Shown one piece after another: positions 1-64,000 of a stretch of DNA of 64,000 nucleotides. The DNA is taken from positions 2,294,001-2,358,000 of the forward strand of contig NZ_CP052766.1 in the NCBI RefSeq assembly GCF_002499975.2, read 5' to 3'. The stretch comes from Alteromonas pelagimontana. GTDB taxonomy: Bacteria; Pseudomonadota; Gammaproteobacteria; Enterobacterales; Alteromonadaceae. Each line of letters opens with the position of its first letter. The first letter of the stretch is position 1. A program made the translations under genes and the position numbers. The notes below the pieces were generated by a model. It was not told the origin of the DNA. It did no database searches and saw only the letters and a list, made by a program, of their open reading frames with translations.

Positions 1-387
1 GTATTTGGCTGGATTGGCGGCATCGTCAGAGCGGAACTCCACATCCGGATTGTCCTTGCCGATGTACAGGGCTTCTTCTCTATCCAGAGCATAGGTAATA
101 TCGCCTACTACGACTGAGCCTGGCCCGCCTACGTTGATAACGCCTACCTCTCTACGGGCGGTAAAATAGGAGGCTTTTAGCTGATCATCGAGCACGTCCA
201 GCTTCAATGGCTTGTCGGTGGGAACTGCACTGCCTACCATAAAACGTTCGTAGTGGCTGTAAATCCAATATACCTTGCCATGTTGCATAAGTTTGTCAGC
301 CAGAAAGGCTTCACGTAGTTGCTCGGTGTCGTACCCTTTTACTTCTTGTTGTCCGATAGCATAGCGGACTTCATGTTCGGTGCTCAT
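1..387 (-). CDS. kduI: 5-keto-4-deoxyuronate isomerase, C-terminus cut off by window edge
   Basis: The reading frame starts at an ATG at 387 and runs off the left edge, giving the first 129 residues; the family is about 280 residues long, so slightly under half is visible. The N-terminus (MSTEHEVRYAIGQQEVKGY) and the later stretch VGVINVGGPGSVVVGD are characteristic of KduI, a cytoplasmic cupin-type isomerase that converts 4-deoxy-L-threo-5-hexosulose uronate to 3-deoxy-D-glycero-2,5-hexodiulosonate in the breakdown of unsaturated uronates released by pectin or other polyuronide lyases. It lies 33 bases downstream of kduD on the same strand, so the two are very probably cotranscribed and perform consecutive steps. 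Metal-binding residues lie in the missing half and could not be checked. Confidence 0.93.
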   Translation of the reverse strand, partial: MSTEHEVRYAIGQQEVKGYDTEQLREAFLADKLMQHGKVYWIYSHYERFMVGSAVPTDKPLKLDVLDDQLKASYFTARREVGVINVGGPGSVVVGDITYALDREEALYIGKDNPDVEFRSDDAANPAKY

Positions 388-420
388 AATAAGTTCTTCC
401 TCATGTAACAGGTTTGTTGG

Positions 421-1179
421 CTATCGCGCCAGAAAGCCGCCATCCACAGCCAGAATGTGACCATTGATATAGTTGCTCGCGCCGCTGGCAAGAAAGACTA
501 CCGCTCCCTTAAGATCTTCAGTTTCGCCCCAGCGACCGGCGGGAATACGGGCACAAATTTCTTTGCTGCGAGTTTCGTCTTCCTGCAGTGCCTGAGTGTT
601 GTCGGTGCGAATGTAGCCAGGTGCAATGGCGTTAACCTGAACATTATGCTGACCCCATTCATTCGCCAGCGCTTTGGTAAGTCCGGCGATAGCGTGTTTG
701 CTCGCGGTATATGCCGGCACAGTAATGCCTCCGCTGTAACTCAACATGGATGCGGTGTTTATAATTTTCCCACTTTTTTGCGCCACCATGGTTTTGCCTA
801 CCTGCTGGCTGAGCAAGAACGCAGAGTCGATATTGACTCGCAAAACGTGCTGCCACTGCTCAAGCGGAAAATCTACCGCAGGACTGCGAAAAATAGTGCC
901 GCCGTTATTTACCAGAATGTCCAGACCATCCCATTCTGCCAACGCGGTATCTGCCAGTTGCTTCACTGCTTTCATATCTGATAAATCACCGTGCAATGCT
1001 ACTGCCTCATTGCCATTGGCTTTTATTGCCGCGACAGTTTCTGCGCAACCGCCTTCGCGGGAGCTGGCGCAAATTACTCGGGCGCCGGCTTCTGCCAGAG
1101 CGATAGCCATCGCTTGACCTATTCCCCGGCTGGCCCCTGTGACCAATGCGCGTTTACCGGTTAAGCTGAAATTTGGCAT
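421..1179 (-). CDS. kduD: 2-dehydro-3-deoxy-D-gluconate 5-dehydrogenase (SDR)
   Basis: This is a 252-residue classical short-chain dehydrogenase. The cofactor motif TGASRGIG is at residues 14-21, NNGG near 92, the catalytic Ser in NTASMLSYSGG and the Tyr-x3-Lys pair in YTASK, and the protein ends in GHILAVDGGFLAR, typical of the family. KduD reduces the KduI product with NAD(P)H to 2-keto-3-deoxygluconate, which then enters the KDG/Entner-Doudoroff route. The substrate assignment depends mainly on the adjacent downstream kduI, since SDRs are hard to separate by sequence alone. The promoter must lie in the 180-base divergent region shared with the DUF4861 lipoprotein gene, which contains a LacI-type palindrome. 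Confidence 0.88.
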   Translation of the reverse strand: MPNFSLTGKRALVTGASRGIGQAMAIALAEAGARVICASSREGGCAETVAAIKANGNEAVALHGDLSDMKAVKQLADTALAEWDGLDILVNNGGTIFRSPAVDFPLEQWQHVLRVNIDSAFLLSQQVGKTMVAQKSGKIINTASMLSYSGGITVPAYTASKHAIAGLTKALANEWGQHNVQVNAIAPGYIRTDNTQALQEDETRSKEICARIPAGRWGETEDLKGAVVFLASGASNYINGHILAVDGGFLAR

Positions 1180-1296
1180 ATGTTTTCCTTGCGTTGTCTG
1201 TTCAAATTCCGAGTAGGATCAGAACGATTTATGGGTAAATCTTTATCATCTTCCTTTCTACTACATCGGATTAACAATGTTAACAATATTTAAAAT

Positions 1297-1316
1297 AATT
1301 GCCACCGGTGGCAATT
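1297..1316. promoter_or_regulatory. Perfect 20-bp LacI-type operator palindrome
   Basis: The core TTGCCACCGGTGGCAA is extended by one A-T pair on each side to twenty perfectly symmetrical bases centred on CCGG. CG-centred palindromes of this size are the usual operator form of LacI-family repressors. It lies between the divergent kduDI pair and the DUF4861 gene, so one repressor could control both sides. A second, weaker dyad (TTAACAATGTTAA) lies about 15 bases to the left. No LacI-family gene is in the window, so the regulator is not identified; a KdgR-like uronate repressor is the natural guess. Confidence 0.75.
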
Positions 1317-1371
1317 GTCAATATATTAGTGCAAAGTAATTACCTTCTCGACAGTAAAAATGGAGTTAGCA

Positions 1372-2583
1372 ATGACAGCAAAATACGTAACAGGGGCCGT
1401 AATTGCCGCCTCTTTGCTGATTGGGTGTTCAGCAAAAGAAGATAATGAAAAGCTGCAGTTTTCAGTTAAAAATCCCGCGCAGGGAAGTTCGCTTCCTCAG
1501 CTTGTGTCCCTTTCTGCCAGCGACGTGCAGGGGAGTGGAGGCAAATCATTAGTGGCATCTAAGTTCCCTTCTGAATGGGTGACTGATAACCAGGGAAAGC
1601 GTACATTAAATGTGCTGATAGAATCGAAGCCGGGGCAAACTCAAGCGCTTGAACTGGCATCCGACGGCGTAGAGACAAAAGATGTCGCCTACGCGGAATT
1701 AGCGGTCAGGCAAGGTGGAAAATGGGAAGGAAAGAGTTACGAAGCCGATGGTTTTACTTTTAAAAATGTTAAAATTTTCACCTCGCCAGCGCAGTTAACC
1801 GACCATTCCTATTATCTGCGTTATGAAGGGCCGGGCTGGGAAAACGACCTCATTGGTTACCGTCTTTATCTTGATTGGCGTAACGGTATCGATATTTTTG
1901 TGAAAACGGGTAACGAACCTGTGCTTTCTGAAGTCGGACAGGATGGCTACGACAGCTACCATGAGCTCACAGAATGGGGCGCAGATGCGTTAAAAGTAGG
2001 CAAAAATGCCCTTGGTTTAGGTTCGATAGGCAGGCTTGACGGCGATACCGTGATGCACATGCAGAACGTGGATAACACCCATTGGAAGCTACTGAGCGAC
2101 AATAAACTAAGTGCTTCTTTTAACGTAATTTATGAGGGGTGGGAAGTCGCCAGTAAAAAAACTGATGCTTCTACACAATATGACATTCATGCCGGCGATC
2201 CTACTACTCATGTAACGGTGTCGTTATCCACTCCTGTGGATAATCTGGTGACGGGCGTAGTGAAGCATCCGGGCGTAGAGTTTATTCAGCAAGAGTTGGG
2301 CGATTGGGGTGTCTTTGCGACCTTTGGTAAACAAAGTTTGTTAGGTGAAGACGACGAGCTGGGAATGGCAGTATTCTATCGGCTAGACCAAACCCAGCGT
2401 ACCTTTGAAACGGATTACGATTATCTTGTGCAGTTTAAACCGTCAGCACAAGTAGAATATGGCTTTTTGGCTGTGTGGCCTAAGCATCCGGATAGCCCGA
2501 AAGATGCTGCGGGCTTTAAAGCGCTATTAACCGAAAAGCTAAAAGCCCTGGAACATCCTGTCACGCTTGCAAAAGCGCAGTGA
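1372..2583 (+). CDS. DUF4861-family lipoprotein, probable uronate polysaccharide utilisation
   Basis: The start at 1372 is chosen over the in-frame ATG at 1360 because GGAG at 1362-1365 sits seven bases upstream and because the protein then begins with a clean lipoprotein signal (MTAKYVTGAVIAASLLIGC), with lipobox LIGC; the mature protein would be anchored to a membrane. The remaining 380 or so residues resemble the DUF4861 family, beta-rich proteins often encoded in pectin and other uronate utilisation loci; motifs such as YLRYEGPGWENDLIGYRLY and DWGVFATFG fit. No catalytic residues can be assigned. Position beside kduD and a shared LacI-type operator supports a role in handling unsaturated uronate oligosaccharides, but the activity is unknown. 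Confidence 0.75.
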   Translation: MTAKYVTGAVIAASLLIGCSAKEDNEKLQFSVKNPAQGSSLPQLVSLSASDVQGSGGKSLVASKFPSEWVTDNQGKRTLNVLIESKPGQTQALELASDGVETKDVAYAELAVRQGGKWEGKSYEADGFTFKNVKIFTSPAQLTDHSYYLRYEGPGWENDLIGYRLYLDWRNGIDIFVKTGNEPVLSEVGQDGYDSYHELTEWGADALKVGKNALGLGSIGRLDGDTVMHMQNVDNTHWKLLSDNKLSASFNVIYEGWEVASKKTDASTQYDIHAGDPTTHVTVSLSTPVDNLVTGVVKHPGVEFIQQELGDWGVFATFGKQSLLGEDDELGMAVFYRLDQTQRTFETDYDYLVQFKPSAQVEYGFLAVWPKHPDSPKDAAGFKALLTEKLKALEHPVTLAKAQ

Positions 2584-2592
2584 CAGCGCCGG

Positions 2593-2650
2593 TAGCAGGT
2601 GCGGTAAGAGCACGTAATTATGCTTTACCGTAGCCTGCTAGCCAGTCGGT
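2593..2650. terminator. Interrupted long hairpin between convergent genes
   Basis: TAGCAGG (2593-2599) pairs with CCTGCTA (2644-2650), and CGGTAA (2602-2607) pairs with TTACCG (2635-2640). The structure covers the short gap after the DUF4861 gene and the last codons of thiH. There is no clear T-run, so termination is plausible rather than certain. Confidence 0.4.
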
Positions 2651-3739
2651 CCACACAGGTTCAAGCCCTTGCTTTACCAGCGCTGCAGCGACGTCGGCAG
2701 CAGGACGATTATCTTCGGTATCAAACTGAGAAAGCGCTGTGGTACTGGTATCGCTATAACCACCCGGTTGAGTTTGTGAGCCAGCGGAAATACTGGTGAT
2801 GCCCAGCGGGATGACGTTATCCCGAAAATGTGCAGATTCGCGGGTAGACAAACTAAGCTCCGCCTGCGGGTGTAAAATACGATGTGCGCAAATAAGCTGA
2901 ACCAGTTGTCTGTCAGTGAGGGTGAAAGTGTCGGCCCCGGTGCCGCCAGCGCAAGGACGCAGACGGGGGAAGGCGATAGAAACCCGGCTGCGCCAGTAAG
3001 TTTTCTGCAGATAGCTGGCGTGTAGTGCAGTCATTATGCTGTCGGTACGCCAGTCAGCCAGACCGAGTAACGCACCAATGCCAATTTTATCCATTCCTGC
3101 TATTCCTAACCTGTCTGAGGTTTCCAGCCGCCAGTCAAAATCCTGCTTATTTCCGCGCAAATGAAACTGCGCGTAACGCCGCGCATGGTACGTTTCCTGA
3201 TACACCAGCACGGCATTGATACCCAGCTGTTTAAGTTCGCGGTAATGTTCAGTACTTAACGGCTGCACCTCCATCATCAGATACGGAAAGTGACGTTTTA
3301 GCCGCGGAATCGTCTCTTTAAAATAGGCCATTCCTACTTTTGTTTCATGCTCTCCCGTGACCAGTAACAGGTTGCTAAACCCCATCGATTTAATTGCTTG
3401 CGCTTCTTGATCAACTTCCTCTAACGTCAGCGTCTTGCGCTTGATCCGGTTGCTCATGGTGAATCCGCAATAGGTGCATTCGTTGGCGCAAAGGTTCGAT
3501 AGATAAAGTGGCACAAACATCGATACAGTATTGCCGAAGCGACTACGGGAAAGCTGTTTTGCGCGCTGCGCCATAATTTCCAGATAAGGCTCTGCGGCCG
3601 GCGACACCATGGCGATAAAGTCGTCAATGTCGGGATGGGAAGCGTGAATGGCAGCGTAGGCGCGTGAAGGGGTTACACTATGAACCCGCATCGCAATGTC
3701 GTCCCAGTTCTGGGTGCGTAAGTGAGTAGCGACAATCAT
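2618..3739 (-). CDS. thiH: 2-iminoacetate synthase ThiH
   Basis: This 373-residue protein is a radical SAM enzyme. The cluster-binding CxxxCxxC motif is visible as [10 protein letters not shown] near residue 84, followed by a ThiH/BioB-type barrel. ThiH cleaves tyrosine to give dehydroglycine and p-cresol; dehydroglycine is used by ThiG to build the thiazole of thiamin. The start codon overlaps the thiG stop by four bases, so the two are translationally coupled. Using ThiH (tyrosine lyase) rather than glycine oxidase ThiO is the usual gammaproteobacterial arrangement. It is the last gene of the riboswitch-controlled operon. Confidence 0.96.
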
Positions 3740-4518
3740 GCTGTTTTACCTAAAAAATCGGTAAGTGGGCTTGAGGCGCTTGCCTGCAATGGGGGCGTAA
3801 ATGAAGAGGTCGCTAACCCGGCTTCATAGGCCATTCTGCCGGTTATGACAGCCTGCTTAAAAGCCTGCGCCATAACCACGGGATCTCTGGCAGTGGCAAT
3901 GGCTGTATTGACAAGTACTGCGTCGACGCCCATTTCCATCGCGGCGGTAGCATCGCTGGGGCAGCCAATACCCGCATCGACAATAACCGGTACGCTGGCC
4001 TGCTCCACAATAATGTGAATAAATTCCCGGGTGATCAACCCTCGGTTCGACCCAATAGGTGCAGCAAGGGGCATCACCGCTGCACAACCGGCTTCTTCCA
4101 GACGCTTACATAAAACCGGGTCGGCGCCACAATATGGCAGCACAATAAACCCAAGCTTTACCAGCTTTTCGGCGGCTTTTAGTGTTTCTATAGGGTCGGG
4201 TAGCAGGTAGCGCTGATCAGGGTGAATTTCCAGTTTTAGCCAGTTTGTACCTAAAGCGGCTTGAGCAAGCTGTGCCGCATACACCGCCTCTTCTGCTGTT
4301 TTGGCACCAGCGGTGTTAGGCAGTAGAGTCACAGGCAGCGAAGATAGAAGCTGGAGCGTCGGATCAGGCGTTTCGCCCATTTGCACCCGCTTTAGTGCCA
4401 GGGTTACCAGCTCGCTACCACTGGCGGCAATGGCGTCTTGCATGACATTTGGACGACTGAACTTACCGGTGCCAGTTAACAGGCGTGAATGAAAGGGCTT
4501 ATTAGCGATGGTAAACAC
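3736..4518 (-). CDS. thiG: Thiazole synthase ThiG
   Basis: The 260-residue protein has the full ThiG barrel: the N-terminal LLTGTGKF, the Schiff-base lysine in LVTLALKR, the [20 protein letters not shown] stretch, [18 protein letters not shown] and VLVNTAIA. It condenses 1-deoxyxylulose 5-phosphate, the ThiS thiocarboxylate and dehydroglycine into the thiazole carboxylate phosphate. It starts two bases downstream of thiS and overlaps thiH by four, a tightly coupled order. Length is normal for the family and nothing appears unusual. Confidence 0.97.
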
Positions 4519-4520
4519 GG

Positions 4521-4721
4521 TTATCCTCCTGCAACTACATTAAAAACGTCAACATTGTCGCCTTCTTGCAGCACAACACTGGGCCAGTTTTCCTGCAAAA
4601 CAATTTGCTGATTTACCGCAATTGCCAGCCCCTTTGTGGTGCTTTCCTGTAGCGGTGGAATTTCATCCAAGCGACAAGCCGCGTTACATTCGACCGGGGT
4701 GTTATTAATAATAACGAGCAT
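4521..4721 (-). CDS. thiS: Sulfur carrier protein ThiS
   Basis: The true gene is a 66-residue frame starting at 4721; a longer in-frame start at 4796 exists but lies well inside thiF, and the shorter start has GGAG at the correct distance. The protein is a ubiquitin-like carrier ending in VVAGG, whose C-terminal Gly-Gly is adenylated by ThiF and converted to a thiocarboxylate that gives sulfur to ThiG. It overlaps the end of thiF by 17 bases, implying translational coupling of activator and carrier. Confidence 0.95.
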
Positions 4722-5452
4722 TTTGTTCTCCACAGTAAGGACATTGCGGGTTGGCTGGTAAATTGAGGGTTTTCCAGGAAAAGCAACTGGCATCAAAGTA
4801 ATGCATCACGCCCCATTGAATTGGCGCTGTACCGCTTAGGTACTGCAAAATAGCTAACGCCTGATATAGGCCAGCAATACCCGCTACCGGCCCTAAAATA
4901 CCCTGTTGCAGACAGTTTTCTTCAACCTGCGCACTGCCAGCAAACAAACAGGCTGCGCAGCCGTGGGGGCCGCCGGGCAGAATATTTAACGCCAATGCTT
5001 TGTTACCCGTTGCCGCTGCTACGAACAGCGGAATCTTGCGCTCGTAACAGCGCTGATTGATTTGTAACCTGGCGTCAACACTGTCGGTGCAATCAGCCAC
5101 CACACTGGCGTTTTCAAGTGAGCTAGCGTCTAGCTGGGCGATAGTGGTTGTCACTGGCACAACATCAACGAGCGAATTTATGTGCCGTAAGCGTTCGGCA
5201 GCGACAACCGCTTTAAGCTTTCCAATATCCTGCTGTTGATATAGCGTTTGCCGGTGCAGGTTACTTAATGCCACAGTATCAGGGTCGACAAGAACTAGCT
5301 GACCCACACCCGCAGCCGCCAAATAATGCGCGCAGATTGCTCCTAATCCGCCCACGCCCATTATAATTGCTTTCGCTTGTTTTAATCGTAGCTGGCAATC
5401 TTCGTCGAAGTTACTAAGCAAAAGCTGGCGACTGTACCGGCTATACTCTTCT

Positions 5453-5466
<14 letters not shown>
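4705..5466 (-). CDS. thiF: ThiS adenylyltransferase ThiF
   Basis: An E1-like activating enzyme of 253 residues. The chosen start is a GTG at 5466 with AGGAGG six bases upstream; upstream ATG candidates fall deep inside thiDE and lack such a site. The nucleotide motif GVGGLGAICAHYLAAAGVG and the paired Cys motifs (CAACLF and CPYCG) match the ThiF/MoeB family, as does the N-terminal SRYSRQLLL. It activates the C-terminal glycine of ThiS with ATP. The gene overlaps thiDE by 14 bases and thiS by 17. MoeB could look similar, but the position between thiDE and thiS settles the assignment. Confidence 0.94.
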
Positions 5467-8904
<3,438 letters not shown>

Positions 8905-8970
8905 TTAATGAAAATAAATGATATTACCCGCCATTCCGCCGTAATACACATTCACAAAAATCATTAAGTT

Positions 8971-9066
8971 GCCTTGTTCCCTTCGCAGGTATTAGCCTGA
9001 TCAGGTTCAACGGATCCCGCGTTAGCGGTCTCAGCTCGTTTCGCAGATGCGAAACGGAGCACTCCG
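8971..9066 (-). ncRNA. TPP riboswitch (THI element)
   Basis: On the minus strand the conserved THI box signature is complete: CTGAGA, then GGATCCGTTGAACCTGATC, then AATACCTGCGAAGGGAA, preceded by a GC-rich stem with arms GTTTCGC and GCGAAAC. This is the class that binds thiamin pyrophosphate and shuts down biosynthesis genes. It lies between a good promoter and thiC. No strong T-tailed terminator follows, so control of translation initiation appears more likely than attenuation; a weak stem (TATTAC pairing with GTAATA) about 40 bases downstream could be part of the switch. Confidence 0.95.
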
Positions 9067-9082
9067 ACAAGTAGTTGCTTTT

Positions 9083-9112
9083 AGTATAGAGGGGTAATAA
9101 CGGAATTATCAA
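9083..9112 (-). promoter_or_regulatory. Sigma70 promoter of the thi operon
   Basis: On the minus strand TTGATA (9112-9107) and TATACT (9088-9083) are separated by 18 bases. The expected transcript start near 9075 lies just before the first riboswitch stem, which is the arrangement expected for a riboswitch leader. Confidence 0.75.
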
Positions 9113-9223
9113 CCCGTTTTTTCTATCAGTTACAAAAGAAAAATGCGATATTATCACAATTAAGGACGTTGGAATGATCACCTGGCTCTAGTCTCGAAAG
9201 CGAGTTTCTGGTAGTCTAAATGG

Positions 9224-9238
9224 AAATGATTGCTATTT
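9224..9238. promoter_or_regulatory. Possible Fur site upstream of feoAB
   Basis: AAATGATTGCTATTT has a loose 7-1-7 dyad form and lies about 95 bases upstream of feoA, where Fur control would be expected for a ferrous iron transporter. Only four of seven half-site positions are symmetrical, so this is a weak call. Confidence 0.28.
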
Positions 9239-9331
9239 GGTTTTAATGCCTGATGCAAATCGGTAGCAGGTGGGATACTTGTAGCGTATAAATGTGCTCC
9301 GCCAGCTTAAAGAATTAGCTTGAGAACAATT

Positions 9332-9568
9332 ATGACATTATGGGATTTACCTTCTAAGCAACTTGCGACAATTAAGGCCATTCGCTCTGATATTCGCGAG
9401 AACGTTAAAGAACGTTTGTCAGAAATGGGGCTCGAAGACGGTAGAGATGTGCAGTGCATTCGTAAAGGTCCATTAGGAGGCCCAATCGTAATGCAGTTAG
9501 GCGGCAGTGTGTTTGCTATTGAGCAGGAACTGGCCTCTAAAATTGAAGTCGAACCGCAACACAGTTAA
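9332..9568 (+). CDS. feoA: Ferrous iron transport protein A
   Basis: A 78-residue SH3-like protein of the FeoA family, with the typical core VKERLSEMGLEDGRDVQCIRKGPLGGPIVMQ split here only by ordinary family variation. The start at 9332 (MTLWDLPS) is preferred to an in-frame TTG at 9320. FeoA is a small cytoplasmic partner of the FeoB transporter, thought to modulate its GTPase or pore. It precedes feoB by 38 bases on the same strand, so the pair forms an operon. No feoC follows. Confidence 0.92.
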   Translation: MTLWDLPSKQLATIKAIRSDIRENVKERLSEMGLEDGRDVQCIRKGPLGGPIVMQLGGSVFAIEQELASKIEVEPQHS

Positions 9569-9606
9569 TTTCCCTTCCTTTTTTAGTAACAGGATACGTT
9601 TTCTTC

Positions 9607-11421
9607 ATGCAGCGCATTTTAATGGTGGGGAAACCCAATTCCGGTAAAAGCCTCCTTTTCAACCAACTGACTGGCTTGCGTCAAAAAGTAGCCAATTATC
9701 CGGGTGTTACCGTTGAAGTAAAACGAGGACAGTGTGATAAATTTGAGATCGTCGATCTGCCCGGTACCTATACATTGCGCGGCTTGTCTCGTGATGAAGA
9801 AATTGCCGTCAACGAAATTCAGAATGCCATAGAGCGGGACGATACCGCGTTGGTGCTGTGTGTACTTGACGCCACCAGGTTAGAGCGAAGCCTGGTGCTC
9901 GGCTTACAAGTGCAAAGGCTAGCCAAAGCAAAAAATAAAGCAGTGCTGTTTGCGTTAAATTTCATTGATGAAGTTCGCCGCATTGGAGAAAAAATTGATA
10001 CCGATGCGTTATCTGCCGATCTGGGTAGCCCTGTGGTGGCACTGTCGGCAAGAACGTTGGACGGATTACATGAGTTCAAACAGGAAATGCTTCGGATTGC
10101 AGGTTCGCCACAGCAGTTTGTTCCCAGCAAGTCGATAGAGGAAACCGAGCCCGCTGCCCCGAAAAGCCACCAGTTGGCGAAGAGCTATGGTCTGAACTTA
10201 GATATTGTACTGAAAAATCAAAACTCGGTGGATCGGCTGCTATTGAATAGCTGGACGGGAAGCATCATTTTTCTTAGTGTGATGTTCCTGCTTTTTCAAA
10301 GCATTTTTACCTTAGCAGCGCCTTTGATGGATGGCGTGGAAACCTTTATTACCGGGTTCGCTGAAATTGTTGCTGCCATTACTCCAGCCGGTATTGTTAC
10401 CGATTTCTTCAATGATGCCATATTCGGCGGGCTGGGTTCATTTTTAGTTTTCGTGCCTCAGATTATGGTACTTACCTTCATCATTGGTTTGCTGGAAGAC
10501 AGTGGCTATTTAGCGCGAGCAGCGCTGATGTGTCACCGGCCGTTGAGCTTTTTCGGTCTCTCTGGCCGTAGCTTTATTCCGTATTTGTCGGGTCATGCCT
10601 GTGCCATTCCGGCAATTATGGCGGCACGAACAATAGAATCGCCTCACAAGCGGCTTGTTACTATGCTGACCATTCCACTCATGTCATGTTCAGCGCGATT
10701 ACCGGTTTACGCACTGTTAATTGCAGTGCTGGTGCCCGAAGATGCTCTGTTTTTAGGTATATTTGATCTGCAAGGTGCAGCGTTCTTTGGCTTATATCTG
10801 TTTGGCATAGTGATGGCGCTGGTTGTCAGCCAGATTTTAAATCGTACCTTAGCGAAAGATTTAGAAGAGTCTGATATGCCATTTATTCTGGAGCTGCCTA
10901 CTTACCGTATGCCTCACTGGAAGCCTTTGATGCATCGCGTGCTTAACAGCGGCATGGTATTTATTAAACGTGCAGCACCAATCATTTTTATGGTGTCAGT
11001 AGGTATTTGGGTTTTAGGGTATTTCCCCTTAAGCTCGACATTGCAGAATTCATGGTTGGGCCAGATTGGTCATGTCATCGAGCCCATTTTCGAGCCGATG
11101 GGGCTGGATTGGCGATATGGCGTGGCAATTCTTATGTCATTCTTGGCTAGAGAAGTGTTTGTTGGCGCGTTAGGAACCTTGTTCGGCATGGCTGGCGCCG
11201 ATGAAGATGTAGTGGGGCTGGCAGAAAAAGTTCAGGCAGACGGTCTGACTTTAGGCGCAGGGCTTGGGCTGGTACTATTTTATGTGGTGGCTTTGCAATG
11301 CGTAGCAACGGTTGCCATGTTAAAAGGGGAAACCGGTAGTAATAAACTAGCTTGGGGGCTGTATGTTGCGTACGGTCTGCTTGCTTATGTCATTGCAGTT
11401 GCCGTAAACCTGATTATCTAG
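9607..11421 (+). CDS. feoB: Ferrous iron transporter FeoB
   Basis: A 604-residue membrane GTPase that imports Fe2+. The N-terminal G domain has the P-loop GKPNSGKSLLFN, the switch region NYPGVTVEVK, the G3 motif DLPGTY and a G4-like NFID. From about residue 215 there are hydrophobic transmembrane segments, with the conserved GLLEDSGYLARAA and the gate stretch SGHACAIPAIMAART, and later SCSARLPVY. It is shorter than the 773-residue E. coli protein, mainly in the spacer and C-terminal region, a compact form seen in many marine bacteria. It forms an operon with feoA. A strong hairpin about 210 bases downstream ends the unit. Confidence 0.96.
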   Translation: MQRILMVGKPNSGKSLLFNQLTGLRQKVANYPGVTVEVKRGQCDKFEIVDLPGTYTLRGLSRDEEIAVNEIQNAIERDDTALVLCVLDATRLERSLVLGLQVQRLAKAKNKAVLFALNFIDEVRRIGEKIDTDALSADLGSPVVALSARTLDGLHEFKQEMLRIAGSPQQFVPSKSIEETEPAAPKSHQLAKSYGLNLDIVLKNQNSVDRLLLNSWTGSIIFLSVMFLLFQSIFTLAAPLMDGVETFITGFAEIVAAITPAGIVTDFFNDAIFGGLGSFLVFVPQIMVLTFIIGLLEDSGYLARAALMCHRPLSFFGLSGRSFIPYLSGHACAIPAIMAARTIESPHKRLVTMLTIPLMSCSARLPVYALLIAVLVPEDALFLGIFDLQGAAFFGLYLFGIVMALVVSQILNRTLAKDLEESDMPFILELPTYRMPHWKPLMHRVLNSGMVFIKRAAPIIFMVSVGIWVLGYFPLSSTLQNSWLGQIGHVIEPIFEPMGLDWRYGVAILMSFLAREVFVGALGTLFGMAGADEDVVGLAEKVQADGLTLGAGLGLVLFYVVALQCVATVAMLKGETGSNKLAWGLYVAYGLLAYVIAVAVNLII

Positions 11422-11484
11422 ATAGTTGTTCTTAAGTGTGCTCACATGAAAAGGCAAAATGAGGGTATTATTAAGAACCGTCCG

Positions 11485-11526
11485 CAGGCTCTGTGCAGCA
11501 GGCGCTGTGCAGCAGGCGCTGTGCAA
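11485..11526. repeat. Three tandem copies of a 14-bp repeat
   Basis: The unit CAGGCGCTGTGCAG occurs three times head to tail (first copy has a T for G, the last ends in AA). It lies in the feoB 3' region. Its core GGCGCTGTG is also one arm of the hairpin at 11631-11657, so each copy could pair with the other arm of that hairpin. Confidence 0.85.
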
Positions 11527-11630
11527 CAGCATGGATGCTGCGGCTGAGCGCTCAAAGAAGGGTTTACAGCATGTTCTGCACGGTGTCTTGGTGATAACTC
11601 ATACTTCAAACAGTTATTCAAATTGAAATA

Positions 11631-11657
11631 CCACAGCGCCTGACGGGGGCGCTGTGG
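11631..11657. terminator. Bidirectional terminator hairpin between feoB and hemY
   Basis: CCACAGCGCC and GGCGCTGTGG form a perfect ten-base stem with a seven-base loop between the convergent feoB and hemY genes. The flanks are T/A rich but lack a long T-run on either side. Confidence 0.65.
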
Positions 11658-11689
11658 TTAGATATATCGCTCGCGTTTACTGCTCACGC

Positions 11690-12889
11690 TTACTGGACAT
11701 TACCTGCAACCACTTCCTGCTCTCTTAAAGCTACTCCTTGTTTATATAAAGCAAGAGCCTGCAGGTTATCATCTCGACGTTCACTGATTGTCGCCAAAAT
11801 TAATAAGTCGGTCTGGTTTTCTGACAGTTTAATGGCTTTAAGTAAGGCTTTTTCGGCTAATACATCATCACCTGCATGAAACGCGATATGGCCGAGCGTG
11901 GAGTACAGTTCGGCGTTATTTGACTCTTGTTTAATCCAAGTCTCCAGCAATTTAATTGAGGAGGATGCATTGGGAAGATTAATTTGCTTAAACAAAGGCA
12001 TCAGCACCGGATTCGGCCCTTTCTTTTGCCACTCAATCAAACACTGCTGGGCATCAGAATGCATTCCCTGATCCATCAGTTGCTGGATGTAAGCGGCGCG
12101 GTAAGCATCATCATGACGAAGCTTACGAGGAAGATCTTCCCAGTACTGTTTTAGCTGATTGGCGCCTTGTTTACTGGCGATTTCCGAAAATTTGCCTTTA
12201 GCAACTCGCTGCGCCCAATGAACATAATCGTCAGCAAGCGGCTTACGCCACTGTGACAACCGGTTTTGCAGTGCCTGCCATTGTCCTAAACGCGCCATGG
12301 ATTCTGCTTTTAAACGCACTACTTGCGGATGATTAGCTGATTTTTCATCCAGCGCGTCCAGCCGTTTTTGCGCCGCTTCGGCTTGACCTTCTTCTAAGTC
12401 CATTCTCGCCAGCACTAAGGTGGCAGCAATCCGGGAATGCGGGTACTCTGTCGCCTGCTCTAATAAATAACGAACCCGCTGAGGCTCATTTAACTGACGG
12501 GCAACCTGAGCCGCAGCAAGATAATTTACACCATCAAAATCGCCATCGGTCGTGCGGGTAAAAGCTTGCTTAGCCTCTTCAAACTCGCCCTCAGCCATCG
12601 CCTGCATACCGCGAAAGAACGCGCGCTGGCGTTTGCGACGGCTCCTGCCACCAAGCCATTGCCGAGACCCGCGCAGCAGGTTAAAAGAGCGTGAGAGCAG
12701 GCGTTTGATTACCCACCAGACGATGAATGCCACTACAATAGTGATGGCTAGACTCACCACCGTCATTTCGATATTCCACTGTCCCATGGAAATCAATACA
12801 TAGCCTTTGTCCCCGATCACCTGGGGCGCCACTATCATGGCAAAAAGAAGTAATACAACGGTGACAACTGCAACTAAAAGCCATCTCAT
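11690..12889 (-). CDS. hemY: HemY, heme-operon membrane TPR protein
   Basis: A 399-residue protein with two N-terminal transmembrane helices (about residues 3-25 and 40-62) followed by a basic loop (RSRRKRQR) and a long helical region with TPR-like repeats, for example GEFEEAKQAFTRTTDGDFDG and NAELYSTLGHIAFHAGDDVLAEKALLKA. This is the architecture of proteobacterial HemY, the last gene of hemCDXY operons. Despite the shared name it is not the protoporphyrinogen oxidase of Gram-positive bacteria; its exact role in heme metabolism is unclear. Its ATG overlaps the hemX stop by four bases. Confidence 0.9.
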   Translation of the reverse strand: MRWLLVAVVTVVLLLFAMIVAPQVIGDKGYVLISMGQWNIEMTVVSLAITIVVAFIVWWVIKRLLSRSFNLLRGSRQWLGGRSRRKRQRAFFRGMQAMAEGEFEEAKQAFTRTTDGDFDGVNYLAAAQVARQLNEPQRVRYLLEQATEYPHSRIAATLVLARMDLEEGQAEAAQKRLDALDEKSANHPQVVRLKAESMARLGQWQALQNRLSQWRKPLADDYVHWAQRVAKGKFSEIASKQGANQLKQYWEDLPRKLRHDDAYRAAYIQQLMDQGMHSDAQQCLIEWQKKGPNPVLMPLFKQINLPNASSSIKLLETWIKQESNNAELYSTLGHIAFHAGDDVLAEKALLKAIKLSENQTDLLILATISERRDDNLQALALYKQGVALREQEVVAGNVQ

Positions 12890-14058
12890 AAGGCGCTGGC
12901 TCCCTGCCCAAAGACTTTTTCAACCCGAGATTCCAACAGTTCTTGCAGCGGTGCCTGCGACTCCATCTGTTGCGGTAGCGTCTGACTTACATCAGCCGCC
13001 GCGAGCTTTTGGACTTCTCTGAGAAACCCTTTGATCTCGCTTTCACCTACTGCAAATTTTTTCTCTAACAATGCCGTAGCACTTTGTAACGATTGCTGGT
13101 ACAAGTCATTTTGCCTGTTCATAGCAGCAGATTGCGCCTGCATAAGTTGCAGCTTCAATTGTTCCCGCGCCAGCCACTGCTGCTGTTCGCTCATTAGCGG
13201 CTCTACCGGTGTCTCGTTGCGGGTAACAGAAATAAACTGATCGGTGATAGAGTGCCAGACTGCGGCAAGATTCTGTTTCCAGTCACTAACGGATTCAGAT
13301 ACCTGATCTTTTGTCGCTTCCTGTTCAGGCTTTTCGAACGTATCCAAAGGTAGATTATCAATTTGCGCCAGTAATCCGGAAAGTGTTAAGGCTATTGACG
13401 TATGAGAAACGGGGTTCAGTTGTTGCAACATCTGAATATCCTGAGCAATCAGCTTGCGCACCGGCAATACCGAGGGATCGGTCAGTTCTTGTAATCGTTG
13501 GTCTGCATTGGAAAGTAGCATTATTGCGGTCCGAATATCTTGCTCTAACCACAATTTACGTCCGGCCATTCTTACCAGGTAATCCGCTTCAGCAATTAAC
13601 CAGTCGGCGGGACGACGGCCTTCCATATTCTGAATTTCAGCCAAAGCCTGCTCACTTTGCTGGCTGAGCGTTTCACTTTTAGCCACAAGATCGTTAACCG
13701 ACTTCGCCAGTTCAGTTTTGCTAGTTTCAAGTGCCTTAAGCTGTTGCTGAAGGGTAGTATTAGTGCGGTTTAGCACTTCCAGTTTCTGTTGCTGAGCGAC
13801 CTGCGCGTCATATAAAGCCTGATTGTCAGACTGGCGCTGATACACATACCAATAACCGGCGCCAGCGAGAGCCAGAGTCAGTAATAAGGTGAGCAGCAAT
13901 ATTGTCCATAATCCGCCGCGGGAACGGTGACGGTGCGCTTTCTTGGAAGCAGGGGATGCAGGTGACGCTGTATTGGCTGTAGTAGTCTCGTTATGCTGTT
14001 CATCAGTTACGGGTATCAATGCGTCTGAATCCTGATTGTTATCTTTTTTGTCCGCCAT
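12886..14058 (-). CDS. hemX: HemX-like single-pass membrane protein
   Basis: A 390-residue protein with a low-complexity Asn/Thr/Ala-rich N-terminus, a basic patch (KKAHRHRSRG), one transmembrane helix around residues 50-70 (WTILLLTLLLTLALAGAGYW), then a coiled coil rich in Gln and Leu to about residue 145 and a helical C-terminal domain beginning near GRRPADWLIAEADYLVRMA, the conserved core of the family. HemX is a conserved inner-membrane member of the heme operon with no proven catalytic activity; an older annotation as uroporphyrinogen III methyltransferase is not supported by any visible motif. It sits between hemD and hemY in the usual order. Confidence 0.9.
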   Translation of the reverse strand: MADKKDNNQDSDALIPVTDEQHNETTTANTASPASPASKKAHRHRSRGGLWTILLLTLLLTLALAGAGYWYVYQRQSDNQALYDAQVAQQQKLEVLNRTNTTLQQQLKALETSKTELAKSVNDLVAKSETLSQQSEQALAEIQNMEGRRPADWLIAEADYLVRMAGRKLWLEQDIRTAIMLLSNADQRLQELTDPSVLPVRKLIAQDIQMLQQLNPVSHTSIALTLSGLLAQIDNLPLDTFEKPEQEATKDQVSESVSDWKQNLAAVWHSITDQFISVTRNETPVEPLMSEQQQWLAREQLKLQLMQAQSAAMNRQNDLYQQSLQSATALLEKKFAVGESEIKGFLREVQKLAAADVSQTLPQQMESQAPLQELLESRVEKVFGQGASAL

Positions 14059-14061
14059 GTC

Positions 14062-14778
14062 TTACTCCCAATTATCCTTTACCCACTGTATCAGTGCCCT
14101 GTCACTGGCACCATGACAAACTGCTACCTTTGTTATGTCCAATTCGCGCAGGCCCTGCGCCACGCGCTCACTGACGGTTACCCAAGGTTGCTGGCGCAAT
14201 GCATCATTGTCATAGTGGGCAAAAAGATGCCCTGCCATTTCGCCACTTGTTGCAATAATGCCTTTTACGTTACGCCAATGCCAAAGGTTTGTTTCCAGCG
14301 GCTTTTTAAGCACTACCCGCTGATAAACCGTAACCGCATTAACGTGCGCTCCGGTTTTCTCTAAATGCTCCAGTAATGTGGTGCGTCCGCCTTCACCTTT
14401 AATGACCAGAATACTTTTATCTTTCACGTTTTTAAGTTCAGATAATGCCAGTAATCCTTCCGTTGTATGTTCTTCAGGGACGCGGGCGTGCACGCCCAGT
14501 TTTTGTAAACAACGGGCAGTGCTGTCACCCACAGCAATTACCGCTATAGCAGGGTCAAGAGTACGCAGGGTTTCAGTACATGCCTCACAGGCAAACGTAC
14601 TGGTAAAAATGATGCAGTCCGGGAGCGGGCGAGCTTGCGCCAAATTGCTGAACTGCTGGATACCAGCTTGCAACCACTGAATATCCACCGGTGCCAGCGT
14701 GGTGACGCGTACTCCTGCATCGGTAAAAGCTTGCTGACTGGTTGCTGCCTTGGGTCTTGGTCGGGTGAGCAAATACAT
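14062..14778 (-). CDS. hemD: Uroporphyrinogen-III synthase
   Basis: A 238-residue HemD-family protein that closes hydroxymethylbilane with ring D inversion to give uroporphyrinogen III. The family diverges strongly, but recognisable blocks are the N-terminal LLTRP, the IIFTS stretch, VIAVGDSTARCLQKLG, and GIIATSGEMAGHLF near the C-terminal half. It starts 15 bases after the hemC stop and ends three bases before hemX, confirming the operon. Confidence 0.93.
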   Translation of the reverse strand: MYLLTRPRPKAATSQQAFTDAGVRVTTLAPVDIQWLQAGIQQFSNLAQARPLPDCIIFTSTFACEACTETLRTLDPAIAVIAVGDSTARCLQKLGVHARVPEEHTTEGLLALSELKNVKDKSILVIKGEGGRTTLLEHLEKTGAHVNAVTVYQRVVLKKPLETNLWHWRNVKGIIATSGEMAGHLFAHYDNDALRQQPWVTVSERVAQGLRELDITKVAVCHGASDRALIQWVKDNWE

Positions 14779-14793
14779 AAAGTCGGGTTCTGC

Positions 14794-15744
14794 CTAAAGG
14801 TAAAGCGCTTTTAAAATTTCTCCGGCCCCCTGTTCCAGCAGCGCATCAGCAACATCTACGCCGATTTCAGAGGCATTGGCTTTACTGCCAGTGGCAGAGG
14901 CAAATAAAAGCTCGCTTCCGTCGGGCTTACCCACCATTCCTGTAAGGGTCAGGGTGTCTTCATTTACAGTAGCAAAACTGCCAATAGGAACCTGACAACC
15001 GCCTTCCAAACGAGCATTCATGGCGCGTTCGGCGGTTACTCTGATATGCGTTTCTTCATGATTTAACGCACTTAAAAGATCAATAAGTTGTTGATCGTCA
15101 TTGCGACATTCAATACCTACCGCGCCCTGACCAACCGCGGGAAGAGAGACTTCCGGCGGCAGCTCCTGAGCGATTCGACCCTCCATGCCCAAACGAATGA
15201 GTCCGGCGGCGGCAAGAATGATGGCATCGTATTCTTCATTATCCAGCTTTGCCAAACGCGTATTTACGTTGCCCCGTAAATCCCGAATGTACAAATCAGG
15301 GCGATTTCTGCGGATCTGGCATTGACGACGCAAACTTGATGTCCCGACTACCGCTCCCTGCGGCAGCGCATCCAGTGACTCGTAGTGATTGGAAACAAAC
15401 GCATCGAAAGGACTTTCGCGCACGCAGATGGCGTGTAAGCCAAAATCGCTGGGAAAGGCAACGGGTACATCTTTCATCGAATGCACAGCAATATCTGCTC
15501 GCCCTTCGAGCATGGCAATTTCAAGCTCTTTAATAAACAAGCCCTTACCGCCGATTTTTGCCAGGGGCGTATCAAGAATTTTGTCCCCCTGGGTACTCAT
15601 GGGAACCAGTTCTACCGAAAGATCAGGATGATGAGCAAGCAGTTGATCGCGCACATATTCTGCTTGCCATAGTGCCAGCGCGCTTTTACGCGTAGCGATT
15701 CGAAGTGTGCGGTTGCTGCCTGTCATTGAACGAGAGGAGGTCAT
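14794..15744 (-). CDS. hemC: Porphobilinogen deaminase (hydroxymethylbilane synthase)
   Basis: A 316-residue enzyme that polymerises four porphobilinogen units. Typical blocks are [61 protein letters not shown] and the cofactor cysteine in [14 protein letters not shown]. The first ATG at 15744 is kept because AGGA lies five bases upstream, while the internal ATG at 15726 has no such site; this gives a slightly extended N-terminus. It is the first gene of the leftward hemCDXY operon. Confidence 0.97.
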
Positions 15745-15866
15745 AATGTTCCTGAAATTGCTGTAATCGGGGTAATTGTACCTAACTTGCTAGCATGTAG
15801 ACCAGTTGCCTTTATCACTTACTACCTAATGCATAGTATCTATATATTCGATTGAGCCTTAAAAAA

Positions 15867-16538
15867 TTAACAGAACACTTTTTCCAACCAGCTAGCAATA
15901 TCCTGAATCTCCTGATAACAGACATTGTGCTGCATATTGTATGTTGTCCAGGTGGCGTTAAAGCCATTGTCTGCCAAAATTTTATAAGCAGCGTTACCAA
16001 GAAAGTGCGGCACCACTTCGTCGTGATCGCCGTGCGCCATCATTATTGGCGTTGTTTTATTGGTGTCACTAGCTTGCGCGGCAAGTTTGTCCGGTTCGCA
16101 CATATAAGTGGATAGCGCCATGATGCCTGCCAGTTTGTGTTTAATCCGTGTGCCCAGGTGCAGTGCAATAACGCCGCCTTGAGAAAAACCGCCAAGCACA
16201 ATTCGTTCAGCGGCAATACCTTGGCTTATTTGATTGTCAACCAAACGAGAAACTGCTGCTGCCGATTCCTGTACTCCGGCTAGATCTGCGCGGCTGTTAA
16301 AGTCGAAAGATTTAATATCATACCAAGCACGCATCTGCATGCCGTTATTTATTGTTACCGGGCGTTCTGGTGCGTGAGGAAAAAGAAAACGCACTGCCAG
16401 ACTTTCGGGTAACTTGAGTTCTTTTACTATCGGGGCAAACCCGTGTCCAGAATCACCTAAGCCATGCATCCAGATAACACAAGCGGTAGGGTTCGGTCGA
16501 GTACACACTTCTACAAAGGGGAGTAAGACTTCTGACAT
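15867..16538 (-). CDS. Carboxylesterase / acyl-protein thioesterase-like alpha/beta hydrolase
   Basis: A 223-residue alpha/beta hydrolase of the phospholipase/carboxylesterase family. The oxyanion region WMHGLGDSGHGF, the nucleophile elbow GFSQGG and the late acid and His blocks (AHGDHDEVVP with Asp and His) complete a Ser-Asp-His triad. There is no signal peptide, so it acts in the cytoplasm on short-chain esters or acylated thiols; the true substrate is unknown. It is divergent from gmk and stands alone between hemC and that gene. Confidence 0.88.
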   Translation of the reverse strand: MSEVLLPFVEVCTRPNPTACVIWMHGLGDSGHGFAPIVKELKLPESLAVRFLFPHAPERPVTINNGMQMRAWYDIKSFDFNSRADLAGVQESAAAVSRLVDNQISQGIAAERIVLGGFSQGGVIALHLGTRIKHKLAGIMALSTYMCEPDKLAAQASDTNKTTPIMMAHGDHDEVVPHFLGNAAYKILADNGFNATWTTYNMQHNVCYQEIQDIASWLEKVFC

Positions 16539-16664
16539 TCAATGGCTTCCTGAAAAAAGATTATATGCCGTGAGCGTTGTGCAAACCGATCCCGTGGTTG
16601 CGCACTATAGTAGGTTAATATTACGACGTTACAATGGGTATGCTACCATTGCGAAATAAAATGA

Positions 16665-17333
<669 letters not shown>

Positions 17334-17454
17334 CATAAGCAGTAAAACAAAATTTCTGCTGCAAAAGCGCCCTCAGGGCTATGAGAATAACTGGTTGTGT
17401 TATATACTACGCGGCCGTTTTTAGTAACTCGTTCACATCATTTCGGAGATAGAC

Positions 17455-17727
17455 ATGGCCCGCGTAACCGTAGAAGATGCCGTAGATAAAGTTGGTAACC
17501 GCTTTGACCTTGTCCTGGTTGCAGCCCGTCGTGCAAGACAATTAGCAACGGGTGGGAAAGATCCCATGGTTGATGCTAACAATGATAAACCCACTGTAAC
17601 TGCACTTCGTGAAATTGAAGAAGGTTTTGTGAACGCTGGTACGCTGGAGCAGGACGAAATGCGCGATCATGAGCAACAAGAGCGTGCTGATTTTGCTTCT
17701 GTAGCAAACATTCTGTCTGATCAGTAG
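17455..17727 (+). CDS. rpoZ: RNA polymerase omega subunit
   Basis: A 90-residue protein starting [20 protein letters not shown] and containing [13 protein letters not shown], both classical omega motifs. Omega assists assembly of the beta-prime subunit and forms one ppGpp site on the enzyme. A TATACT box about 45 bases upstream suggests it has its own promoter. A large hairpin separates it from spoT. Confidence 0.98.
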
Positions 17728-17760
17728 TCAACCAGCCAAGGTTGAAGCCAGCTCTGACAT

Positions 17761-17797
17761 CGCCAGTGGTCTGAACCTCAGATTCACTGGCGTTTTA
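17761..17797 (+). terminator. Hairpin terminator or attenuator between rpoZ and spoT
   Basis: CGCCAGTG (17761-17768) pairs with CACTGGCG (17785-17792), with a second inner stem TCTGA/TCAGA and a three-base loop, followed by TTTTA. The position 33 bases after the rpoZ stop fits an intrinsic terminator; the next gene may need its own promoter or partial readthrough. Confidence 0.8.
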
Positions 17798-17868
17798 CCA
17801 TTGGCAATCCCTACAATTCTACGTATTCTGTCAGCTCTTATTCTTTTTACTGGAAATCGTCAGTCGCC

Positions 17869-19983
17869 GTGTATTTATTCGAGGGACTAAAACAGAAAAT
17901 TTCTGATTATTTGCCACCCGATCGCGTGCAGTTGGTGCAGGGCGCTTTTGTGCTTGCGCATGAAGCTCATGATGGACAGATGCGCTCAAGTGGCGATCCT
18001 TATATTACCCATCCTGTTGCTGTCGCTGGCATTCTGGCCGATATGCACATGGACCATGAAACGCTAATGGCGGCTTTACTTCATGATGTTATTGAAGATA
18101 CTCACTATAGCCAGGACGATTTGGCAGGGGCGTTCGGCAATACGGTAGCTGAATTGGTCGAAGGCGTCAGTAAGCTTGATAAAATTGCCTTTAGCAGCAA
18201 ACAGGAAGCCCAGGCGGAAAACTTCCGTAAGATGATGATGGCTATGGTGCAGGATATTCGCGTTATCCTGATCAAACTAGCTGATCGCACTCATAATATG
18301 CGCACCTTGGGATCGTTACGCCCAGATAAGCGCCGGCGCATTGCTCTTGAAACGCTGGAAATCTATGCCCCCATTGCCCATCGCCTGGGTATTCACGATG
18401 TTAAAAACGAGCTGGAAGATTTAGGCTTTCTGGCGATGTACCCTATGCGCCATCGCGCGCTTAAGTCTGCAGTTAAACAAGCGCGGGGAAATCGTAAGGA
18501 AATTATCGAAAATATTCGCCAGGAGCTTGCCACTCGACTGCAGGAATACAAAATTGAATCTAAGGTTATTGGCCGCGAAAAGCATTTGTATTCCATTTAC
18601 CGGAAAATGAAAAATAAAGAACTGATGTTCAACGAGGTAATGGATATTTATGCGTTTCGCATAGTGGTCGATACGGTAGATAACTGCTATCGCTCATTAG
18701 GCGCCATGCACAGCCTGTACAAGCCTATTGAAACCCGCTTTAAAGACTATATTGCCATTCCCCGCACCAACGGCTATCAATCCCTTCATACCTCTTTGAT
18801 TGGGCCGCATGGTATTCCCGTGGAGGTACAGATTCGTACTTACGCTATGGATCAAATGGCAGATAAAGGCGTCGCAGCCCATTGGATGTATAAAGAGCCC
18901 GGCGACAGTGACACCACCGCACAGCTACGGGCGCGCAAATGGATGCAGACTTTGCTGGAATTACAGCAAAGTGCCAGCTCGTCTTTTGAATTTATCGAGT
19001 CGGTAAAAACGGATTTGTTTCCTGAGGAAATTTACGTATTTACTCCCGACGGTAGAATTATTGAGCTTCCTATGGGCGCCACGGCGGTAGATTTTGCCTA
19101 TGCTGTACATTCAGATGTAGGTAACACTTGTGTAGGCGTAAGGGTGGAGCGTCGCAATTACAGCTTAAGCAAGCCGCTTGAAAACGGTCAAACGGTTGAA
19201 ATTATTACGTCGCCCAAGGCCAAGCCTAATGCTAACTGGCTGAATTTCGTTGTCAGTGCCCGGGCAAGAACCCGAATTCGCCAGTATTTGCGTCGCCAGC
19301 ATTCACAGGAAGCGGTGAATATGGGGAATCGCTTGTTGCGCCATGCCTTAGGTTTAGCAAAGCTGGATGACATTGCTCAGGAAGATATTGATCGGGTAGT
19401 ACAGGAAACCAAGCATCGCGATTTTAACGATCTTTTAGTTGATATTGGACTTGGCAACGAACTTAGCGCGATTGTCGCCAGGCGACTGCTCGGCGAAAGC
19501 GCCGATTTACCTGATAAAAGAGGTAATGTTGCCATTCGGGGAACCGAAGGGTTATTGGTGCATTACGCCCGATGCTGCCACCCCATACCGGATGATGAAA
19601 TTGTTGCCGTCCTGAGTCCGGGGCGAGGCATGACGATTCACCAGACCGGTTGCAACAATATTCGCAAACTGAGTAAAGAAGAACCGCAGCGGGTATTACC
19701 TATGCAGTGGGACGATCGGCCGCAAGGTGAATTTAAAGCGTCACTGCGAATAGAACTTTATAATCATCAAGGGACGCTTGCTACCTTGACCAACATGATT
19801 TCTGGCTGCGATTCCAATATTATAGGTCTGCAGACAGAAGAAAAAGAAAGTAATATTTATTTTATTGATATTGAACTGACTACCCATAACCGGGTGCATC
19901 TGGCGCGTATCATGCGCAAAATCAGAACTATGCCTGAAGTACAAAAAGTTTCCAGACACAGTCAGTCGAGACATCAACCATAA
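17869..19983 (+). CDS. spoT: Bifunctional (p)ppGpp synthetase/hydrolase SpoT
   Basis: A 704-residue RelA/SpoT homologue beginning with a GTG at 17869. The HD hydrolase domain is clear (THPVAVAGILADMH, then LLHDVIEDT and ADRTHNMRTLGSL), followed by the synthetase domain (REKHLYSIYRKMK, YAFRIVVDTVDNCYRSLG, RFKDYIAIPRTNGYQSLH), a TGS domain (FTPDGRIIELPMGATAVDFAYAVH read across a short distance) and a C-terminal ACT domain. The hydrolase residues are intact, so it should be able to degrade ppGpp, in contrast to RelA. Gene order matches the E. coli spoT locus apart from ridA. Confidence 0.97.
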   Translation: MYLFEGLKQKISDYLPPDRVQLVQGAFVLAHEAHDGQMRSSGDPYITHPVAVAGILADMHMDHETLMAALLHDVIEDTHYSQDDLAGAFGNTVAELVEGVSKLDKIAFSSKQEAQAENFRKMMMAMVQDIRVILIKLADRTHNMRTLGSLRPDKRRRIALETLEIYAPIAHRLGIHDVKNELEDLGFLAMYPMRHRALKSAVKQARGNRKEIIENIRQELATRLQEYKIESKVIGREKHLYSIYRKMKNKELMFNEVMDIYAFRIVVDTVDNCYRSLGAMHSLYKPIETRFKDYIAIPRTNGYQSLHTSLIGPHGIPVEVQIRTYAMDQMADKGVAAHWMYKEPGDSDTTAQLRARKWMQTLLELQQSASSSFEFIESVKTDLFPEEIYVFTPDGRIIELPMGATAVDFAYAVHSDVGNTCVGVRVERRNYSLSKPLENGQTVEIITSPKAKPNANWLNFVVSARARTRIRQYLRRQHSQEAVNMGNRLLRHALGLAKLDDIAQEDIDRVVQETKHRDFNDLLVDIGLGNELSAIVARRLLGESADLPDKRGNVAIRGTEGLLVHYARCCHPIPDDEIVAVLSPGRGMTIHQTGCNNIRKLSKEEPQRVLPMQWDDRPQGEFKASLRIELYNHQGTLATLTNMISGCDSNIIGLQTEEKESNIYFIDIELTTHNRVHLARIMRKIRTMPEVQKVSRHSQSRHQP

Positions 19984-20000
19984 CTTAAACAGGATTCACT

Positions 20001-20387
20001 ATGTCTAAATCTATTATTCAGACCGACAAAGCACCGCAAGCTATCGGCACCTACAGCCAGGCAGTTAAATCAGGCACCACCGTGTACCTTTCCGGTCAGA
20101 TTCCTTTGGTGACGGAGACCATGGAGCTCGTTCCCGGTGACTTCGCGGCGCAGGCGAAACAGGTTTTTGAAAATGTTAAAGCAGTATGCGAAGCCGCTGG
20201 TGGTACCATTAATGATTTGGCGAAAGTAAATATTTACTTACTTGACCTATCCCATTTTGCTTCCGTTAATGAAATTATGAGCCAGTATTTCAGTAAGCCT
20301 TATCCAGCTCGCGCAGCCATAGGCGTAAAAGCGCTTCCCAAAGGCGCGCAAATAGAAATTGACGGCGTCATGGAGCTGCCGGAGTAA
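20001..20387 (+). CDS. ridA: RidA-family enamine/imine deaminase
   Basis: A 128-residue YjgF/YER057c protein. The active-site arginine is in YPARAAIGV and the C-terminal glutamate block is IEIDGV, with GTYSQAV and VYLSGQIP near the N-terminus. RidA hydrolyses reactive enamines and imines such as 2-aminoacrylate released by PLP enzymes. It begins 17 bases after spoT and is followed two bases later by trmH, so it is read as part of the same unit. Confidence 0.95.
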
Positions 20388-20389
20388 CT

Positions 20390-21109
20390 ATGTCGCCAGA
20401 GCGGTATCAGCGTATTTCCGATATGCTGGCAAAGCGACAAACGGATCTCACCGTTTGCATAGAAAACGTGCATAAACCGCATAATGTTTCTGCCATTGTG
20501 CGTACTTGTGACGCGGTGGGCATCCATCGTGTTCATACAGTATGGGAAAAGAAGTACAAAATGCGCGGCGCCACTGCTATGGGAAGCCAGCATTGGGTAA
20601 GAGCCACCAATCACGATTCCATTGGTAACGCAGTCTGCGCGCTTAAACAGCAGGGTATGCAGATTCTCGTCACCCATCTTTCTGATACCGCAATCGATTT
20701 TCGCGAAGCCGATTACACGCGACCTACCGCGGTCCTGTTTGGGCAAGAGCGTTATGGCGTGACCGATGAGGCCATTGCAATGGCCGATCAGGATATCGTT
20801 ATTCCCATGATGGGAATGGTGCAGTCGCTGAATGTGTCGGTAGCAGCTGCTTTAGTGCTATATGAGGCACAGCGGCAACGCCAGATAGCCGGTCTTTATA
20901 ACACCATTCATTTACCAGAAGCGGAGCGTCAAAAGTTTTTATTTGAGCGGGGCTATCCTCGACTACGCGCGCTATGTATGCAAAAAGATCTGGCTTATCC
21001 ACATATTAATCATGTTGGTCAGATTGAAGCGAATGAAGGGTGGTGGCAACAGCTTCAGCTAAGTTCAGAAGCAGTGCGTGCGTTAGAAGTCGACGAAGCT
21101 GCGAATTAA
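20390..21109 (+). CDS. trmH: tRNA (guanosine-18-2'-O)-methyltransferase
   Basis: A 239-residue SPOUT methyltransferase. The three conserved motifs are visible: ENVHKPHNVSAIVRTCDAVG (motif 1), LFGQERYGVTDEA (motif 2) and MVQSLNVSVAAALVLYE (motif 3, the knot), with the C-terminal helical extension of TrmH. It methylates the ribose of G18 in the tRNA D loop. The position between spoT and recG is as in E. coli, supporting TrmH over other SpoU-family members. Confidence 0.95.
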   Translation: MSPERYQRISDMLAKRQTDLTVCIENVHKPHNVSAIVRTCDAVGIHRVHTVWEKKYKMRGATAMGSQHWVRATNHDSIGNAVCALKQQGMQILVTHLSDTAIDFREADYTRPTAVLFGQERYGVTDEAIAMADQDIVIPMMGMVQSLNVSVAAALVLYEAQRQRQIAGLYNTIHLPEAERQKFLFERGYPRLRALCMQKDLAYPHINHVGQIEANEGWWQQLQLSSEAVRALEVDEAAN

Positions 21110-21167
21110 CACCAATTAGGCGCTTCAAAGAATAGCGCTACGGTTGCAAGTTGCCGATGCAATAAAG

Positions 21168-21189
21168 ACGGGCCCCTTACGGAGCCCGT
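21168..21189. terminator. Hairpin between convergent trmH and GH3 genes
   Basis: ACGGGC and GCCCGT with two further G-C pairs inside form a nine-base stem with one mismatch. On the minus strand it is followed by CTTTATT, so it may end the leftward GH3 transcript as well. Confidence 0.6.
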
Positions 21190-21200
21190 AGATGAAAGAA

Positions 21201-23867
21201 TTACTGCAGGGTTATTACTCCTTTTTGCACGCTTTGAGTATCAGCATACTGCGGCTGACCTTCTCCCACCGATACTTCCAATCTCCCTTTGTAGGGCTGC
21301 TTTTCGCCTGAATTATCGATATAAGTAAGTTCATCTGCAGGTATGGTAATGCTTACCGTGCGGGTTTCACCAGCTTGTAACGTGGTGCGGCTAAAGCCTT
21401 TCAGTGCAACATTGGGTACTCGTACGGGTGCATCTGGCATGCGCAGGTAAAGCTGTGTAACCTCGTCGCCGGCGCGCCCGCTGGTATTGGTGACATCAAC
21501 AGAAACCGTTAACTCGTCACCGCTTGTCAGTGTTTTCGGAAGCGCTAGCGATGAATAGTTAAAGTCGCTGTAGCTAAGGCCGTAGCCGAAGGGATAAAGT
21601 ACATCGCCACCAAAATAGCGGTAGGTGCGATTTTCCATGGCATAATCATCGAAGTCCGCGAAACCTTCAATATTCTTGTAGAAGGTAACCGGAAGGCGAC
21701 CTGACGGATTGGCCTCTCCCCACAATATACGAGCCAGTGCAGTACCCGTGGCCTCACCAGGATAGAAAGCCTGAACAATAGCGTTCAAGTTTTTATCAGA
21801 CCAGTTTAATGCCATGGCGCTGCCGCTGAAGTTTACCAGCACGACAGGTTTTCCTGTCGAGTGAAGCGCCTTCAACAGTTCCTTTTGCACTTCTGGCAAA
21901 TCGATATCCGTGCGGTCGCCATAGTTAAAGCCATCGAGCTTCACCGGCATTTCTTCACCTTCAATGCGCGGAGAAATACCTGCCATAACTAACAATACAT
22001 CTGCGCTACGGGCCGTATCCAGAGCATTCTGTAGCAGGTTTTCCGATTCATTCACCCATTGCAAGGTAAATTGCTGGCGCATAATAGAAGAGGTATTGCT
22101 AATGCGATCATCAGCAAATATTTTGCTGACTTTGATAGCATAAGATTTCCCCGCTTCCAGTTGCACAGCGCTATCGATAGTTTTACCGTCAATGGAAACG
22201 TCGGCATCATCACTAAAACGGTATTGGCCGGAAGTCTCTGGCACCAGTGTACCTTGCCAGACTACCGCGAAGTCTCCAAGAACAGAATCATCCACGGGGG
22301 ATTTTTCAAAGTAAAAATCCAGTGCTTTGTCTATTCGAGTGACTTTGGGATCACCGTTGATGATGCCTTCAAAACTTAACCGGGTGAAATCGGTAACGGG
22401 GCTGCGTTCGACAGCATAATATTTACCCACCAGGCCGGGTGCTAATCCGCCATCTCCGGTTTTATGAAAAAGTACCTTTTCATCGAGCACCTGCCCATGG
22501 CCGTAAATATCTTCAATAATAGGACTGCCTGGTGCGTAAGTGACATTTTCCTTACCCAGATATTGCTGGATCCCTTCAAGGGGCGTCACCGCTTTTATGG
22601 GTAAGCCATTGTAGTTGCCAAGCAGTACGTCAACGTTGTTCGCATTGGGGCCGATAACTGCGACTTTCACGCCTTTTTTCAGCGGCAACAGGCCATCGTT
22701 TTTTAATAGAACCAGCGCCTGTTCTGACGCTTTCTGCGCCAGCGCTAAATGCTGCTCTGAACCCACAACACTCATTGGAATGTCACTGTAGGGCACCGCT
22801 GCTGCATCATCAAACATGCCCAGCTTGAAACGGGTCATGAACAATCGCTCGACTGCCTGATCAATAAGTTCTTCACTGATAAGACCCTTTTCTAACGCAA
22901 AGTTCAGGCTGGCAAAAGTGCTAAGACGGCCGGTTCCACAGTTTAGATCAGTGCCTGAGGTCACGGCCCAGGCAGCGGCAGCCGCGGGGGCTTTCACCAC
23001 GTTATGAGCATCGGGGTCATAAAAATCGGCAATTGCGCCACAGTCAGACATTACATGTCCGTCAAACTGGTATTTTCCCCGCAGAATCTCTTTGAGCAGC
23101 ATATCGCTGCCACATGCGGGCATACCATTTACCCGGTTGTAGGCGCACATTACCGCTTCGACATCGCCATCTACTACGGCTTTTTCAAATGCAGGTAAAT
23201 AGGTTTCATATAAATCTTTGTCACTCACTACGTAGTTGTCTGAGTGGCGGCTTATCTCAGGCCCGTTATGCACGGCAAAATGCTTGGCGGTGGCTGCAGA
23301 TTTTAAATATTTAGCATCATCGCCCTGCAAACCATGAATAAACTGCACGCCTAACTCGCCGGTTAAAAAGGGATCTTCACCGTAAGTTTCCTGGCCCCGG
23401 CCCCAACGTGGGTCGCGAAAAATATTAATATTGGGCGACCAGTAAGTCAGACCTGTATAGCGATAGCGAACATCGTTATCAGCGAAAAAATGGTGTTTGG
23501 CTCTACCTTCGTCAGATATCGCGGTGGCAATATCCAGCATCAGGTCTTTATCCCACATGGCAGCCATACCAATAGCCTGCGGGAAAACCGTAGCGTTGCC
23601 AGCCCGGGCGACACCATGTAAGGCTTCATTCCAGTAGTCGTACGCGGGTACATCAAGTCGTGGGATAGCCGGTGTATCGTTATACATCTGGCTGATTTTT
23701 TCGTTAATAGTCATGCGCGATACCAGGTCTTTCACCCGGGTTTGCATGTCCAACTCAGTATTTTTATAGGCAGGAGCGGCTTCCTGCGTATTGGTTTGCT
23801 GGGATGAGGACCCGGCACAGGCCGTAAGGCTTAAAGCCACTACCAGTGATATCACAGTTTTTTTCAT
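21201..23867 (-). CDS. GH3 beta-glycosidase lipoprotein with PA14 insert
   Basis: The start at 23867 gives a lipoprotein signal (MKKTVISLVVALSLTACAG) with lipobox LTAC; a GTG at 23900 would add eleven residues in front of it. The 888-residue protein has the GH3 N-terminal barrel (WNEALHGVARAG, ATAKHFAVH), the nucleophile Asp in HVMSDCGAI, the second GH3 domain, then a PA14 domain inserted at roughly residues 460-600 (LVGKYYAVERSP to the SDDADVSIDGK block), and a C-terminal fibronectin III-like domain. Members with this layout act on beta-xylosides or beta-glucosides; the exact substrate cannot be decided here. It would act in the periplasm or at the outer membrane. Confidence 0.92.
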   Translation of the reverse strand: MKKTVISLVVALSLTACAGSSSQQTNTQEAAPAYKNTELDMQTRVKDLVSRMTINEKISQMYNDTPAIPRLDVPAYDYWNEALHGVARAGNATVFPQAIGMAAMWDKDLMLDIATAISDEGRAKHHFFADNDVRYRYTGLTYWSPNINIFRDPRWGRGQETYGEDPFLTGELGVQFIHGLQGDDAKYLKSAATAKHFAVHNGPEISRHSDNYVVSDKDLYETYLPAFEKAVVDGDVEAVMCAYNRVNGMPACGSDMLLKEILRGKYQFDGHVMSDCGAIADFYDPDAHNVVKAPAAAAAWAVTSGTDLNCGTGRLSTFASLNFALEKGLISEELIDQAVERLFMTRFKLGMFDDAAAVPYSDIPMSVVGSEQHLALAQKASEQALVLLKNDGLLPLKKGVKVAVIGPNANNVDVLLGNYNGLPIKAVTPLEGIQQYLGKENVTYAPGSPIIEDIYGHGQVLDEKVLFHKTGDGGLAPGLVGKYYAVERSPVTDFTRLSFEGIINGDPKVTRIDKALDFYFEKSPVDDSVLGDFAVVWQGTLVPETSGQYRFSDDADVSIDGKTIDSAVQLEAGKSYAIKVSKIFADDRISNTSSIMRQQFTLQWVNESENLLQNALDTARSADVLLVMAGISPRIEGEEMPVKLDGFNYGDRTDIDLPEVQKELLKALHSTGKPVVLVNFSGSAMALNWSDKNLNAIVQAFYPGEATGTALARILWGEANPSGRLPVTFYKNIEGFADFDDYAMENRTYRYFGGDVLYPFGYGLSYSDFNYSSLALPKTLTSGDELTVSVDVTNTSGRAGDEVTQLYLRMPDAPVRVPNVALKGFSRTTLQAGETRTVSITIPADELTYIDNSGEKQPYKGRLEVSVGEGQPQYADTQSVQKGVITLQ

Positions 23868-24063
23868 AGCATTAGGTTCGTCAGTTCGCAGACCTGCCAC
23901 CTTACTGGAAGCCGTTACCGAGACAATGGTTTGAACGTAAAACGTAACTTAAATGTTAAAAAATGTGAAAGCGTGCGGCGGACTAAGAGAATTCTGCCCG
24001 GGTGAAAGATAATAGCCTGGGGTTGGGTCCTCTAGTGATACTAATCCACTTAATGGAACTGTT

Positions 24064-24699
24064 ATGCGACTCGATCAACTTGTTACTGCTGTTACCTTAC
24101 TGTTCGTTTCACTTTCAGCGTTTGCCGAATCTTCTAAAGCGTTGGCCACTGCTCCTGAAAAGGTCTCGTCTTTACTAAATGGAATGGAAATTCCCAATGT
24201 CATTGTGAAGGATGCGGAAGGCGCGCCTTTTAGTCTGCAGGCGCTGATCATGCAAAAGCCCTCAATTGTGTTGTTCTACCGCGGCGGCTGGTGCCCTTAC
24301 TGCAGCCGACAACTTGCAGGATTAAAAGATATTGAGCAGGATTTAGTCAATGCTGGCTACCAGATTTTAGCTATTTCGCCACAATCGCCTGCGCAGTTAC
24401 AGGAGCAAAAGCTGGAGATTAAAATGGCAGTGAAACTGTTATCCGATGAGTCTCTTGCCGCGGTGACTGGCTTTGGCGTGGGGTACTACCTTGATAGCGC
24501 CACCCAAGCCCGTTATCAGGGGCACGGGGTAAGTCTGACCACTGATAGCACAGGAAAAGGCGTTCTGCCGGCGCCCTCGCTGTTTTTTCTCGACACTGCG
24601 GGCGTTGTGCAAATGAGCTACGTAAATCCGGATTTCAAAGTACGTCCTTCATCCGAACTGGTATTGGCCATTGCCCAGGCTCTGGCGAAACAGCGATAG
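24064..24699 (+). CDS. Exported peroxiredoxin-like (AhpC/TSA) thiol protein
   Basis: A 211-residue protein with a Sec-type signal peptide ending near AFAES and a thioredoxin-fold domain. The redox motif is WCPYC within FYRGGWCPYCSRQL, the arrangement of peroxiredoxin-like family 2 proteins rather than of typical Prx enzymes. It likely works as a periplasmic thiol peroxidase or reductase. It is divergent from the GH3 gene and does not appear to form an operon with recG. Confidence 0.8.
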   Translation: MRLDQLVTAVTLLFVSLSAFAESSKALATAPEKVSSLLNGMEIPNVIVKDAEGAPFSLQALIMQKPSIVLFYRGGWCPYCSRQLAGLKDIEQDLVNAGYQILAISPQSPAQLQEQKLEIKMAVKLLSDESLAAVTGFGVGYYLDSATQARYQGHGVSLTTDSTGKGVLPAPSLFFLDTAGVVQMSYVNPDFKVRPSSELVLAIAQALAKQR

Positions 24700-24809
24700 A
24701 CATTGTCTAAGCGTCAGGCGCGAAGACTGCTCGCGCCGCTTCGCTCGCCTTCAACACGCGGATAGCTTACACTCTGGCAAACGCTGAAAAGGAAAAGAAA
24801 TCAGGCACA

Positions 24810-26882
24810 ATGCAGTCCCTTGCTCATACGCCCATCACTGACTTAAAAGGAGTTGGTGCCAAGGTAGCAGAGAAACTAGCCAAAATTGGGTTAGCCACAG
24901 TTCAGGATGTCCTGTTCCACTTACCACTACGCTATGAAGACAGAACGCGAGTCTATGCTCTTGCAGATTGTCGCCCATTTAGCCATGTAAGCATTCAAGG
25001 CGAAGTTAAAAAAGCCGACATTCAGTATGGCAAAAAACGAATGCTGGTGGTGAAAGTGTCAGATGGAACCGGCACCATTACGCTACGTTTTTTTCACTTT
25101 GGCGCCTTGCAGCGCACCATGCTCTCGCCCGGTAATGAGGTAAGATGTTTTGGCGAAATTCGCGCAGGTAAATTTGGGCTGGAAATGATGCATCCTGAAT
25201 TTAAGCTGCTGGATGAAGACTATACCACAGTAGAAGAGACGTTAACCCCGGTATATCCCACTACCGAAGGTGTTAAGCAGTTAACACTTCGCAGTCTTTC
25301 TGAACAGGGATTAGCGCTATTGGATAAGGGCGCGCTCGCCGATTTGCTGCCTGCAGGCATGTATTCTCAACAAGTCAGCCTTAAAGAAGCGTTACATCTG
25401 GTACACCGGCCACCGCCAGATGTGTCAATGCAGTTACTTGAAGAAGGCCAGCACCCTTCCCAGAAGCGTCTTATTCTGGAGGAGTTGCTCGCGCACCATT
25501 TAAGTGTGTTAAAGGTGCGGCAACAGTCGGACAAACAGCCGGGAATGAGTATTGCGATGAACCAGCCGCTTATCAATAAATTGCTAACGCAGCTCCCTTT
25601 TTCTTTAACTGGCGCGCAGCAGCGCGTGGTGGAAGAAATTCAGCAGGACATGAAGAAAAAGCGGCCTATGATGCGTCTGGTTCAAGGTGATGTTGGCTCG
25701 GGAAAAACTCTGGTGGCGGCGATGGCTGCGTTATCAGCTATTGGCGCAGGTTATCAGGTTGCGCTTATGGCACCGACTGAGTTATTAGCTGAGCAACATG
25801 CCAACAATTTCCGTGAATGGTTTGCGCCACTGGGAATTGAAGTCGGCTGGCTGGCAGGAAAGCTGAAAGGCAAGACGCGGGAAGAGGTGCTTAAACGGCT
25901 GGCAAACGGCGATGTTCAGATGTTAGTGGGTACTCACGCCATTTTTCAGGAACAAGTTTCCTATCAACAGCTTGCCTTAGTTATTGTGGATGAGCAACAC
26001 CGCTTTGGGGTTCATCAGCGCTTGGCTCTGCGGGAAAAAGGCGAAGTGCAGGGGCGTTTCCCCCATCAACTGATAATGACCGCCACGCCTATTCCGCGCA
26101 CCCTTGCCATGACTGCCTACGCAGATTTGGATACCTCAGTGATTGATGAACTTCCGCCCGGCAGAACGCCTGTGACTACCGTGGTTATCCCGGATTCACG
26201 GCGTACAGATGTCATTGCCAGAGTCTTTGAAGCGTGTAAAAAGAATGGTCGCCAGGCATATTGGGTATGTACACTAATCGATGAATCGGAAGTGCTGGAG
26301 TGCCAAGCGGCTGAAGACGCAGCCGTTACGCTTAAAACAGTGTTACCGGAACTTACCATTGGACTGATTCATGGCCGGCTAAAACCGGCAGAAAAGCAAT
26401 CAGTCATGGCGCAATTTAAGGCTGGCGCCATTGATCTTTTAGTGGCCACAACAGTAATTGAAGTGGGCGTAGATGTACCTAATGCCAGTATTATGATTAT
26501 TGAAAACCCGGAGCGTTTGGGGTTGGCGCAGTTGCACCAGTTGCGCGGGCGAGTGGGGCGGGGCGCAGTAGAAAGCCAGTGTGTACTGATGTATTCCAGC
26601 CCATTGTCCAAAACTGCTACTCAGCGTCTGGCAGTACTGCGGGAATCCAGCGACGGTTTTTATATTGCGCAGCGGGATTTGGAAATCCGCGGGCCTGGAG
26701 AGCTCCTGGGCACCCGCCAAACAGGTATGGCAGAGTTACGTATTGCCGATTTGGTGCGAGATGCGCAACTTATCCCTCAGGTCCAACAGATAGCAGAGCG
26801 TTTGTGGCAAGAATATCCGAGTCACGCGCAGGCAATCATCAACCGGTGGGTAGGTTATAAGGAGCAGTATGGTCATGCCTGA
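24810..26882 (+). CDS. recG: ATP-dependent DNA helicase RecG
   Basis: A 690-residue helicase that remodels stalled forks and branched DNA. An N-terminal wedge/OB domain (KMLVVKVSDGTGTITLRFF-like region) precedes the motor: Walker A GDVGSGKT, DEQH box (IVDEQHRFG), motif III TATPIPRT, and motif VI QLRGRVGRG with the RecG-type TRG loop. The gene ends in an overlap with rsmJ. The locus gmk to recG matches the E. coli arrangement. Confidence 0.98.
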   Translation: MQSLAHTPITDLKGVGAKVAEKLAKIGLATVQDVLFHLPLRYEDRTRVYALADCRPFSHVSIQGEVKKADIQYGKKRMLVVKVSDGTGTITLRFFHFGALQRTMLSPGNEVRCFGEIRAGKFGLEMMHPEFKLLDEDYTTVEETLTPVYPTTEGVKQLTLRSLSEQGLALLDKGALADLLPAGMYSQQVSLKEALHLVHRPPPDVSMQLLEEGQHPSQKRLILEELLAHHLSVLKVRQQSDKQPGMSIAMNQPLINKLLTQLPFSLTGAQQRVVEEIQQDMKKKRPMMRLVQGDVGSGKTLVAAMAALSAIGAGYQVALMAPTELLAEQHANNFREWFAPLGIEVGWLAGKLKGKTREEVLKRLANGDVQMLVGTHAIFQEQVSYQQLALVIVDEQHRFGVHQRLALREKGEVQGRFPHQLIMTATPIPRTLAMTAYADLDTSVIDELPPGRTPVTTVVIPDSRRTDVIARVFEACKKNGRQAYWVCTLIDESEVLECQAAEDAAVTLKTVLPELTIGLIHGRLKPAEKQSVMAQFKAGAIDLLVATTVIEVGVDVPNASIMIIENPERLGLAQLHQLRGRVGRGAVESQCVLMYSSPLSKTATQRLAVLRESSDGFYIAQRDLEIRGPGELLGTRQTGMAELRIADLVRDAQLIPQVQQIAERLWQEYPSHAQAIINRWVGYKEQYGHA

Positions 26883-27636
26883 TATTAAATTTTATCTACC
26901 ATCGGATCTTTGCGTCGAAGATGCTGACATGGGTCGGCAAGTCGCGGCTAAATGGGGATTTGTTACTTCAGACATTGAACCCGAAGGATTGGCACTCACT
27001 ATTTTCGAACGTCAGGTGCAGCTAAAAGATTATCAAGAACCTAAGCAGCAAGGCATTGTCGCCGATTTTCTTTCCGGAAGCAGCCAATACCGGCAGCAAC
27101 ATGGCGGCGGGAAAAAAGAGCCAATTGCGAAAGCTGTAGGTGTAAAAGGCGATGCATCTTTGCATGTAGTGGATGCCACGCCCGGTTTAGGACGGGATGC
27201 ATTTGTACTGGCGGCAGTGGGATGTCAGGTTACCATGATAGAGCGATCTGCTGTGGTTGCTGCGATACTTGAAGATGGCTTACGCCGATTGCAGCTTGAA
27301 GAACCAACCCTTGCAAGTCGTTTTACTCTGCTTCATGGTAATAGTATTGAAGTTATGCAAAGCTGGAATTCGGCGCAGGTAGACAGCGTTTATCTGGATC
27401 CGATGTTTCCGCATAAGAAGAAGTCAGCGCTGGTTAAAAAGGAAATGCGGGTGTTTCAGCAATTGCTGGGTGCCGACAGCGATGCAGATGCGTTGCTTGC
27501 GCCGGCGCTGAATCTGGCGCAAAAGCGAGTGGTAGTTAAACGCCCCAATGCAGCTGACGCGCTGGCACAAAAGCCTCCGTCAATGGCTATAGAGAGTAAG
27601 AAGCACCGATTCGACGTTTATCTTTGTAATAAATAA
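26869..27636 (+). CDS. rsmJ: 16S rRNA (guanine-1516-N2)-methyltransferase
   Basis: A 255-residue RsmJ (YhiQ) protein. The SAM-binding motif is VVDATPGLGRDAFVLAAVG and the catalytic region YLDPMFPHKKKSALVKKEMR is diagnostic of the family. It modifies G1516 of 16S rRNA. The ATG at 26869 has GGAG four bases upstream; an ATG at 26875 is an equally reasonable start. It overlaps the end of recG by 14 bases. rsmJ is among chromosomal sites known to be used by some Tn7-like elements, but no insertion is seen at this gene here. Confidence 0.94.
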   Translation: MVMPDIKFYLPSDLCVEDADMGRQVAAKWGFVTSDIEPEGLALTIFERQVQLKDYQEPKQQGIVADFLSGSSQYRQQHGGGKKEPIAKAVGVKGDASLHVVDATPGLGRDAFVLAAVGCQVTMIERSAVVAAILEDGLRRLQLEEPTLASRFTLLHGNSIEVMQSWNSAQVDSVYLDPMFPHKKKSALVKKEMRVFQQLLGADSDADALLAPALNLAQKRVVVKRPNAADALAQKPPSMAIESKKHRFDVYLCNK

Positions 27637-27648
27637 CAGGAGCAGAAT

Positions 27649-28122
27649 ATGATTACAGTTGGAGCCACACTCCCGGAAGTTACCTTCAATGTGTTGGTTA
27701 ACGGTGAACTGACGAACCCGCGTTCACATCATTTATTTGCTGATAAAAAAGTGGTGTTGTTTGCGGTGCCGGGTGCCTTTACACCGACTTGCTCTGCGGC
27801 ACACTTACCCGGCTATGTTGCGCTTGCTGACAAGCTGAAGGCCAAAGGCGTGGATGAAATAATGTGTGTGGCGGTTAACGATGCGTTTGTAATGGACGCT
27901 TGGAAAAAATCGGCAAACGCAGAAGAAATTACCATGCTTGCAGATGGCAATGCGTATTTTACCAAAGCTATAGGATTGGACATGAACACCGGTGATTTCG
28001 GCGGTTTTCGGTCCGTTCGTTATTCGATGTTGGTAATAAACGGTGTGGTTAGAAAACTAAATATTGAAGATCCTGGTCGTTTTGTTGTCAGTGACGCGCA
28101 GACAATGCTGGACAGTCTTTAA
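27649..28122 (+). CDS. Peroxiredoxin of the Prx5 type
   Basis: A 157-residue peroxiredoxin with the peroxidatic cysteine in PGAFTPTCSAAHLPGY and the conserved Arg in FGGFRSVRYSMLV, as in Prx5/PMP20 enzymes. It reduces hydrogen peroxide and organic hydroperoxides using thiol donors in the cytoplasm. It follows rsmJ by 12 bases and has an AGGAG ribosome site, so cotranscription is likely. Confidence 0.93.
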   Translation: MITVGATLPEVTFNVLVNGELTNPRSHHLFADKKVVLFAVPGAFTPTCSAAHLPGYVALADKLKAKGVDEIMCVAVNDAFVMDAWKKSANAEEITMLADGNAYFTKAIGLDMNTGDFGGFRSVRYSMLVINGVVRKLNIEDPGRFVVSDAQTMLDSL

Positions 28123-28408
28123 TTAAAATTTAGCCCGATGGGCATCACTCTTTGTTCAAAAACTGAGGGGGTAAAAATAAATACCATTTTTTCAGACACT
28201 TAAACGTGAATCTATTTCATTAAATTTCTATTTAAAAAAATGAAAAGCAAATTGTTCTTTGCTATTCTGTAAGCGAACATTTTTAGCCTGTTTCCGGGTG
28301 AAGATTAGGCTGTACTTCACAATTCTTTCACCACGAACCCAGCGCCTTTGTTGTCATTCAGGATGATATGACACTTCTTTTTTCGCTGGGCCAGGGAGGG
28401 GATTTTTG

Positions 28409-29095
28409 ATGAACAAAAGTCACAAATTTAACGTTTTTCTCATTTCCGGTTCGTTTTCTTCTGATACGCACCCTACTAACGAAAATGTGCAGTTGTTCAA
28501 AAATTTGCTAAGAACATGCGGCTATGATGTCACTGAACTGACTTCTATTGAAAATCTGCCTGCGACCTCAAATCAAGATTTAATCTTTTTTGATGCGTCG
28601 CAATCAGAGAAGAAGCTGTCTTCATTTTACCGTTACCAGGGCTGTGCCCGGTGGATTATGTTCAATTTACTGCCGGGGGATATTGATGAATGCGAAGCCA
28701 TTATTGCTGGCGTTGAAGGAACTTTTTATGCTTCGGATTCTCCGGAGTTGTTGTTAAAAGGTCTGCGACGTTTGGCCAAAATGGATGTGTGGTTTAAACG
28801 AGGGTCTATTAACGAAGCATTGCGCCGTATGCGGCAACAAAGCCGCAAGCAAAGTGGCGTTAGCAGTATGCGGCCGATGGCGTTGTCATCGGTACACCCT
28901 AAGTTAACAAAAAGGGAGATTACCATTATTGAATTGGTATCCAAAGGGTCGCAAAATCAGGAGATAGCCGATCAGTTGCATATCAGCGTAAATACGGTCA
29001 AAACTCATATATACAGCATATTTCGCAAAACCCAGTCAAGAAACCGGATAGAGCTCTTATCCTGGTCTCAGGACTATATTTACGAATTACGCTAA
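28409..29095 (+). CDS. LuxR/CsgD-like transcriptional regulator
   Basis: The start at 28409 is set by GGGAGGGG seven bases upstream; a TTG at 28406 is less likely. The 228-residue protein has a C-terminal LuxR-type helix-turn-helix (LTKREITIIELVSKGSQNQE, then HISVNTVKTHIYSIFRK). The N-terminal 140 residues resemble a degenerate receiver fold without an evident phospho-acceptor Asp, as in CsgD/VpsT-like regulators of biofilm matrix. It is monocistronic, preceded by 286 bases without a gene and followed by a strong terminator. The regulated genes are unknown. Confidence 0.82.
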   Translation: MNKSHKFNVFLISGSFSSDTHPTNENVQLFKNLLRTCGYDVTELTSIENLPATSNQDLIFFDASQSEKKLSSFYRYQGCARWIMFNLLPGDIDECEAIIAGVEGTFYASDSPELLLKGLRRLAKMDVWFKRGSINEALRRMRQQSRKQSGVSSMRPMALSSVHPKLTKREITIIELVSKGSQNQEIADQLHISVNTVKTHIYSIFRKTQSRNRIELLSWSQDYIYELR

Positions 29096-29104
29096 TCCAC
29101 CTTT

Positions 29105-29133
29105 AAAGGCTGTTCCTACGACAGCCTTTTTTT
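29105..29133 (+). terminator. Rho-independent terminator of the LuxR-type regulator gene
   Basis: AAAGGCTGT (29105-29113) and ACAGCCTTT (29121-29129) form a nine-base stem with a seven-base loop followed by a run of T to 29133, only ten bases after the stop codon. Confidence 0.92.
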
Positions 29134-29236
29134 CGCGTTGTGGAACGGGAGTAAGCGCATTTTAATAATAGATAAAGCTTTCCCTCCCTTGGCGCAACGG
29201 TATAATTATTAAAGAATTCTTTTCCAGAGGTTACTC

Positions 29237-30418
29237 GTGATTCATCGTGATGTCATAGTGATTGGCGCGGGGGCTGCCGGTCTGTTCTGTGCGGCGCAAG
29301 CTGGTCAAAGAGGACGAAATGTTGAGGTGCTGGATCACGCCAAAAAAGTTGGTCGGAAAATTTTGATGTCTGGCGGCGGACGCTGCAACTTCACTAATAT
29401 GTATACCACCCCTGAAAACTTCCTTTGCAGCAATCCTCACTTTTGTAAATCTGCTTTAAGCCGCTATACCCAATGGGACTTTGTTGGCTTGGTGGCGCAA
29501 TACGGCATCGCTTATCACGAAAAAACCTTAGGTCAGCTATTTTGCGATGATTCCGCGACGGATATTGTGAATATGCTGCTTTCTGAATGTGAGAAAGCGC
29601 ATGTTAAAGTGTCTACACGATGTGAAATTCTAAACGTAGAAAAAAACGAGCAGGGCTTTGTGCTTCAGACGTCATTAGGTGATTACCGTTGTGAATCTTT
29701 GGTCATTGCCACCGGCGGGTTAAGTTTACCCAAACTTGGTGCGTCTGCGTTTGGTTATCGTCTGGCAGAGCAGTTTGGGTTAAAAGTGCTGCCCACTCGC
29801 GCAGGACTGGTGCCATTCACGCTACAAGATGCTGATAAAGCAACGTTGGCAGAATTAAGCGGAATTGCAGTAGATGTACAAGTCAGTTGTAACAGTTCGT
29901 CGTTCCGCGAAAGCATGTTGTTCACTCACCGCGGCTTGAGCGGCCCTGCCATGTTACAGATCTCATCTTTCTGGCAGCCGGGTGATGTTCTTAGTATTAA
30001 TGCGCAGCCGGAACAGACGATAGCAACAATACTGGAAATTGCTAAAGAAGAGACACCAGAAGCCCTACTTTCCACCGTACTAGGTAAACTCTATCCGAAA
30101 CGGTTTGTACAAACTTTCATAGCGCTTTATGAATGGAAAAATACGCCAGTAAAGCAGCTAAATGCCAAAGACATCGAGAAAATGGAAGCCAACTTTTCTA
30201 ATTGGCAAATAAAACCTAATGGCACAGAAGGCTACCGCACGGCAGAGGTAACGTTAGGCGGTGTTGATACCAATGAATTATCTTCGAAAACCATGATGGC
30301 CAAGAACGTAGATGGCTTGTTCTTCATCGGCGAAGTGGTGGATGTCACAGGCTGGCTAGGGGGCTTCAATTTCCAGTGGGCCTGGTCTTCTGGCTGGGCT
30401 GCTGGGCAATATGTGTAA
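29237..30418 (+). CDS. yhiN: YhiN/HI0933-family NAD(P)/FAD-dependent oxidoreductase; transposon attachment gene
   Basis: A 393-residue flavoprotein starting with GTG at 29237 (AGAGG six bases upstream). The dinucleotide motif VIVIGAGAAGLFCA is at residues 5-18, GGGRCNFTN follows, and GEVVDVTGWLGGFNFQWAW closes the FAD site; these are hallmarks of the HI0933/YhiN family, whose substrate is unknown. The last codons TAT GTG TAA coincide with the outermost bases of the Tn7-like element, so the Val codon and stop appear to be supplied by the transposon terminus. From memory, yhiN is one of the genes reported beside Tn7-like insertions; this could not be checked here. Confidence 0.93.
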   Translation: MIHRDVIVIGAGAAGLFCAAQAGQRGRNVEVLDHAKKVGRKILMSGGGRCNFTNMYTTPENFLCSNPHFCKSALSRYTQWDFVGLVAQYGIAYHEKTLGQLFCDDSATDIVNMLLSECEKAHVKVSTRCEILNVEKNEQGFVLQTSLGDYRCESLVIATGGLSLPKLGASAFGYRLAEQFGLKVLPTRAGLVPFTLQDADKATLAELSGIAVDVQVSCNSSSFRESMLFTHRGLSGPAMLQISSFWQPGDVLSINAQPEQTIATILEIAKEETPEALLSTVLGKLYPKRFVQTFIALYEWKNTPVKQLNAKDIEKMEANFSNWQIKPNGTEGYRTAEVTLGGVDTNELSSKTMMAKNVDGLFFIGEVVDVTGWLGGFNFQWAWSSGWAAGQYV

Positions 30419-30556
30419 TTTGATCTGAAGTAATTAAAACGAAGACAGAGGAAATTAGAGCGAAGACAATTTGCAGCCTGAATTGTAGAAAAACGACTTA
30501 ACCATATGATGATCAGTTCTTTTTTCTACAGATTCAAATTAGCTGAACGAAGACAG
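30412..30556 (+). repeat. yhiN-side transposon end with three TnsB-type sites
   Basis: Three similar sites lie in the same orientation: TAAAACGAAGACA (30435-30447), AGAGCGAAGACAATT (30457-30471) and CTGAACGAAGACAGTT (30543-30558). The outermost belongs to the 36-base terminal inverted repeat starting at 30412. Spacing of two close sites and one distant site is like the multi-site ends bound by TnsB in Tn7. An inverted repeat (TGTAGAAAAA at 30484-30493 with its complement at 30521-30530) lies between sites two and three. Confidence 0.82.
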
Positions 30557-30604
30557 TTAGGTTTGTAACGTCAATTAGGCCCGAATTCGTTGAGATACCC
30601 AGTA

Positions 30605-33600
30605 TTAAGAATCATATCTATTTCCCCAGCTTTTCCTTGCTACAGCATGATCTCTAAAATCAATAACGTTAGTTTCATATTCTGAGATATAGGGCTCTAT
30701 TCTTTCGCCTAGTCTTATTAATTCTTGGTTATTTCTATCACTCAATAAGTTCTCAATGTGCTGACAAACCTTAGCGAAAACAGCACTCACTCCAGCTTTC
30801 CCTAAATCATAAATGGCGTTTTCGATTAGTGGTTTTAAAGAATCGTCACCAGTAGCTTTGACTACTAAAGCGACAAATTCACTAAAAACAGACCCTTCAC
30901 TGATTTGGCTAGTTGCCCAAACTATCCCGCTATTCTTTCCATCATAAACTGGTAACCCGAATTCCTTTGAGACATTATCTAGCAAGTCCTTAATAGCAAG
31001 ACTACAGTCCAGTAGTGCTGGAGACATTATCCCGACTTCAGACAATTCCAAACTAACTCCCGTTGTAGTTAGCTCTTTTAAGTCTTCTATGTATGGCATA
31101 TCAGTTTTTAATTTAATTATACCTACCTCAGTGGCGTTTTCTAAGTAGGTAAATTGTGCAGATTTATATAGTTTGGGCGTGCCATCCAAAATTGGAGAAG
31201 GTAGTGCAGTAAGACTCTTTAAATTTCCATCAAGAATAAACGCCTTTAAAAATTTGGTTATTCGAAGATTTAATTTAAAAGGAGGGATTGAGTTACCTTC
31301 TATACTTTCAAAAAAAGATTTGGCTTTGACTTTATCTACAGTCTCTTTCAACGCATCAAAGCGACCAAAGTTATTTAAACTCTTCTCGTTAACAGTGTCA
31401 TTTAACAAGCTTATAAGTATGCTTTTATCTAAGCCAAGGGCATTTACTACGGCATTTATTTGTGAGTTTTCTGCACTGTCTTTGAAGGTGTTGATGTAAT
31501 CCCGAAAACTGTATCCTTCTACCAACTCGGCATCGCCGCGCTGAAAGTCATGCAAAAACAGTTTCGCATATTTTTGTTCTGTCTGGGTGAGTGATGCAAA
31601 CGATTTATGCAGCTCGTTAAGCGTTCTTTCGATGCTGGCTTGATCTTTGTGCTGATTCAGTTCTTTTAAATATTTATCAAAGCGACTATTCATATAATCG
31701 GCATCGATTTTACCGGTATCAATTTCGGTCAAGTAGCCACTGATATCGTAGGGCACCTCACGACCTCCGGTATTGCTGGTAATGTCAGCGTTGTCGGCTA
31801 ATTCTTTATAGCGCAGAGCAAGACCTAAGAACGTTTGTTCATCAACGGCCAGCGTTATTTTTCGATCACTATTTTCACCGCAGGTATGAGTAAGCTTATT
31901 CCAATGTAAGCCCTGTACCTTAGCGGCCTCTAAATGTTTGTTAAATACTTTAAATAAATCTGCAAATTTTGCGCAGGCCTCAACATCTTCTGGCAGTTTT
32001 TCAAAATTTGTCACACCGGCACTAATGAACAACTCGGTAATATCACCGAACAGTTCATTCATTGCTTCTAAGTTACTTTCTAGCCTATCAACAAATAACC
32101 CAATGGGTCTGTCGCCAGAGTATAGTTTTACCGCATCGTTAATATATTGCTCCATCGTATGCGGGTAACGATAGTAACGGATAACACCATGAGGCTTATC
32201 GGGGCCAAACAATCGATTGGTACGAGAGAAGGCTTGGATGATGTTTTGGTATTTAATTACCTTATCTAAATATAAGACATTCAGCCACTTGGAGTCAAAA
32301 CCGGTGAGCATTTGGTCTACAACAATCAATAAATCCAACTGTTTTGTAGGATCGGTATGAATACGCTCATAAGGTTTTTTGTGAGCAAGGCGTGCGGCTA
32401 GATCTTTCTTAAATGCTGCATGGCGGGCAAAATCAAAATCGTGGCCATAACGCGCATTATAGTCACGCATAATCTCATCCAAGCCATCACCTTTAAATGT
32501 TGGCCCTCGGTCGCCACTGCCGTCATTATCAATGTTAGGATCAAACAGTGCTGATACTTTTAAATCAGGCTTAGCAGCCTTTAGCAGACGGTAATAATCA
32601 ATGGCTTCAGCAATACTGTTAGTAGCCAAAATCGCATGAAACTTATTGCCTTGGCTTAGCACATCCCATTTGTGCAGAATATCTTCTACCACTTTGGCTT
32701 GGTGAGTCTCGCTTAGGTACTGACTTTTAGGTACGTAATCTTCAATACCTTTGTGGTATTTACCTGTAGCGTCTTTGTAGCCAGCCATAGGCACTTCATT
32801 CATAAAATAATTAAATTTTTTCTTTTTGGCAGGATTATCCATTGCTTCCGCTACAGATCCCGACTTAGCTTGCTCTAGGGCGACAGCCTGCCTTAAGTCA
32901 CCGTCCCTAAAAGTAGGCACTTTATAGGGATCAAAGCCGAGTACGTTACCATCGCGAATACCATCGGCTATGCTGTAGCGGTGCAACTCATTGCCAAATA
33001 CGGTACTGGTAGTATTGCCGTTTTTTTCATTTTCTTCTTGGATCGGCGTGCCAGTAAAACCAAAAAACAAGGCGCGGGGAAAGGTGCGTTTAATAATGAT
33101 CAGCATGTCGCCAAACGTTGAACGGTGCGCCTCGTCAATAATAAATACCAAGCGTTTAGCGCGGATTTTTTCAATATCTGCCGAGTTTGTTGCAGTGCCT
33201 TCATCATCCACTTCTTCAAAAATATTACTCATTTTTTGAATAGAGCTAACAATTAGAGTATCGGCTGGGGACGTGCTTTTTAGCTTAGTTACCAATACAT
33301 GAGTATTTTCGGTCGCTTGTACATCTTCACCATCGCCTGCAAAATTACGGTATTCCGCCAGCGACTGGGTGCCCAACTCGATGCGATCCATCAAAAAAAT
33401 GACTTTATCGGCATCTTTTGATTGGGCAATGAGCTGTGCTGATTTAAAGCTGGTCATGGTTTTGCCCGAACCTGTGGTATGCCAAACATATCCACCTAGC
33501 CTGTCTTTATTATTGGCACTGCCCAGTTGTTGCCAGTTGGTTTTGGCTACCTTATCCGATATCGCATTGGCGGCGTAATACTGATAACTGCGCATCACTT

Positions 33601-34384
33601 TAAGCACACCATCGGTATCATCGGCAACGGTGTAAAAGCCAATCAACTGGTGCGCCATGGGAATGGATAACAGTGTCGAGGCAATATCTTTCCAATGGTT
33701 CATGGGCTCGTTGTTAAAATCGGCCCAATTGAATTGGTAATCTGGGTTAAACTTGCCATCTAGCCCTGGGTTAGCAAAGTATTTGGCCTCATTAGGCTCC
33801 ATGGCGACAAACACTTGAATGAGTGAAAACAGCCCACTAAAAATACCTTCTTTGGAATACTTTTCGATTTGGTTAACCGCTTGGCTAACTGGCACGCCAC
33901 TGCGTTTAAGTTCAACATGAATGACCGGCATACCGTTAATCAGTAACAACACATCACCACGTCTGTCATTACGCAGTGGGCTGCCGCGTTCAAATTTCGG
34001 CTGCTGGACGATTTGGTAACGGCTTTGACCAGCAGCAATTTCTTGGCGATCATAGATTTTTAGGCTGACTTTTTTGCCAAGATGCAAGGCATCGGCGGGG
34101 TTATCGCGCTTAATGGCTACCGTTTTGCCGTTAATTAACCCATTGAGTTTAAGCGGTGTTTTTAGCTCTTTGATCTGCTCAATAATCTGCTGCATTTCCG
34201 TTGCCGTCAGCGGCACATCATTTAAGCGGTCTTGCTGGCGATTGTTTTCAAATAAAATGTTCGCCCAGTTTTGCAGTAAGTCCGCTTCGGTTTTGTTTTT
34301 GAGTACCTCAGGCTCCCATCCCTTATGAGTAAGCACCTCGATAAAGGCCTGCTCAAATTGTGCTTCGGTTTTAAACGTCGTCAT
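30605..34384 (-). CDS. hsdR: Type I restriction endonuclease subunit R
   Basis: A 1259-residue HsdR. The nuclease core is GDVLLLINGMPVIHVELK, with Asp144, Glu158 and Lys160 forming the PD-(D/E)xK site. The translocase motor follows with Walker A TTGSGKT (about residue 305), the DEAH box in FIIDEAHRST, GFTGTPI and the motif VI region IIQAFSRTNRLFG. It cuts DNA after translocation when the HsdM/HsdS sites are unmethylated. It is last in the mrr-hsdM-hsdS-hsdR cluster, 14 bases after hsdS. The frame is intact, so the system may be functional. Confidence 0.96.
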   Translation of the reverse strand: MTTFKTEAQFEQAFIEVLTHKGWEPEVLKNKTEADLLQNWANILFENNRQQDRLNDVPLTATEMQQIIEQIKELKTPLKLNGLINGKTVAIKRDNPADALHLGKKVSLKIYDRQEIAAGQSRYQIVQQPKFERGSPLRNDRRGDVLLLINGMPVIHVELKRSGVPVSQAVNQIEKYSKEGIFSGLFSLIQVFVAMEPNEAKYFANPGLDGKFNPDYQFNWADFNNEPMNHWKDIASTLLSIPMAHQLIGFYTVADDTDGVLKVMRSYQYYAANAISDKVAKTNWQQLGSANNKDRLGGYVWHTTGSGKTMTSFKSAQLIAQSKDADKVIFLMDRIELGTQSLAEYRNFAGDGEDVQATENTHVLVTKLKSTSPADTLIVSSIQKMSNIFEEVDDEGTATNSADIEKIRAKRLVFIIDEAHRSTFGDMLIIIKRTFPRALFFGFTGTPIQEENEKNGNTTSTVFGNELHRYSIADGIRDGNVLGFDPYKVPTFRDGDLRQAVALEQAKSGSVAEAMDNPAKKKKFNYFMNEVPMAGYKDATGKYHKGIEDYVPKSQYLSETHQAKVVEDILHKWDVLSQGNKFHAILATNSIAEAIDYYRLLKAAKPDLKVSALFDPNIDNDGSGDRGPTFKGDGLDEIMRDYNARYGHDFDFARHAAFKKDLAARLAHKKPYERIHTDPTKQLDLLIVVDQMLTGFDSKWLNVLYLDKVIKYQNIIQAFSRTNRLFGPDKPHGVIRYYRYPHTMEQYINDAVKLYSGDRPIGLFVDRLESNLEAMNELFGDITELFISAGVTNFEKLPEDVEACAKFADLFKVFNKHLEAAKVQGLHWNKLTHTCGENSDRKITLAVDEQTFLGLALRYKELADNADITSNTGGREVPYDISGYLTEIDTGKIDADYMNSRFDKYLKELNQHKDQASIERTLNELHKSFASLTQTEQKYAKLFLHDFQRGDAELVEGYSFRDYINTFKDSAENSQINAVVNALGLDKSILISLLNDTVNEKSLNNFGRFDALKETVDKVKAKSFFESIEGNSIPPFKLNLRITKFLKAFILDGNLKSLTALPSPILDGTPKLYKSAQFTYLENATEVGIIKLKTDMPYIEDLKELTTTGVSLELSEVGIMSPALLDCSLAIKDLLDNVSKEFGLPVYDGKNSGIVWATSQISEGSVFSEFVALVVKATGDDSLKPLIENAIYDLGKAGVSAVFAKVCQHIENLLSDRNNQELIRLGERIEPYISEYETNVIDFRDHAVARKSWGNRYDS

Positions 34385-34398
34385 GGTGGTGCTCCCTG

Positions 34399-35631
34399 CT
34401 AAACAAACATTTTGCTCAAGCAGGCTTGCTTGATGTTATTAAGTTTGGTGATTTGTTGTTGGTGTTGATTTATTAGAGCATCAAGTTTTTGGAAGTAGCT
34501 GCCGATTTTTTCTTGCTCCAATAAACTGGGCATATATGTTTTTATATCCATAACTTTCGTTTTTGAGATATTGTAACGAGACACACCTTGAGCTAGAAAT
34601 ATCACTTGCTTTCTAAAGGAGCTTGCTCGAAGCATATAAGCTAAGTAAACGCTATCAATCTTTTGCTTTGGTCTATATCCGAAACAAAAGCTATTTAGAT
34701 AAACGTTTTTAGCTTCGCCCATCCAAATAGAAGACATTCCAACCTCTTCAGGCGTTTCAGAAGAGGTTGTAAAAAAAACATCTCCTTTTACTACTTCGTT
34801 TTGACTTTCATCAATCTCTACTGGTTCAACCAAACTTTCATTTGAAATTGCGTTCGCAAATACATTCATATACGTTACAAATCTGGCTTGTCCATGTCCA
34901 AAATCATGTTTAGTTTTACCAGCCAACCCTGTAAATGTTTCACCAAACTCACCTAGCGTCCTCTCCTCCCACTCCCCACTAAACCCTTTAAAGCGGATTT
35001 CTGGGATGGTTTCGCCTTGTTTGGGGAACATCTTTTCCAGCATGGCTTTTTTGATGTTGCTAAGCTTTTCATGCTTTTGTTGGTGTTGATTGATTAGGCT
35101 ATCGAGTTTTTGGAAGTGATTTGTTATCGCATTTTGTTCTGCCACATCTGGGATTTTGATAGATCTACTTTTCCAGTCAGAAACATCAAAAACTAATTTT
35201 TCAATATCGACCCCATAAGAACTAATGAAAAAAAGCTTGTGTATTTCAGGTCTTTTTGAAATCACAGTCCAAAATTTGGCAGTTATTTCATCACTATCTG
35301 TTACGACAAGATACTCATTAGATACAACAGCATTGTCTAAACTCTCTGGTACAATCCCATTGGCACCATGAACAACTTGCCGCTTTGAAATTAAGTAATC
35401 ACCAGATTTAATCCCAAAATAGTTTTTTACTAATATATCTTTTCCTTTCAGTGAAGCTCTAGCCACAACACCTTCGTTGCGACGCTTCACGGTCACCAAT
35501 TGATATAATTCGTTATCGAGCAGCTCAACTGGGCGTCTTGTCTCAGCTAAAATACTTCCAATTCCTTTATCTTGCCAATCACCACTAAAGTTCTCGAAGC
35601 GAATGTCTGGTGCCTTCGTCTGAATGGTCAT
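34399..35631 (-). CDS. hsdS: Type I restriction specificity subunit S
   Basis: A 410-residue HsdS with two target-recognition domains, each followed by a helical spacer. The internal duplication is obvious: PDIRFENFSGDW near the N-terminus matches PEIRFKGFSGEW near residue 215, and KLDSLINQHQQKHEKLSNIK matches KLDALINQHQQQITKLNNIK at the C-terminus. The two TRDs are different, so the target is a bipartite asymmetric site. The duplicated spacer is also repeated at DNA level. It lies one base downstream of hsdM. Confidence 0.95.
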   Translation of the reverse strand: MTIQTKAPDIRFENFSGDWQDKGIGSILAETRRPVELLDNELYQLVTVKRRNEGVVARASLKGKDILVKNYFGIKSGDYLISKRQVVHGANGIVPESLDNAVVSNEYLVVTDSDEITAKFWTVISKRPEIHKLFFISSYGVDIEKLVFDVSDWKSRSIKIPDVAEQNAITNHFQKLDSLINQHQQKHEKLSNIKKAMLEKMFPKQGETIPEIRFKGFSGEWEERTLGEFGETFTGLAGKTKHDFGHGQARFVTYMNVFANAISNESLVEPVEIDESQNEVVKGDVFFTTSSETPEEVGMSSIWMGEAKNVYLNSFCFGYRPKQKIDSVYLAYMLRASSFRKQVIFLAQGVSRYNISKTKVMDIKTYMPSLLEQEKIGSYFQKLDALINQHQQQITKLNNIKQACLSKMFV

Positions 35632-35632
35632 C

Positions 35633-38242
35633 TTAAGCGCCCTTTAATAAGCTAGTAAGTTCAGCTAAGCCTTGCAGATCAAACTCATTACCAGTGAGTT
35701 CTCCCATCATGTCGGCCAGCTCGATCTCAGTGGTTTTAATCTCATTCGCCACTTGCGAATAGGTGACGGCGTATTTATCGGCAAGAGCTTGTACTTGGCT
35801 GGTCAACTGAGTAATCACGGCATTTGGCATGGCAGCAAGCTCTTGGCTTAACGGTGTGATCCATTTTAGGTGCAGCAATTCATTGACTTGATCATCGGTT
35901 AAGCCTTCGATGGTGGTTTTGGTTTTTAAGTGCAACGCGATTTGTGCTTCTTTGACCGCTTTTTTCAGAGCTTTTTCTTCATCGATGAGTTTATTGGCCT
36001 TAATGATTTTTGCTTTATAACTTTCCTCTGGCTCAGGGCTGTCGGCTGAGAACTTAGTTTTGGTCTCTTTTTGCTCTTTTAGGAAAGTTTTCGCCGCCTT
36101 GGCGACTTCGGCATTGGCAAAGCCGTCTTTGCTTTCTTTTACCGTGTCTTGCTCTTTGTCTTCTTCGCTTAGTGATTCGAGTATTTCTTCCAGCGAGCTG
36201 GCGATTTCGACAAGGCGGTTTTCTTGTTTTGCCAGTGCCGCTAGGTCATCTCTCAAGTAGGTTTGTTGTACTAAATCAAATGGCATGATGTGGCCTTTCC
36301 AGCCATCTTGTACTTCGGTGTCTTTGCCCTTAACTTTTTTAACCACGATATTGGGGTCAACTTGCTTAGTGGCGGCGAAGCCTTCGGTTTGCATCACTTC
36401 CAAATCGGTACTGATAACTTGCCATTGGTTGTTTAGAAATTGATAGGCTTGGTATTTGTCGATGAGGGCAACGCTGCTTAAGCGATTAAATAGTTCAGCG
36501 CTTAATTCAGGCTCTTGCTGGTTACGGTTAACATCTTGCCAGCCTTGAATAAGCGTATTGTTTAAATAGTCATCAAAACCAGCAAAAGCTTGGTTATAAG
36601 CACTGATAAACTCGATGACTTGTGAGTGCTGGGTAATGGTTGCATTAACGTCTTGTTTAGCAATGGCTAATTCACTGTAGGCGGCAGACTTGGCCACAAA
36701 CAGCGCATCATGCAACTGCGGGAATGATTGCCAATATTGGTGTAACTGCGCAATTTCGCTATTGGGGATGCCACCTAGCATAGTGGCGTGTAAATCCCAG
36801 CTTTCAGCGGCAGGTGACGAGTCTACATAACGCGGAATATTTAAGTTGTAGCCATTGTCGCGCAGGGTTTGCTTACTCACCACTTGCGAGAATTTTTCGA
36901 TGCTGTCGCGGTTAATGACCGCATCAACAACACGCTTGATGTCACTGGCTTGCAGTTTATTGTTTTTGCCTTCTTTAACAAAGTGCTTGGAGGCATCCAC
37001 AATCAGTACATCGGTATTTTGCCTTTTTTGTTTGAGCACCAAAATGACGGTAGGAATACCTGTGCCAAAAAAGATGTTAGCCGGTAAGCCGATAATGGCA
37101 TCGATGTGGTTTTGCTCAATTAATTGCTTGCGAATTTCACCTTCTTCACCGCCACGGAACAACACCCCATGAGGCAAGACAATGGTCATAATGCCATCGG
37201 GTTTTAGGTGGTAAAGGTCGTGTAGCAAAAAGGCAAAATCGGCTTTGGTTTTAGGCGCTAAGCCAAAACGCGAATAACGTGGGTCGCTGTCTTTAAAACT
37301 TGGGTCCCAAGGTTGCGAGTAAGGCGGGTTAGACACGACCGCATCCACATACAGCGCATGATAAGTACCTTGCGGATCGTTTTCATCAAAGTAGGGCCAA
37401 TCGTCTTCTAAGGTGTCACCGTTACGGGTTTTGATGTTGCTGGCTTTAATGCCGCGCATGATCAGGTTCATACGGGTCAAGTTATAGGTATTGGCTTTCA
37501 GCTCTTGGGCATAATAGGTAATGCTGTCTTTGCTTTTGGCGTATTTTTCGACCGCTTCACCAATATTGATCAGTAACGAACCTGAGCCAGACGTTGGGTC
37601 GTAAATCTCGATGGTGTCTTTGTGTTTTAATTCGTGGGCGATGATGTGCGACATCAGTACCGAGACTTCATGCGGCGTGTAGAACTCACCGGCTTTTTTA
37701 CCGGCATTGGCGGCAAATTTTTCAATCAGGTATTCATAGATGTAACCCAGTACGTCATAGCCTTGCTTACCGTTCATTGGGATACTTTTGATTAAATGCA
37801 GTAGGTCACTAATGGCTTTTGTACGCTTACCTGCGCTTTCACCCAGTTTGCTAAGACCCGTTTCGAGTGTGGTGAAAATACCTTCAAACAATTTTTTGTA
37901 GGTAGGCGAAATCAAACGGCTAAAGGCGGATAGCGCATCGCGCACGTTAGACTCGTCAAAGTCGAATGCAGGATCAACCCAAGTAGCAAACAAATTATCG
38001 TAAGCGATGAAATAACCTAGATTGTCTTGAATGTACTTGACCGTGTCCGCGTCTTCTTCATTGAGGGCTTTAATGTCTTCAGGTGTCATGCCCTCTTTGG
38101 TGACAAACTGAACTAACTGGTCGCTCAGGTACTTGTAAAAAATGAAACCTAAGATGTAATCTTTGTATTCGTTAGCTTCGATTTTTGAGCGCATCTGGTT
38201 GGCTGATTCCCAGATTTTTGTGGCCAGTTGTTGTTTGTTCAT
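35633..38242 (-). CDS. hsdM: Type I DNA methyltransferase subunit M, long form
   Basis: An 869-residue HsdM. The N-terminal helical HsdM domain (residues 1-150) is followed by the adenine methyltransferase core with the AdoMet motif DPTSGSGS at 215-222 and the catalytic NPPY at 305-308, plus GEFYTPHEVS. It is about 350 residues longer than the classical form near 500-520; the extra C-terminal part contains charged coiled-coil-like helices (for example KEQDTVKESKDGFANAEVAK) and conserved-looking Gln/Leu-rich segments. It methylates adenine in the HsdS target. It is 48 bases after mrr on the same strand. Confidence 0.95.
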   Translation of the reverse strand: MNKQQLATKIWESANQMRSKIEANEYKDYILGFIFYKYLSDQLVQFVTKEGMTPEDIKALNEEDADTVKYIQDNLGYFIAYDNLFATWVDPAFDFDESNVRDALSAFSRLISPTYKKLFEGIFTTLETGLSKLGESAGKRTKAISDLLHLIKSIPMNGKQGYDVLGYIYEYLIEKFAANAGKKAGEFYTPHEVSVLMSHIIAHELKHKDTIEIYDPTSGSGSLLINIGEAVEKYAKSKDSITYYAQELKANTYNLTRMNLIMRGIKASNIKTRNGDTLEDDWPYFDENDPQGTYHALYVDAVVSNPPYSQPWDPSFKDSDPRYSRFGLAPKTKADFAFLLHDLYHLKPDGIMTIVLPHGVLFRGGEEGEIRKQLIEQNHIDAIIGLPANIFFGTGIPTVILVLKQKRQNTDVLIVDASKHFVKEGKNNKLQASDIKRVVDAVINRDSIEKFSQVVSKQTLRDNGYNLNIPRYVDSSPAAESWDLHATMLGGIPNSEIAQLHQYWQSFPQLHDALFVAKSAAYSELAIAKQDVNATITQHSQVIEFISAYNQAFAGFDDYLNNTLIQGWQDVNRNQQEPELSAELFNRLSSVALIDKYQAYQFLNNQWQVISTDLEVMQTEGFAATKQVDPNIVVKKVKGKDTEVQDGWKGHIMPFDLVQQTYLRDDLAALAKQENRLVEIASSLEEILESLSEEDKEQDTVKESKDGFANAEVAKAAKTFLKEQKETKTKFSADSPEPEESYKAKIIKANKLIDEEKALKKAVKEAQIALHLKTKTTIEGLTDDQVNELLHLKWITPLSQELAAMPNAVITQLTSQVQALADKYAVTYSQVANEIKTTEIELADMMGELTGNEFDLQGLAELTSLLKGA

Positions 38243-38290
38243 CGTTTACCTTGCTATTGATTCTTATTAATTGCTTAGTTGATGTCATAG

Positions 38291-39232
38291 CTAAGCTTCA
38301 AAAAATTCTTCGTCTATTTTCTTCAGGTACAAGACCTGCTCATCACGGCTGCCGATATTGTATCGCAACATGAGCTTGGCAAGCTCTTTACCGTTAATCA
38401 GTACAATTCGATTGCCTAAGTTCTGCGCGGTTTCGATAGCTGATTGAGTGAAGCCGGATGTAGTAATGAAAATGCCTTTTTGCGCCCGTTTGAGATTGAG
38501 TGCACCAAAGAAGTCACGGATATCACCGGCACTGACATTATTGCCCTCTGCGTAACGCTTGGCCTGAATGTAGATTTGGTCAACGCCCAGCGGGTCTTGG
38601 TCAATTACACCGTCCACGCCGTTATCGCCGGTTTTCCCTAGCGCATGGGCTGCGCCTTCCCCTGTACCGCCATAACCCATGGCGAGTAATAAATCGATAA
38701 GCAGTCTTTCAAAAAACTCAGGGGTCACTTTGCGGGTTCTCTGAAGAATGTCTTCCGTAAGTGCTTCATTTATCTTTTTATACGCGGCGCGTAACGCTTC
38801 ATCGGGAGTAATGTCATCGTCGTCATCGGCAATTTCCTGCGTAGGGAGCACTTCTCCTGATTCATTCGCATCGTCATTGCTCTTTGTTTTAAAGGCAATG
38901 AATTCGTCAAACTGCTTCAGGTACGCGTTATTGATAGGGCTGTTACTTTGAACGGCCTGTATGCCGCGCTCTGTAATGATAAAGTGTGCCCGGCGGGTGG
39001 CTTCGAGCAGCCCAGCCTTGGTCAAATAGGTACGTGCCCAACCTATGCGATTATCAATCACGAGTTGTCTACCACTGGGGAGGGTTTCACTGCGTTCTTC
39101 TTCGGTGAGCTGAAAGTGGTCGGCCAGGGCATTAATCACATCCCGAAGCTTTATTTCATTCTCGCCTTGTTGCTTTGCTTGATAGGCAATTTCCAAAAAA
39201 GGGCGCATAAACTGCTGGTAGTTGGGTATCAC
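38291..39232 (-). CDS. mrr: Mrr-type restriction endonuclease
   Basis: A 313-residue Mrr-family protein. An N-terminal winged-helix Mrr_N domain (MIPNYQQFMRPFLEIAYQA, about 1-95) is joined by an acidic linker to a C-terminal PD-(D/E)xK nuclease domain: ERLLIDLLLAMGYGG, DNGVDGVIDQDPLG and YIQAKRY (the Asp, then Gln-x-Lys variant), and GIFITTSGF. Mrr enzymes cut methylated DNA, which is notable beside an adenine methyltransferase: it must tolerate the local hsdM modification or have a different specificity. It is first in the cluster. Confidence 0.93.
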   Translation of the reverse strand: MIPNYQQFMRPFLEIAYQAKQQGENEIKLRDVINALADHFQLTEEERSETLPSGRQLVIDNRIGWARTYLTKAGLLEATRRAHFIITERGIQAVQSNSPINNAYLKQFDEFIAFKTKSNDDANESGEVLPTQEIADDDDDITPDEALRAAYKKINEALTEDILQRTRKVTPEFFERLLIDLLLAMGYGGTGEGAAHALGKTGDNGVDGVIDQDPLGVDQIYIQAKRYAEGNNVSAGDIRDFFGALNLKRAQKGIFITTSGFTQSAIETAQNLGNRIVLINGKELAKLMLRYNIGSRDEQVLYLKKIDEEFFEA

Positions 39233-39549
39233 TGATACATCCTTTTGCTCTTGTTGATACCGCCTATTCGACGCGTTGAACCGTTAAATGAGGCGTACCT
39301 TTTGTTCTTTTTGTAGGACAGGTCGTCCAAGACCATCGCCTATCTTACACAATTTACGCAATTTAACGAGTGATTGTAGGCGTGTTACCGGTCAATTCAC
39401 CGTATTTATTCAATCGCCATTTTTATAAAAATTGATATAAGAAGTCTTAAAAACGACAGCAAGGTTAAAAGCCAATATATTATGTTTTCATTGTTTCTTT
39501 ATAAAACAAGGCGTTGTCTTTTTAATATCAAAAAATGCGATTTTTATAA

Positions 39550-39590
39550 AAAATTACGATTTTTGACAGGAAGCGTAATTTTCGTATATT
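39550..39590 (+). promoter_or_regulatory. tnsA operon promoter embedded in an inverted repeat
   Basis: TTGACA (39563-39568) and TATATT (39585-39590) are 16 bases apart, a good sigma70 promoter. The inverted repeat AAAATTACG (39550-39558) and CGTAATTTT (39574-39582) straddles the -35 box, an arrangement expected of an operator. The whole 502-base stretch 39233-39734 between mrr and tnsA is AT-rich and otherwise has no gene visible; the leader from about 39597 to 39734 is 138 bases. The regulator is not known. Confidence 0.65.
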
Positions 39591-39734
39591 ATTGTTTTAT
39601 AAAGATAAATTTGATCTTCGGATTAATTTTGTCTACGCTATTCCTGATTCAATAACGGATAGCTAAAATGCAAAATCAATTCTCAATACTCGCTTTAATC
39701 TTTTCCCTGAACTTTCATTTCTCGAGATAAATTC

Positions 39735-40559
39735 ATGGGAAAGAAATTCAAAGGTTGCACGTTAGCGCGGCAAGACGGTTGGTATAAATCGCATCGCGAA
39801 AGCTTTGAGTCAGGGCGAGTGTATGAGCCGTTCTTGCGCACTGATGATGTGCCGAGTCATGGTGTTAAAAGTAAAGTGCCACATTTTCGCGATACCACGC
39901 GGTTAGTACATGTACTCTCACTCAACGAGCTGTGGATGTACCTGCATCTGGCCAATAACCCTTTTGTCATTGATGTCTATGAGCAATACGCCATTCCGCT
40001 CGACACATCGTTAGCTATTGCTGACATGCTTGAAGTGAAGCATCCCGTCTACGCTGATACGCGTGTACCTATCATCCAAACCATTGATTTTATGGCGCGT
40101 ATGATGAATCCAGAAATTGGTGAGGAGTGCTTAAAAGCCTTTCCGGTGAAGCAGCCGGAGGACGCTCAAAAGCTGAGAACCGCTGAGAAGCTCGCGTTGC
40201 AAGAAGGCTATTGCCGCCTCGAAGACATTGAATATGAGTTAATCACAAGCGACGTGCTGCGTACTGTACATAGCCAAAACTTAGATACGTTGTACCGACA
40301 TCGTGATTTACCTGTGTTTCTCGAGCGCGTGGCCAATCGTTGGCTGCCGAACTTTTTCGGCGCGTTGTCTGATGACCGGCATGCTAGAGCGGCCCACCTG
40401 GTTGAGCGAGCAAGTCTCGCGACTGGCGTGAATTACGACACCGGCATATCGATTTTCTATAACGCGCTGTGGCACAAGCAAATCCGCTTCAATTGGTCGC
40501 AGTACTTACGCTTGGAAAAAGCCGCATCGGATTTGGGGTTAGGTGCGCATGCTGCCTAG
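39735..40559 (+). CDS. tnsA: TnsA transposition endonuclease
   Basis: A 274-residue TnsA. The N-terminal restriction-like nuclease domain contains the expected acidic and Lys residues: Glu65 (SLNELWMYL), Glu83 (VYEQYAIPL), Asp118 (IIQTIDFM) and Lys139 (FPVKQ), and the phrase LEVKHPVYADTRVPIIQTIDF closely follows the family pattern. The C-terminal half is the winged-helix TnsA_C domain that contacts TnsC. TnsA cuts the 5' strands at the transposon ends so that the element moves by cut-and-paste. The stop overlaps the start of tnsB by 11 bases. The ribosome site is weak (GAGA). Confidence 0.93.
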   Translation: MGKKFKGCTLARQDGWYKSHRESFESGRVYEPFLRTDDVPSHGVKSKVPHFRDTTRLVHVLSLNELWMYLHLANNPFVIDVYEQYAIPLDTSLAIADMLEVKHPVYADTRVPIIQTIDFMARMMNPEIGEECLKAFPVKQPEDAQKLRTAEKLALQEGYCRLEDIEYELITSDVLRTVHSQNLDTLYRHRDLPVFLERVANRWLPNFFGALSDDRHARAAHLVERASLATGVNYDTGISIFYNALWHKQIRFNWSQYLRLEKAASDLGLGAHAA

Positions 40560-42756
40560 TACCATTGTGTCCGCACCGTTACTTGAAGTGAACCGTGTTG
40601 TGGTGCGCGAAGATGACAGTCACGCCTTTACATTAGGGGATAAGACCCTTGTTGAAGATATGCTCCTCGTGCAAGTCGATGTGGGGCTTGATGAGGCCTT
40701 TGCCATCAACATCGAGTCGACGCCCAAAATGCCCATTCGACTGCCGTATCAAGCCCTCTTACACGCCATTAATGGAGGTGGTCTTGATGTCGTGGATATG
40801 GCCTGGGATGACAAAGTCATGCGAGTGTTCGACCAATTAACCCACAGTGAGCAAGCGAGAGCGCAATCCCGCTACGCGTTAATTGCCCCGCTCATTGATG
40901 ATTTAGAGGCCGTGATCCGAAACAGTCACGGAGACGGTGCATTTCAGAGGGTGATTGCAGCCAGCGGTCGCTCGAAACAATATGTGTATGACTGCTTCTG
41001 TGGGTATTTATTCTATGGTCAACGCCGTACGGCGTTGGCTTTACCGATAGGTAAAAATATCTTTCATAAAGCCAAAACGTCCCGAGACATCAGAGTAAAA
41101 CAAGGCCGACCCAATCAGTTCGTGGCACGAGGAAAAATCCTTGATGAGTACGATTTCAAGGCCTTTGCATGGGCACTTAAAAAATACCAAAGTCGTAATG
41201 GGCCCTCCTTGGAGCGTGTGTTTCTCGACATGTTGGGCAAGTTCTACTTTGCATCACGCACTCGCACCGCGACCGCGCTTACTACTGGCAGTAGCCGTTT
41301 TCATGTAGAGCTCAAACCACGTACTGAGCGCCCTACCATCGCGCAATTTACGTATTGGGTAAAAAAGCAATGCGGCGGTAACTTACCGAAGCGTGACCGC
41401 AGGCGACGTAACCCGATTGAGCATAGCAAAGATTTAGCAGGCCGTGCTGGTGACGCGTTTGGTACGGATGATGGTTTTGGTAAAACCTTTGAGCTGGATG
41501 AAACCCCATTCGATGAAGAAGCGGTATCGCAATTTGACGAAACCCGTCAAACCAAGATAGGAAAACCCACCTTATATTTTGTGGTGGACCGCTTCTCGCG
41601 CTACATCACCGGGCTGTATATCACCACAGAAGCACCGTCGTTTAAAACGGTGCGCCAGGCTGTGTTTAATGCTGCAATAAACAAAGATAAATTTTTAGAA
41701 GAGTATGGTTTTGAGCCTGGTGAAGTGAAGTGGGAATTCCACGGCATTCCGACGACTCTGTTTGTGGATAACGCGGAATTCCGCAATCGCAAATCAGAAG
41801 CCGCAGTGAGCGATTTAGCGATGAAAGTACAGTTCGCCAGACGCGGACGCGGCGATGATAAACCCCATGTGGAGCAACTGTTTCGCGTATTCTCGCTCTG
41901 GTTTAAAGGCTTAAGTAAAGGCCAGCAATCTAAATCGCTAGCCGATATCGCAGCACAATTAGCGCGTAAACACGCGTCACTCAATCTCACCGAGCTCTAC
42001 ATCATCGCCATTATTTACATTAACTATCACAACAACCATCGGCGACTCAAAGACTATCAATATTGCAAAGAAATGTTGATGGATGACGTAGCGCCGATCC
42101 CCGCCAAATTGTGTGAATGGGGGCAGCGGTATCGACCTGGTCATACCCTAAAATATGATGAACGGGATCTCTATCGGGCGTTACTGCCGGTGGCCTTGGT
42201 GTCGGTACATCAGCGGGGTATTTACTTTGCTGATGTGGGGCTTTGGTACAACTGTGAGTACGTGCTCGAAAGTGGGCTTCAAGACAAGCTCGTCAGTCGT
42301 AATCGCGTCGTAAAGTTGCGTGCTCGCTACAACGAGAACTTAGTCGATGTCATCTTTCTTGAAACTGATAATGGACTTAAGCCAGCAACGCTTGATGTGC
42401 GCTGCCAGGCTTTTCAAGGGCTCTCATGTTATGAAGCGACATTACAGCGAAAATCCATGGCACGAAATGATGAACTAGCAAAAGATGATGAAATAGAGTT
42501 TGCACTAGGCGTGTCGCAGGCCATGCAACGCATCTTAAAAAATGCTCAGAAAGAAAAGCAGCCGGGCGTCATGCCTTCAACGGCAACACTTAAAGATAAT
42601 CGGAAATTAGAAGCGATTTTGAATCGCTATGCCGACATCAATAAGTTTCTCGCTGCTGTACAGCTAGATCACGTGCAGATTGAGCCTAACGCGCTGCCTG
42701 AGAAACCGGACGGTAAAAATATTTACGATGAATTCGAGGAAGATGATGATGCCTAA
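40549..42756 (+). CDS. tnsB: TnsB DDE transposase
   Basis: A 735-residue transposase. The ATG at 40549 is chosen (AGG five bases upstream); a GTG at 40543 is also in frame. The RNase H-fold catalytic residues are Asp317 (ELDET), Asp407 (LFVDNAEF) and Glu442 (PHVEQLF), giving a DD(34)E core, preceded by helix-turn-helix DNA-binding domains such as IAASGRSKQYVYDCF and followed by a Mu-type C-terminal beta barrel and a TnsC-interacting tail. It binds the AACGAAGAC-type end repeats and joins the 3' ends to target DNA. It overlaps tnsC by 11 bases or so. Confidence 0.95.
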   Translation: MLPSTIVSAPLLEVNRVVVREDDSHAFTLGDKTLVEDMLLVQVDVGLDEAFAINIESTPKMPIRLPYQALLHAINGGGLDVVDMAWDDKVMRVFDQLTHSEQARAQSRYALIAPLIDDLEAVIRNSHGDGAFQRVIAASGRSKQYVYDCFCGYLFYGQRRTALALPIGKNIFHKAKTSRDIRVKQGRPNQFVARGKILDEYDFKAFAWALKKYQSRNGPSLERVFLDMLGKFYFASRTRTATALTTGSSRFHVELKPRTERPTIAQFTYWVKKQCGGNLPKRDRRRRNPIEHSKDLAGRAGDAFGTDDGFGKTFELDETPFDEEAVSQFDETRQTKIGKPTLYFVVDRFSRYITGLYITTEAPSFKTVRQAVFNAAINKDKFLEEYGFEPGEVKWEFHGIPTTLFVDNAEFRNRKSEAAVSDLAMKVQFARRGRGDDKPHVEQLFRVFSLWFKGLSKGQQSKSLADIAAQLARKHASLNLTELYIIAIIYINYHNNHRRLKDYQYCKEMLMDDVAPIPAKLCEWGQRYRPGHTLKYDERDLYRALLPVALVSVHQRGIYFADVGLWYNCEYVLESGLQDKLVSRNRVVKLRARYNENLVDVIFLETDNGLKPATLDVRCQAFQGLSCYEATLQRKSMARNDELAKDDEIEFALGVSQAMQRILKNAQKEKQPGVMPSTATLKDNRKLEAILNRYADINKFLAAVQLDHVQIEPNALPEKPDGKNIYDEFEEDDDA

Positions 42757-44218
42757 GCGTCGCCCTATTACAGTTGCAAAAGCGCACTATACCCCGTCTG
42801 ATGTGGCGATGTATGCGGGTAATCCGCTGATTGAAGCATTGCAACCCCGGCTAGGCTCTAAACTGTTACGCCAACGTTTGACAGTGAAGCCCAACAGCCC
42901 GGATGTGGGGCACTTAAGTGTAGGCGAGCGCGAAGAGCATATACATACGCTGTTCGACATACGTTTGTTATCGCAGCAGCATTTAGACTTGTACTACGAC
43001 ATGTATTCCATGATTCGGTATGGCTATGTGCATCGCAACCCCGTACGGGCGGAAGTGGTCGCCTGGAGCTATGACATCGCCGACCCGAACGTTGAGCAAG
43101 AAGAGGTGACGCAGCCATTGCTAAACGATGCGTCGGCACCGACGGTGGCTGAAGCGTTATTTTTGACGGGCTTTTCGGGTAATGGCAAGTCAACGATGAC
43201 CGAACATCTGCTGCTCAACCTCTTTCCACAAGTCATTGAGCATACTGTCGCTGACTTTGATGAACCACAAGTGGTGTACCTAAAGGTGGATATGCCCCAC
43301 AACGCGTCGCGGGGCGGGTTGATCTCTCGCTTACTTACTGAGTTAGATCGGGTGCTGGCAGCAACGTCCTATGGCGATCCGCGTTATCGCGACGTGATCA
43401 AAAAGAAAAATGGCGACCATATTAAGCTCGATGCGATGGTGGAAGTGCTTATCACGGCGTGTAATCGCCACCATCTCGGGCTTATTGTCATCGATGAGTT
43501 TCAAAACATGAAAGTCGCGTCACTGCGCTACCGCAATGAGATGCTTCAGTTATTCGATGAGCTTGCGAATCAGCTTTTCATTCCCTCTATTAAAATCGGC
43601 ACACCTGACACATTGATGATATTTGATAACGCCCGGCATAAGCGCCGCCTAGGCAAACCGTTTGAGTTAAATCGGTTAAACGAGCCTAAAACCTGGGAGC
43701 GCTTATTGACGATGCTGTATGACTTTCAGCCGCTGGCCCACCCCATTACGCGAGATGACAAGATTGACGCCGTATTATTGCACTTAACCGCAGCAGTTCC
43801 GGCGTTTGTATTGGGGCTTTGGGAAGCGACGCTTATCAAAGCCATACGTACAGGCAAAGAGAAAATGTCGGTTACGCTGATTAAACAAGCGTGTCGAGAA
43901 CGCTTTCCGCTGTTGAGTACCGCCACGCGCAATATCCATCATAACCGCAGAGGGGGCTATGCCGATTTACTGACGGTGCAACAGTACTTAGCAGAAGATA
44001 ACAACGCGTTGGCGCTCAAGCATTTAAATCAGTTTGCTGAAAAAACGGAGGTAAAAGGCGAAGCGGCCAGTGATGTGATTAAGGACATTGATAGTTCGTT
44101 TAATACTGCTGAGCTCAATGCGAAGGAGCGCAACAAGCTCCTGGATATTAAGAAAAAGCTGGTTGAAAAAAGTCAGGCGGTATTAGGTCCACAGACTATT
44201 GAGCATAAAGCCACATGA
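42746..44218 (+). CDS. tnsC: TnsC AAA+ regulator
   Basis: A 490-residue AAA+ ATPase. Of three consecutive ATGs (42743, 42746, 42749) the middle one is six bases from GAGG; a much longer frame begins earlier but inside tnsB. Walker A is TGFSGNGKST at about 141-150 and Walker B is GLIVIDEFQN. It links the TniQ/TnsD-marked target with TnsAB and imposes target immunity. It overlaps tnsB and tniQ (ATGA). Confidence 0.93.
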   Translation: MMPKRRPITVAKAHYTPSDVAMYAGNPLIEALQPRLGSKLLRQRLTVKPNSPDVGHLSVGEREEHIHTLFDIRLLSQQHLDLYYDMYSMIRYGYVHRNPVRAEVVAWSYDIADPNVEQEEVTQPLLNDASAPTVAEALFLTGFSGNGKSTMTEHLLLNLFPQVIEHTVADFDEPQVVYLKVDMPHNASRGGLISRLLTELDRVLAATSYGDPRYRDVIKKKNGDHIKLDAMVEVLITACNRHHLGLIVIDEFQNMKVASLRYRNEMLQLFDELANQLFIPSIKIGTPDTLMIFDNARHKRRLGKPFELNRLNEPKTWERLLTMLYDFQPLAHPITRDDKIDAVLLHLTAAVPAFVLGLWEATLIKAIRTGKEKMSVTLIKQACRERFPLLSTATRNIHHNRRGGYADLLTVQQYLAEDNNALALKHLNQFAEKTEVKGEAASDVIKDIDSSFNTAELNAKERNKLLDIKKKLVEKSQAVLGPQTIEHKAT

Positions 44219-45141
44219 GGTGGTTATCGCTTTACCCGGGTGAACATATCTACAGTGGCCTCATACGCTATCGCATGCGTATGGGGCAAGGTGTCATGAG
44301 TGATAAGCGATTCTTTGCACACAATCATTTGCCGTATCAGTGGTTTCGTTCGCAAGTGCCGCTTAATCACCTCATGCGCGAGACGCTGGATAGCATTGCA
44401 CCGAAGTCTGATGAGCAGTTCACTTTGAGGCTGAATCATACACCGTTTGCACCCTGGTTATTGTCATTGCTCGACGGCATGGCCCCGCAAGAGCTAAAAG
44501 CGGCAAATCATCGCCCCAACACCGAAGAAAACCCGTTTCAAGTGGACCGGCGCTGGAAGTATTGCCCTAAGTGCACACAGGCGCAAAAAGCCAAATGGGG
44601 GGTGAGCTACTGGCGTGCCGCTCATCAATTACCCGGGGCACTTGTCTGCGATGAACATGGCTCGCCACTGCATAGTCATGATGCACTGCGTTATCTAAAT
44701 TTCACGTTGCCTGATAAATGGGAAGGCACCAGCACCCCCGTCCCAATGGTGGATGCATGGCAAGTCAGTTGGCAGCCGTTTATTTACGCTATCGCACGTC
44801 GCCTTCAATGCCAACCAACGTGGGGCGTTGAACTCCGCGACAGTATCTACGAAGTCTTGAAACTATCGAAACCTCTTCGACGAGGTGATCGCACGGTCGT
44901 GAATGCCCTGTTTGCGCAAATGCGCAACGATTTAGGCGAGTCGTGCCTGGCCGGGCTATTTACCGCGTATGCCCGGCAGTTTACCCGCCCGACGAACGTA
45001 TTGTGGATCACGCTCTCGCCTTTCGGGCAGTCAAAGGGTCTGCGCCATCCGTTGTATTGGCTGGCTATTGTGTTTTGGCTAAGGGAACAGCTACCCGCAC
45101 TCAAGGATGAGTATGAAAACGGTGTCACTACAACCTTATGA
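44215..45141 (+). CDS. tniQ: Short TniQ-family targeting protein
   Basis: A 308-residue TniQ-domain protein. The N-terminal part (LSLYPGEHIYSGLIRYR) and the zinc motif YCPKC...CDEH, with Cys117, Cys120, Cys145 and His148, are intact. TniQ proteins recruit TnsC to a chosen target, either as att-site readers or, in CRISPR-associated elements, as partners of Cascade. There is no cas gene nearby, so its targeting pathway is unknown; it might serve mobile-element targets while the larger TnsD serves yhiN. It overlaps tnsC (4 bases) and tnsD (29 bases). Confidence 0.87.
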   Translation: MRWLSLYPGEHIYSGLIRYRMRMGQGVMSDKRFFAHNHLPYQWFRSQVPLNHLMRETLDSIAPKSDEQFTLRLNHTPFAPWLLSLLDGMAPQELKAANHRPNTEENPFQVDRRWKYCPKCTQAQKAKWGVSYWRAAHQLPGALVCDEHGSPLHSHDALRYLNFTLPDKWEGTSTPVPMVDAWQVSWQPFIYAIARRLQCQPTWGVELRDSIYEVLKLSKPLRRGDRTVVNALFAQMRNDLGESCLAGLFTAYARQFTRPTNVLWITLSPFGQSKGLRHPLYWLAIVFWLREQLPALKDEYENGVTTTL

Positions 45142-46693
45142 AACACTGTTTAGCTGGCTAAGCCGCACGCACATCCGCTACGGTGTGGGGCCCGTGGCTC
45201 GCACGTATCACGCATTGCTAGGCAAAACCAAGATGCGGCTGCACCCGTATCTTCCGCAGGGGCTTAGGGATTTTTCAGCGCTCACCGAAAAAAGTACGAG
45301 CACATTACTCTCACAGCATACGCTGTATCCGCTGTTTCGCTTTTTTCATGCCGATGAGCAAGGGCGTCTTAAACATACGCTACTGACCGGTGAGGGCTCT
45401 TCGACCCATGCGGCAAACATTCCTCATGCCCGACTACATATCCCGTTACATCACAAATACCGTCCACTGTGCGCCCGTGAACAGCGTCAGAGGCTGGGTT
45501 TTGCCTATTTTGATATCAGGCACCAACTCCCCGGCCTTATCGCCTGTGAGCGCCACCAGATCACTTTGACCGGTGTGCTGTGTGGAGATGGAGCGCTAGA
45601 TAGTGCCATTGCCCTACCACAAGAGAAATCCCCGGTATCGTCTGTGTCAGCAGTCACAACAGCCTTCAGTCAATTCTGTGTCGCGGTTAGCGAGCAGTGC
45701 AGTACCTCCACCGCCTTGATGCAGCCCTACCAGATGGATAACTATCGCCACCTCCTTGACAGAAAAGGCTATCTGACTCGCCACCACCAACTGCGCTTAC
45801 AGCAAGTAAAGCAGGCCCTAGGGGCGCGTTATGAGACGTTGCAACTCGATAGTGGCACCGAATCTCTGCGTGATTATGCGTTTTTAGGGCCGCTGCTGCG
45901 CCAGCGGACAGGGTATCCAGCGCATCCCTTGAAACACCTTCTTCTCGGGTTTTGGCTCTTTGATGGTGCGTCAACAGGATATCTAAAGACTATTACACCG
46001 GTTGAGCAACAGTCGCTGGCGCTGGCGGATACCGCCAGTCTGGAGGCTAAAACGCTGGCGTTACTCAAACAACAGGTGAGTTTTGCCACGATTGCGAAAC
46101 GCTTGGGTAAATCACGGTGTTATGTACGGCGTATCGCTCAGCTCAACCAGGTAAGCTATCGGCACAATGCCCTGATGTTCGATGCCCGCGTGCGGCATCG
46201 TGTGATCATTCAAGCCTTGTTAGGGCGTCATCGACGTACCATCGCCAACAACCTCGGCGTGGGAATGGGTTATGTGGAGCAAGTGATTGCAAATACCCGG
46301 GGGCTTCGTCAATGGCGACAAGTCCTCACCCACAAGCATAAACGCGTAAAGGCGATCTATGTGATTAAGCAGGCGCGAATAGCCCATCCTGATTGGCTGC
46401 AAAAGGATATCAAGCAACAGGAAAGCCAGGCGTTTTTCTACCTGTATCACCATGATCGGGAAGCGCTCAAACAGTGTCTGCCACCCCGTCGAGCGCCGAC
46501 TCCGCCGCCTTTTGATTGGGCCAAAGAAGATATGCGGCTGATCGCAGCGCTCAAGCAGCTTACTGCGCCGTACCCGCAGTCGCTAAGTGCCGCAGGCAGA
46601 GCGATAAGCGACAACGGGCACTTACGGAAAAACCTGACCAAGTTGCCGCGTACCCATGCGCAACTTGTTGCATATCAAATTATTGATAAATAA
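45113..46693 (+). CDS. tnsD: TnsD/TniQ-like target-site selector with altered zinc motif
   Basis: A 526-residue protein from the ATG at 45113 (AAGG six bases upstream). The N-terminal TniQ domain begins SLQPYETLFSWLSRTHIRYG. In the zinc motif the residue that should be the first cysteine is Arg117 (YRPLC, codon CGT at 45461-45463), while Cys120, Cys145 and His148 remain. The C-terminal half carries at least two helix-turn-helix segments (SFATIAKRLGKSRCYVRRIA and RRTIANNLGVGMGYVEQVIA), as expected of a sequence-specific DNA binder of TnsD size. It is the likely reader of the yhiN attachment site. Confidence 0.88.
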   Translation: MKTVSLQPYETLFSWLSRTHIRYGVGPVARTYHALLGKTKMRLHPYLPQGLRDFSALTEKSTSTLLSQHTLYPLFRFFHADEQGRLKHTLLTGEGSSTHAANIPHARLHIPLHHKYRPLCAREQRQRLGFAYFDIRHQLPGLIACERHQITLTGVLCGDGALDSAIALPQEKSPVSSVSAVTTAFSQFCVAVSEQCSTSTALMQPYQMDNYRHLLDRKGYLTRHHQLRLQQVKQALGARYETLQLDSGTESLRDYAFLGPLLRQRTGYPAHPLKHLLLGFWLFDGASTGYLKTITPVEQQSLALADTASLEAKTLALLKQQVSFATIAKRLGKSRCYVRRIAQLNQVSYRHNALMFDARVRHRVIIQALLGRHRRTIANNLGVGMGYVEQVIANTRGLRQWRQVLTHKHKRVKAIYVIKQARIAHPDWLQKDIKQQESQAFFYLYHHDREALKQCLPPRRAPTPPPFDWAKEDMRLIAALKQLTAPYPQSLSAAGRAISDNGHLRKNLTKLPRTHAQLVAYQIIDK

Positions 46694-47046
46694 TAGTTTT
46701 GTGGTCAAACCAGTCACTCTCTGATGCCGGAATCAATGACTTAGCATTTTTTTTAAAACTGTTACTGTAAAAACCCAAAAAAGGGTCCTACAGATATAAA
46801 TAAGGTAATACGAAAGAGATAACGCCCCTTAAATTGATAAGCAATTGGTGTGATAGGGCTTTTATTGGCTAATGAACAGAATGGATTTTTATCCATTTTG
46901 AGTGAGATAGGTAAGTGAAAACACCACATTGTGTTAAGCAGGCGACCGACTGGAACACGGCCAAGCGAAGCGTGGGAAAATAAGAATGGGTTGAAACCAA
47001 TAAACCGCCCCCAAACCCAATTTTTTTGAGGGGGGACTACCTCAGG
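46694..47046. other. Gene-free stretch downstream of tnsD
   Basis: No convincing coding frame, array or RNA gene was found. A weak hairpin ATGGAT-TTTT-ATCCAT (46881-46896) followed by TT could terminate the tns operon. A run of five C (47008-47012) could pair with six G (47030-47035) just before the next gene. Confidence 0.5.
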
Positions 47047-47388
47047 ATGAAAAGCATGACACGTTGGACAACCACGCGTATTGATAACCACAGCCTCGCC
47101 CGTTTTATCGGTCCCCATCCCTATGTGGTGCTGTCGTGTCACGCTGCTATTCCCGCGCCTCATTTATTTCTATTTTTACGCCTGATGCGTGAGCTCAATA
47201 CACTCGGCGCAGACGATTGTGAATTTCACGTCTTTTACATTGATGTTGATGAGAGAACCGGCATTCCTACACCACAGGTGGAAATTATAGGCGATGCCGA
47301 GAGATCGTTTGAGACTGTGGCTGATAGGTATGAAAGGCTTTATCAACTGACAATAAAACAAAAGCCAAGCTTAAAGCTTGGCTTTTAG
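47047..47388 (+). CDS. Unknown small protein, transposon cargo
   Basis: About 113 residues from ATG 47047 (or 110 from ATG 47056); an in-frame TTG at 47026 is less likely. A G-run at 47030-47035 could serve as ribosome site. The protein reads as one compact globular domain with alternating hydrophobic strands (YVVLSCHAA, FHVFYIDVDE) and an amphipathic C-terminal helix. No family was recognised. The last codons and stop lie within a strong palindrome shared with the convergent gene. Confidence 0.55.
   Translation: MKSMTRWTTTRIDNHSLARFIGPHPYVVLSCHAAIPAPHLFLFLRLMRELNTLGADDCEFHVFYIDVDERTGIPTPQVEIIGDAERSFETVADRYERLYQLTIKQKPSLKLGF
47360..47386. terminator. Strong bidirectional terminator palindrome
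   Basis: AAAAGCCAAGCTT and AAGCTTGGCTTTT are perfect complements around a single base, forming a stem of about eleven pairs with T-rich arms on both strands. It overlaps the end of the 47047 gene and lies eleven bases from the end of the convergent small gene. Confidence 0.85.
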
Positions 47389-47396
47389 AACAGAAA

Positions 47397-47597
47397 TCAA
47401 CGACTGTAAGCCATTCTGGCTATATCACTACGTTCTTTCATCTCTCTTCGCAGTTTATCAGCAGTTTTGTTTAGTTCAGGGGTGATCCAACCTCGGCTCT
47501 GGTATACCTTCAGTTTCGCCGCTCGAGTAATCCTCTCTCGCTCTTTGGGATCTAGTGCTTTTAATTGTTCTGCACTGAGAACAGACATAGTTGTCAT
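47397..47597 (-). CDS. Unknown 66-residue basic helical protein
   Basis: The ATG at 47597 has AGGAG seven bases upstream, so the frame is very probably translated. The protein is short, charged and helical (LKALDPKERERITRAAKLKV and NKTADKLRREMKERSD), with no recognisable family. It might be a small DNA-binding or antitoxin-like protein, but there is no partner toxin in view. Confidence 0.6.
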   Translation of the reverse strand: MTTMSVLSAEQLKALDPKERERITRAAKLKVYQSRGWITPELNKTADKLRREMKERSDIARMAYSR

Positions 47598-47649
47598 AAC
47601 CGCACTCCTTCTGTTGTGCCTTCAGCATAGCAGAGTTTAAAATTATTTG

Positions 47650-48927
47650 CTATTCAGGCTGAATGTATAACCGTTTACGAATTAAAACTAGGTAGGGTTC
47701 AATAATGTTTAGAAAATCAGATACTTTCTCTCCGTTAAACAACAACCCATCTTGATCACGATAAATATTTACAACCCACTTAACGCGTTCCTGTTTAAAA
47801 GCTGATGTCAGAGGGATACTTAATAAAGAATGTGCAATCCCAGTGCTTTCCGTTAAATAGTATTGTCTAAGGTTTCTTTCAACGCTACCTGACCAATTTA
47901 GTGTATTTTCACGTTTGGAGTAGTGATGATAAATATCTCCGATATCCTTCAGGTATGAGTAGCTTCTTTCAGCTACTGCAATTGGCGCTCCTAACAAGTT
48001 TTGATGTTTAGGTTTCTCTTGATTTCTGACCAAAGTGAATGGGAAAGCAATTGGCTTTCTATCTGCATCAGGTATTGGCTCCGGAGTATCTGTAGCCGTT
48101 GTTAATTCGTTATCTTCTAAAATGACAATACCACTATAATCAGAAAAAGGCCCTCCGCTAAATTTCGACGCTTTTTGATGCCACCCTTCAGCATCTTCTG
48201 CTTTCATTTCGTCGTAATAAAATACTTTCATGATGTTGGCACGATACACAATTTTGTGACTGCGACGATTTCGGGCATCCCATTTATTGACTAGATCAAT
48301 GAGTGTGACAAGCAAAAAACGCAAATCTTCCTTTCCGTTTTCTTTCTTTTCGAAAAATGCGGCATTGGTCGTTGAGTATGCTTGTAGAAGCTTGTTTTTC
48401 ACTAATTCTCTAGATTCCGGCGTTTCTTCATTGACCTGAGGAATATCAATGTCTATGTCTTCCAATTTCCCTGAAGGCGGTAGGGTTTCATTGTGAACAT
48501 CTATATCTTGCTCATCAAGCCATGAACATACTTCGAGAAGCATACTTTCCGTCATTGCCATCTGCGCTTCAAATATCTCTAACTGATTCGAAGCCTGATC
48601 GTAATTGCGAGCAAAGTATTCCAAGAAATCAGCAGGTGGAGAGGTAATAATTGATTTGAGAGTATTTTCATCTTTAGCTTCAATAGCGCTGGAACGCGCA
48701 CTGAAAAGGGAAAGCAAAACTAAGAATATTACTATTGCTAACCAGAAATACCAATTTGGCGAACGCTCCCACGAGATGGGGGTAATATCTCTGATTTCAC
48801 TAGAGAAAACTGATACGTATCCACCGTAAGCCAGTGCTGCTGCCCATAACAAAACATTACATGGGGAGCTAACGATAAAGCGCTGCCATAAGGAATTAGG
48901 GCTGTAATTACGATTATAAAAACTCAT
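47650..48927 (-). CDS. Membrane protein with two N-terminal helices and C-terminal GAF-like domain
   Basis: A 425-residue protein. Transmembrane helices are predicted by eye at about 22-42 (NVLLWAAALAYGGYVSVF) and 59-77 (WYFWLAIVIFLVLLSLF). A helical, acidic middle section to about residue 230 is followed by a domain that reads like GAF: VYRANIMKVFYYDE, the loop GIVILEDN, APIAVAERSYSYLKDIG, HSLLSIPLTS and KWVVNIYRDQDGLL. The fold call is tentative. It would be an inner-membrane sensor with a cytoplasmic ligand-binding domain. It follows the 172-residue membrane protein gene on the same strand after 144 bases. No effector domain is recognised. Confidence 0.65.
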   Translation of the reverse strand: MSFYNRNYSPNSLWQRFIVSSPCNVLLWAAALAYGGYVSVFSSEIRDITPISWERSPNWYFWLAIVIFLVLLSLFSARSSAIEAKDENTLKSIITSPPADFLEYFARNYDQASNQLEIFEAQMAMTESMLLEVCSWLDEQDIDVHNETLPPSGKLEDIDIDIPQVNEETPESRELVKNKLLQAYSTTNAAFFEKKENGKEDLRFLLVTLIDLVNKWDARNRRSHKIVYRANIMKVFYYDEMKAEDAEGWHQKASKFSGGPFSDYSGIVILEDNELTTATDTPEPIPDADRKPIAFPFTLVRNQEKPKHQNLLGAPIAVAERSYSYLKDIGDIYHHYSKRENTLNWSGSVERNLRQYYLTESTGIAHSLLSIPLTSAFKQERVKWVVNIYRDQDGLLFNGEKVSDFLNIIEPYLVLIRKRLYIQPE

Positions 48928-49040
48928 CCATGAATATCCGGGGTTTTATGGCAGGAATGCCAGTTCTAATTATCTAGTTATTGATACTACCACATACTAA
49001 ATTTGGTGTGTGCTCGTAAGGGAGAATACATCAACTGATG

Positions 49041-49062
49041 TGTGGGTTCCTTAGAACCCACA
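49041..49062 (-). terminator. Hairpin after the 172-residue membrane protein gene
   Basis: TGTGGGTTC and GAACCCACA form a perfect nine-base stem with a four-base loop nine bases past the stop codon at 49072. There is no T-run, so it may reduce rather than stop readthrough into the next gene. Confidence 0.5.
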
Positions 49063-49071
49063 TGGTTAATT

Positions 49072-49590
49072 TTATTGTTGAGGTGTTTGTGAAGTATTTA
49101 GCGATTCTTCAAGTTGTTCTACCTGGGCTGATAATGTAGAAATTTGCTCTCCTAGTTCTGCCAGTTTTTGGCGGCTATCTAACTCATGAGCTTTTAAATT
49201 TTTCTGTTGAGTTTCGATACCGGTTGATACCGTGTCTTGCTGTGTATCATTCTCACTTTTTTGCAATACACCATCAATCACAATCCACCATAGAAAGATT
49301 ACCGCGACTAATTGCAATAGAAAGTCAAGTAGACTCCACCCCCCTGTAAGCTCGGGATTAACTGAGCGCTTTAATGCTGCTGTGGAGATAGCGATAATCG
49401 CGGACCCTATGAAAAGGTATGTGAAATTTTCTGACATCAACTTCAAAGGCTCATCCGCAAGCCAAAATACTAAACCTAAAAACACTCCAGCAAAGCCTGC
49501 CGAATCGAGCACAGCACTTTTAACGAGCTGCATAAATTTGTATACACCGTACCAAGAAGACTTAGGAATGGTGGGGTTTTGAGAAGTCAT
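49072..49590 (-). CDS. Three-helix membrane protein with C-terminal coiled coil
   Basis: A 172-residue protein whose ATG has AAGGA six bases upstream. Three hydrophobic helices are visible (FAGVFLGLVFWLA, TYLFIGSAIIAISTAAL, and LLQLVAVIFLWWIVIDGVL), then a polar Gln/Glu-rich tail with heptad-like leucines (LAELGEQISTLSAQVEQLEESL). No family was recognised. Its place directly upstream of the GAF-like membrane protein suggests a two-component membrane module; coiled coil tail and small size would suit oligomerisation or partner binding. Confidence 0.65.
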   Translation of the reverse strand: MTSQNPTIPKSSWYGVYKFMQLVKSAVLDSAGFAGVFLGLVFWLADEPLKLMSENFTYLFIGSAIIAISTAALKRSVNPELTGGWSLLDFLLQLVAVIFLWWIVIDGVLQKSENDTQQDTVSTGIETQQKNLKAHELDSRQKLAELGEQISTLSAQVEQLEESLNTSQTPQQ

Positions 49591-50068
49591 ACTGCATCCT
49601 TTTATTACTCTAATAAAAACAGGTGGTTATTCTTATTTTTTCAATCCAGATGTCAAGGTAAAGCGGTAATAATTCTTTACTCAAATTTCAGTATCAACAT
49701 CCTAAACAGATACAAAGTTGCAGTATCCAAGAAAGTAATGACGAACAGGTACTAAGTAGGTCGTTAGTGGCAATTTTTTCACGACAATACGGTTGTAAAC
49801 CTATTAAACATAATCCCTTCTTATGCGCCATTAGGCCCAAAATCGCGGTTGACGGTTTTTTTCCCCTGAACGCGCCATTTATCGCACTTTTCGCAAATCC
49901 CCACCGACCACCCTCTGGCGCTGCCCCAAAAAACGCAATGGATGCCTCAGCGCTGGGATGGCGCATTCGTGATAAGCTCCAAGTCTAAGGGGGAGCACAC
50001 TCGCTTAAACCGTGAAGCGCTCCTTACCCCAGCGGGCCTATGCCAAACGATAATGGAGCTTGAGTAGC
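49591..50068. other. Gene-poor region before the primase-helicase
   Basis: No trustworthy gene is seen in these 478 bases. A leftward frame at 49694-49966 has no ribosome site and reads as an Ala/Gly/Lys-rich sequence (GGRWGFAKSAINGAFRGKK) of the sort found in over-annotated intergenic repeats. The stretch 49770-50040 is richer in GC than the AT-rich DNA to its left, so a cassette boundary may lie near 49750. Confidence 0.45.
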
Positions 50069-52447
50069 ATGACAATCCCGGGAGCCCAGGCGCGGCTGGC
50101 GCAAATCGTCGAAGCGCTGGCGCGATTGGAAGAACAAAAAACGGCGTTGCTTAATGAACGTAGTGCGCTTTTGCAACAAAGCATAGCGCATCAAGCACAG
50201 TACTTCAGTCAGTCTGAGACGCCCGAGGCCAAGGTCGACCTGTTTAAGCAATACTTTCGCGGACGCGAAGATGTTTACCCATTCCGCTGGGAGTCTAAGC
50301 AAGGGAAAGCCGGATACAGCCCTTCCTGTGCCAATGAATGGCAAGCTGGGATCTGCAACAAACCCAAAACGGCATGTTCAGAATGTGCCCACCAAGCCTT
50401 CCATCGCTTTGATGACCGTGCCATTAATGCCCATCTTCGAGGGCAACGCACGATTGGGATCTACCCGTTAACGGCGCAAAATGAATGTTACCTGTTAGCG
50501 TTTGACTTCGATAAAACGGACTGGTTTGCGGCAATATCTGCACTGCGAAACGTGTGTGAGTCACTGTCTATTGGCTACTTAGTTGAGCGTTCCCGCAGTG
50601 GACAAGGCGGTCATTTGTGGCTCTTTTTTGAAAAAGCGATAGAGGCAAAATCCGCACGCCAATTGGGCACAGCGCTGCTCAATCTGACCATGGACACATA
50701 TCCGGCTCTTAACTTTGACTGCTTTGACCGCATGTTTCCCAACCAAGACGCCTTACCCAGCGGCGGGATGGGGAACCTCATTGCATTACCGTTACAAAAA
50801 CAGCCTCGCTTGTCGGGGAATGCCTGCTTTATTGATGCTGACGGAGGCGTTGTCGAAGATCAATGGCAAGCACTGGCGGCGACGAGCAAGCTATCACCTG
50901 ACACTATACGGCAACTACTCGAGCGTCTCGCCGATTATGTAGACGTGGAACCGCAAGTCGCCGAGTTAAAACCCTGGGAAAAATCGACGACCCTTAATAC
51001 GCCCAAAATTGACGACTGCCCCGCGACAATCGACATCGTTGTGGCTGACAAGCTGTATATTGCTATTGCGGTTTTACCCAACAAACTGGTCGCAACGTTA
51101 AAGAAGTTAGCGGTGTTTGCCAATCCTGAATTTTTTAAACGCCAGGCGATGCGATTTTCAACGATTGGCGTACCTCGCTATCTGTGTGCGGCGCACATTG
51201 ATTCGGGCTATCTGCACCTGCCCAGAGGACTAAAAGGACAAGTTGAAGCGTTACTGGAACAACAGGCTTGTACTATCCGATATCAGAATAAACGCTATGC
51301 TGGTCAGCGACTCCCGGCCCTGCGTTTTGAGGGCACGCTTCGCAGCCAGCAAGCGAAAGCGCTAAAAGCCTTACTGGAGAATGAACATGGACTGGTCATT
51401 GCGAATACGGGGTTTGGTAAGACCGTTGTTGCACTGGCATTAATCGCCAAACGCGCAGTCAATACATTGGTATTAGTGCACAATAAGGCGCTGGCGGAAC
51501 AATGGATTGAGCGATGCAAGATATTCCTCAAAGACGCTGAGATGGGCTCCCTCTTAGGCGGAAAGAATAAATTAAACGGACGAATAGACGTCGCGACGTA
51601 TCAAAGCCTGATCAGTAGAAATGGCATTGATATTCATGACAAAGTAGATAGCTACGGGCAAATTATTGTCGATGAATGCCATCACATTCCGGCCTCAAAC
51701 TATGAAACGTTGTTAAAGAACGTCGCGCCTCAATTCCTGGTTGGTTTTACCGCGACGCCCAAAAGACAAGATGGGTTGGAAAAGCTAATGTATTTTCAAC
51801 TTGGGGCGGTGTTATTTGAGTCTAAACCAGAGTCGGTAAAATTCAGTCAAACGGCCTATGGCTGTGATACCCAAATCGCCTTTCCTCCGTCTTGGGTGGA
51901 TGGTTCGGAGCCGGTAAAAATCACCCAGATGTATCAATACCTGCAAGACAATGCGTCTCAAAATCAGCTCATCACGTGCAGCATTGCCCAGGCAATAGAA
52001 GCCAAGCATCAATGTCTGGTGCTCAGTGAACGTAAAGAACATATTGCAATACTCAGCGAGCAATTAAATACACAAGGTATCAATACTATTGAGCTGCATG
52101 GTGGCGTGAGTACTAAGATCCGTAAACAGCGGATTGAACAGATTCAGAAGGGATTACCTGAAAGGACGGTCATCATTGCGACGGGTAAATATGTGGGGGA
52201 AGGCTTTGACTTGCCTTATCTGGATACCTTGTTTTTGACCCTCCCAATTTCATGGAAAGGGATTGTGGCCCAGTACGCTGGCCGTATTCAGCGTCACTAC
52301 CCGAATAAAACAGAAGTAACGGTGCACGATTATATTGATGATTTTCCCATGCTACAGAGAATGTGGAAAAAGCGTGCTAATGGATATAAGGCCGTTGGGT
52401 ATAGTGTCAAAAGGATCGGTAGCGGCAAAACTGACAAGCTTCTTTGA
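50069..52447 (+). CDS. TOTE-type archaeo-eukaryotic primase fused to superfamily 2 helicase
   Basis: A 792-residue protein starting at ATG 50069 (GGAG ten bases upstream). An N-terminal coiled coil (5-40) precedes a primase domain with a Cys4 cluster (Cys87, 96, 103, 106), the metal-binding DFD at 146-148 (YLLAFDFDKTDW) and SRSGQGGH at 175-182. From about residue 430 there is an SF2 helicase with Walker A NTGFGKT, DECH box (IIVDECHH), FTATPKRQDG, and motif VI QYAGRIQR near 733. This pairing is what family databases call a TOTE conflict system primase-helicase, proposed to defend against or compete with other elements. A nuclease partner was not recognised nearby. Confidence 0.88.
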   Translation: MTIPGAQARLAQIVEALARLEEQKTALLNERSALLQQSIAHQAQYFSQSETPEAKVDLFKQYFRGREDVYPFRWESKQGKAGYSPSCANEWQAGICNKPKTACSECAHQAFHRFDDRAINAHLRGQRTIGIYPLTAQNECYLLAFDFDKTDWFAAISALRNVCESLSIGYLVERSRSGQGGHLWLFFEKAIEAKSARQLGTALLNLTMDTYPALNFDCFDRMFPNQDALPSGGMGNLIALPLQKQPRLSGNACFIDADGGVVEDQWQALAATSKLSPDTIRQLLERLADYVDVEPQVAELKPWEKSTTLNTPKIDDCPATIDIVVADKLYIAIAVLPNKLVATLKKLAVFANPEFFKRQAMRFSTIGVPRYLCAAHIDSGYLHLPRGLKGQVEALLEQQACTIRYQNKRYAGQRLPALRFEGTLRSQQAKALKALLENEHGLVIANTGFGKTVVALALIAKRAVNTLVLVHNKALAEQWIERCKIFLKDAEMGSLLGGKNKLNGRIDVATYQSLISRNGIDIHDKVDSYGQIIVDECHHIPASNYETLLKNVAPQFLVGFTATPKRQDGLEKLMYFQLGAVLFESKPESVKFSQTAYGCDTQIAFPPSWVDGSEPVKITQMYQYLQDNASQNQLITCSIAQAIEAKHQCLVLSERKEHIAILSEQLNTQGINTIELHGGVSTKIRKQRIEQIQKGLPERTVIIATGKYVGEGFDLPYLDTLFLTLPISWKGIVAQYAGRIQRHYPNKTEVTVHDYIDDFPMLQRMWKKRANGYKAVGYSVKRIGSGKTDKLL

Positions 52448-52549
52448 CCCAGAATGCTAATCCATGTTTATCTAACTGGCTGCATAATTCGAAGTGTACT
52501 CCGTGGTATTTTTAATTCTTTTCTCGTTGATACCTACGATACATTAACC

Positions 52550-52747
52550 CTAATCATGAGTCGTTAATCGGCTCGCCAAGATAGCTAGCGCTGCTTGTTG
52601 ATTGAGATACTGTGACGGCAAGTCCACCGAGCGGGCAATGAAACCGGTAGGCACATGCAGGACTTCTACCCCGACATGGGTGGCAGCCAAGCGGGTGATC
52701 GACGATGGGATGACCGTAAAGACCAAATTAGCGGAAAATGACGACAT
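52550..52747 (-). CDS. Unknown 65-residue protein, third of a small cassette
   Basis: A short frame 13 bases downstream of the 94-residue gene on the same strand. The protein is mildly hydrophobic (VGVEVLHVPTGFIARSVD, LNQQAALAILASRL) with no known motif. Its ribosome site is weak. It is retained mainly because of the tight collinear arrangement with two neighbours; it runs convergent to the primase-helicase gene, with 102 bases between stops. Confidence 0.5.
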   Translation of the reverse strand: MSSFSANLVFTVIPSSITRLAATHVGVEVLHVPTGFIARSVDLPSQYLNQQAALAILASRLTTHD

Positions 52748-52760
52748 CGGTATGTTCTTA

Positions 52761-53045
52761 CTATCGCATGCGCTCGACCGTCAGGCCGTGCGTTTGGGCA
52801 AAGGCAAGAACTTTGCTTTCGGTCGCGACCACATCATGCTGATAGCGACAGCAGAAAGCGATCCAATGTTGTTCGGATTTGAAGACAGCTCGCACATCAT
52901 TCAAGCCATGATCAATGCCATATTGGGTGGTATCGATGGGCACAGCCTCATGGGCGTGAAAGTGTTCCCGCGCAAATTGGGTCAGCAGATCGCGAGGCTC
53001 CGTGTCTGCATCCACCTTCCATACATAATTGCAATATACAGTCAT
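52761..53045 (-). CDS. Unknown 94-residue protein, second of a small cassette
   Basis: The ATG at 53045 has AAGGAG five bases upstream, the best ribosome site of the cassette. The protein is rich in His, Asp and aromatic residues (FAREHFHAHEAVPIDTTQYG, WIAFCCRYQHDVVATES) and looks globular and soluble; no family was recognised. A rightward overlapping frame at 52602-53084 starts with TTG without a ribosome site and is judged a shadow. Confidence 0.65.
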   Translation of the reverse strand: MTVYCNYVWKVDADTEPRDLLTQFAREHFHAHEAVPIDTTQYGIDHGLNDVRAVFKSEQHWIAFCCRYQHDVVATESKVLAFAQTHGLTVERMR

Positions 53046-53055
53046 GGTGTCTCCT

Positions 53056-53379
53056 TTATGCTTGGTATAGGGAAATGTCGCTGAGCCGGATACGCTGCAC
53101 GGTCACGTGTGCCGCACGCCAATTTGCCAGCTCGCTGTCCAATAACACCCGTTGCAATGAGCGCACGCAGCCCTCTTTGAGTGGATGCAGTATTGAGATC
53201 TCTCCATTTGAGGCGGTCCAATGATAGCTACCTTCTTCCGTGTGGATAGGTACAGCACCTTGTCTTGCGCAGTGAACGCTCATCGAATTGTCATTGAAGA
53301 GCGTGACGAGACAAACCTGGGTAGCGGCGTTGTCAGCGGTTAGTGTGTAAAGTAGCCAGCCATCGGGGTAAGTGAGCAT
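53056..53379 (-). CDS. Unknown 107-residue protein, first of a small cassette
   Basis: Likely first gene of three leftward small genes, ten bases before the 94-residue gene. The protein reads as mostly beta structure (WLLYTLTADNAATQVCLVTL, SMSVHCARQGAVPIHTEEGS, YHWTASNGEISILH). No signal peptide or membrane helix is seen and no family is recognised. No clear ribosome site precedes the start. Confidence 0.58.
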   Translation of the reverse strand: MLTYPDGWLLYTLTADNAATQVCLVTLFNDNSMSVHCARQGAVPIHTEEGSYHWTASNGEISILHPLKEGCVRSLQRVLLDSELANWRAAHVTVQRIRLSDISLYQA

Positions 53380-53613
53380 GTCATGCTATCGTGTCAGTGG
53401 TATCTCTCTTTACGCTAGTATAAGGTAAGGGTTAGATCAATAGTCTCTTATAAACAATGAGTTAGTATCACTTTGATACTAACTCCCGTGCGAATCGTTG
53501 TTAGTAGCTATGTGCTTGTAATTACGCTAGAACTTAACAAGGATTCAGATAACCGGCTGGTCGATACGCCAATTTTAGGGCGATGACTGACGCATAATAA
53601 AAGGAGAGAGAAA

Positions 53614-53739
53614 GTGGAACCACAAGAGCATGATGATGAAGCATTCGCACTTTTGGCATTTATTGCGATAGGTGAGCAAACTCTCGCAGAAAATTCTCAA
53701 ACGTTTGAAGATGTAGAAGCCTTTTTGCTAGATCTTTAA
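53614..53739 (+). CDS. 41-residue acidic protein, antitoxin-like
   Basis: A GTG start at 53614 lies seven bases after AAGGAG, a strong ribosome site. The 41-residue product (MEPQEHDDEAFALLAF...FEDVEAFLLDL) is acidic, with pI clearly low, and helical. Its pattern of a short helix, Gly-Glu turn and an F-x-D-V-E-x-F-L tail resembles small ParD/RelB-like antitoxin helices, but the resemblance is loose and no toxin gene lies beside it. It sits 45 bases from the first right-end TnsB site. Confidence 0.55.
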   Translation: MEPQEHDDEAFALLAFIAIGEQTLAENSQTFEDVEAFLLDL

Positions 53740-53783
53740 ACGACTATGCTTAAGATGTAGGCACATCAGTGGGCCTCTTAACA

Positions 53784-53886
53784 GTCTTCGTTTTAATTTG
53801 ATATTTATAGAAATCGAATGGGTTTTATTCAGAGGTCTATAAGACTACTTTGTCTTCGTTTTAGTTAAGCCGGTTCAAATTGTGCA
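53784..53886 (-). repeat. Distal transposon end with two TnsB-type sites
   Basis: GTCTTCGTTTTAATT (53784-53798) and TGTCTTCGTTTTAGTTAA (53851-53868) are the reverse complements of the sites at the yhiN-side end. The outer one belongs to the 36-base terminal repeat ending at 53886 (the tip reads TGCACAATTTGA inward). A third, degenerate site may lie between them but was not convincing. Confidence 0.82.
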
Positions 53887-54007
53887 GTGACAATACAGTA
53901 TTCACACTAAAATTTTTGTAAGCTAATTTAATCAACGCAAGACAAAGCGGTGTCTAAAAACGAAAGCTGGAAGAGTTAACAGATTACAAGCGGGTACTAA
54001 AGCTAAA

Positions 54008-54045
54008 CTATGGTTTAGGCAAAGGGTGGGCACCCTAACCCATAG
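54008..54045. repeat. Long inverted repeat in the flank of the transposon
   Basis: CTATGGTTTAGG (54008-54019) and CCTAACCCATAG (54034-54045) are complementary at eleven of twelve positions. It lies 60 bases from the end of the SDR gene and could be its terminator or a relic of another insertion. The 220 bases between the transposon end and the SDR gene hold no gene. Confidence 0.5.
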
Positions 54046-54107
54046 TTACGGTTACCCAAGGTTTGTTGACGGCGAGCCGAATTAGTCTTTCGACTCTTTT
54101 TTCAGAA

Positions 54108-55166
54108 TCAGGGGATGATTCTCTCAGCACGCAACCGATCGAATAGATCGAAGAAGGCGCCGCGTGTTTCGCGAAAGTGATTGAAACCAAAATCGCGAGA
54201 CTTAGTGGCGTCATTAACGCACTCTTGCTCGCGGCCCAAATCAGCATCGGTGTGCCACCAAGAAACTAATTGATTGATGTCGGGCTCCACCAGATCGTAT
54301 TTATTAGCAATTTCGCGCCAGATCGATTCCGCATCGGACATTTTATGCTCAAGCGGCTGCGGCGTTTCAGGGCAGTCTGGTACCTCAAGACCGAAGTATT
54401 CACCGATCTCGCGCCACATGCGACGCCAACGAAATACATCTCCGTTCACCGTGTTGAAAGCTTGGTTGGCCGCGCCTGGTGTGGTTGCCGCCCATTCCAT
54501 CTGTCTTGCCAATACCAACGCATCGGTCATATCGGTGAGTGCATTCCACTGAGTCTGCGAACCGGGGAACACGAAGGGTTGACTGTTTTCCTTGCAAATC
54601 GATGCGTAAGCGGCAAGTGTGGTACCCATGTTCATGGCGTTACCGCGTGCATAGCCGATTACAGTGTGCGGACGGTGGACGTTCCAGGTGAAACCGCCAC
54701 GCTCGGCTGCCTCTAACAAAACGTCTTCCAGTGCGTAGTAGAAATTATCCCCTGGCACGCGTGGCTCAGATTCACGGAACGGGGTATCAATGCGTCCGCT
54801 ACCGTAGGCTTCAAAAGACCCCAGATATTGCTTGGTACCAGTTACTAATGCCGCATGTTCTACGTTATTGCTATCGAGCCCGTCGAATAAATTACGCATC
54901 ATCGCACTGTTAGCCTCAACGTTGGCTTTCTCGTTATCCCGCCGAACCCAAGTGCAATAGAAAACGTGAGTAATCGGTAGCCCTGACAATGCCTTCGCAG
55001 TCGCGGGTTTATCTAACAAGTCAGCAGCGATGGGGATCACGCTGTCTTGTTCGGTAGCACGACGAGAGAGACCGTAGACGGTCCAGCCGCTAGCAACCAG
55101 ATAAGAAGCTAAATTGCCGCCGGTAATACCGGTGGCGCCGACAACGAGGGCGGTACCTTCACGCAT
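54108..55166 (-). CDS. SDR family oxidoreductase (PRISE/VEP1-like)
   Basis: The start at 55166 has GGA six bases upstream; an upstream ATG at 55220 adds an unlikely leader. The 352-residue protein is an extended SDR with the dinucleotide motif VVGATGITGGNLA and the PRISE-family style catalytic region FYYALEDVLLEAA plus WNVHRPHTVIGYARGN. Relatives include plant progesterone 5-beta-reductase/iridoid synthase-like enzymes, which reduce enones; many bacterial members are of unknown substrate. It lies just outside the transposon. Confidence 0.85.
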   Translation of the reverse strand: MREGTALVVGATGITGGNLASYLVASGWTVYGLSRRATEQDSVIPIAADLLDKPATAKALSGLPITHVFYCTWVRRDNEKANVEANSAMMRNLFDGLDSNNVEHAALVTGTKQYLGSFEAYGSGRIDTPFRESEPRVPGDNFYYALEDVLLEAAERGGFTWNVHRPHTVIGYARGNAMNMGTTLAAYASICKENSQPFVFPGSQTQWNALTDMTDALVLARQMEWAATTPGAANQAFNTVNGDVFRWRRMWREIGEYFGLEVPDCPETPQPLEHKMSDAESIWREIANKYDLVEPDINQLVSWWHTDADLGREQECVNDATKSRDFGFNHFRETRGAFFDLFDRLRAERIIP

Positions 55167-55386
55167 GGTCGATCCATTTTTTGGAAGTTTGAGAAAACTC
55201 AGCGCTAAGCATGAATACATGAAGGCAGTCTAGTTGATAGAAATCTACCCCACAACCTCCCTTTCTGCATTTCCTTGAAGTTAGCACTTTCTCACTTGGT
55301 CTTCTTACATATATTCACGTATGTATGTATAATCATGATAAAGGTTCGGTTGTATTACCGTATTGTGCATTGGAGGGAGAGGATAA

Positions 55387-55938
55387 ATGAGCCGACGGTT
55401 TTTAGCATTCGGTTTGGTTGGAGCTCTAAGTGTTTTTGGACTGGTCACACCTACTTCAGTGTATGCTGATGAGTGGCACATAACGAGTTCCTATTCGACC
55501 GACCAGTTACGTGGTGCGCGTGTTGGATATCGTTGGACTGATATTTCTGTGTCAATTTTGCAAGATTGGAAATGGCTCGGCAGTCCAAAACTTCATCTTG
55601 AAGGCGCTTTGAATAACTGGCAGAACTCGAATGATCACTCAGACAATATTTTCGCATTCACTATAAGCCCTGTTCTGGCGTGGCAGTTAAGTGATGGACC
55701 CAGACCGCTTTATTTAGAGGCGGGAATCGGCGGCAGTTATTTGGATGCAACTCGTTTGAGTAACCGCCGCTTGTCAACCAGATTCCAGTTTGAGGATCGT
55801 ATTGGGGTGAGTTGGCAATATCTGGCACACTCGGATGCACGTATAATGTTGTCCTATGTGCATTATTCCAATGCAGATATTAACCGGCCAAATGATGGTC
55901 TAGATTTTTTCGGTTTGACGTGGAGTAATACCTTTTAA
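55387..55938 (+). CDS. pagL: Lipid A 3-O-deacylase, PagL type
   Basis: A 183-residue outer-membrane barrel enzyme. A signal peptide (about residues 1-27, ending VYADEW) precedes alternating strands and the catalytic His-Ser pair in YVHYSNADINRPNDG, with the C-terminal Phe typical of outer membrane proteins. PagL removes the 3-O acyl chain of lipid A and alters envelope sensing by immunity or antimicrobial peptides. It stands alone between the SDR gene and a region of gene remnants. Confidence 0.85.
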   Translation: MSRRFLAFGLVGALSVFGLVTPTSVYADEWHITSSYSTDQLRGARVGYRWTDISVSILQDWKWLGSPKLHLEGALNNWQNSNDHSDNIFAFTISPVLAWQLSDGPRPLYLEAGIGGSYLDATRLSNRRLSTRFQFEDRIGVSWQYLAHSDARIMLSYVHYSNADINRPNDGLDFFGLTWSNTF

Positions 55939-56119
55939 CACGCCCTACAACTCGGCGCATGAGGTTGTGGCGCTGGTGCGCAAGCAGGAGCGACAACAGC
56001 AGTAGCAGCAAGATGCCAAGGGTCGCTTGGCTGATATGGAAGGCACGGTTATTACAACTGGAAGAAGCTTTAGCCGGTGTTGATGCTGTTAAAGACGTAC
56101 CAACATTCGTGATGCAATC

Positions 56120-56722
56120 TCACGCTTTCTTGTTACTGCGCTGCTTTTCTCGCTTTGTAGAATACATTAAAGCGTCTGCCTCTTTTAGCAGTTCACTAAC
56201 ATTGTTGTGCGCACCCGCATTAAATCCAATGACACCAACGAAAAATTCAATTTTGTTGTTATAAACATTTTTCTGGTTTATGGAAGATACTTTGCTCATC
56301 AGTCTCTTAATTACTTCTTCAGCGATTGACTTTGATGTGTTTAAAAAAAGCACTACGAACTTATCACCGCCTAAACGAGCCACGACGTCTGAATCACACA
56401 AGGATTCCTTCATTGCTTGAGCGAAGGTAACCAGTACCCGATCTCATTCCGCATGCCCAAAGGTGTCATTAATAGCCTTAAACTTGTCTAAGTCTATTAA
56501 TGCAAGAGAAGCAGGCAAATCATTCCTTCTACACAATTCGAGACTGTGGTGCGCTATTGTTATAAACCCGCGGCGATTCGCTATACCTGCCAGCTCATCC
56601 TGCGTTGCTAAAGCACGGGTTGCGAGCTGATCGTTTACAAGTGAAGCTAAATCCTTCAGCAGTTCCGTGTCTCCACTGCTAAAATTCTTGGGGCGGGAAT
56701 CAATAACAGTAGCCTGTAGACA
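56120..56722 (-). pseudogene. Truncated diguanylate cyclase, in-frame stop and altered GGDEF
   Basis: On the minus strand a continuous frame from about 56722 reads DTELLKDLASLVNDQLATRA, DELAGIANRRGF and LIDLDKFKAINDTFGHAE, then a TGA at 56446-56444 where family members have a Gly codon, then DRVLVTFAQAMKESL and RLGGDKF to a stop at 56120. The signature is GGDKF rather than GGDEF, removing a metal-binding acidic residue. The start and any N-terminal GAF domain are missing beyond 56722. Thus it should make no cyclic-di-GMP. The 180 bases between pagL and this remnant contain only short coding-like scraps. Confidence 0.85.
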
Positions 56723-56811
56723 TACACATCCGACTACTCAGGATACTGGTGTTAATTTGTGCAGTAATCTGTTTTACTCTTTCTACGCTAAACTATCGTT
56801 ACTCTAAAGCC

Positions 56812-57702
56812 ATGAATCGTCGTCATTTTCTTCAAGCTAGTCTAGTCGGTGCTGCCGCTCTGTTACCTTTCTCAGGATTTTCTCTTACCCAGCAAAAAGA
56901 GTTCAAAATGGGTTTGCAGCTTTATACGGTGCGAGACGATATGGCCAGCGATCCTATAGCCACTCTTAAAGCCGTAAAAGCGATGGGATACGAGGACTTT
57001 GAAGTTTATGGGTTTAATGAAGAAAAAGGCACGTTCTACGGCTATAAACCTTCAGAGTTTAAAGCAATATTAGACGACCTGGGCCTCACTGTCTCCAGCG
57101 GGCACTATGGTTTCGCGCCTTATTTAGATAAGCCAGTAGACGAGCTAAAACGGTTTGTTGATAAGTGTATAGCTGGCGCTCAAGCAATAAATTCTGCCTA
57201 CATTACCTGGCCCGTCATTGCGCCAGAACAAAGAACGCTGGACAACCTTAAGCGTATGACGGGGCTGCTCAACGCCATTGGTGAGCAAGTAAACGCTGCC
57301 GGTTTAGGGTTTGCCTACCATAATCAAAGCTTTGCATTTGAAAAATATAATGGCAAAAGTGGGTATGACATCATTATTAATGAAACGGATCCGGAACTCG
57401 TGAAACTGCAAATGGATATGTACTGGGTGATGCGTGCTGCAGAAAAAACGCCTAAGCAACTTGTTGATGAGCAGCCAGGCCGCTATGTCATGTGGCATTT
57501 AAAGGACATGGACAAAATTTCTCAGGACTATACTGAAATGGGTAACGGCTCCATTGATTATGCGGATATATTGCCCAGTCCTGTTAAATCAGGATTGGAA
57601 TATTATTATCTGGAGCAGGGCGGTAACTTTGCGCAGAGTCCACTGCAAAGCGTGGCGACAAGTGCTGAATATTTTAAACGGCACCTGCAGAAATATTTGT
57701 AA
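56812..57702 (+). CDS. Exported sugar phosphate isomerase/epimerase-like protein (TIM barrel)
   Basis: The start at 56812 is chosen because it gives a twin-arginine signal (MNRRHFLQASLVGAAALLPF), so the 296-residue protein is likely exported folded through Tat. The rest is a xylose isomerase-like TIM barrel: GLQLYTVRDDM, GYEDFEVYGF, SGHYGFAPYL, FAYHNQSFAFE, MDMYWVMRA and YVMWHLKDMD, the latter two holding metal-binding residues. Members act on sugars or cyclitols; the precise substrate is not known. It lies upstream of the GH95 gene, separated by a LacI-type operator. Confidence 0.85.
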   Translation: MNRRHFLQASLVGAAALLPFSGFSLTQQKEFKMGLQLYTVRDDMASDPIATLKAVKAMGYEDFEVYGFNEEKGTFYGYKPSEFKAILDDLGLTVSSGHYGFAPYLDKPVDELKRFVDKCIAGAQAINSAYITWPVIAPEQRTLDNLKRMTGLLNAIGEQVNAAGLGFAYHNQSFAFEKYNGKSGYDIIINETDPELVKLQMDMYWVMRAAEKTPKQLVDEQPGRYVMWHLKDMDKISQDYTEMGNGSIDYADILPSPVKSGLEYYYLEQGGNFAQSPLQSVATSAEYFKRHLQKYL

Positions 57703-57816
57703 AACAGCCAGAGCAGGCTCATTAACTTCAACAACTATGTTTGCCTGCGCTTAGCAGCAACTGCAATAATGAAATGATCTTCTGACGTTAAAAACATAAT
57801 ACAGGTGTTAATTATT

Positions 57817-57836
57817 TTATGCTAGCGGTAGCATAA
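57817..57836. promoter_or_regulatory. LacI-type operator upstream of GH95
   Basis: TTATGCTAGC and GGTAGCATAA match as inverted halves at nine of ten positions around a central CG, the classical LacI-family form, 49 bases before the GH95 start. It differs from the kdu palindrome, so a different repressor is expected. Confidence 0.65.
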
Positions 57837-57884
57837 CTTGCGGTAGGGTAAATTTACGACTCAGTTACCGATAAAGCTATCTAT

Positions 57885-60371
57885 ATGAAAAAGCTGTTTA
57901 TTATTCTACTGTTGTTCCCATTATGTTGTTCCGCAGCAGTGGCCAACGATCTTCGGCTGTGGTACCAGCAACCCGCAGCAGACTGGAATGAAGCTTTACC
58001 TATTGGTAACGGCAGAATTGGCGCGATGGTTTCTGGTGGTGTTGCGCAGGCGCGTTATCAGCTAAACGAGGAGACACTGTGGGCCGGTGAGCCCGGGAAT
58101 AATAACGTGCCGGAATTTCGCCAGGCACTGCCAAAAATACGTAAAAAACTGTACGACGGCAAGTATACTGAAGCGCAAGCCATTGCTGATAAAATCATTC
58201 CTCGCACTGCCAAAGAAAATAATAACTATGGAATGCCTTATCAGACGCTGGGGGAACTTGTTCTCACTTTTGATCACGGAACAAAGGCCAGTCAATATCA
58301 TCGCGAGCTGGATATTACCAGGGCACTAGCGACCACAAGTTACACCATTAATGAAGTTGACTATAAACGGCAAGTTTTTACCGACTTTAATAATGATGTC
58401 ATGGTGCTGCACCTGACAGCCAGCCGCAAGGGAGCGCTCAACTTCGATATCAGAATGACGTCGCCTCATAAGGGGAGTCAGAGCGTTATCAACGATACAA
58501 CCTTAGTGTTGTCCGGGCGCAGTAGCGACTTCGACAATAAAACCGGCAACGTTCGTTTTGCCACCATAGTTAAAGCTGAAACTCAGGGAGGTTCTGTCAC
58601 CGGCACTGCGAATTCGTTGGCTGTTCGCGACGCTACAGAGGTGACGTTGCTTGTTTCTTCGGCAACAAATTTTGTCAATTTTAAAGACATCAGCGGCGAT
58701 GCTTATCAAAACGCGCTAGCTAAAATAACGAAAATGCCAGCGAATGCAATTTCTGAGCAGTTGACAGAGCACAGCAAGGCTTATCAACGGTATTTTAATA
58801 CGGTATCGCTTGATTTAGGGTCTGACACGGCAGATCCTCGCCCTACTGATGTTCGCCTTAGGAATTTCGATGGCAGCGATACAGATTTTGTCTCTTTGTA
58901 TTTTCAGTACGGGCGCTACCTGCTGATATCGTCTTCGCAGCCAGGAGGGCAGCCAGCGAATTTACAAGGGATATGGAACGATAAACTCCTGCCTCCCTGG
59001 GACAGTAAATACACTCTGAATATCAACACTGAGATGAATTATTGGCCGGCTAACGTCACTAACTTGCAACCTATGTCTGAGCCACTTTTCACCATGATAG
59101 AAGAACTGGTGGAAAACGGGCAGGTAACGGCAAAACAGATGTACGGTGCTGACGGGTGGGTCACCCACCATAATACGGATTTATGGCGAATGACAGGGCC
59201 TATTGACGGCGCTTTTTACGGGTTGTGGCCCATGGGCGGTGCCTGGCTGTCTCAGCATCTGTGGCAGCATTACCTATACACCGGCGATAAAGCATTTCTT
59301 CGTCGTTACTTTCCTGTACTGGAAGGCTTGGTCTCGTTTTATCTCGATACCCTGCAGTCGATTCCCGGCACTAACTATATGGCAATGGCACCGTCAATGT
59401 CGCCAGAAAATCGCCACCCTGAAGGGGCTTCCATGGCAATTGGTACAACCATGGATAATCAATTAGTGTTTGATGTATTCTCTAATTATATTCAAAGTGC
59501 AGAAATTCTAGCCATCAATGCTAAACAGCTGAATGTTGCTCGCGAGACGCTTTCCCGTCTGCCGCCAATGCAAACCGGAAAATGGGGGCAACTGCAGGAG
59601 TGGTTGAAAGACTGGGATCGCGAGGATGATCATCACCGCCATGTTTCGCATCTGTATGGGCTTTATCCCAGCAACCAGATTTCGCCACTTCGTCACCCGA
59701 AGCTTGCCACTGCTGCCCGGACTTCATTGCTGGCAAGAGGTGATAAATCTACGGGTTGGTCGATGGGCTGGAAAGTGAATTTATGGGCGCGACTGCTGGA
59801 TGGAGAACGCGCAGCTACCCTCATTCAGGAGCAGCTTTCACCAGCAGGCTCTGAAACTGAAGGGCAACAGGGCGGCACCTATTTGAATTTGCTCGACGCG
59901 CATCCCCCGTTACAGATAGACGGGAATTTTGGCTGCACAGCTGGCATTGCTGAAATGCTAATTCAAAGCCATGACGGCGAGGTATTTTTGTTGCCATCGC
60001 TGCCTGCTAAGTGGGATAAGGGAAAAGTGAAGGGATTGCTGGCTCGTGGCGGCTTTCATCTTGATAATCTTGAATGGGAAGAAGGGAAAGTTAAAACAGC
60101 GTCGATTACTTCTACATTAGGCGGTAACCTGCGAGTGCGTAGCGCGGTGCCACTGCAACTGGCGTCCGGCGAAGCGCTTGCTGTGGCAGCGGGAAGTAAT
60201 TCAAACAGACTGTTGACGCCTGCCAGCATAAAGTCGGTAAGATACGGCACAGACATAGATAGTGATGGGTTTGATACCGTTCGGCAGTTTCCAGTTTACG
60301 ATGTACCAACGAAGGCGCGCGAGACAGTGACATTGGTTGCCATTCCCTCAGCAAAGACGGCTGTTAAATGA
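57885..60371 (+). CDS. GH95 alpha-L-fucosidase-like glycosidase
   Basis: An 828-residue secreted enzyme with signal peptide [20 protein letters not shown]. The N-terminal beta domain ([20 protein letters not shown]) is followed by the GH95 (alpha/alpha)6 barrel with [20 protein letters not shown] and [11 protein letters not shown], holding the two Asn of the family active site, [11 protein letters not shown] with the general acid Glu and PLQIDGNFG with the conserved Asp. The presence of Asn-x-Asn fits fucosidase rather than galactosidase, but activity is not proven. It may act on fucose-containing marine polysaccharide. Confidence 0.92.
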
Positions 60372-60465
60372 AATTTATTTCCTTTAAGGCGGATTAGTAC
60401 AGCTTTGATACTTCTGCCAAAGTTAGATAGGCTAACCTTAGCAGCACCAAAAAAAGGGGGGAGTT

Positions 60466-61098
60466 GTGCGACAAGTTTTTCAGCAGCAATTATTTTCTGC
60501 CCTTATCTCTCTACAATCGCAGCTACAGCAAGGCTTATCAGAATATTCGTTGCTTCAAATTTTGCAAAGCCCGCCGTACTCGCTGATCGACAAGAACGCG
60601 CTCCGTGACAGCCTTTCCTTATTCCGCTGTCACTTTGTGCTTTTTAATGCACTTTACCAACTGCGATGCCAGTGGTTAAAGGAGAAGCACGGTGTACTTT
60701 CTATTCACGCTACACAAATAAAGTTGGCGCCGTATCAAGCGATGCCAGAAGGGCTCACAACAGAAGATCCTTTACAGTCTTATTATCTGGACTGGCAAAA
60801 TTTTACTGACACCAGCAAACAGGATGTCGACGGGCTTATTGATGGGTTCTGGCGCCAGATGGCAGGAGAAAAAGGCCTTCATGTGGGAGGTGCGGAGCAA
60901 AAGAACGCTGAGCAAGAGAAACAAGCGCGCCAGGTTTTGCTGATTGCAGAAGCCACGACGTTATCTCTACCACTAATAAAACGACAGTATAAGAAGCTTC
61001 TGCATCAGCTTCATCCTGACAAGGGAGGTAACGAAGATGAGGCAAAAATGCTGATATGGGCGTATCAGCTTTTGCGAGCGCAAATAGACGTTTTTTAA
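60466..61098 (+). CDS. DnaJ-related co-chaperone-like protein
   Basis: A 210-residue protein starting with GTG at 60466 behind a GGGGGGAG site. The N-terminal 150 residues match the DNAJ-related domain (a helical segment such as SLFRCHFVLFNALYQLRCQW), and the last 60 form a J domain with helix II IKRQYKKLLHQLHPDKGG containing the HPD tripeptide. It likely stimulates a DnaK-type chaperone for an unknown client. It is not linked to neighbours. Confidence 0.86.
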   Translation: MRQVFQQQLFSALISLQSQLQQGLSEYSLLQILQSPPYSLIDKNALRDSLSLFRCHFVLFNALYQLRCQWLKEKHGVLSIHATQIKLAPYQAMPEGLTTEDPLQSYYLDWQNFTDTSKQDVDGLIDGFWRQMAGEKGLHVGGAEQKNAEQEKQARQVLLIAEATTLSLPLIKRQYKKLLHQLHPDKGGNEDEAKMLIWAYQLLRAQIDVF

Positions 61099-61157
61099 CT
61101 TTCGGCTCGCGACCTCACTTATTGCCTATATAATTAGGTTGAGATGGCAGCGGTCTT

Positions 61158-61790
61158 TTAGCGTGTATTGCAAGGTCGATCTACTCGCAGGCCACTAAAA
61201 AAGAAATTCATTAGCCGGGGAGCTTCCGTGGTGATATCGAATTCCCGAGGGTTGTCAAGGTATTCAACTACAATCCCTCGCATGTAACAATTCATTGCTA
61301 AAGTAAAAAGCTTGGGGTCAGCATCTTCGGGTAAAGTTCCCTTTTTGATGGCTAAATCGAAATAGCGAGAGAACGCTTCTAATTTCTCCAGTTTTTTCTG
61401 ATTATAGTTCGCTTTGCATTGTTCAAAATCACCAGTATAGTCACATTTGAGCAAAAATAAGGTAAGGGCTTTTTTAACCTGCTCATCCTGATCCAGTTCT
61501 AGCAAAATATTTGTACACAATTCTTGCAACTGACCGATAGGATTGGGGTGTTCAGCTTCCAGCCCTTCCAAGATCCGTTGAATAAATGGACTATGTAGTC
61601 GTTCATGAAGAGCGTCAAATATCTCAATTTTATTTTTAAAGTGCCAGTAAACAGCGCCGCGGGTGACGTTTGCTGCTTTGGCTATTTCTTCCAACGATGA
61701 TTTGGCGACTCCGCGCTCTGTGAAGACATCAACGGCAGCATCCAAAATTGCTTGTTTGGTCTGTTCGGCTTCTTCTTTCGTACGGCGCAT
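61158..61790 (-). CDS. acrR: TetR/AcrR-family repressor of the adjacent RND pump
   Basis: A 210-residue TetR-type repressor. The N-terminal HTH is typical of AcrR (KQAILDAAVDVFTERGVAKS and SLEEIAKAANVTRGAVYWHF), and the C-terminal helical half would bind drug-like ligands. It is divergent from the acrAB-like pair and separated from it by 116 bases with a promoter and dyad, which supports local repression. Regulator of a different gene set cannot be excluded. Confidence 0.88.
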   Translation of the reverse strand: MRRTKEEAEQTKQAILDAAVDVFTERGVAKSSLEEIAKAANVTRGAVYWHFKNKIEIFDALHERLHSPFIQRILEGLEAEHPNPIGQLQELCTNILLELDQDEQVKKALTLFLLKCDYTGDFEQCKANYNQKKLEKLEAFSRYFDLAIKKGTLPEDADPKLFTLAMNCYMRGIVVEYLDNPREFDITTEAPRLMNFFFSGLRVDRPCNTR

Positions 61791-61810
61791 GAAACATTTC
61801 CTAACTTAGA

Positions 61811-61839
61811 TTGACAACATACATACAAGAACGTATCTT
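61811..61839 (+). promoter_or_regulatory. acrA promoter overlapped by a dyad operator
   Basis: TTGACA (61811-61816) and TATCTT (61834-61839) are 17 bases apart, a good sigma70 promoter. ACATAC (61821-61826) and GTATCT (61833-61838) form a five-of-six dyad spanning the spacer and -10, resembling the ACATACAT half of the E. coli acrAB operator. Binding by the divergent TetR protein would block the promoter. Confidence 0.7.
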
Positions 61840-61906
61840 TAAAAGGTAGCCGTTTGTGACAAGTTTGTCCAGCGCATATTTTGATTCTCTTGGAAGACGA
61901 TATTTT

Positions 61907-63046
61907 ATGAAAAAAGCGCTTTTAATCTTTGCAACCGCTTTAGCACTGTCTGTTGTCGGTGGTTGTTCTGAACAAAATGAGCAGACACAAGCGTCCGCTC
62001 CTCAGGGCGGGCAACAGCCTCCAGCTCAGGCTGTGTCTGTGGTAGCACTGCAACCACAAGCTGTGAAAAATACTGTAACTCTTCCCGGACGAGTGAGTGC
62101 GCTACGTCAGTCCCAGGTGCGCCCTCAGGTAAATGGCGTAATCACGAAACGCCTTTTCGAAGAAGGCGCTACGGTTGAGAAAGGACAGCAACTTTATCAA
62201 ATTGATGATGCTCGCTATAAAGCGGAGCTGGCCAGTGCAAAAGCAGATCTGGAAAGTGCTCAGGCAAATCTGAAAACAATGGAAGCTCGCTCGACGCGTT
62301 ATAAAGACCTACTAGCGAAAAACTCAGTGAGTGCGCAGGAATATGATGATGCGTTAGCACAATCTCAGCAGGCGCAAGCGTCTATTGCGGTCGCAGAGGC
62401 TTCTTTGCAGCTGGCTCAAGTAAATCTGGATTACACTAAAGTTTATGCACCAATCAGCGGGCAGATTAGCCGTTCAATGGTGACCGTGGGTACACTGGTA
62501 ACTGCAAATCAGGAGCAGCAATTAGCAACTATCACCCAATTAGATCCTATTTACGTTGATATGCAGCAATCTGGTAAAAGCATTTTACAAGTTCGGCGAG
62601 CGATGCAAGCGCAAAAGTCTCTTCCTGTGGAACTCAGCTTTGATGAAAGTACAGGCCAAACCTATGAACACCAAGGAGAGCTAAAATTCTCTGAGGTCAC
62701 TGTGGATGAAACTACTGGCGCAGTAACGCTACGTGCTGTTTTTCCAAATGAAGATTCTCTATTGATGCCGGGCATGTTTGTAAAAGCCGCAGTAACACTT
62801 TCAACTGATGAACAACTGTTGGTGCCGCAACGAGCAACAACTCGTCAACCTGATGGCTCTTTAGTCGTTTTTATTGTCAATGGCGATAATAAGGTAGAAG
62901 CCAGAACGTTGCAGACTGACGGCGCCTTTAAAGACCAATATATAGTAACTGGTGGTCTTCAACAGGGTGATCGTGTAATTGTCACCGGATATCAAAAAGT
63001 GCAACCAGGCGCACAGGTTAATCCTTCTCCCTGGAAGAAAGATTAA
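61907..63046 (+). CDS. acrA: RND efflux periplasmic adaptor (AcrA-like)
   Basis: The start at 61907 gives a lipoprotein signal (MKKALLIFATALALSVVGGC) with lipobox VGGC. The 379-residue protein has the adaptor layout: barrel-sandwich/lipoyl halves (VRPQVNGVITKRLFEEGATV and YTKVYAPISGQISRSMVTVG), a helical hairpin with repeats of Ala/Gln, and a beta-barrel and membrane-proximal domain (LLMPGMFVKAAVTL, QGDRVIVTGYQKVQPG). It links the inner membrane RND pump with an outer membrane TolC. It precedes the acrB gene by 34 bases. Confidence 0.93.
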   Translation: MKKALLIFATALALSVVGGCSEQNEQTQASAPQGGQQPPAQAVSVVALQPQAVKNTVTLPGRVSALRQSQVRPQVNGVITKRLFEEGATVEKGQQLYQIDDARYKAELASAKADLESAQANLKTMEARSTRYKDLLAKNSVSAQEYDDALAQSQQAQASIAVAEASLQLAQVNLDYTKVYAPISGQISRSMVTVGTLVTANQEQQLATITQLDPIYVDMQQSGKSILQVRRAMQAQKSLPVELSFDESTGQTYEHQGELKFSEVTVDETTGAVTLRAVFPNEDSLLMPGMFVKAAVTLSTDEQLLVPQRATTRQPDGSLVVFIVNGDNKVEARTLQTDGAFKDQYIVTGGLQQGDRVIVTGYQKVQPGAQVNPSPWKKD

Positions 63047-63080
63047 CCACCCGATTATCATTTAGCAGGAACGAATTTTT

Positions 63081-64000
63081 ATGGCACGCTTTTTTATCGA
63101 TCGTCCTGTATTTGCCTGGGTGCTCGCTATCATTACCATGATGGCCGGTATTCTTGCAATACAGTCTCTTCCTATTGAGCAATATCCGAAAGTTGCGCCT
63201 CCGTCGGTTAGCATTAGCGCTGACTACCCTGGAGCTTCTGCAGAAGCCGTTGAAAACTCGGTAACCCAGGTTATTGAGCAAAGTTTATCGGGTATTGACA
63301 ACCTACGTTATTTTTCATCCAGTAGTGAAAACAACCGGATGTCTATCAACCTGACATTTGAACCGGGCACTGACCCGGATATAGCCCAAGTACAAACGCA
63401 GAATAAGGTGCAGGGCGCCATATCTCTGTTACCCAATCCTGTACAGCAACAGGGCGTTACCGTTACTAAATCCAATGATACTTTTGCGGTGGTTATTGGT
63501 TTTTATTCTAAAAGCGGCTCCATGACTCAATTTGATCTCAGCGATCTGCTGGTTTCAGATTTTCAGGATCCTATTTCACGAGTAAGTGGTGTAGGAAATG
63601 TGCGCGTATTCGGGGCTCAGAAATCAATGCGTATATGGCTGGACCCCGATAAATTGTACAGTTTTAATATGACGCCGGTCGATGTTCAAACCGCTGTACA
63701 GATACAAAATACGGAGATTTCGGCAGGTCAGTTGGGCGGTATGCCAGCAATTGAAGGGCAGCAAATTAACGCGACTATAACCGCGCAGTCTTTACTTCAG
63801 ACTCCAGAAGACTTCGAGAATATTGTACTGCGTGTGAATACTGACGGTTCACAGGTGCGCTTGAAAGATGTGGCGCGAGTGGAGCTCGGTTCTGAGAACT
63901 ACAACTATATTGCTCGTTATAAACGGCAGCCTGCCTCTGGTATGGCGGTTAGCTTGGCAACGGGTGCCAACGCACTTGATACCATTGAAAGAGTTAAAGC
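63081..64000 (+). CDS. acrB: RND multidrug efflux transporter (AcrB-like), truncated by window edge
   Basis: The frame starts at ATG 63081 and is open to the end of the window, giving 306 residues of a protein usually about 1040 long. The N-terminus MARFFIDRPVFAWVLAIIT with the first membrane helix, then EQYPKVAPPSVSISADYPGA and ENNRMSINLTFEPGTDPDIAQ are AcrB/MexB-type hydrophobe efflux signatures. The proton-relay residues lie in the missing part. It forms an operon with acrA. Confidence 0.95.
   Translation, partial: MARFFIDRPVFAWVLAIITMMAGILAIQSLPIEQYPKVAPPSVSISADYPGASAEAVENSVTQVIEQSLSGIDNLRYFSSSSENNRMSINLTFEPGTDPDIAQVQTQNKVQGAISLLPNPVQQQGVTVTKSNDTFAVVIGFYSKSGSMTQFDLSDLLVSDFQDPISRVSGVGNVRVFGAQKSMRIWLDPDKLYSFNMTPVDVQTAVQIQNTEISAGQLGGMPAIEGQQINATITAQSLLQTPEDFENIVLRVNTDGSQVRLKDVARVELGSENYNYIARYKRQPASGMAVSLATGANALDTIERVK

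Follow-up and report, generated by a model that had tools for sequence, protein, structure and literature searches.

A Tn7-like transposon at the 3′ end of yhiN and a TnsB clade that appears to duplicate four bases of its target

Results

The stretch of DNA analysed (hereafter the window; 64,000 nucleotides of Alteromonas pelagimontana contig NZ_CP052766.1) very probably carries a complete heteromeric (TnsA and TnsB) Tn7-like transposon at 30421–53877, which is attached at the 3′ end of yhiN and belongs to a clade with a 4-bp stagger. The use of yhiN as an attachment gene is already known from Tn6230; the 4-bp target duplication, as opposed to the 5 bp of Tn7, appears to be the new part of the finding.

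The limits of the element (23,457 bp) were fixed by comparison with relatives. It starts with TGATCTG at 30421, ends with GGTTCA at 53877 and is flanked on both sides by AATT (left copy at 30417–30420, right copy at 53878–53881). A sequence-only reading had proposed that a whole Tn7-like element some 23.5 kb long is attached at yhiN, which was borne out, but its limits of 30412 and 53886 were rejected, as the ends of the relatives reveal the outer nine bases on each side to be host DNA. These host bases had looked like an inverted repeat partly because AATT is its own reverse complement. The ungapped inverted match reported for the outer 36 bases was reproduced on recounting (27/36), and within the corrected limits the outer 27 bases match at 21 positions in inverted orientation. 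By comparison, when the 2 kb surrounding the right end were resampled with a first-order Markov model (200 draws), the best match averaged 15.3 with a maximum of 18, and the best inverted match elsewhere within the window was 18.

Internal sites pointing inward, as described earlier, are present at both ends (three left, two right). Specifically, the left terminal 26 nt (30421–30446, plus strand; TGATCTGAAGTAATTAAAACGAAGAC) run into the tandem putative TnsB sites L1 (30427–30447) and L2 (30448–30468) on the same strand, with a third inward-pointing putative site at 30545–30558. The right terminal 26 nt (53852–53877, minus strand; read inward, TGAACCGGCTTAACTAAAACGAAGAC) contain putative site R1 (53852–53866), and the inner putative TnsB site R2 lies at 53784–53798 (minus strand). 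R2 starts 68 bp from the start of R1, a spacing conserved in 9 of the 10 elements for which both ends could be paired.

The yhiN gene itself (29237–30418, plus strand), encoding an aminoacetone oxidase family FAD-binding enzyme (TIGR00275, E 3e-126), is uninterrupted, and its TAA stop codon (30416–30418) lies outside the element. Eight paired elements are found at yhiN, all in one orientation with the left end toward the gene: five autonomous elements, including that of the window, and three derivatives without tns genes. The proposal that yhiN is the attachment gene is thus upheld by four other autonomous relatives and three tns-less derivatives at the same place and in the same orientation.

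The full set of transposition genes expected between the ends was recovered as open frames on the plus strand. These are tnsA (39735–40559; PF08722, E 7.3e-9; Tn7 TnsA 1f1z, E 6.4e-12), tnsB (40543–42756; Tn7 TnsB 7pik, E 5.1e-45), tnsC (42680–44218), encoding an AAA+ regulator (AAA_22, TniB) whose start codon is uncertain (searches used 42728), tniQ (44215–45141; 308 aa) and tnsD (45107–46693; 528 aa, with TniQ and TnsD domains; PF15978, E 2.3e-18). In TnsA, a proline stands where Tn7 has the residue two before its catalytic lysine. Alignment of TnsB, read with the Tn7 numbering, points to D319, D409 and E444 as candidate catalytic residues. TnsD is presumably the selector of the yhiN target. 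The relatedness of TniQ is split, its N-terminal half tracking TnsABC and its C-terminal half tracking TnsD, and the C-terminal half and TnsD have been swapped together between two yhiN elements. This joint swap suggests that the two are partners for one site rather than parts of two separate pathways.

The five autonomous yhiN elements form one TnsB clade (support 100/100), which joins a sister branch of G145, G213, G400 and G046 (support 99/98) located at gcvP. The closest relative, a Bowmanella element with a 90% identical TnsB and different cargo, also sits at yhiN, so the idea that its diverged TnsD serves another target was rejected; the three further autonomous elements are more distant (TnsB 35–50%). 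The sequence-only reading had named unlike end repeats in related tnsB elements as evidence against itself. The relatives have a common end layout, and the reading is therefore not refuted on this point. The same layout recurs in the three tns-less derivatives, in which both ends are present and of which the smallest (1.7 kb) carries a single abortive-infection-like gene.

Of the 10 paired elements, 9 are bounded by flush direct repeats of 4 bp (AATT, AGGG, GATG, CTGA, TTAA, TTAA, TTAG, TGGT and TTGA), the exception being G040 with a flush repeat of only 3 bp (TAG). We infer that these repeats stem from a 4-bp stagger. That they reflect coincidence or a target-site preference, with placement by something other than the elements' own TnsB, is exceedingly improbable: the sites are indeed alike since most lie at one gene, and TTAA is common to two elements, but two of the nine 4-bp elements sit at another gene, gcvP, and when right flanks were shuffled among elements (mean 1.1 repeats, maximum 7) none of 100,000 shuffles reached nine. 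At one further locus, G013, a single left end and a single right end are flanked by different bases (TTAA and ACAG). It was not counted, since the left end resembles that of G455 and the right end that of the window element; were the two to belong to one element, the count would be 9/11. The right end was unpaired at 13 loci (G005, G013, G056, G654, G531, G130, G493, G400, G046, G187, G207, G500 and G280), where the contig ends in G005 and stops too soon in G500 and G280.

Alternatively, the element could be an ordinary 5-bp Tn7-like transposon whose left end lies one base further in (GATCTG), the 4-bp repeat being a misreading. With this shift, exact 5-bp repeats are obtained in 5 of the 10 elements, since in G041, G032, G167, G145 and G213 the 4-bp repeat is followed by the same base that opens the left end, so that for these alone a 5-bp repeat would fit as well if the left end were asymmetric; moreover, the empty site of G041 is compatible with 4 to 6 bp. 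However, G000, G098, G571 and G455 mismatch at the fifth base and fit the flush 4 bp, and G040 also fails the 5-bp model. Even when each end was allowed to shift by up to 6 bases, the best 5-bp model fitted 5/10, and a 5-bp duplication was rejected on this basis. The 5-bp model also requires unlike termini, whereas 19 of the 20 paired ends start with TG at the equivalent position. The remaining one, the right end of G032, starts with TA, and among 13 unpaired left ends three start with TA and two with neither TG nor TA, indicating that TG is not universal.

Six control loci were tried. Two yhiN elements of another TnsB branch, treated identically, yielded clean, flush 5-bp repeats (ATTGC in Escherichia coli EC21Z-083, AAAAG in G039), one was ambiguous (G058, with a 6- or 7-bp repeat by eye), and in three (G023, G016 and G011) a motif search found no right end. 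Taken with the misfits above, we regard the 5-bp explanation as quite unlikely and retain the 4-bp duplication.

An exact empty site was found for the tns-less derivative G041, in a sister species (G050), and an empty site also for G040, in G018. For the window's own locus none was found among 59 genomes of the genus. The locus search matched six of these, one of them the window itself; of the remaining five matches, four fall within or near a neighbouring epimerase-like gene and one is weak. At the window locus, the predicted empty site would be GTGTAATT joined to GTGCAGTG with a single AATT. A scan of viral contigs revealed no close relative of the element, and the 800 plasmid records matching its TnsB were all below 60% identity (23.7–27.0% among the 20 matches listed).

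The missing empty site, a left end that is single-copy in the genome, and scar-like and end-only remnants at yhiN in relatives would all agree with a dead remnant that has become fixed at yhiN, is inherited vertically and can no longer move. Against this, the five tns frames are open and of sizes like those of relatives, both ends and the AATT repeats are exact, and the 90% identical TnsB of Bowmanella occurs in another species beside different cargo. We thus consider a dead remnant rather unlikely, and the element may still move, as judged from the intact appearance of its genes and ends.

The defence cargo of the element comprises type I restriction, Mrr and a TOTE primase-helicase. HsdR (30605–34384), the specificity subunit HsdS (34399–35631), the methyltransferase HsdM (35633–38242) and an Mrr-type restriction enzyme (38291–39232) are encoded on the minus strand, and a TOTE-type archaeo-eukaryotic primase and helicase (PF22548, E 3.6e-91; 97% match in the G041 element) on the plus strand at 50060–52447. 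The remaining genes are of unknown function: a small gene 3′ of tnsD (47026–47388, plus strand; 73% match in G040 and broken matches in G013), genes for 425-aa (47650–48927) and 172-aa (49072–49590) proteins on the minus strand, and two small genes next to the right end (94 and 107 aa; 52761–53379, minus strand; 93–98% identical in G040 and G041). For the unknown cargo proteins, no Pfam match exceeded the curated cut-off, and PADLOC gave nothing stronger than a weak match.

Discussion

Like Tn7, the window element combines a heteromeric transposase with TnsC, TnsD, inward site arrays and insertion just past a conserved gene. Its TnsC with a TniQ/TnsD selector, its TG...CA termini and its single orientation are likewise those of a Tn7-like element, and because of this descent and gene content we place it as a Tn7-like variant despite the 4-bp duplication. 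It differs from Tn7 in its distant TnsB and in targeting yhiN instead of glmS, and no tnsE was recognised among the window proteins scanned. PMC11406308 describes a 5-bp duplication for Tn7 and all its relatives, and the 4 bp found here depart from what is stated there as general.

The closest comparison by site is with Tn6230-type elements, located between yhiN and yhiM in E. coli, which have TnsA, TnsB, TnsC, TnsD, yhiN 3′ attachment and TG...CA ends in common with the window element. By its place, as given in PMC10121019, the E. coli element examined here is presumably Tn6230. Its TnsB, present in the tree as an open C-terminal piece only, groups with G039 and G058 on a distant branch, its duplication is 5 bp (ATTGC) with TGT ends instead of 4 bp (AATT), and its insertion point precedes the native stop codon of yhiN by 13 bp instead of following it. 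The window element has the attachment gene of Tn6230 but differs from this E. coli element in TnsB lineage, duplication length and point of insertion.

In the dual TniQ-TnsD elements surveyed in PMC10293859, too, tnsC is followed by a tandem pair, a short TniQ and a long TnsD. The window type differs in swapping the C-terminal half of TniQ together with TnsD and in having no Cas partner; no Cas effector gene, as in CRISPR-associated transposons, was found among the element's proteins scanned.

In the mechanism that we propose, TnsD and the C-terminal half of TniQ would recognise yhiN by the conserved 3′ end of its coding sequence and load TnsC there. TnsA and TnsB would excise the element, and TnsB would join its ends 0–2 bp past the stop codon, the left end facing the gene. 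In the element and its TnsB clade, the two target strands would be joined with a 4-bp stagger, leaving the 4-bp duplication. More broadly, we lean towards a clade at yhiN and gcvP that uses a 4-bp stagger and supports tns-less satellites sharing its ends and yhiN site, and in which TnsD is exchanged together with the C-terminal half of TniQ as a single unit of target recognition.

Stagger length mirrors the geometry of the strand-transfer complex. A 4-bp clade offers natural pairs with which to ask which features of TnsB set the stagger. The use of yhiN by two distant lineages with unlike duplication lengths and insertion points sets target recognition apart from joining. Finally, known ends reveal tns-less satellites with defence genes, which would be missed by tnsB-first surveys such as PMC8649781.

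Limits and gene content of the element

The G000 genome, of which the window is part, is complete and measures 4.31 Mb. The sequence-only reading had proposed a complete Tn7-like transposon at yhiN, and this element proved to be real: its left neighbour is yhiN (29237–30418) and its right neighbour an epimerase-like gene (54108–55220). Beside the left end, on the minus strand, lie HsdR, HsdS and HsdM (a type I restriction set) with an Mrr-type enzyme, after which follow, on the plus strand, tnsA, tnsB, tnsC, tniQ and tnsD; downstream of tnsD come genes of unknown function, then a TOTE primase-helicase and, adjoining the right end, two small genes. The latter two, of unknown function (52761–53379; 94 and 107 aa), share 93–98% identity in three elements and stay constant despite otherwise differing cargo, as if part of the end. 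TnsB matched the solved Tn7 TnsB (7pik) at E 5.1e-45 and TnsA matched Tn7 TnsA at E 6.4e-12, while TnsB is divergent enough that the Pfam rve model scored E 0.0012 at best. From the alignment and Tn7 numbering, the predicted TnsB catalytic triad is presumably D319, D409 and E444. A TPP riboswitch lies outside the element at 8961–9076 on the minus strand (Rfam RF00059, 74.6 bits).

The 36-base inverted match noted from the sequence was exact (27/36); of the element limits drawn from it, the outer nine bases on either side are host DNA. A nearly identical left end begins 0, 1 and 2 bases past the yhiN stop codon in genomes G040, G005 and G041, respectively, and the empty site in the sister genome G050 reads CAATATGCCTGATGTGTGAAGC, which together place the window element at 30421–53877. 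Its flanks are AATT and AATT and, because AATT is its own reverse complement, the flank had partly been mistaken for further inverted repeat. The G041 junctions read ...CCTGATG to the left and GATGTGTGAAGC to the right of the element (TGATCTG...GATTCA).

Relatives at yhiN

That yhiN serves as an attachment gene is already known; an excerpt of PMC12671221 describes a Tn7-like element adjoining yhiN in Vibrio cidicii, and part of PMC8649781 describes locating transposon ends from tnsB. Scanning genome_contigs with TnsB returned a single locus, in Bowmanella sp. JS7-9 (90% identity), whose element is likewise at yhiN. In TnsB searches of 98 and 394 genomes (for the latter, among matches at E ≤ 1e-50), the remaining relatives reached at most ~32% identity, except for G167 (46%), the element of which is also at yhiN. 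A search with left-end DNA matched 5 of 59 genus genomes, the window's included, each time directly 3′ of yhiN. Extending this to the family, a pattern of two CGAAGAC sites 13–14 bases apart was found in 25 of 345 genomes, at a single locus per genome. Judged from their flanks, ten of these loci lie directly after yhiN, and the remaining 15 look like chance. Among the ten, G463 holds the Bowmanella element again (by position and sequence), two more are G000 and G032, and two are additional autonomous elements, G571 (TnsB 50%) and G455 (TnsB 35%); at the others the left end is present and no pairable right end was found.

Further observations concern these sites. Read by eye, the Bowmanella right end (L031, ~17070–17330) abuts a convergent open frame; the transposon tip seems to contain the last codons and stop of this frame. 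In loci L095 (G034) and L096 (G045), the 11 bases just past the yhiN stop, TGATCTGAAGT, equal the left tip of the element, and G049 (L099) shows other bases there by eye; this sequence may have been left behind as a scar when an element was lost. At L179 (G280) and L181 (G207), TAGACAAA-type left ends stand directly after yhiN, so that this site type occurs at yhiN too; for G207, 60 kb were read, and neither a Tns match nor a right end was found there.

A 4-bp target duplication

Direct repeats abutting both ends were read in ten paired elements, eight at yhiN (G000, G098, G040, G041, G032, G167, G571 and G455) and two at gcvP (G145 and G213), with each end defined as the 26 nt that extend to its first GAAGAC or TAGAC site. 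TG starts 19 of the 20 ends and TA one (G032, right); right-end sites are spaced 62–63 bases apart in 9/10, the inner site of G032 being degenerate. Among the unpaired left ends (n=13), G531, G130 and G493 start with TA, and G187 and G280 with neither TG nor TA. A flush 4-bp repeat was present in nine of the ten (AATT, AGGG, GATG, CTGA, TTAA, TTAA, TTAG, TGGT and TTGA), the exception being G040 with 3 bp (TAG), for which G018 provides the empty site: GTGTAGTTTG. When right flanks were shuffled among elements, the mean was 1.1 and the maximum 7, nine never being reached in 100,000 shuffles. With the ends shifted by up to 6 bases each, the flush position remained the best 4-bp model (9/10); the best 5-bp model reached only 5/10. 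A 5-bp duplication with the left end one base further in would agree with G041, G032, G167, G145 and G213, but fails in the other five elements.

Excluded before counting, as having no paired right end, were G005, G013, G056, G654, G500, G531, G130, G493, G400, G046, G187, G207 and G280. G013 has a single left end and a single right end (flanks TTAA and ACAG), which we read as belonging to two different elements; counted as a single element, it would make the score 9/11.

The gcvP elements G145 (L160/L159) and G213 (L163/L162) are sister-branch Tn7-like elements at the gcvP 3′ end with TAGACAAA sites and 4-bp repeats. The gene was identified by NCBIfam for G145 and by a 98% match to gcvP for G213; a second gcvP 3′ fragment lies ~0.7 kb past the right end of G145. 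Element-free relatives exist at gcvP, such as G226: TAATTTTGGTTAATTTAGCG.

Two lineages at yhiN

Six control loci were tried, of which two were clear. In E. coli EC21Z-083, the element lies between yhiN and yhiM, the place at which an excerpt of PMC10121019 reports insertion of Tn6230; its ends are TGT...ACA and its duplication is 5 bp (ATTGC/ATTGC). The G039 element, also at yhiN, shows TGTG at its ends, flanked by AAAAG/AAAAG. The repeat length in G058 was ambiguous at 6 or 7 bp, and the right end looked for in G023, G016 and G011 was not found. A 29-row TnsB tree places the five autonomous yhiN elements in one clade (100/100) that joins G145, G213, G400 and G046 at 99/98, the last two being in the tree and outside the duplication count. 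G039 and G058 cluster with the E. coli element elsewhere (100/100), and thus two distant lineages use yhiN: the duplication is 5 bp in both cases read from one of them, and 4 bp in the other. This 4-bp duplication common to a TnsB clade, absent from the sequence-only reading, is the surprising part. Searches of open-licence PubMed Central papers found no description of a 4-bp duplication in Tn7-like elements, which may be described elsewhere, and none of a Tn7-like element with gcvP; in the excerpts of PMC10201428, PMC5955447 and PMC12719977, 4 bp refers to other matters.

Apparent satellites and a proposed target module

Three yhiN elements with the family's ends are apparent satellites. The window Tns proteins found no match between the ends of G040 (9,060 bp; L065, L066), G041 (6,581 bp; L084) or G032 (L087), nor was there a TnsB match at E ≤ 0.001 in these three genomes. 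Over 4.1 kb, TOTE gene included, G041 matches the right part of the window element at 97%, and it also shares 47 bp at the left end, with different cargo in between; G032, the smallest at 1,698 bp, holds a single long open frame, an Abi_2-like gene. Flush repeats measure 4 bp in G041 and G032 and 3 bp in G040. The most economical interpretation of these elements is that they moved in trans; they may instead have lost their tns genes after insertion.

Between the window and Bowmanella elements, TnsA, TnsB and TnsC are 90–93% identical and TniQ residues 1–160 83%, whereas identity falls to 42% past TniQ residue 160 and 46% in TnsD. The C half of Bowmanella TniQ is 67% identical to that of G571 versus 42% to the window element, and the N half shows the reverse (54% and 83%). 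Tandem tniQ-tnsD loci are described in part of PMC10293859. From these identities we infer that TniQ-C and TnsD were swapped as a unit between elements whose attachment gene stayed unchanged, and that TniQ-C and TnsD act together at yhiN.
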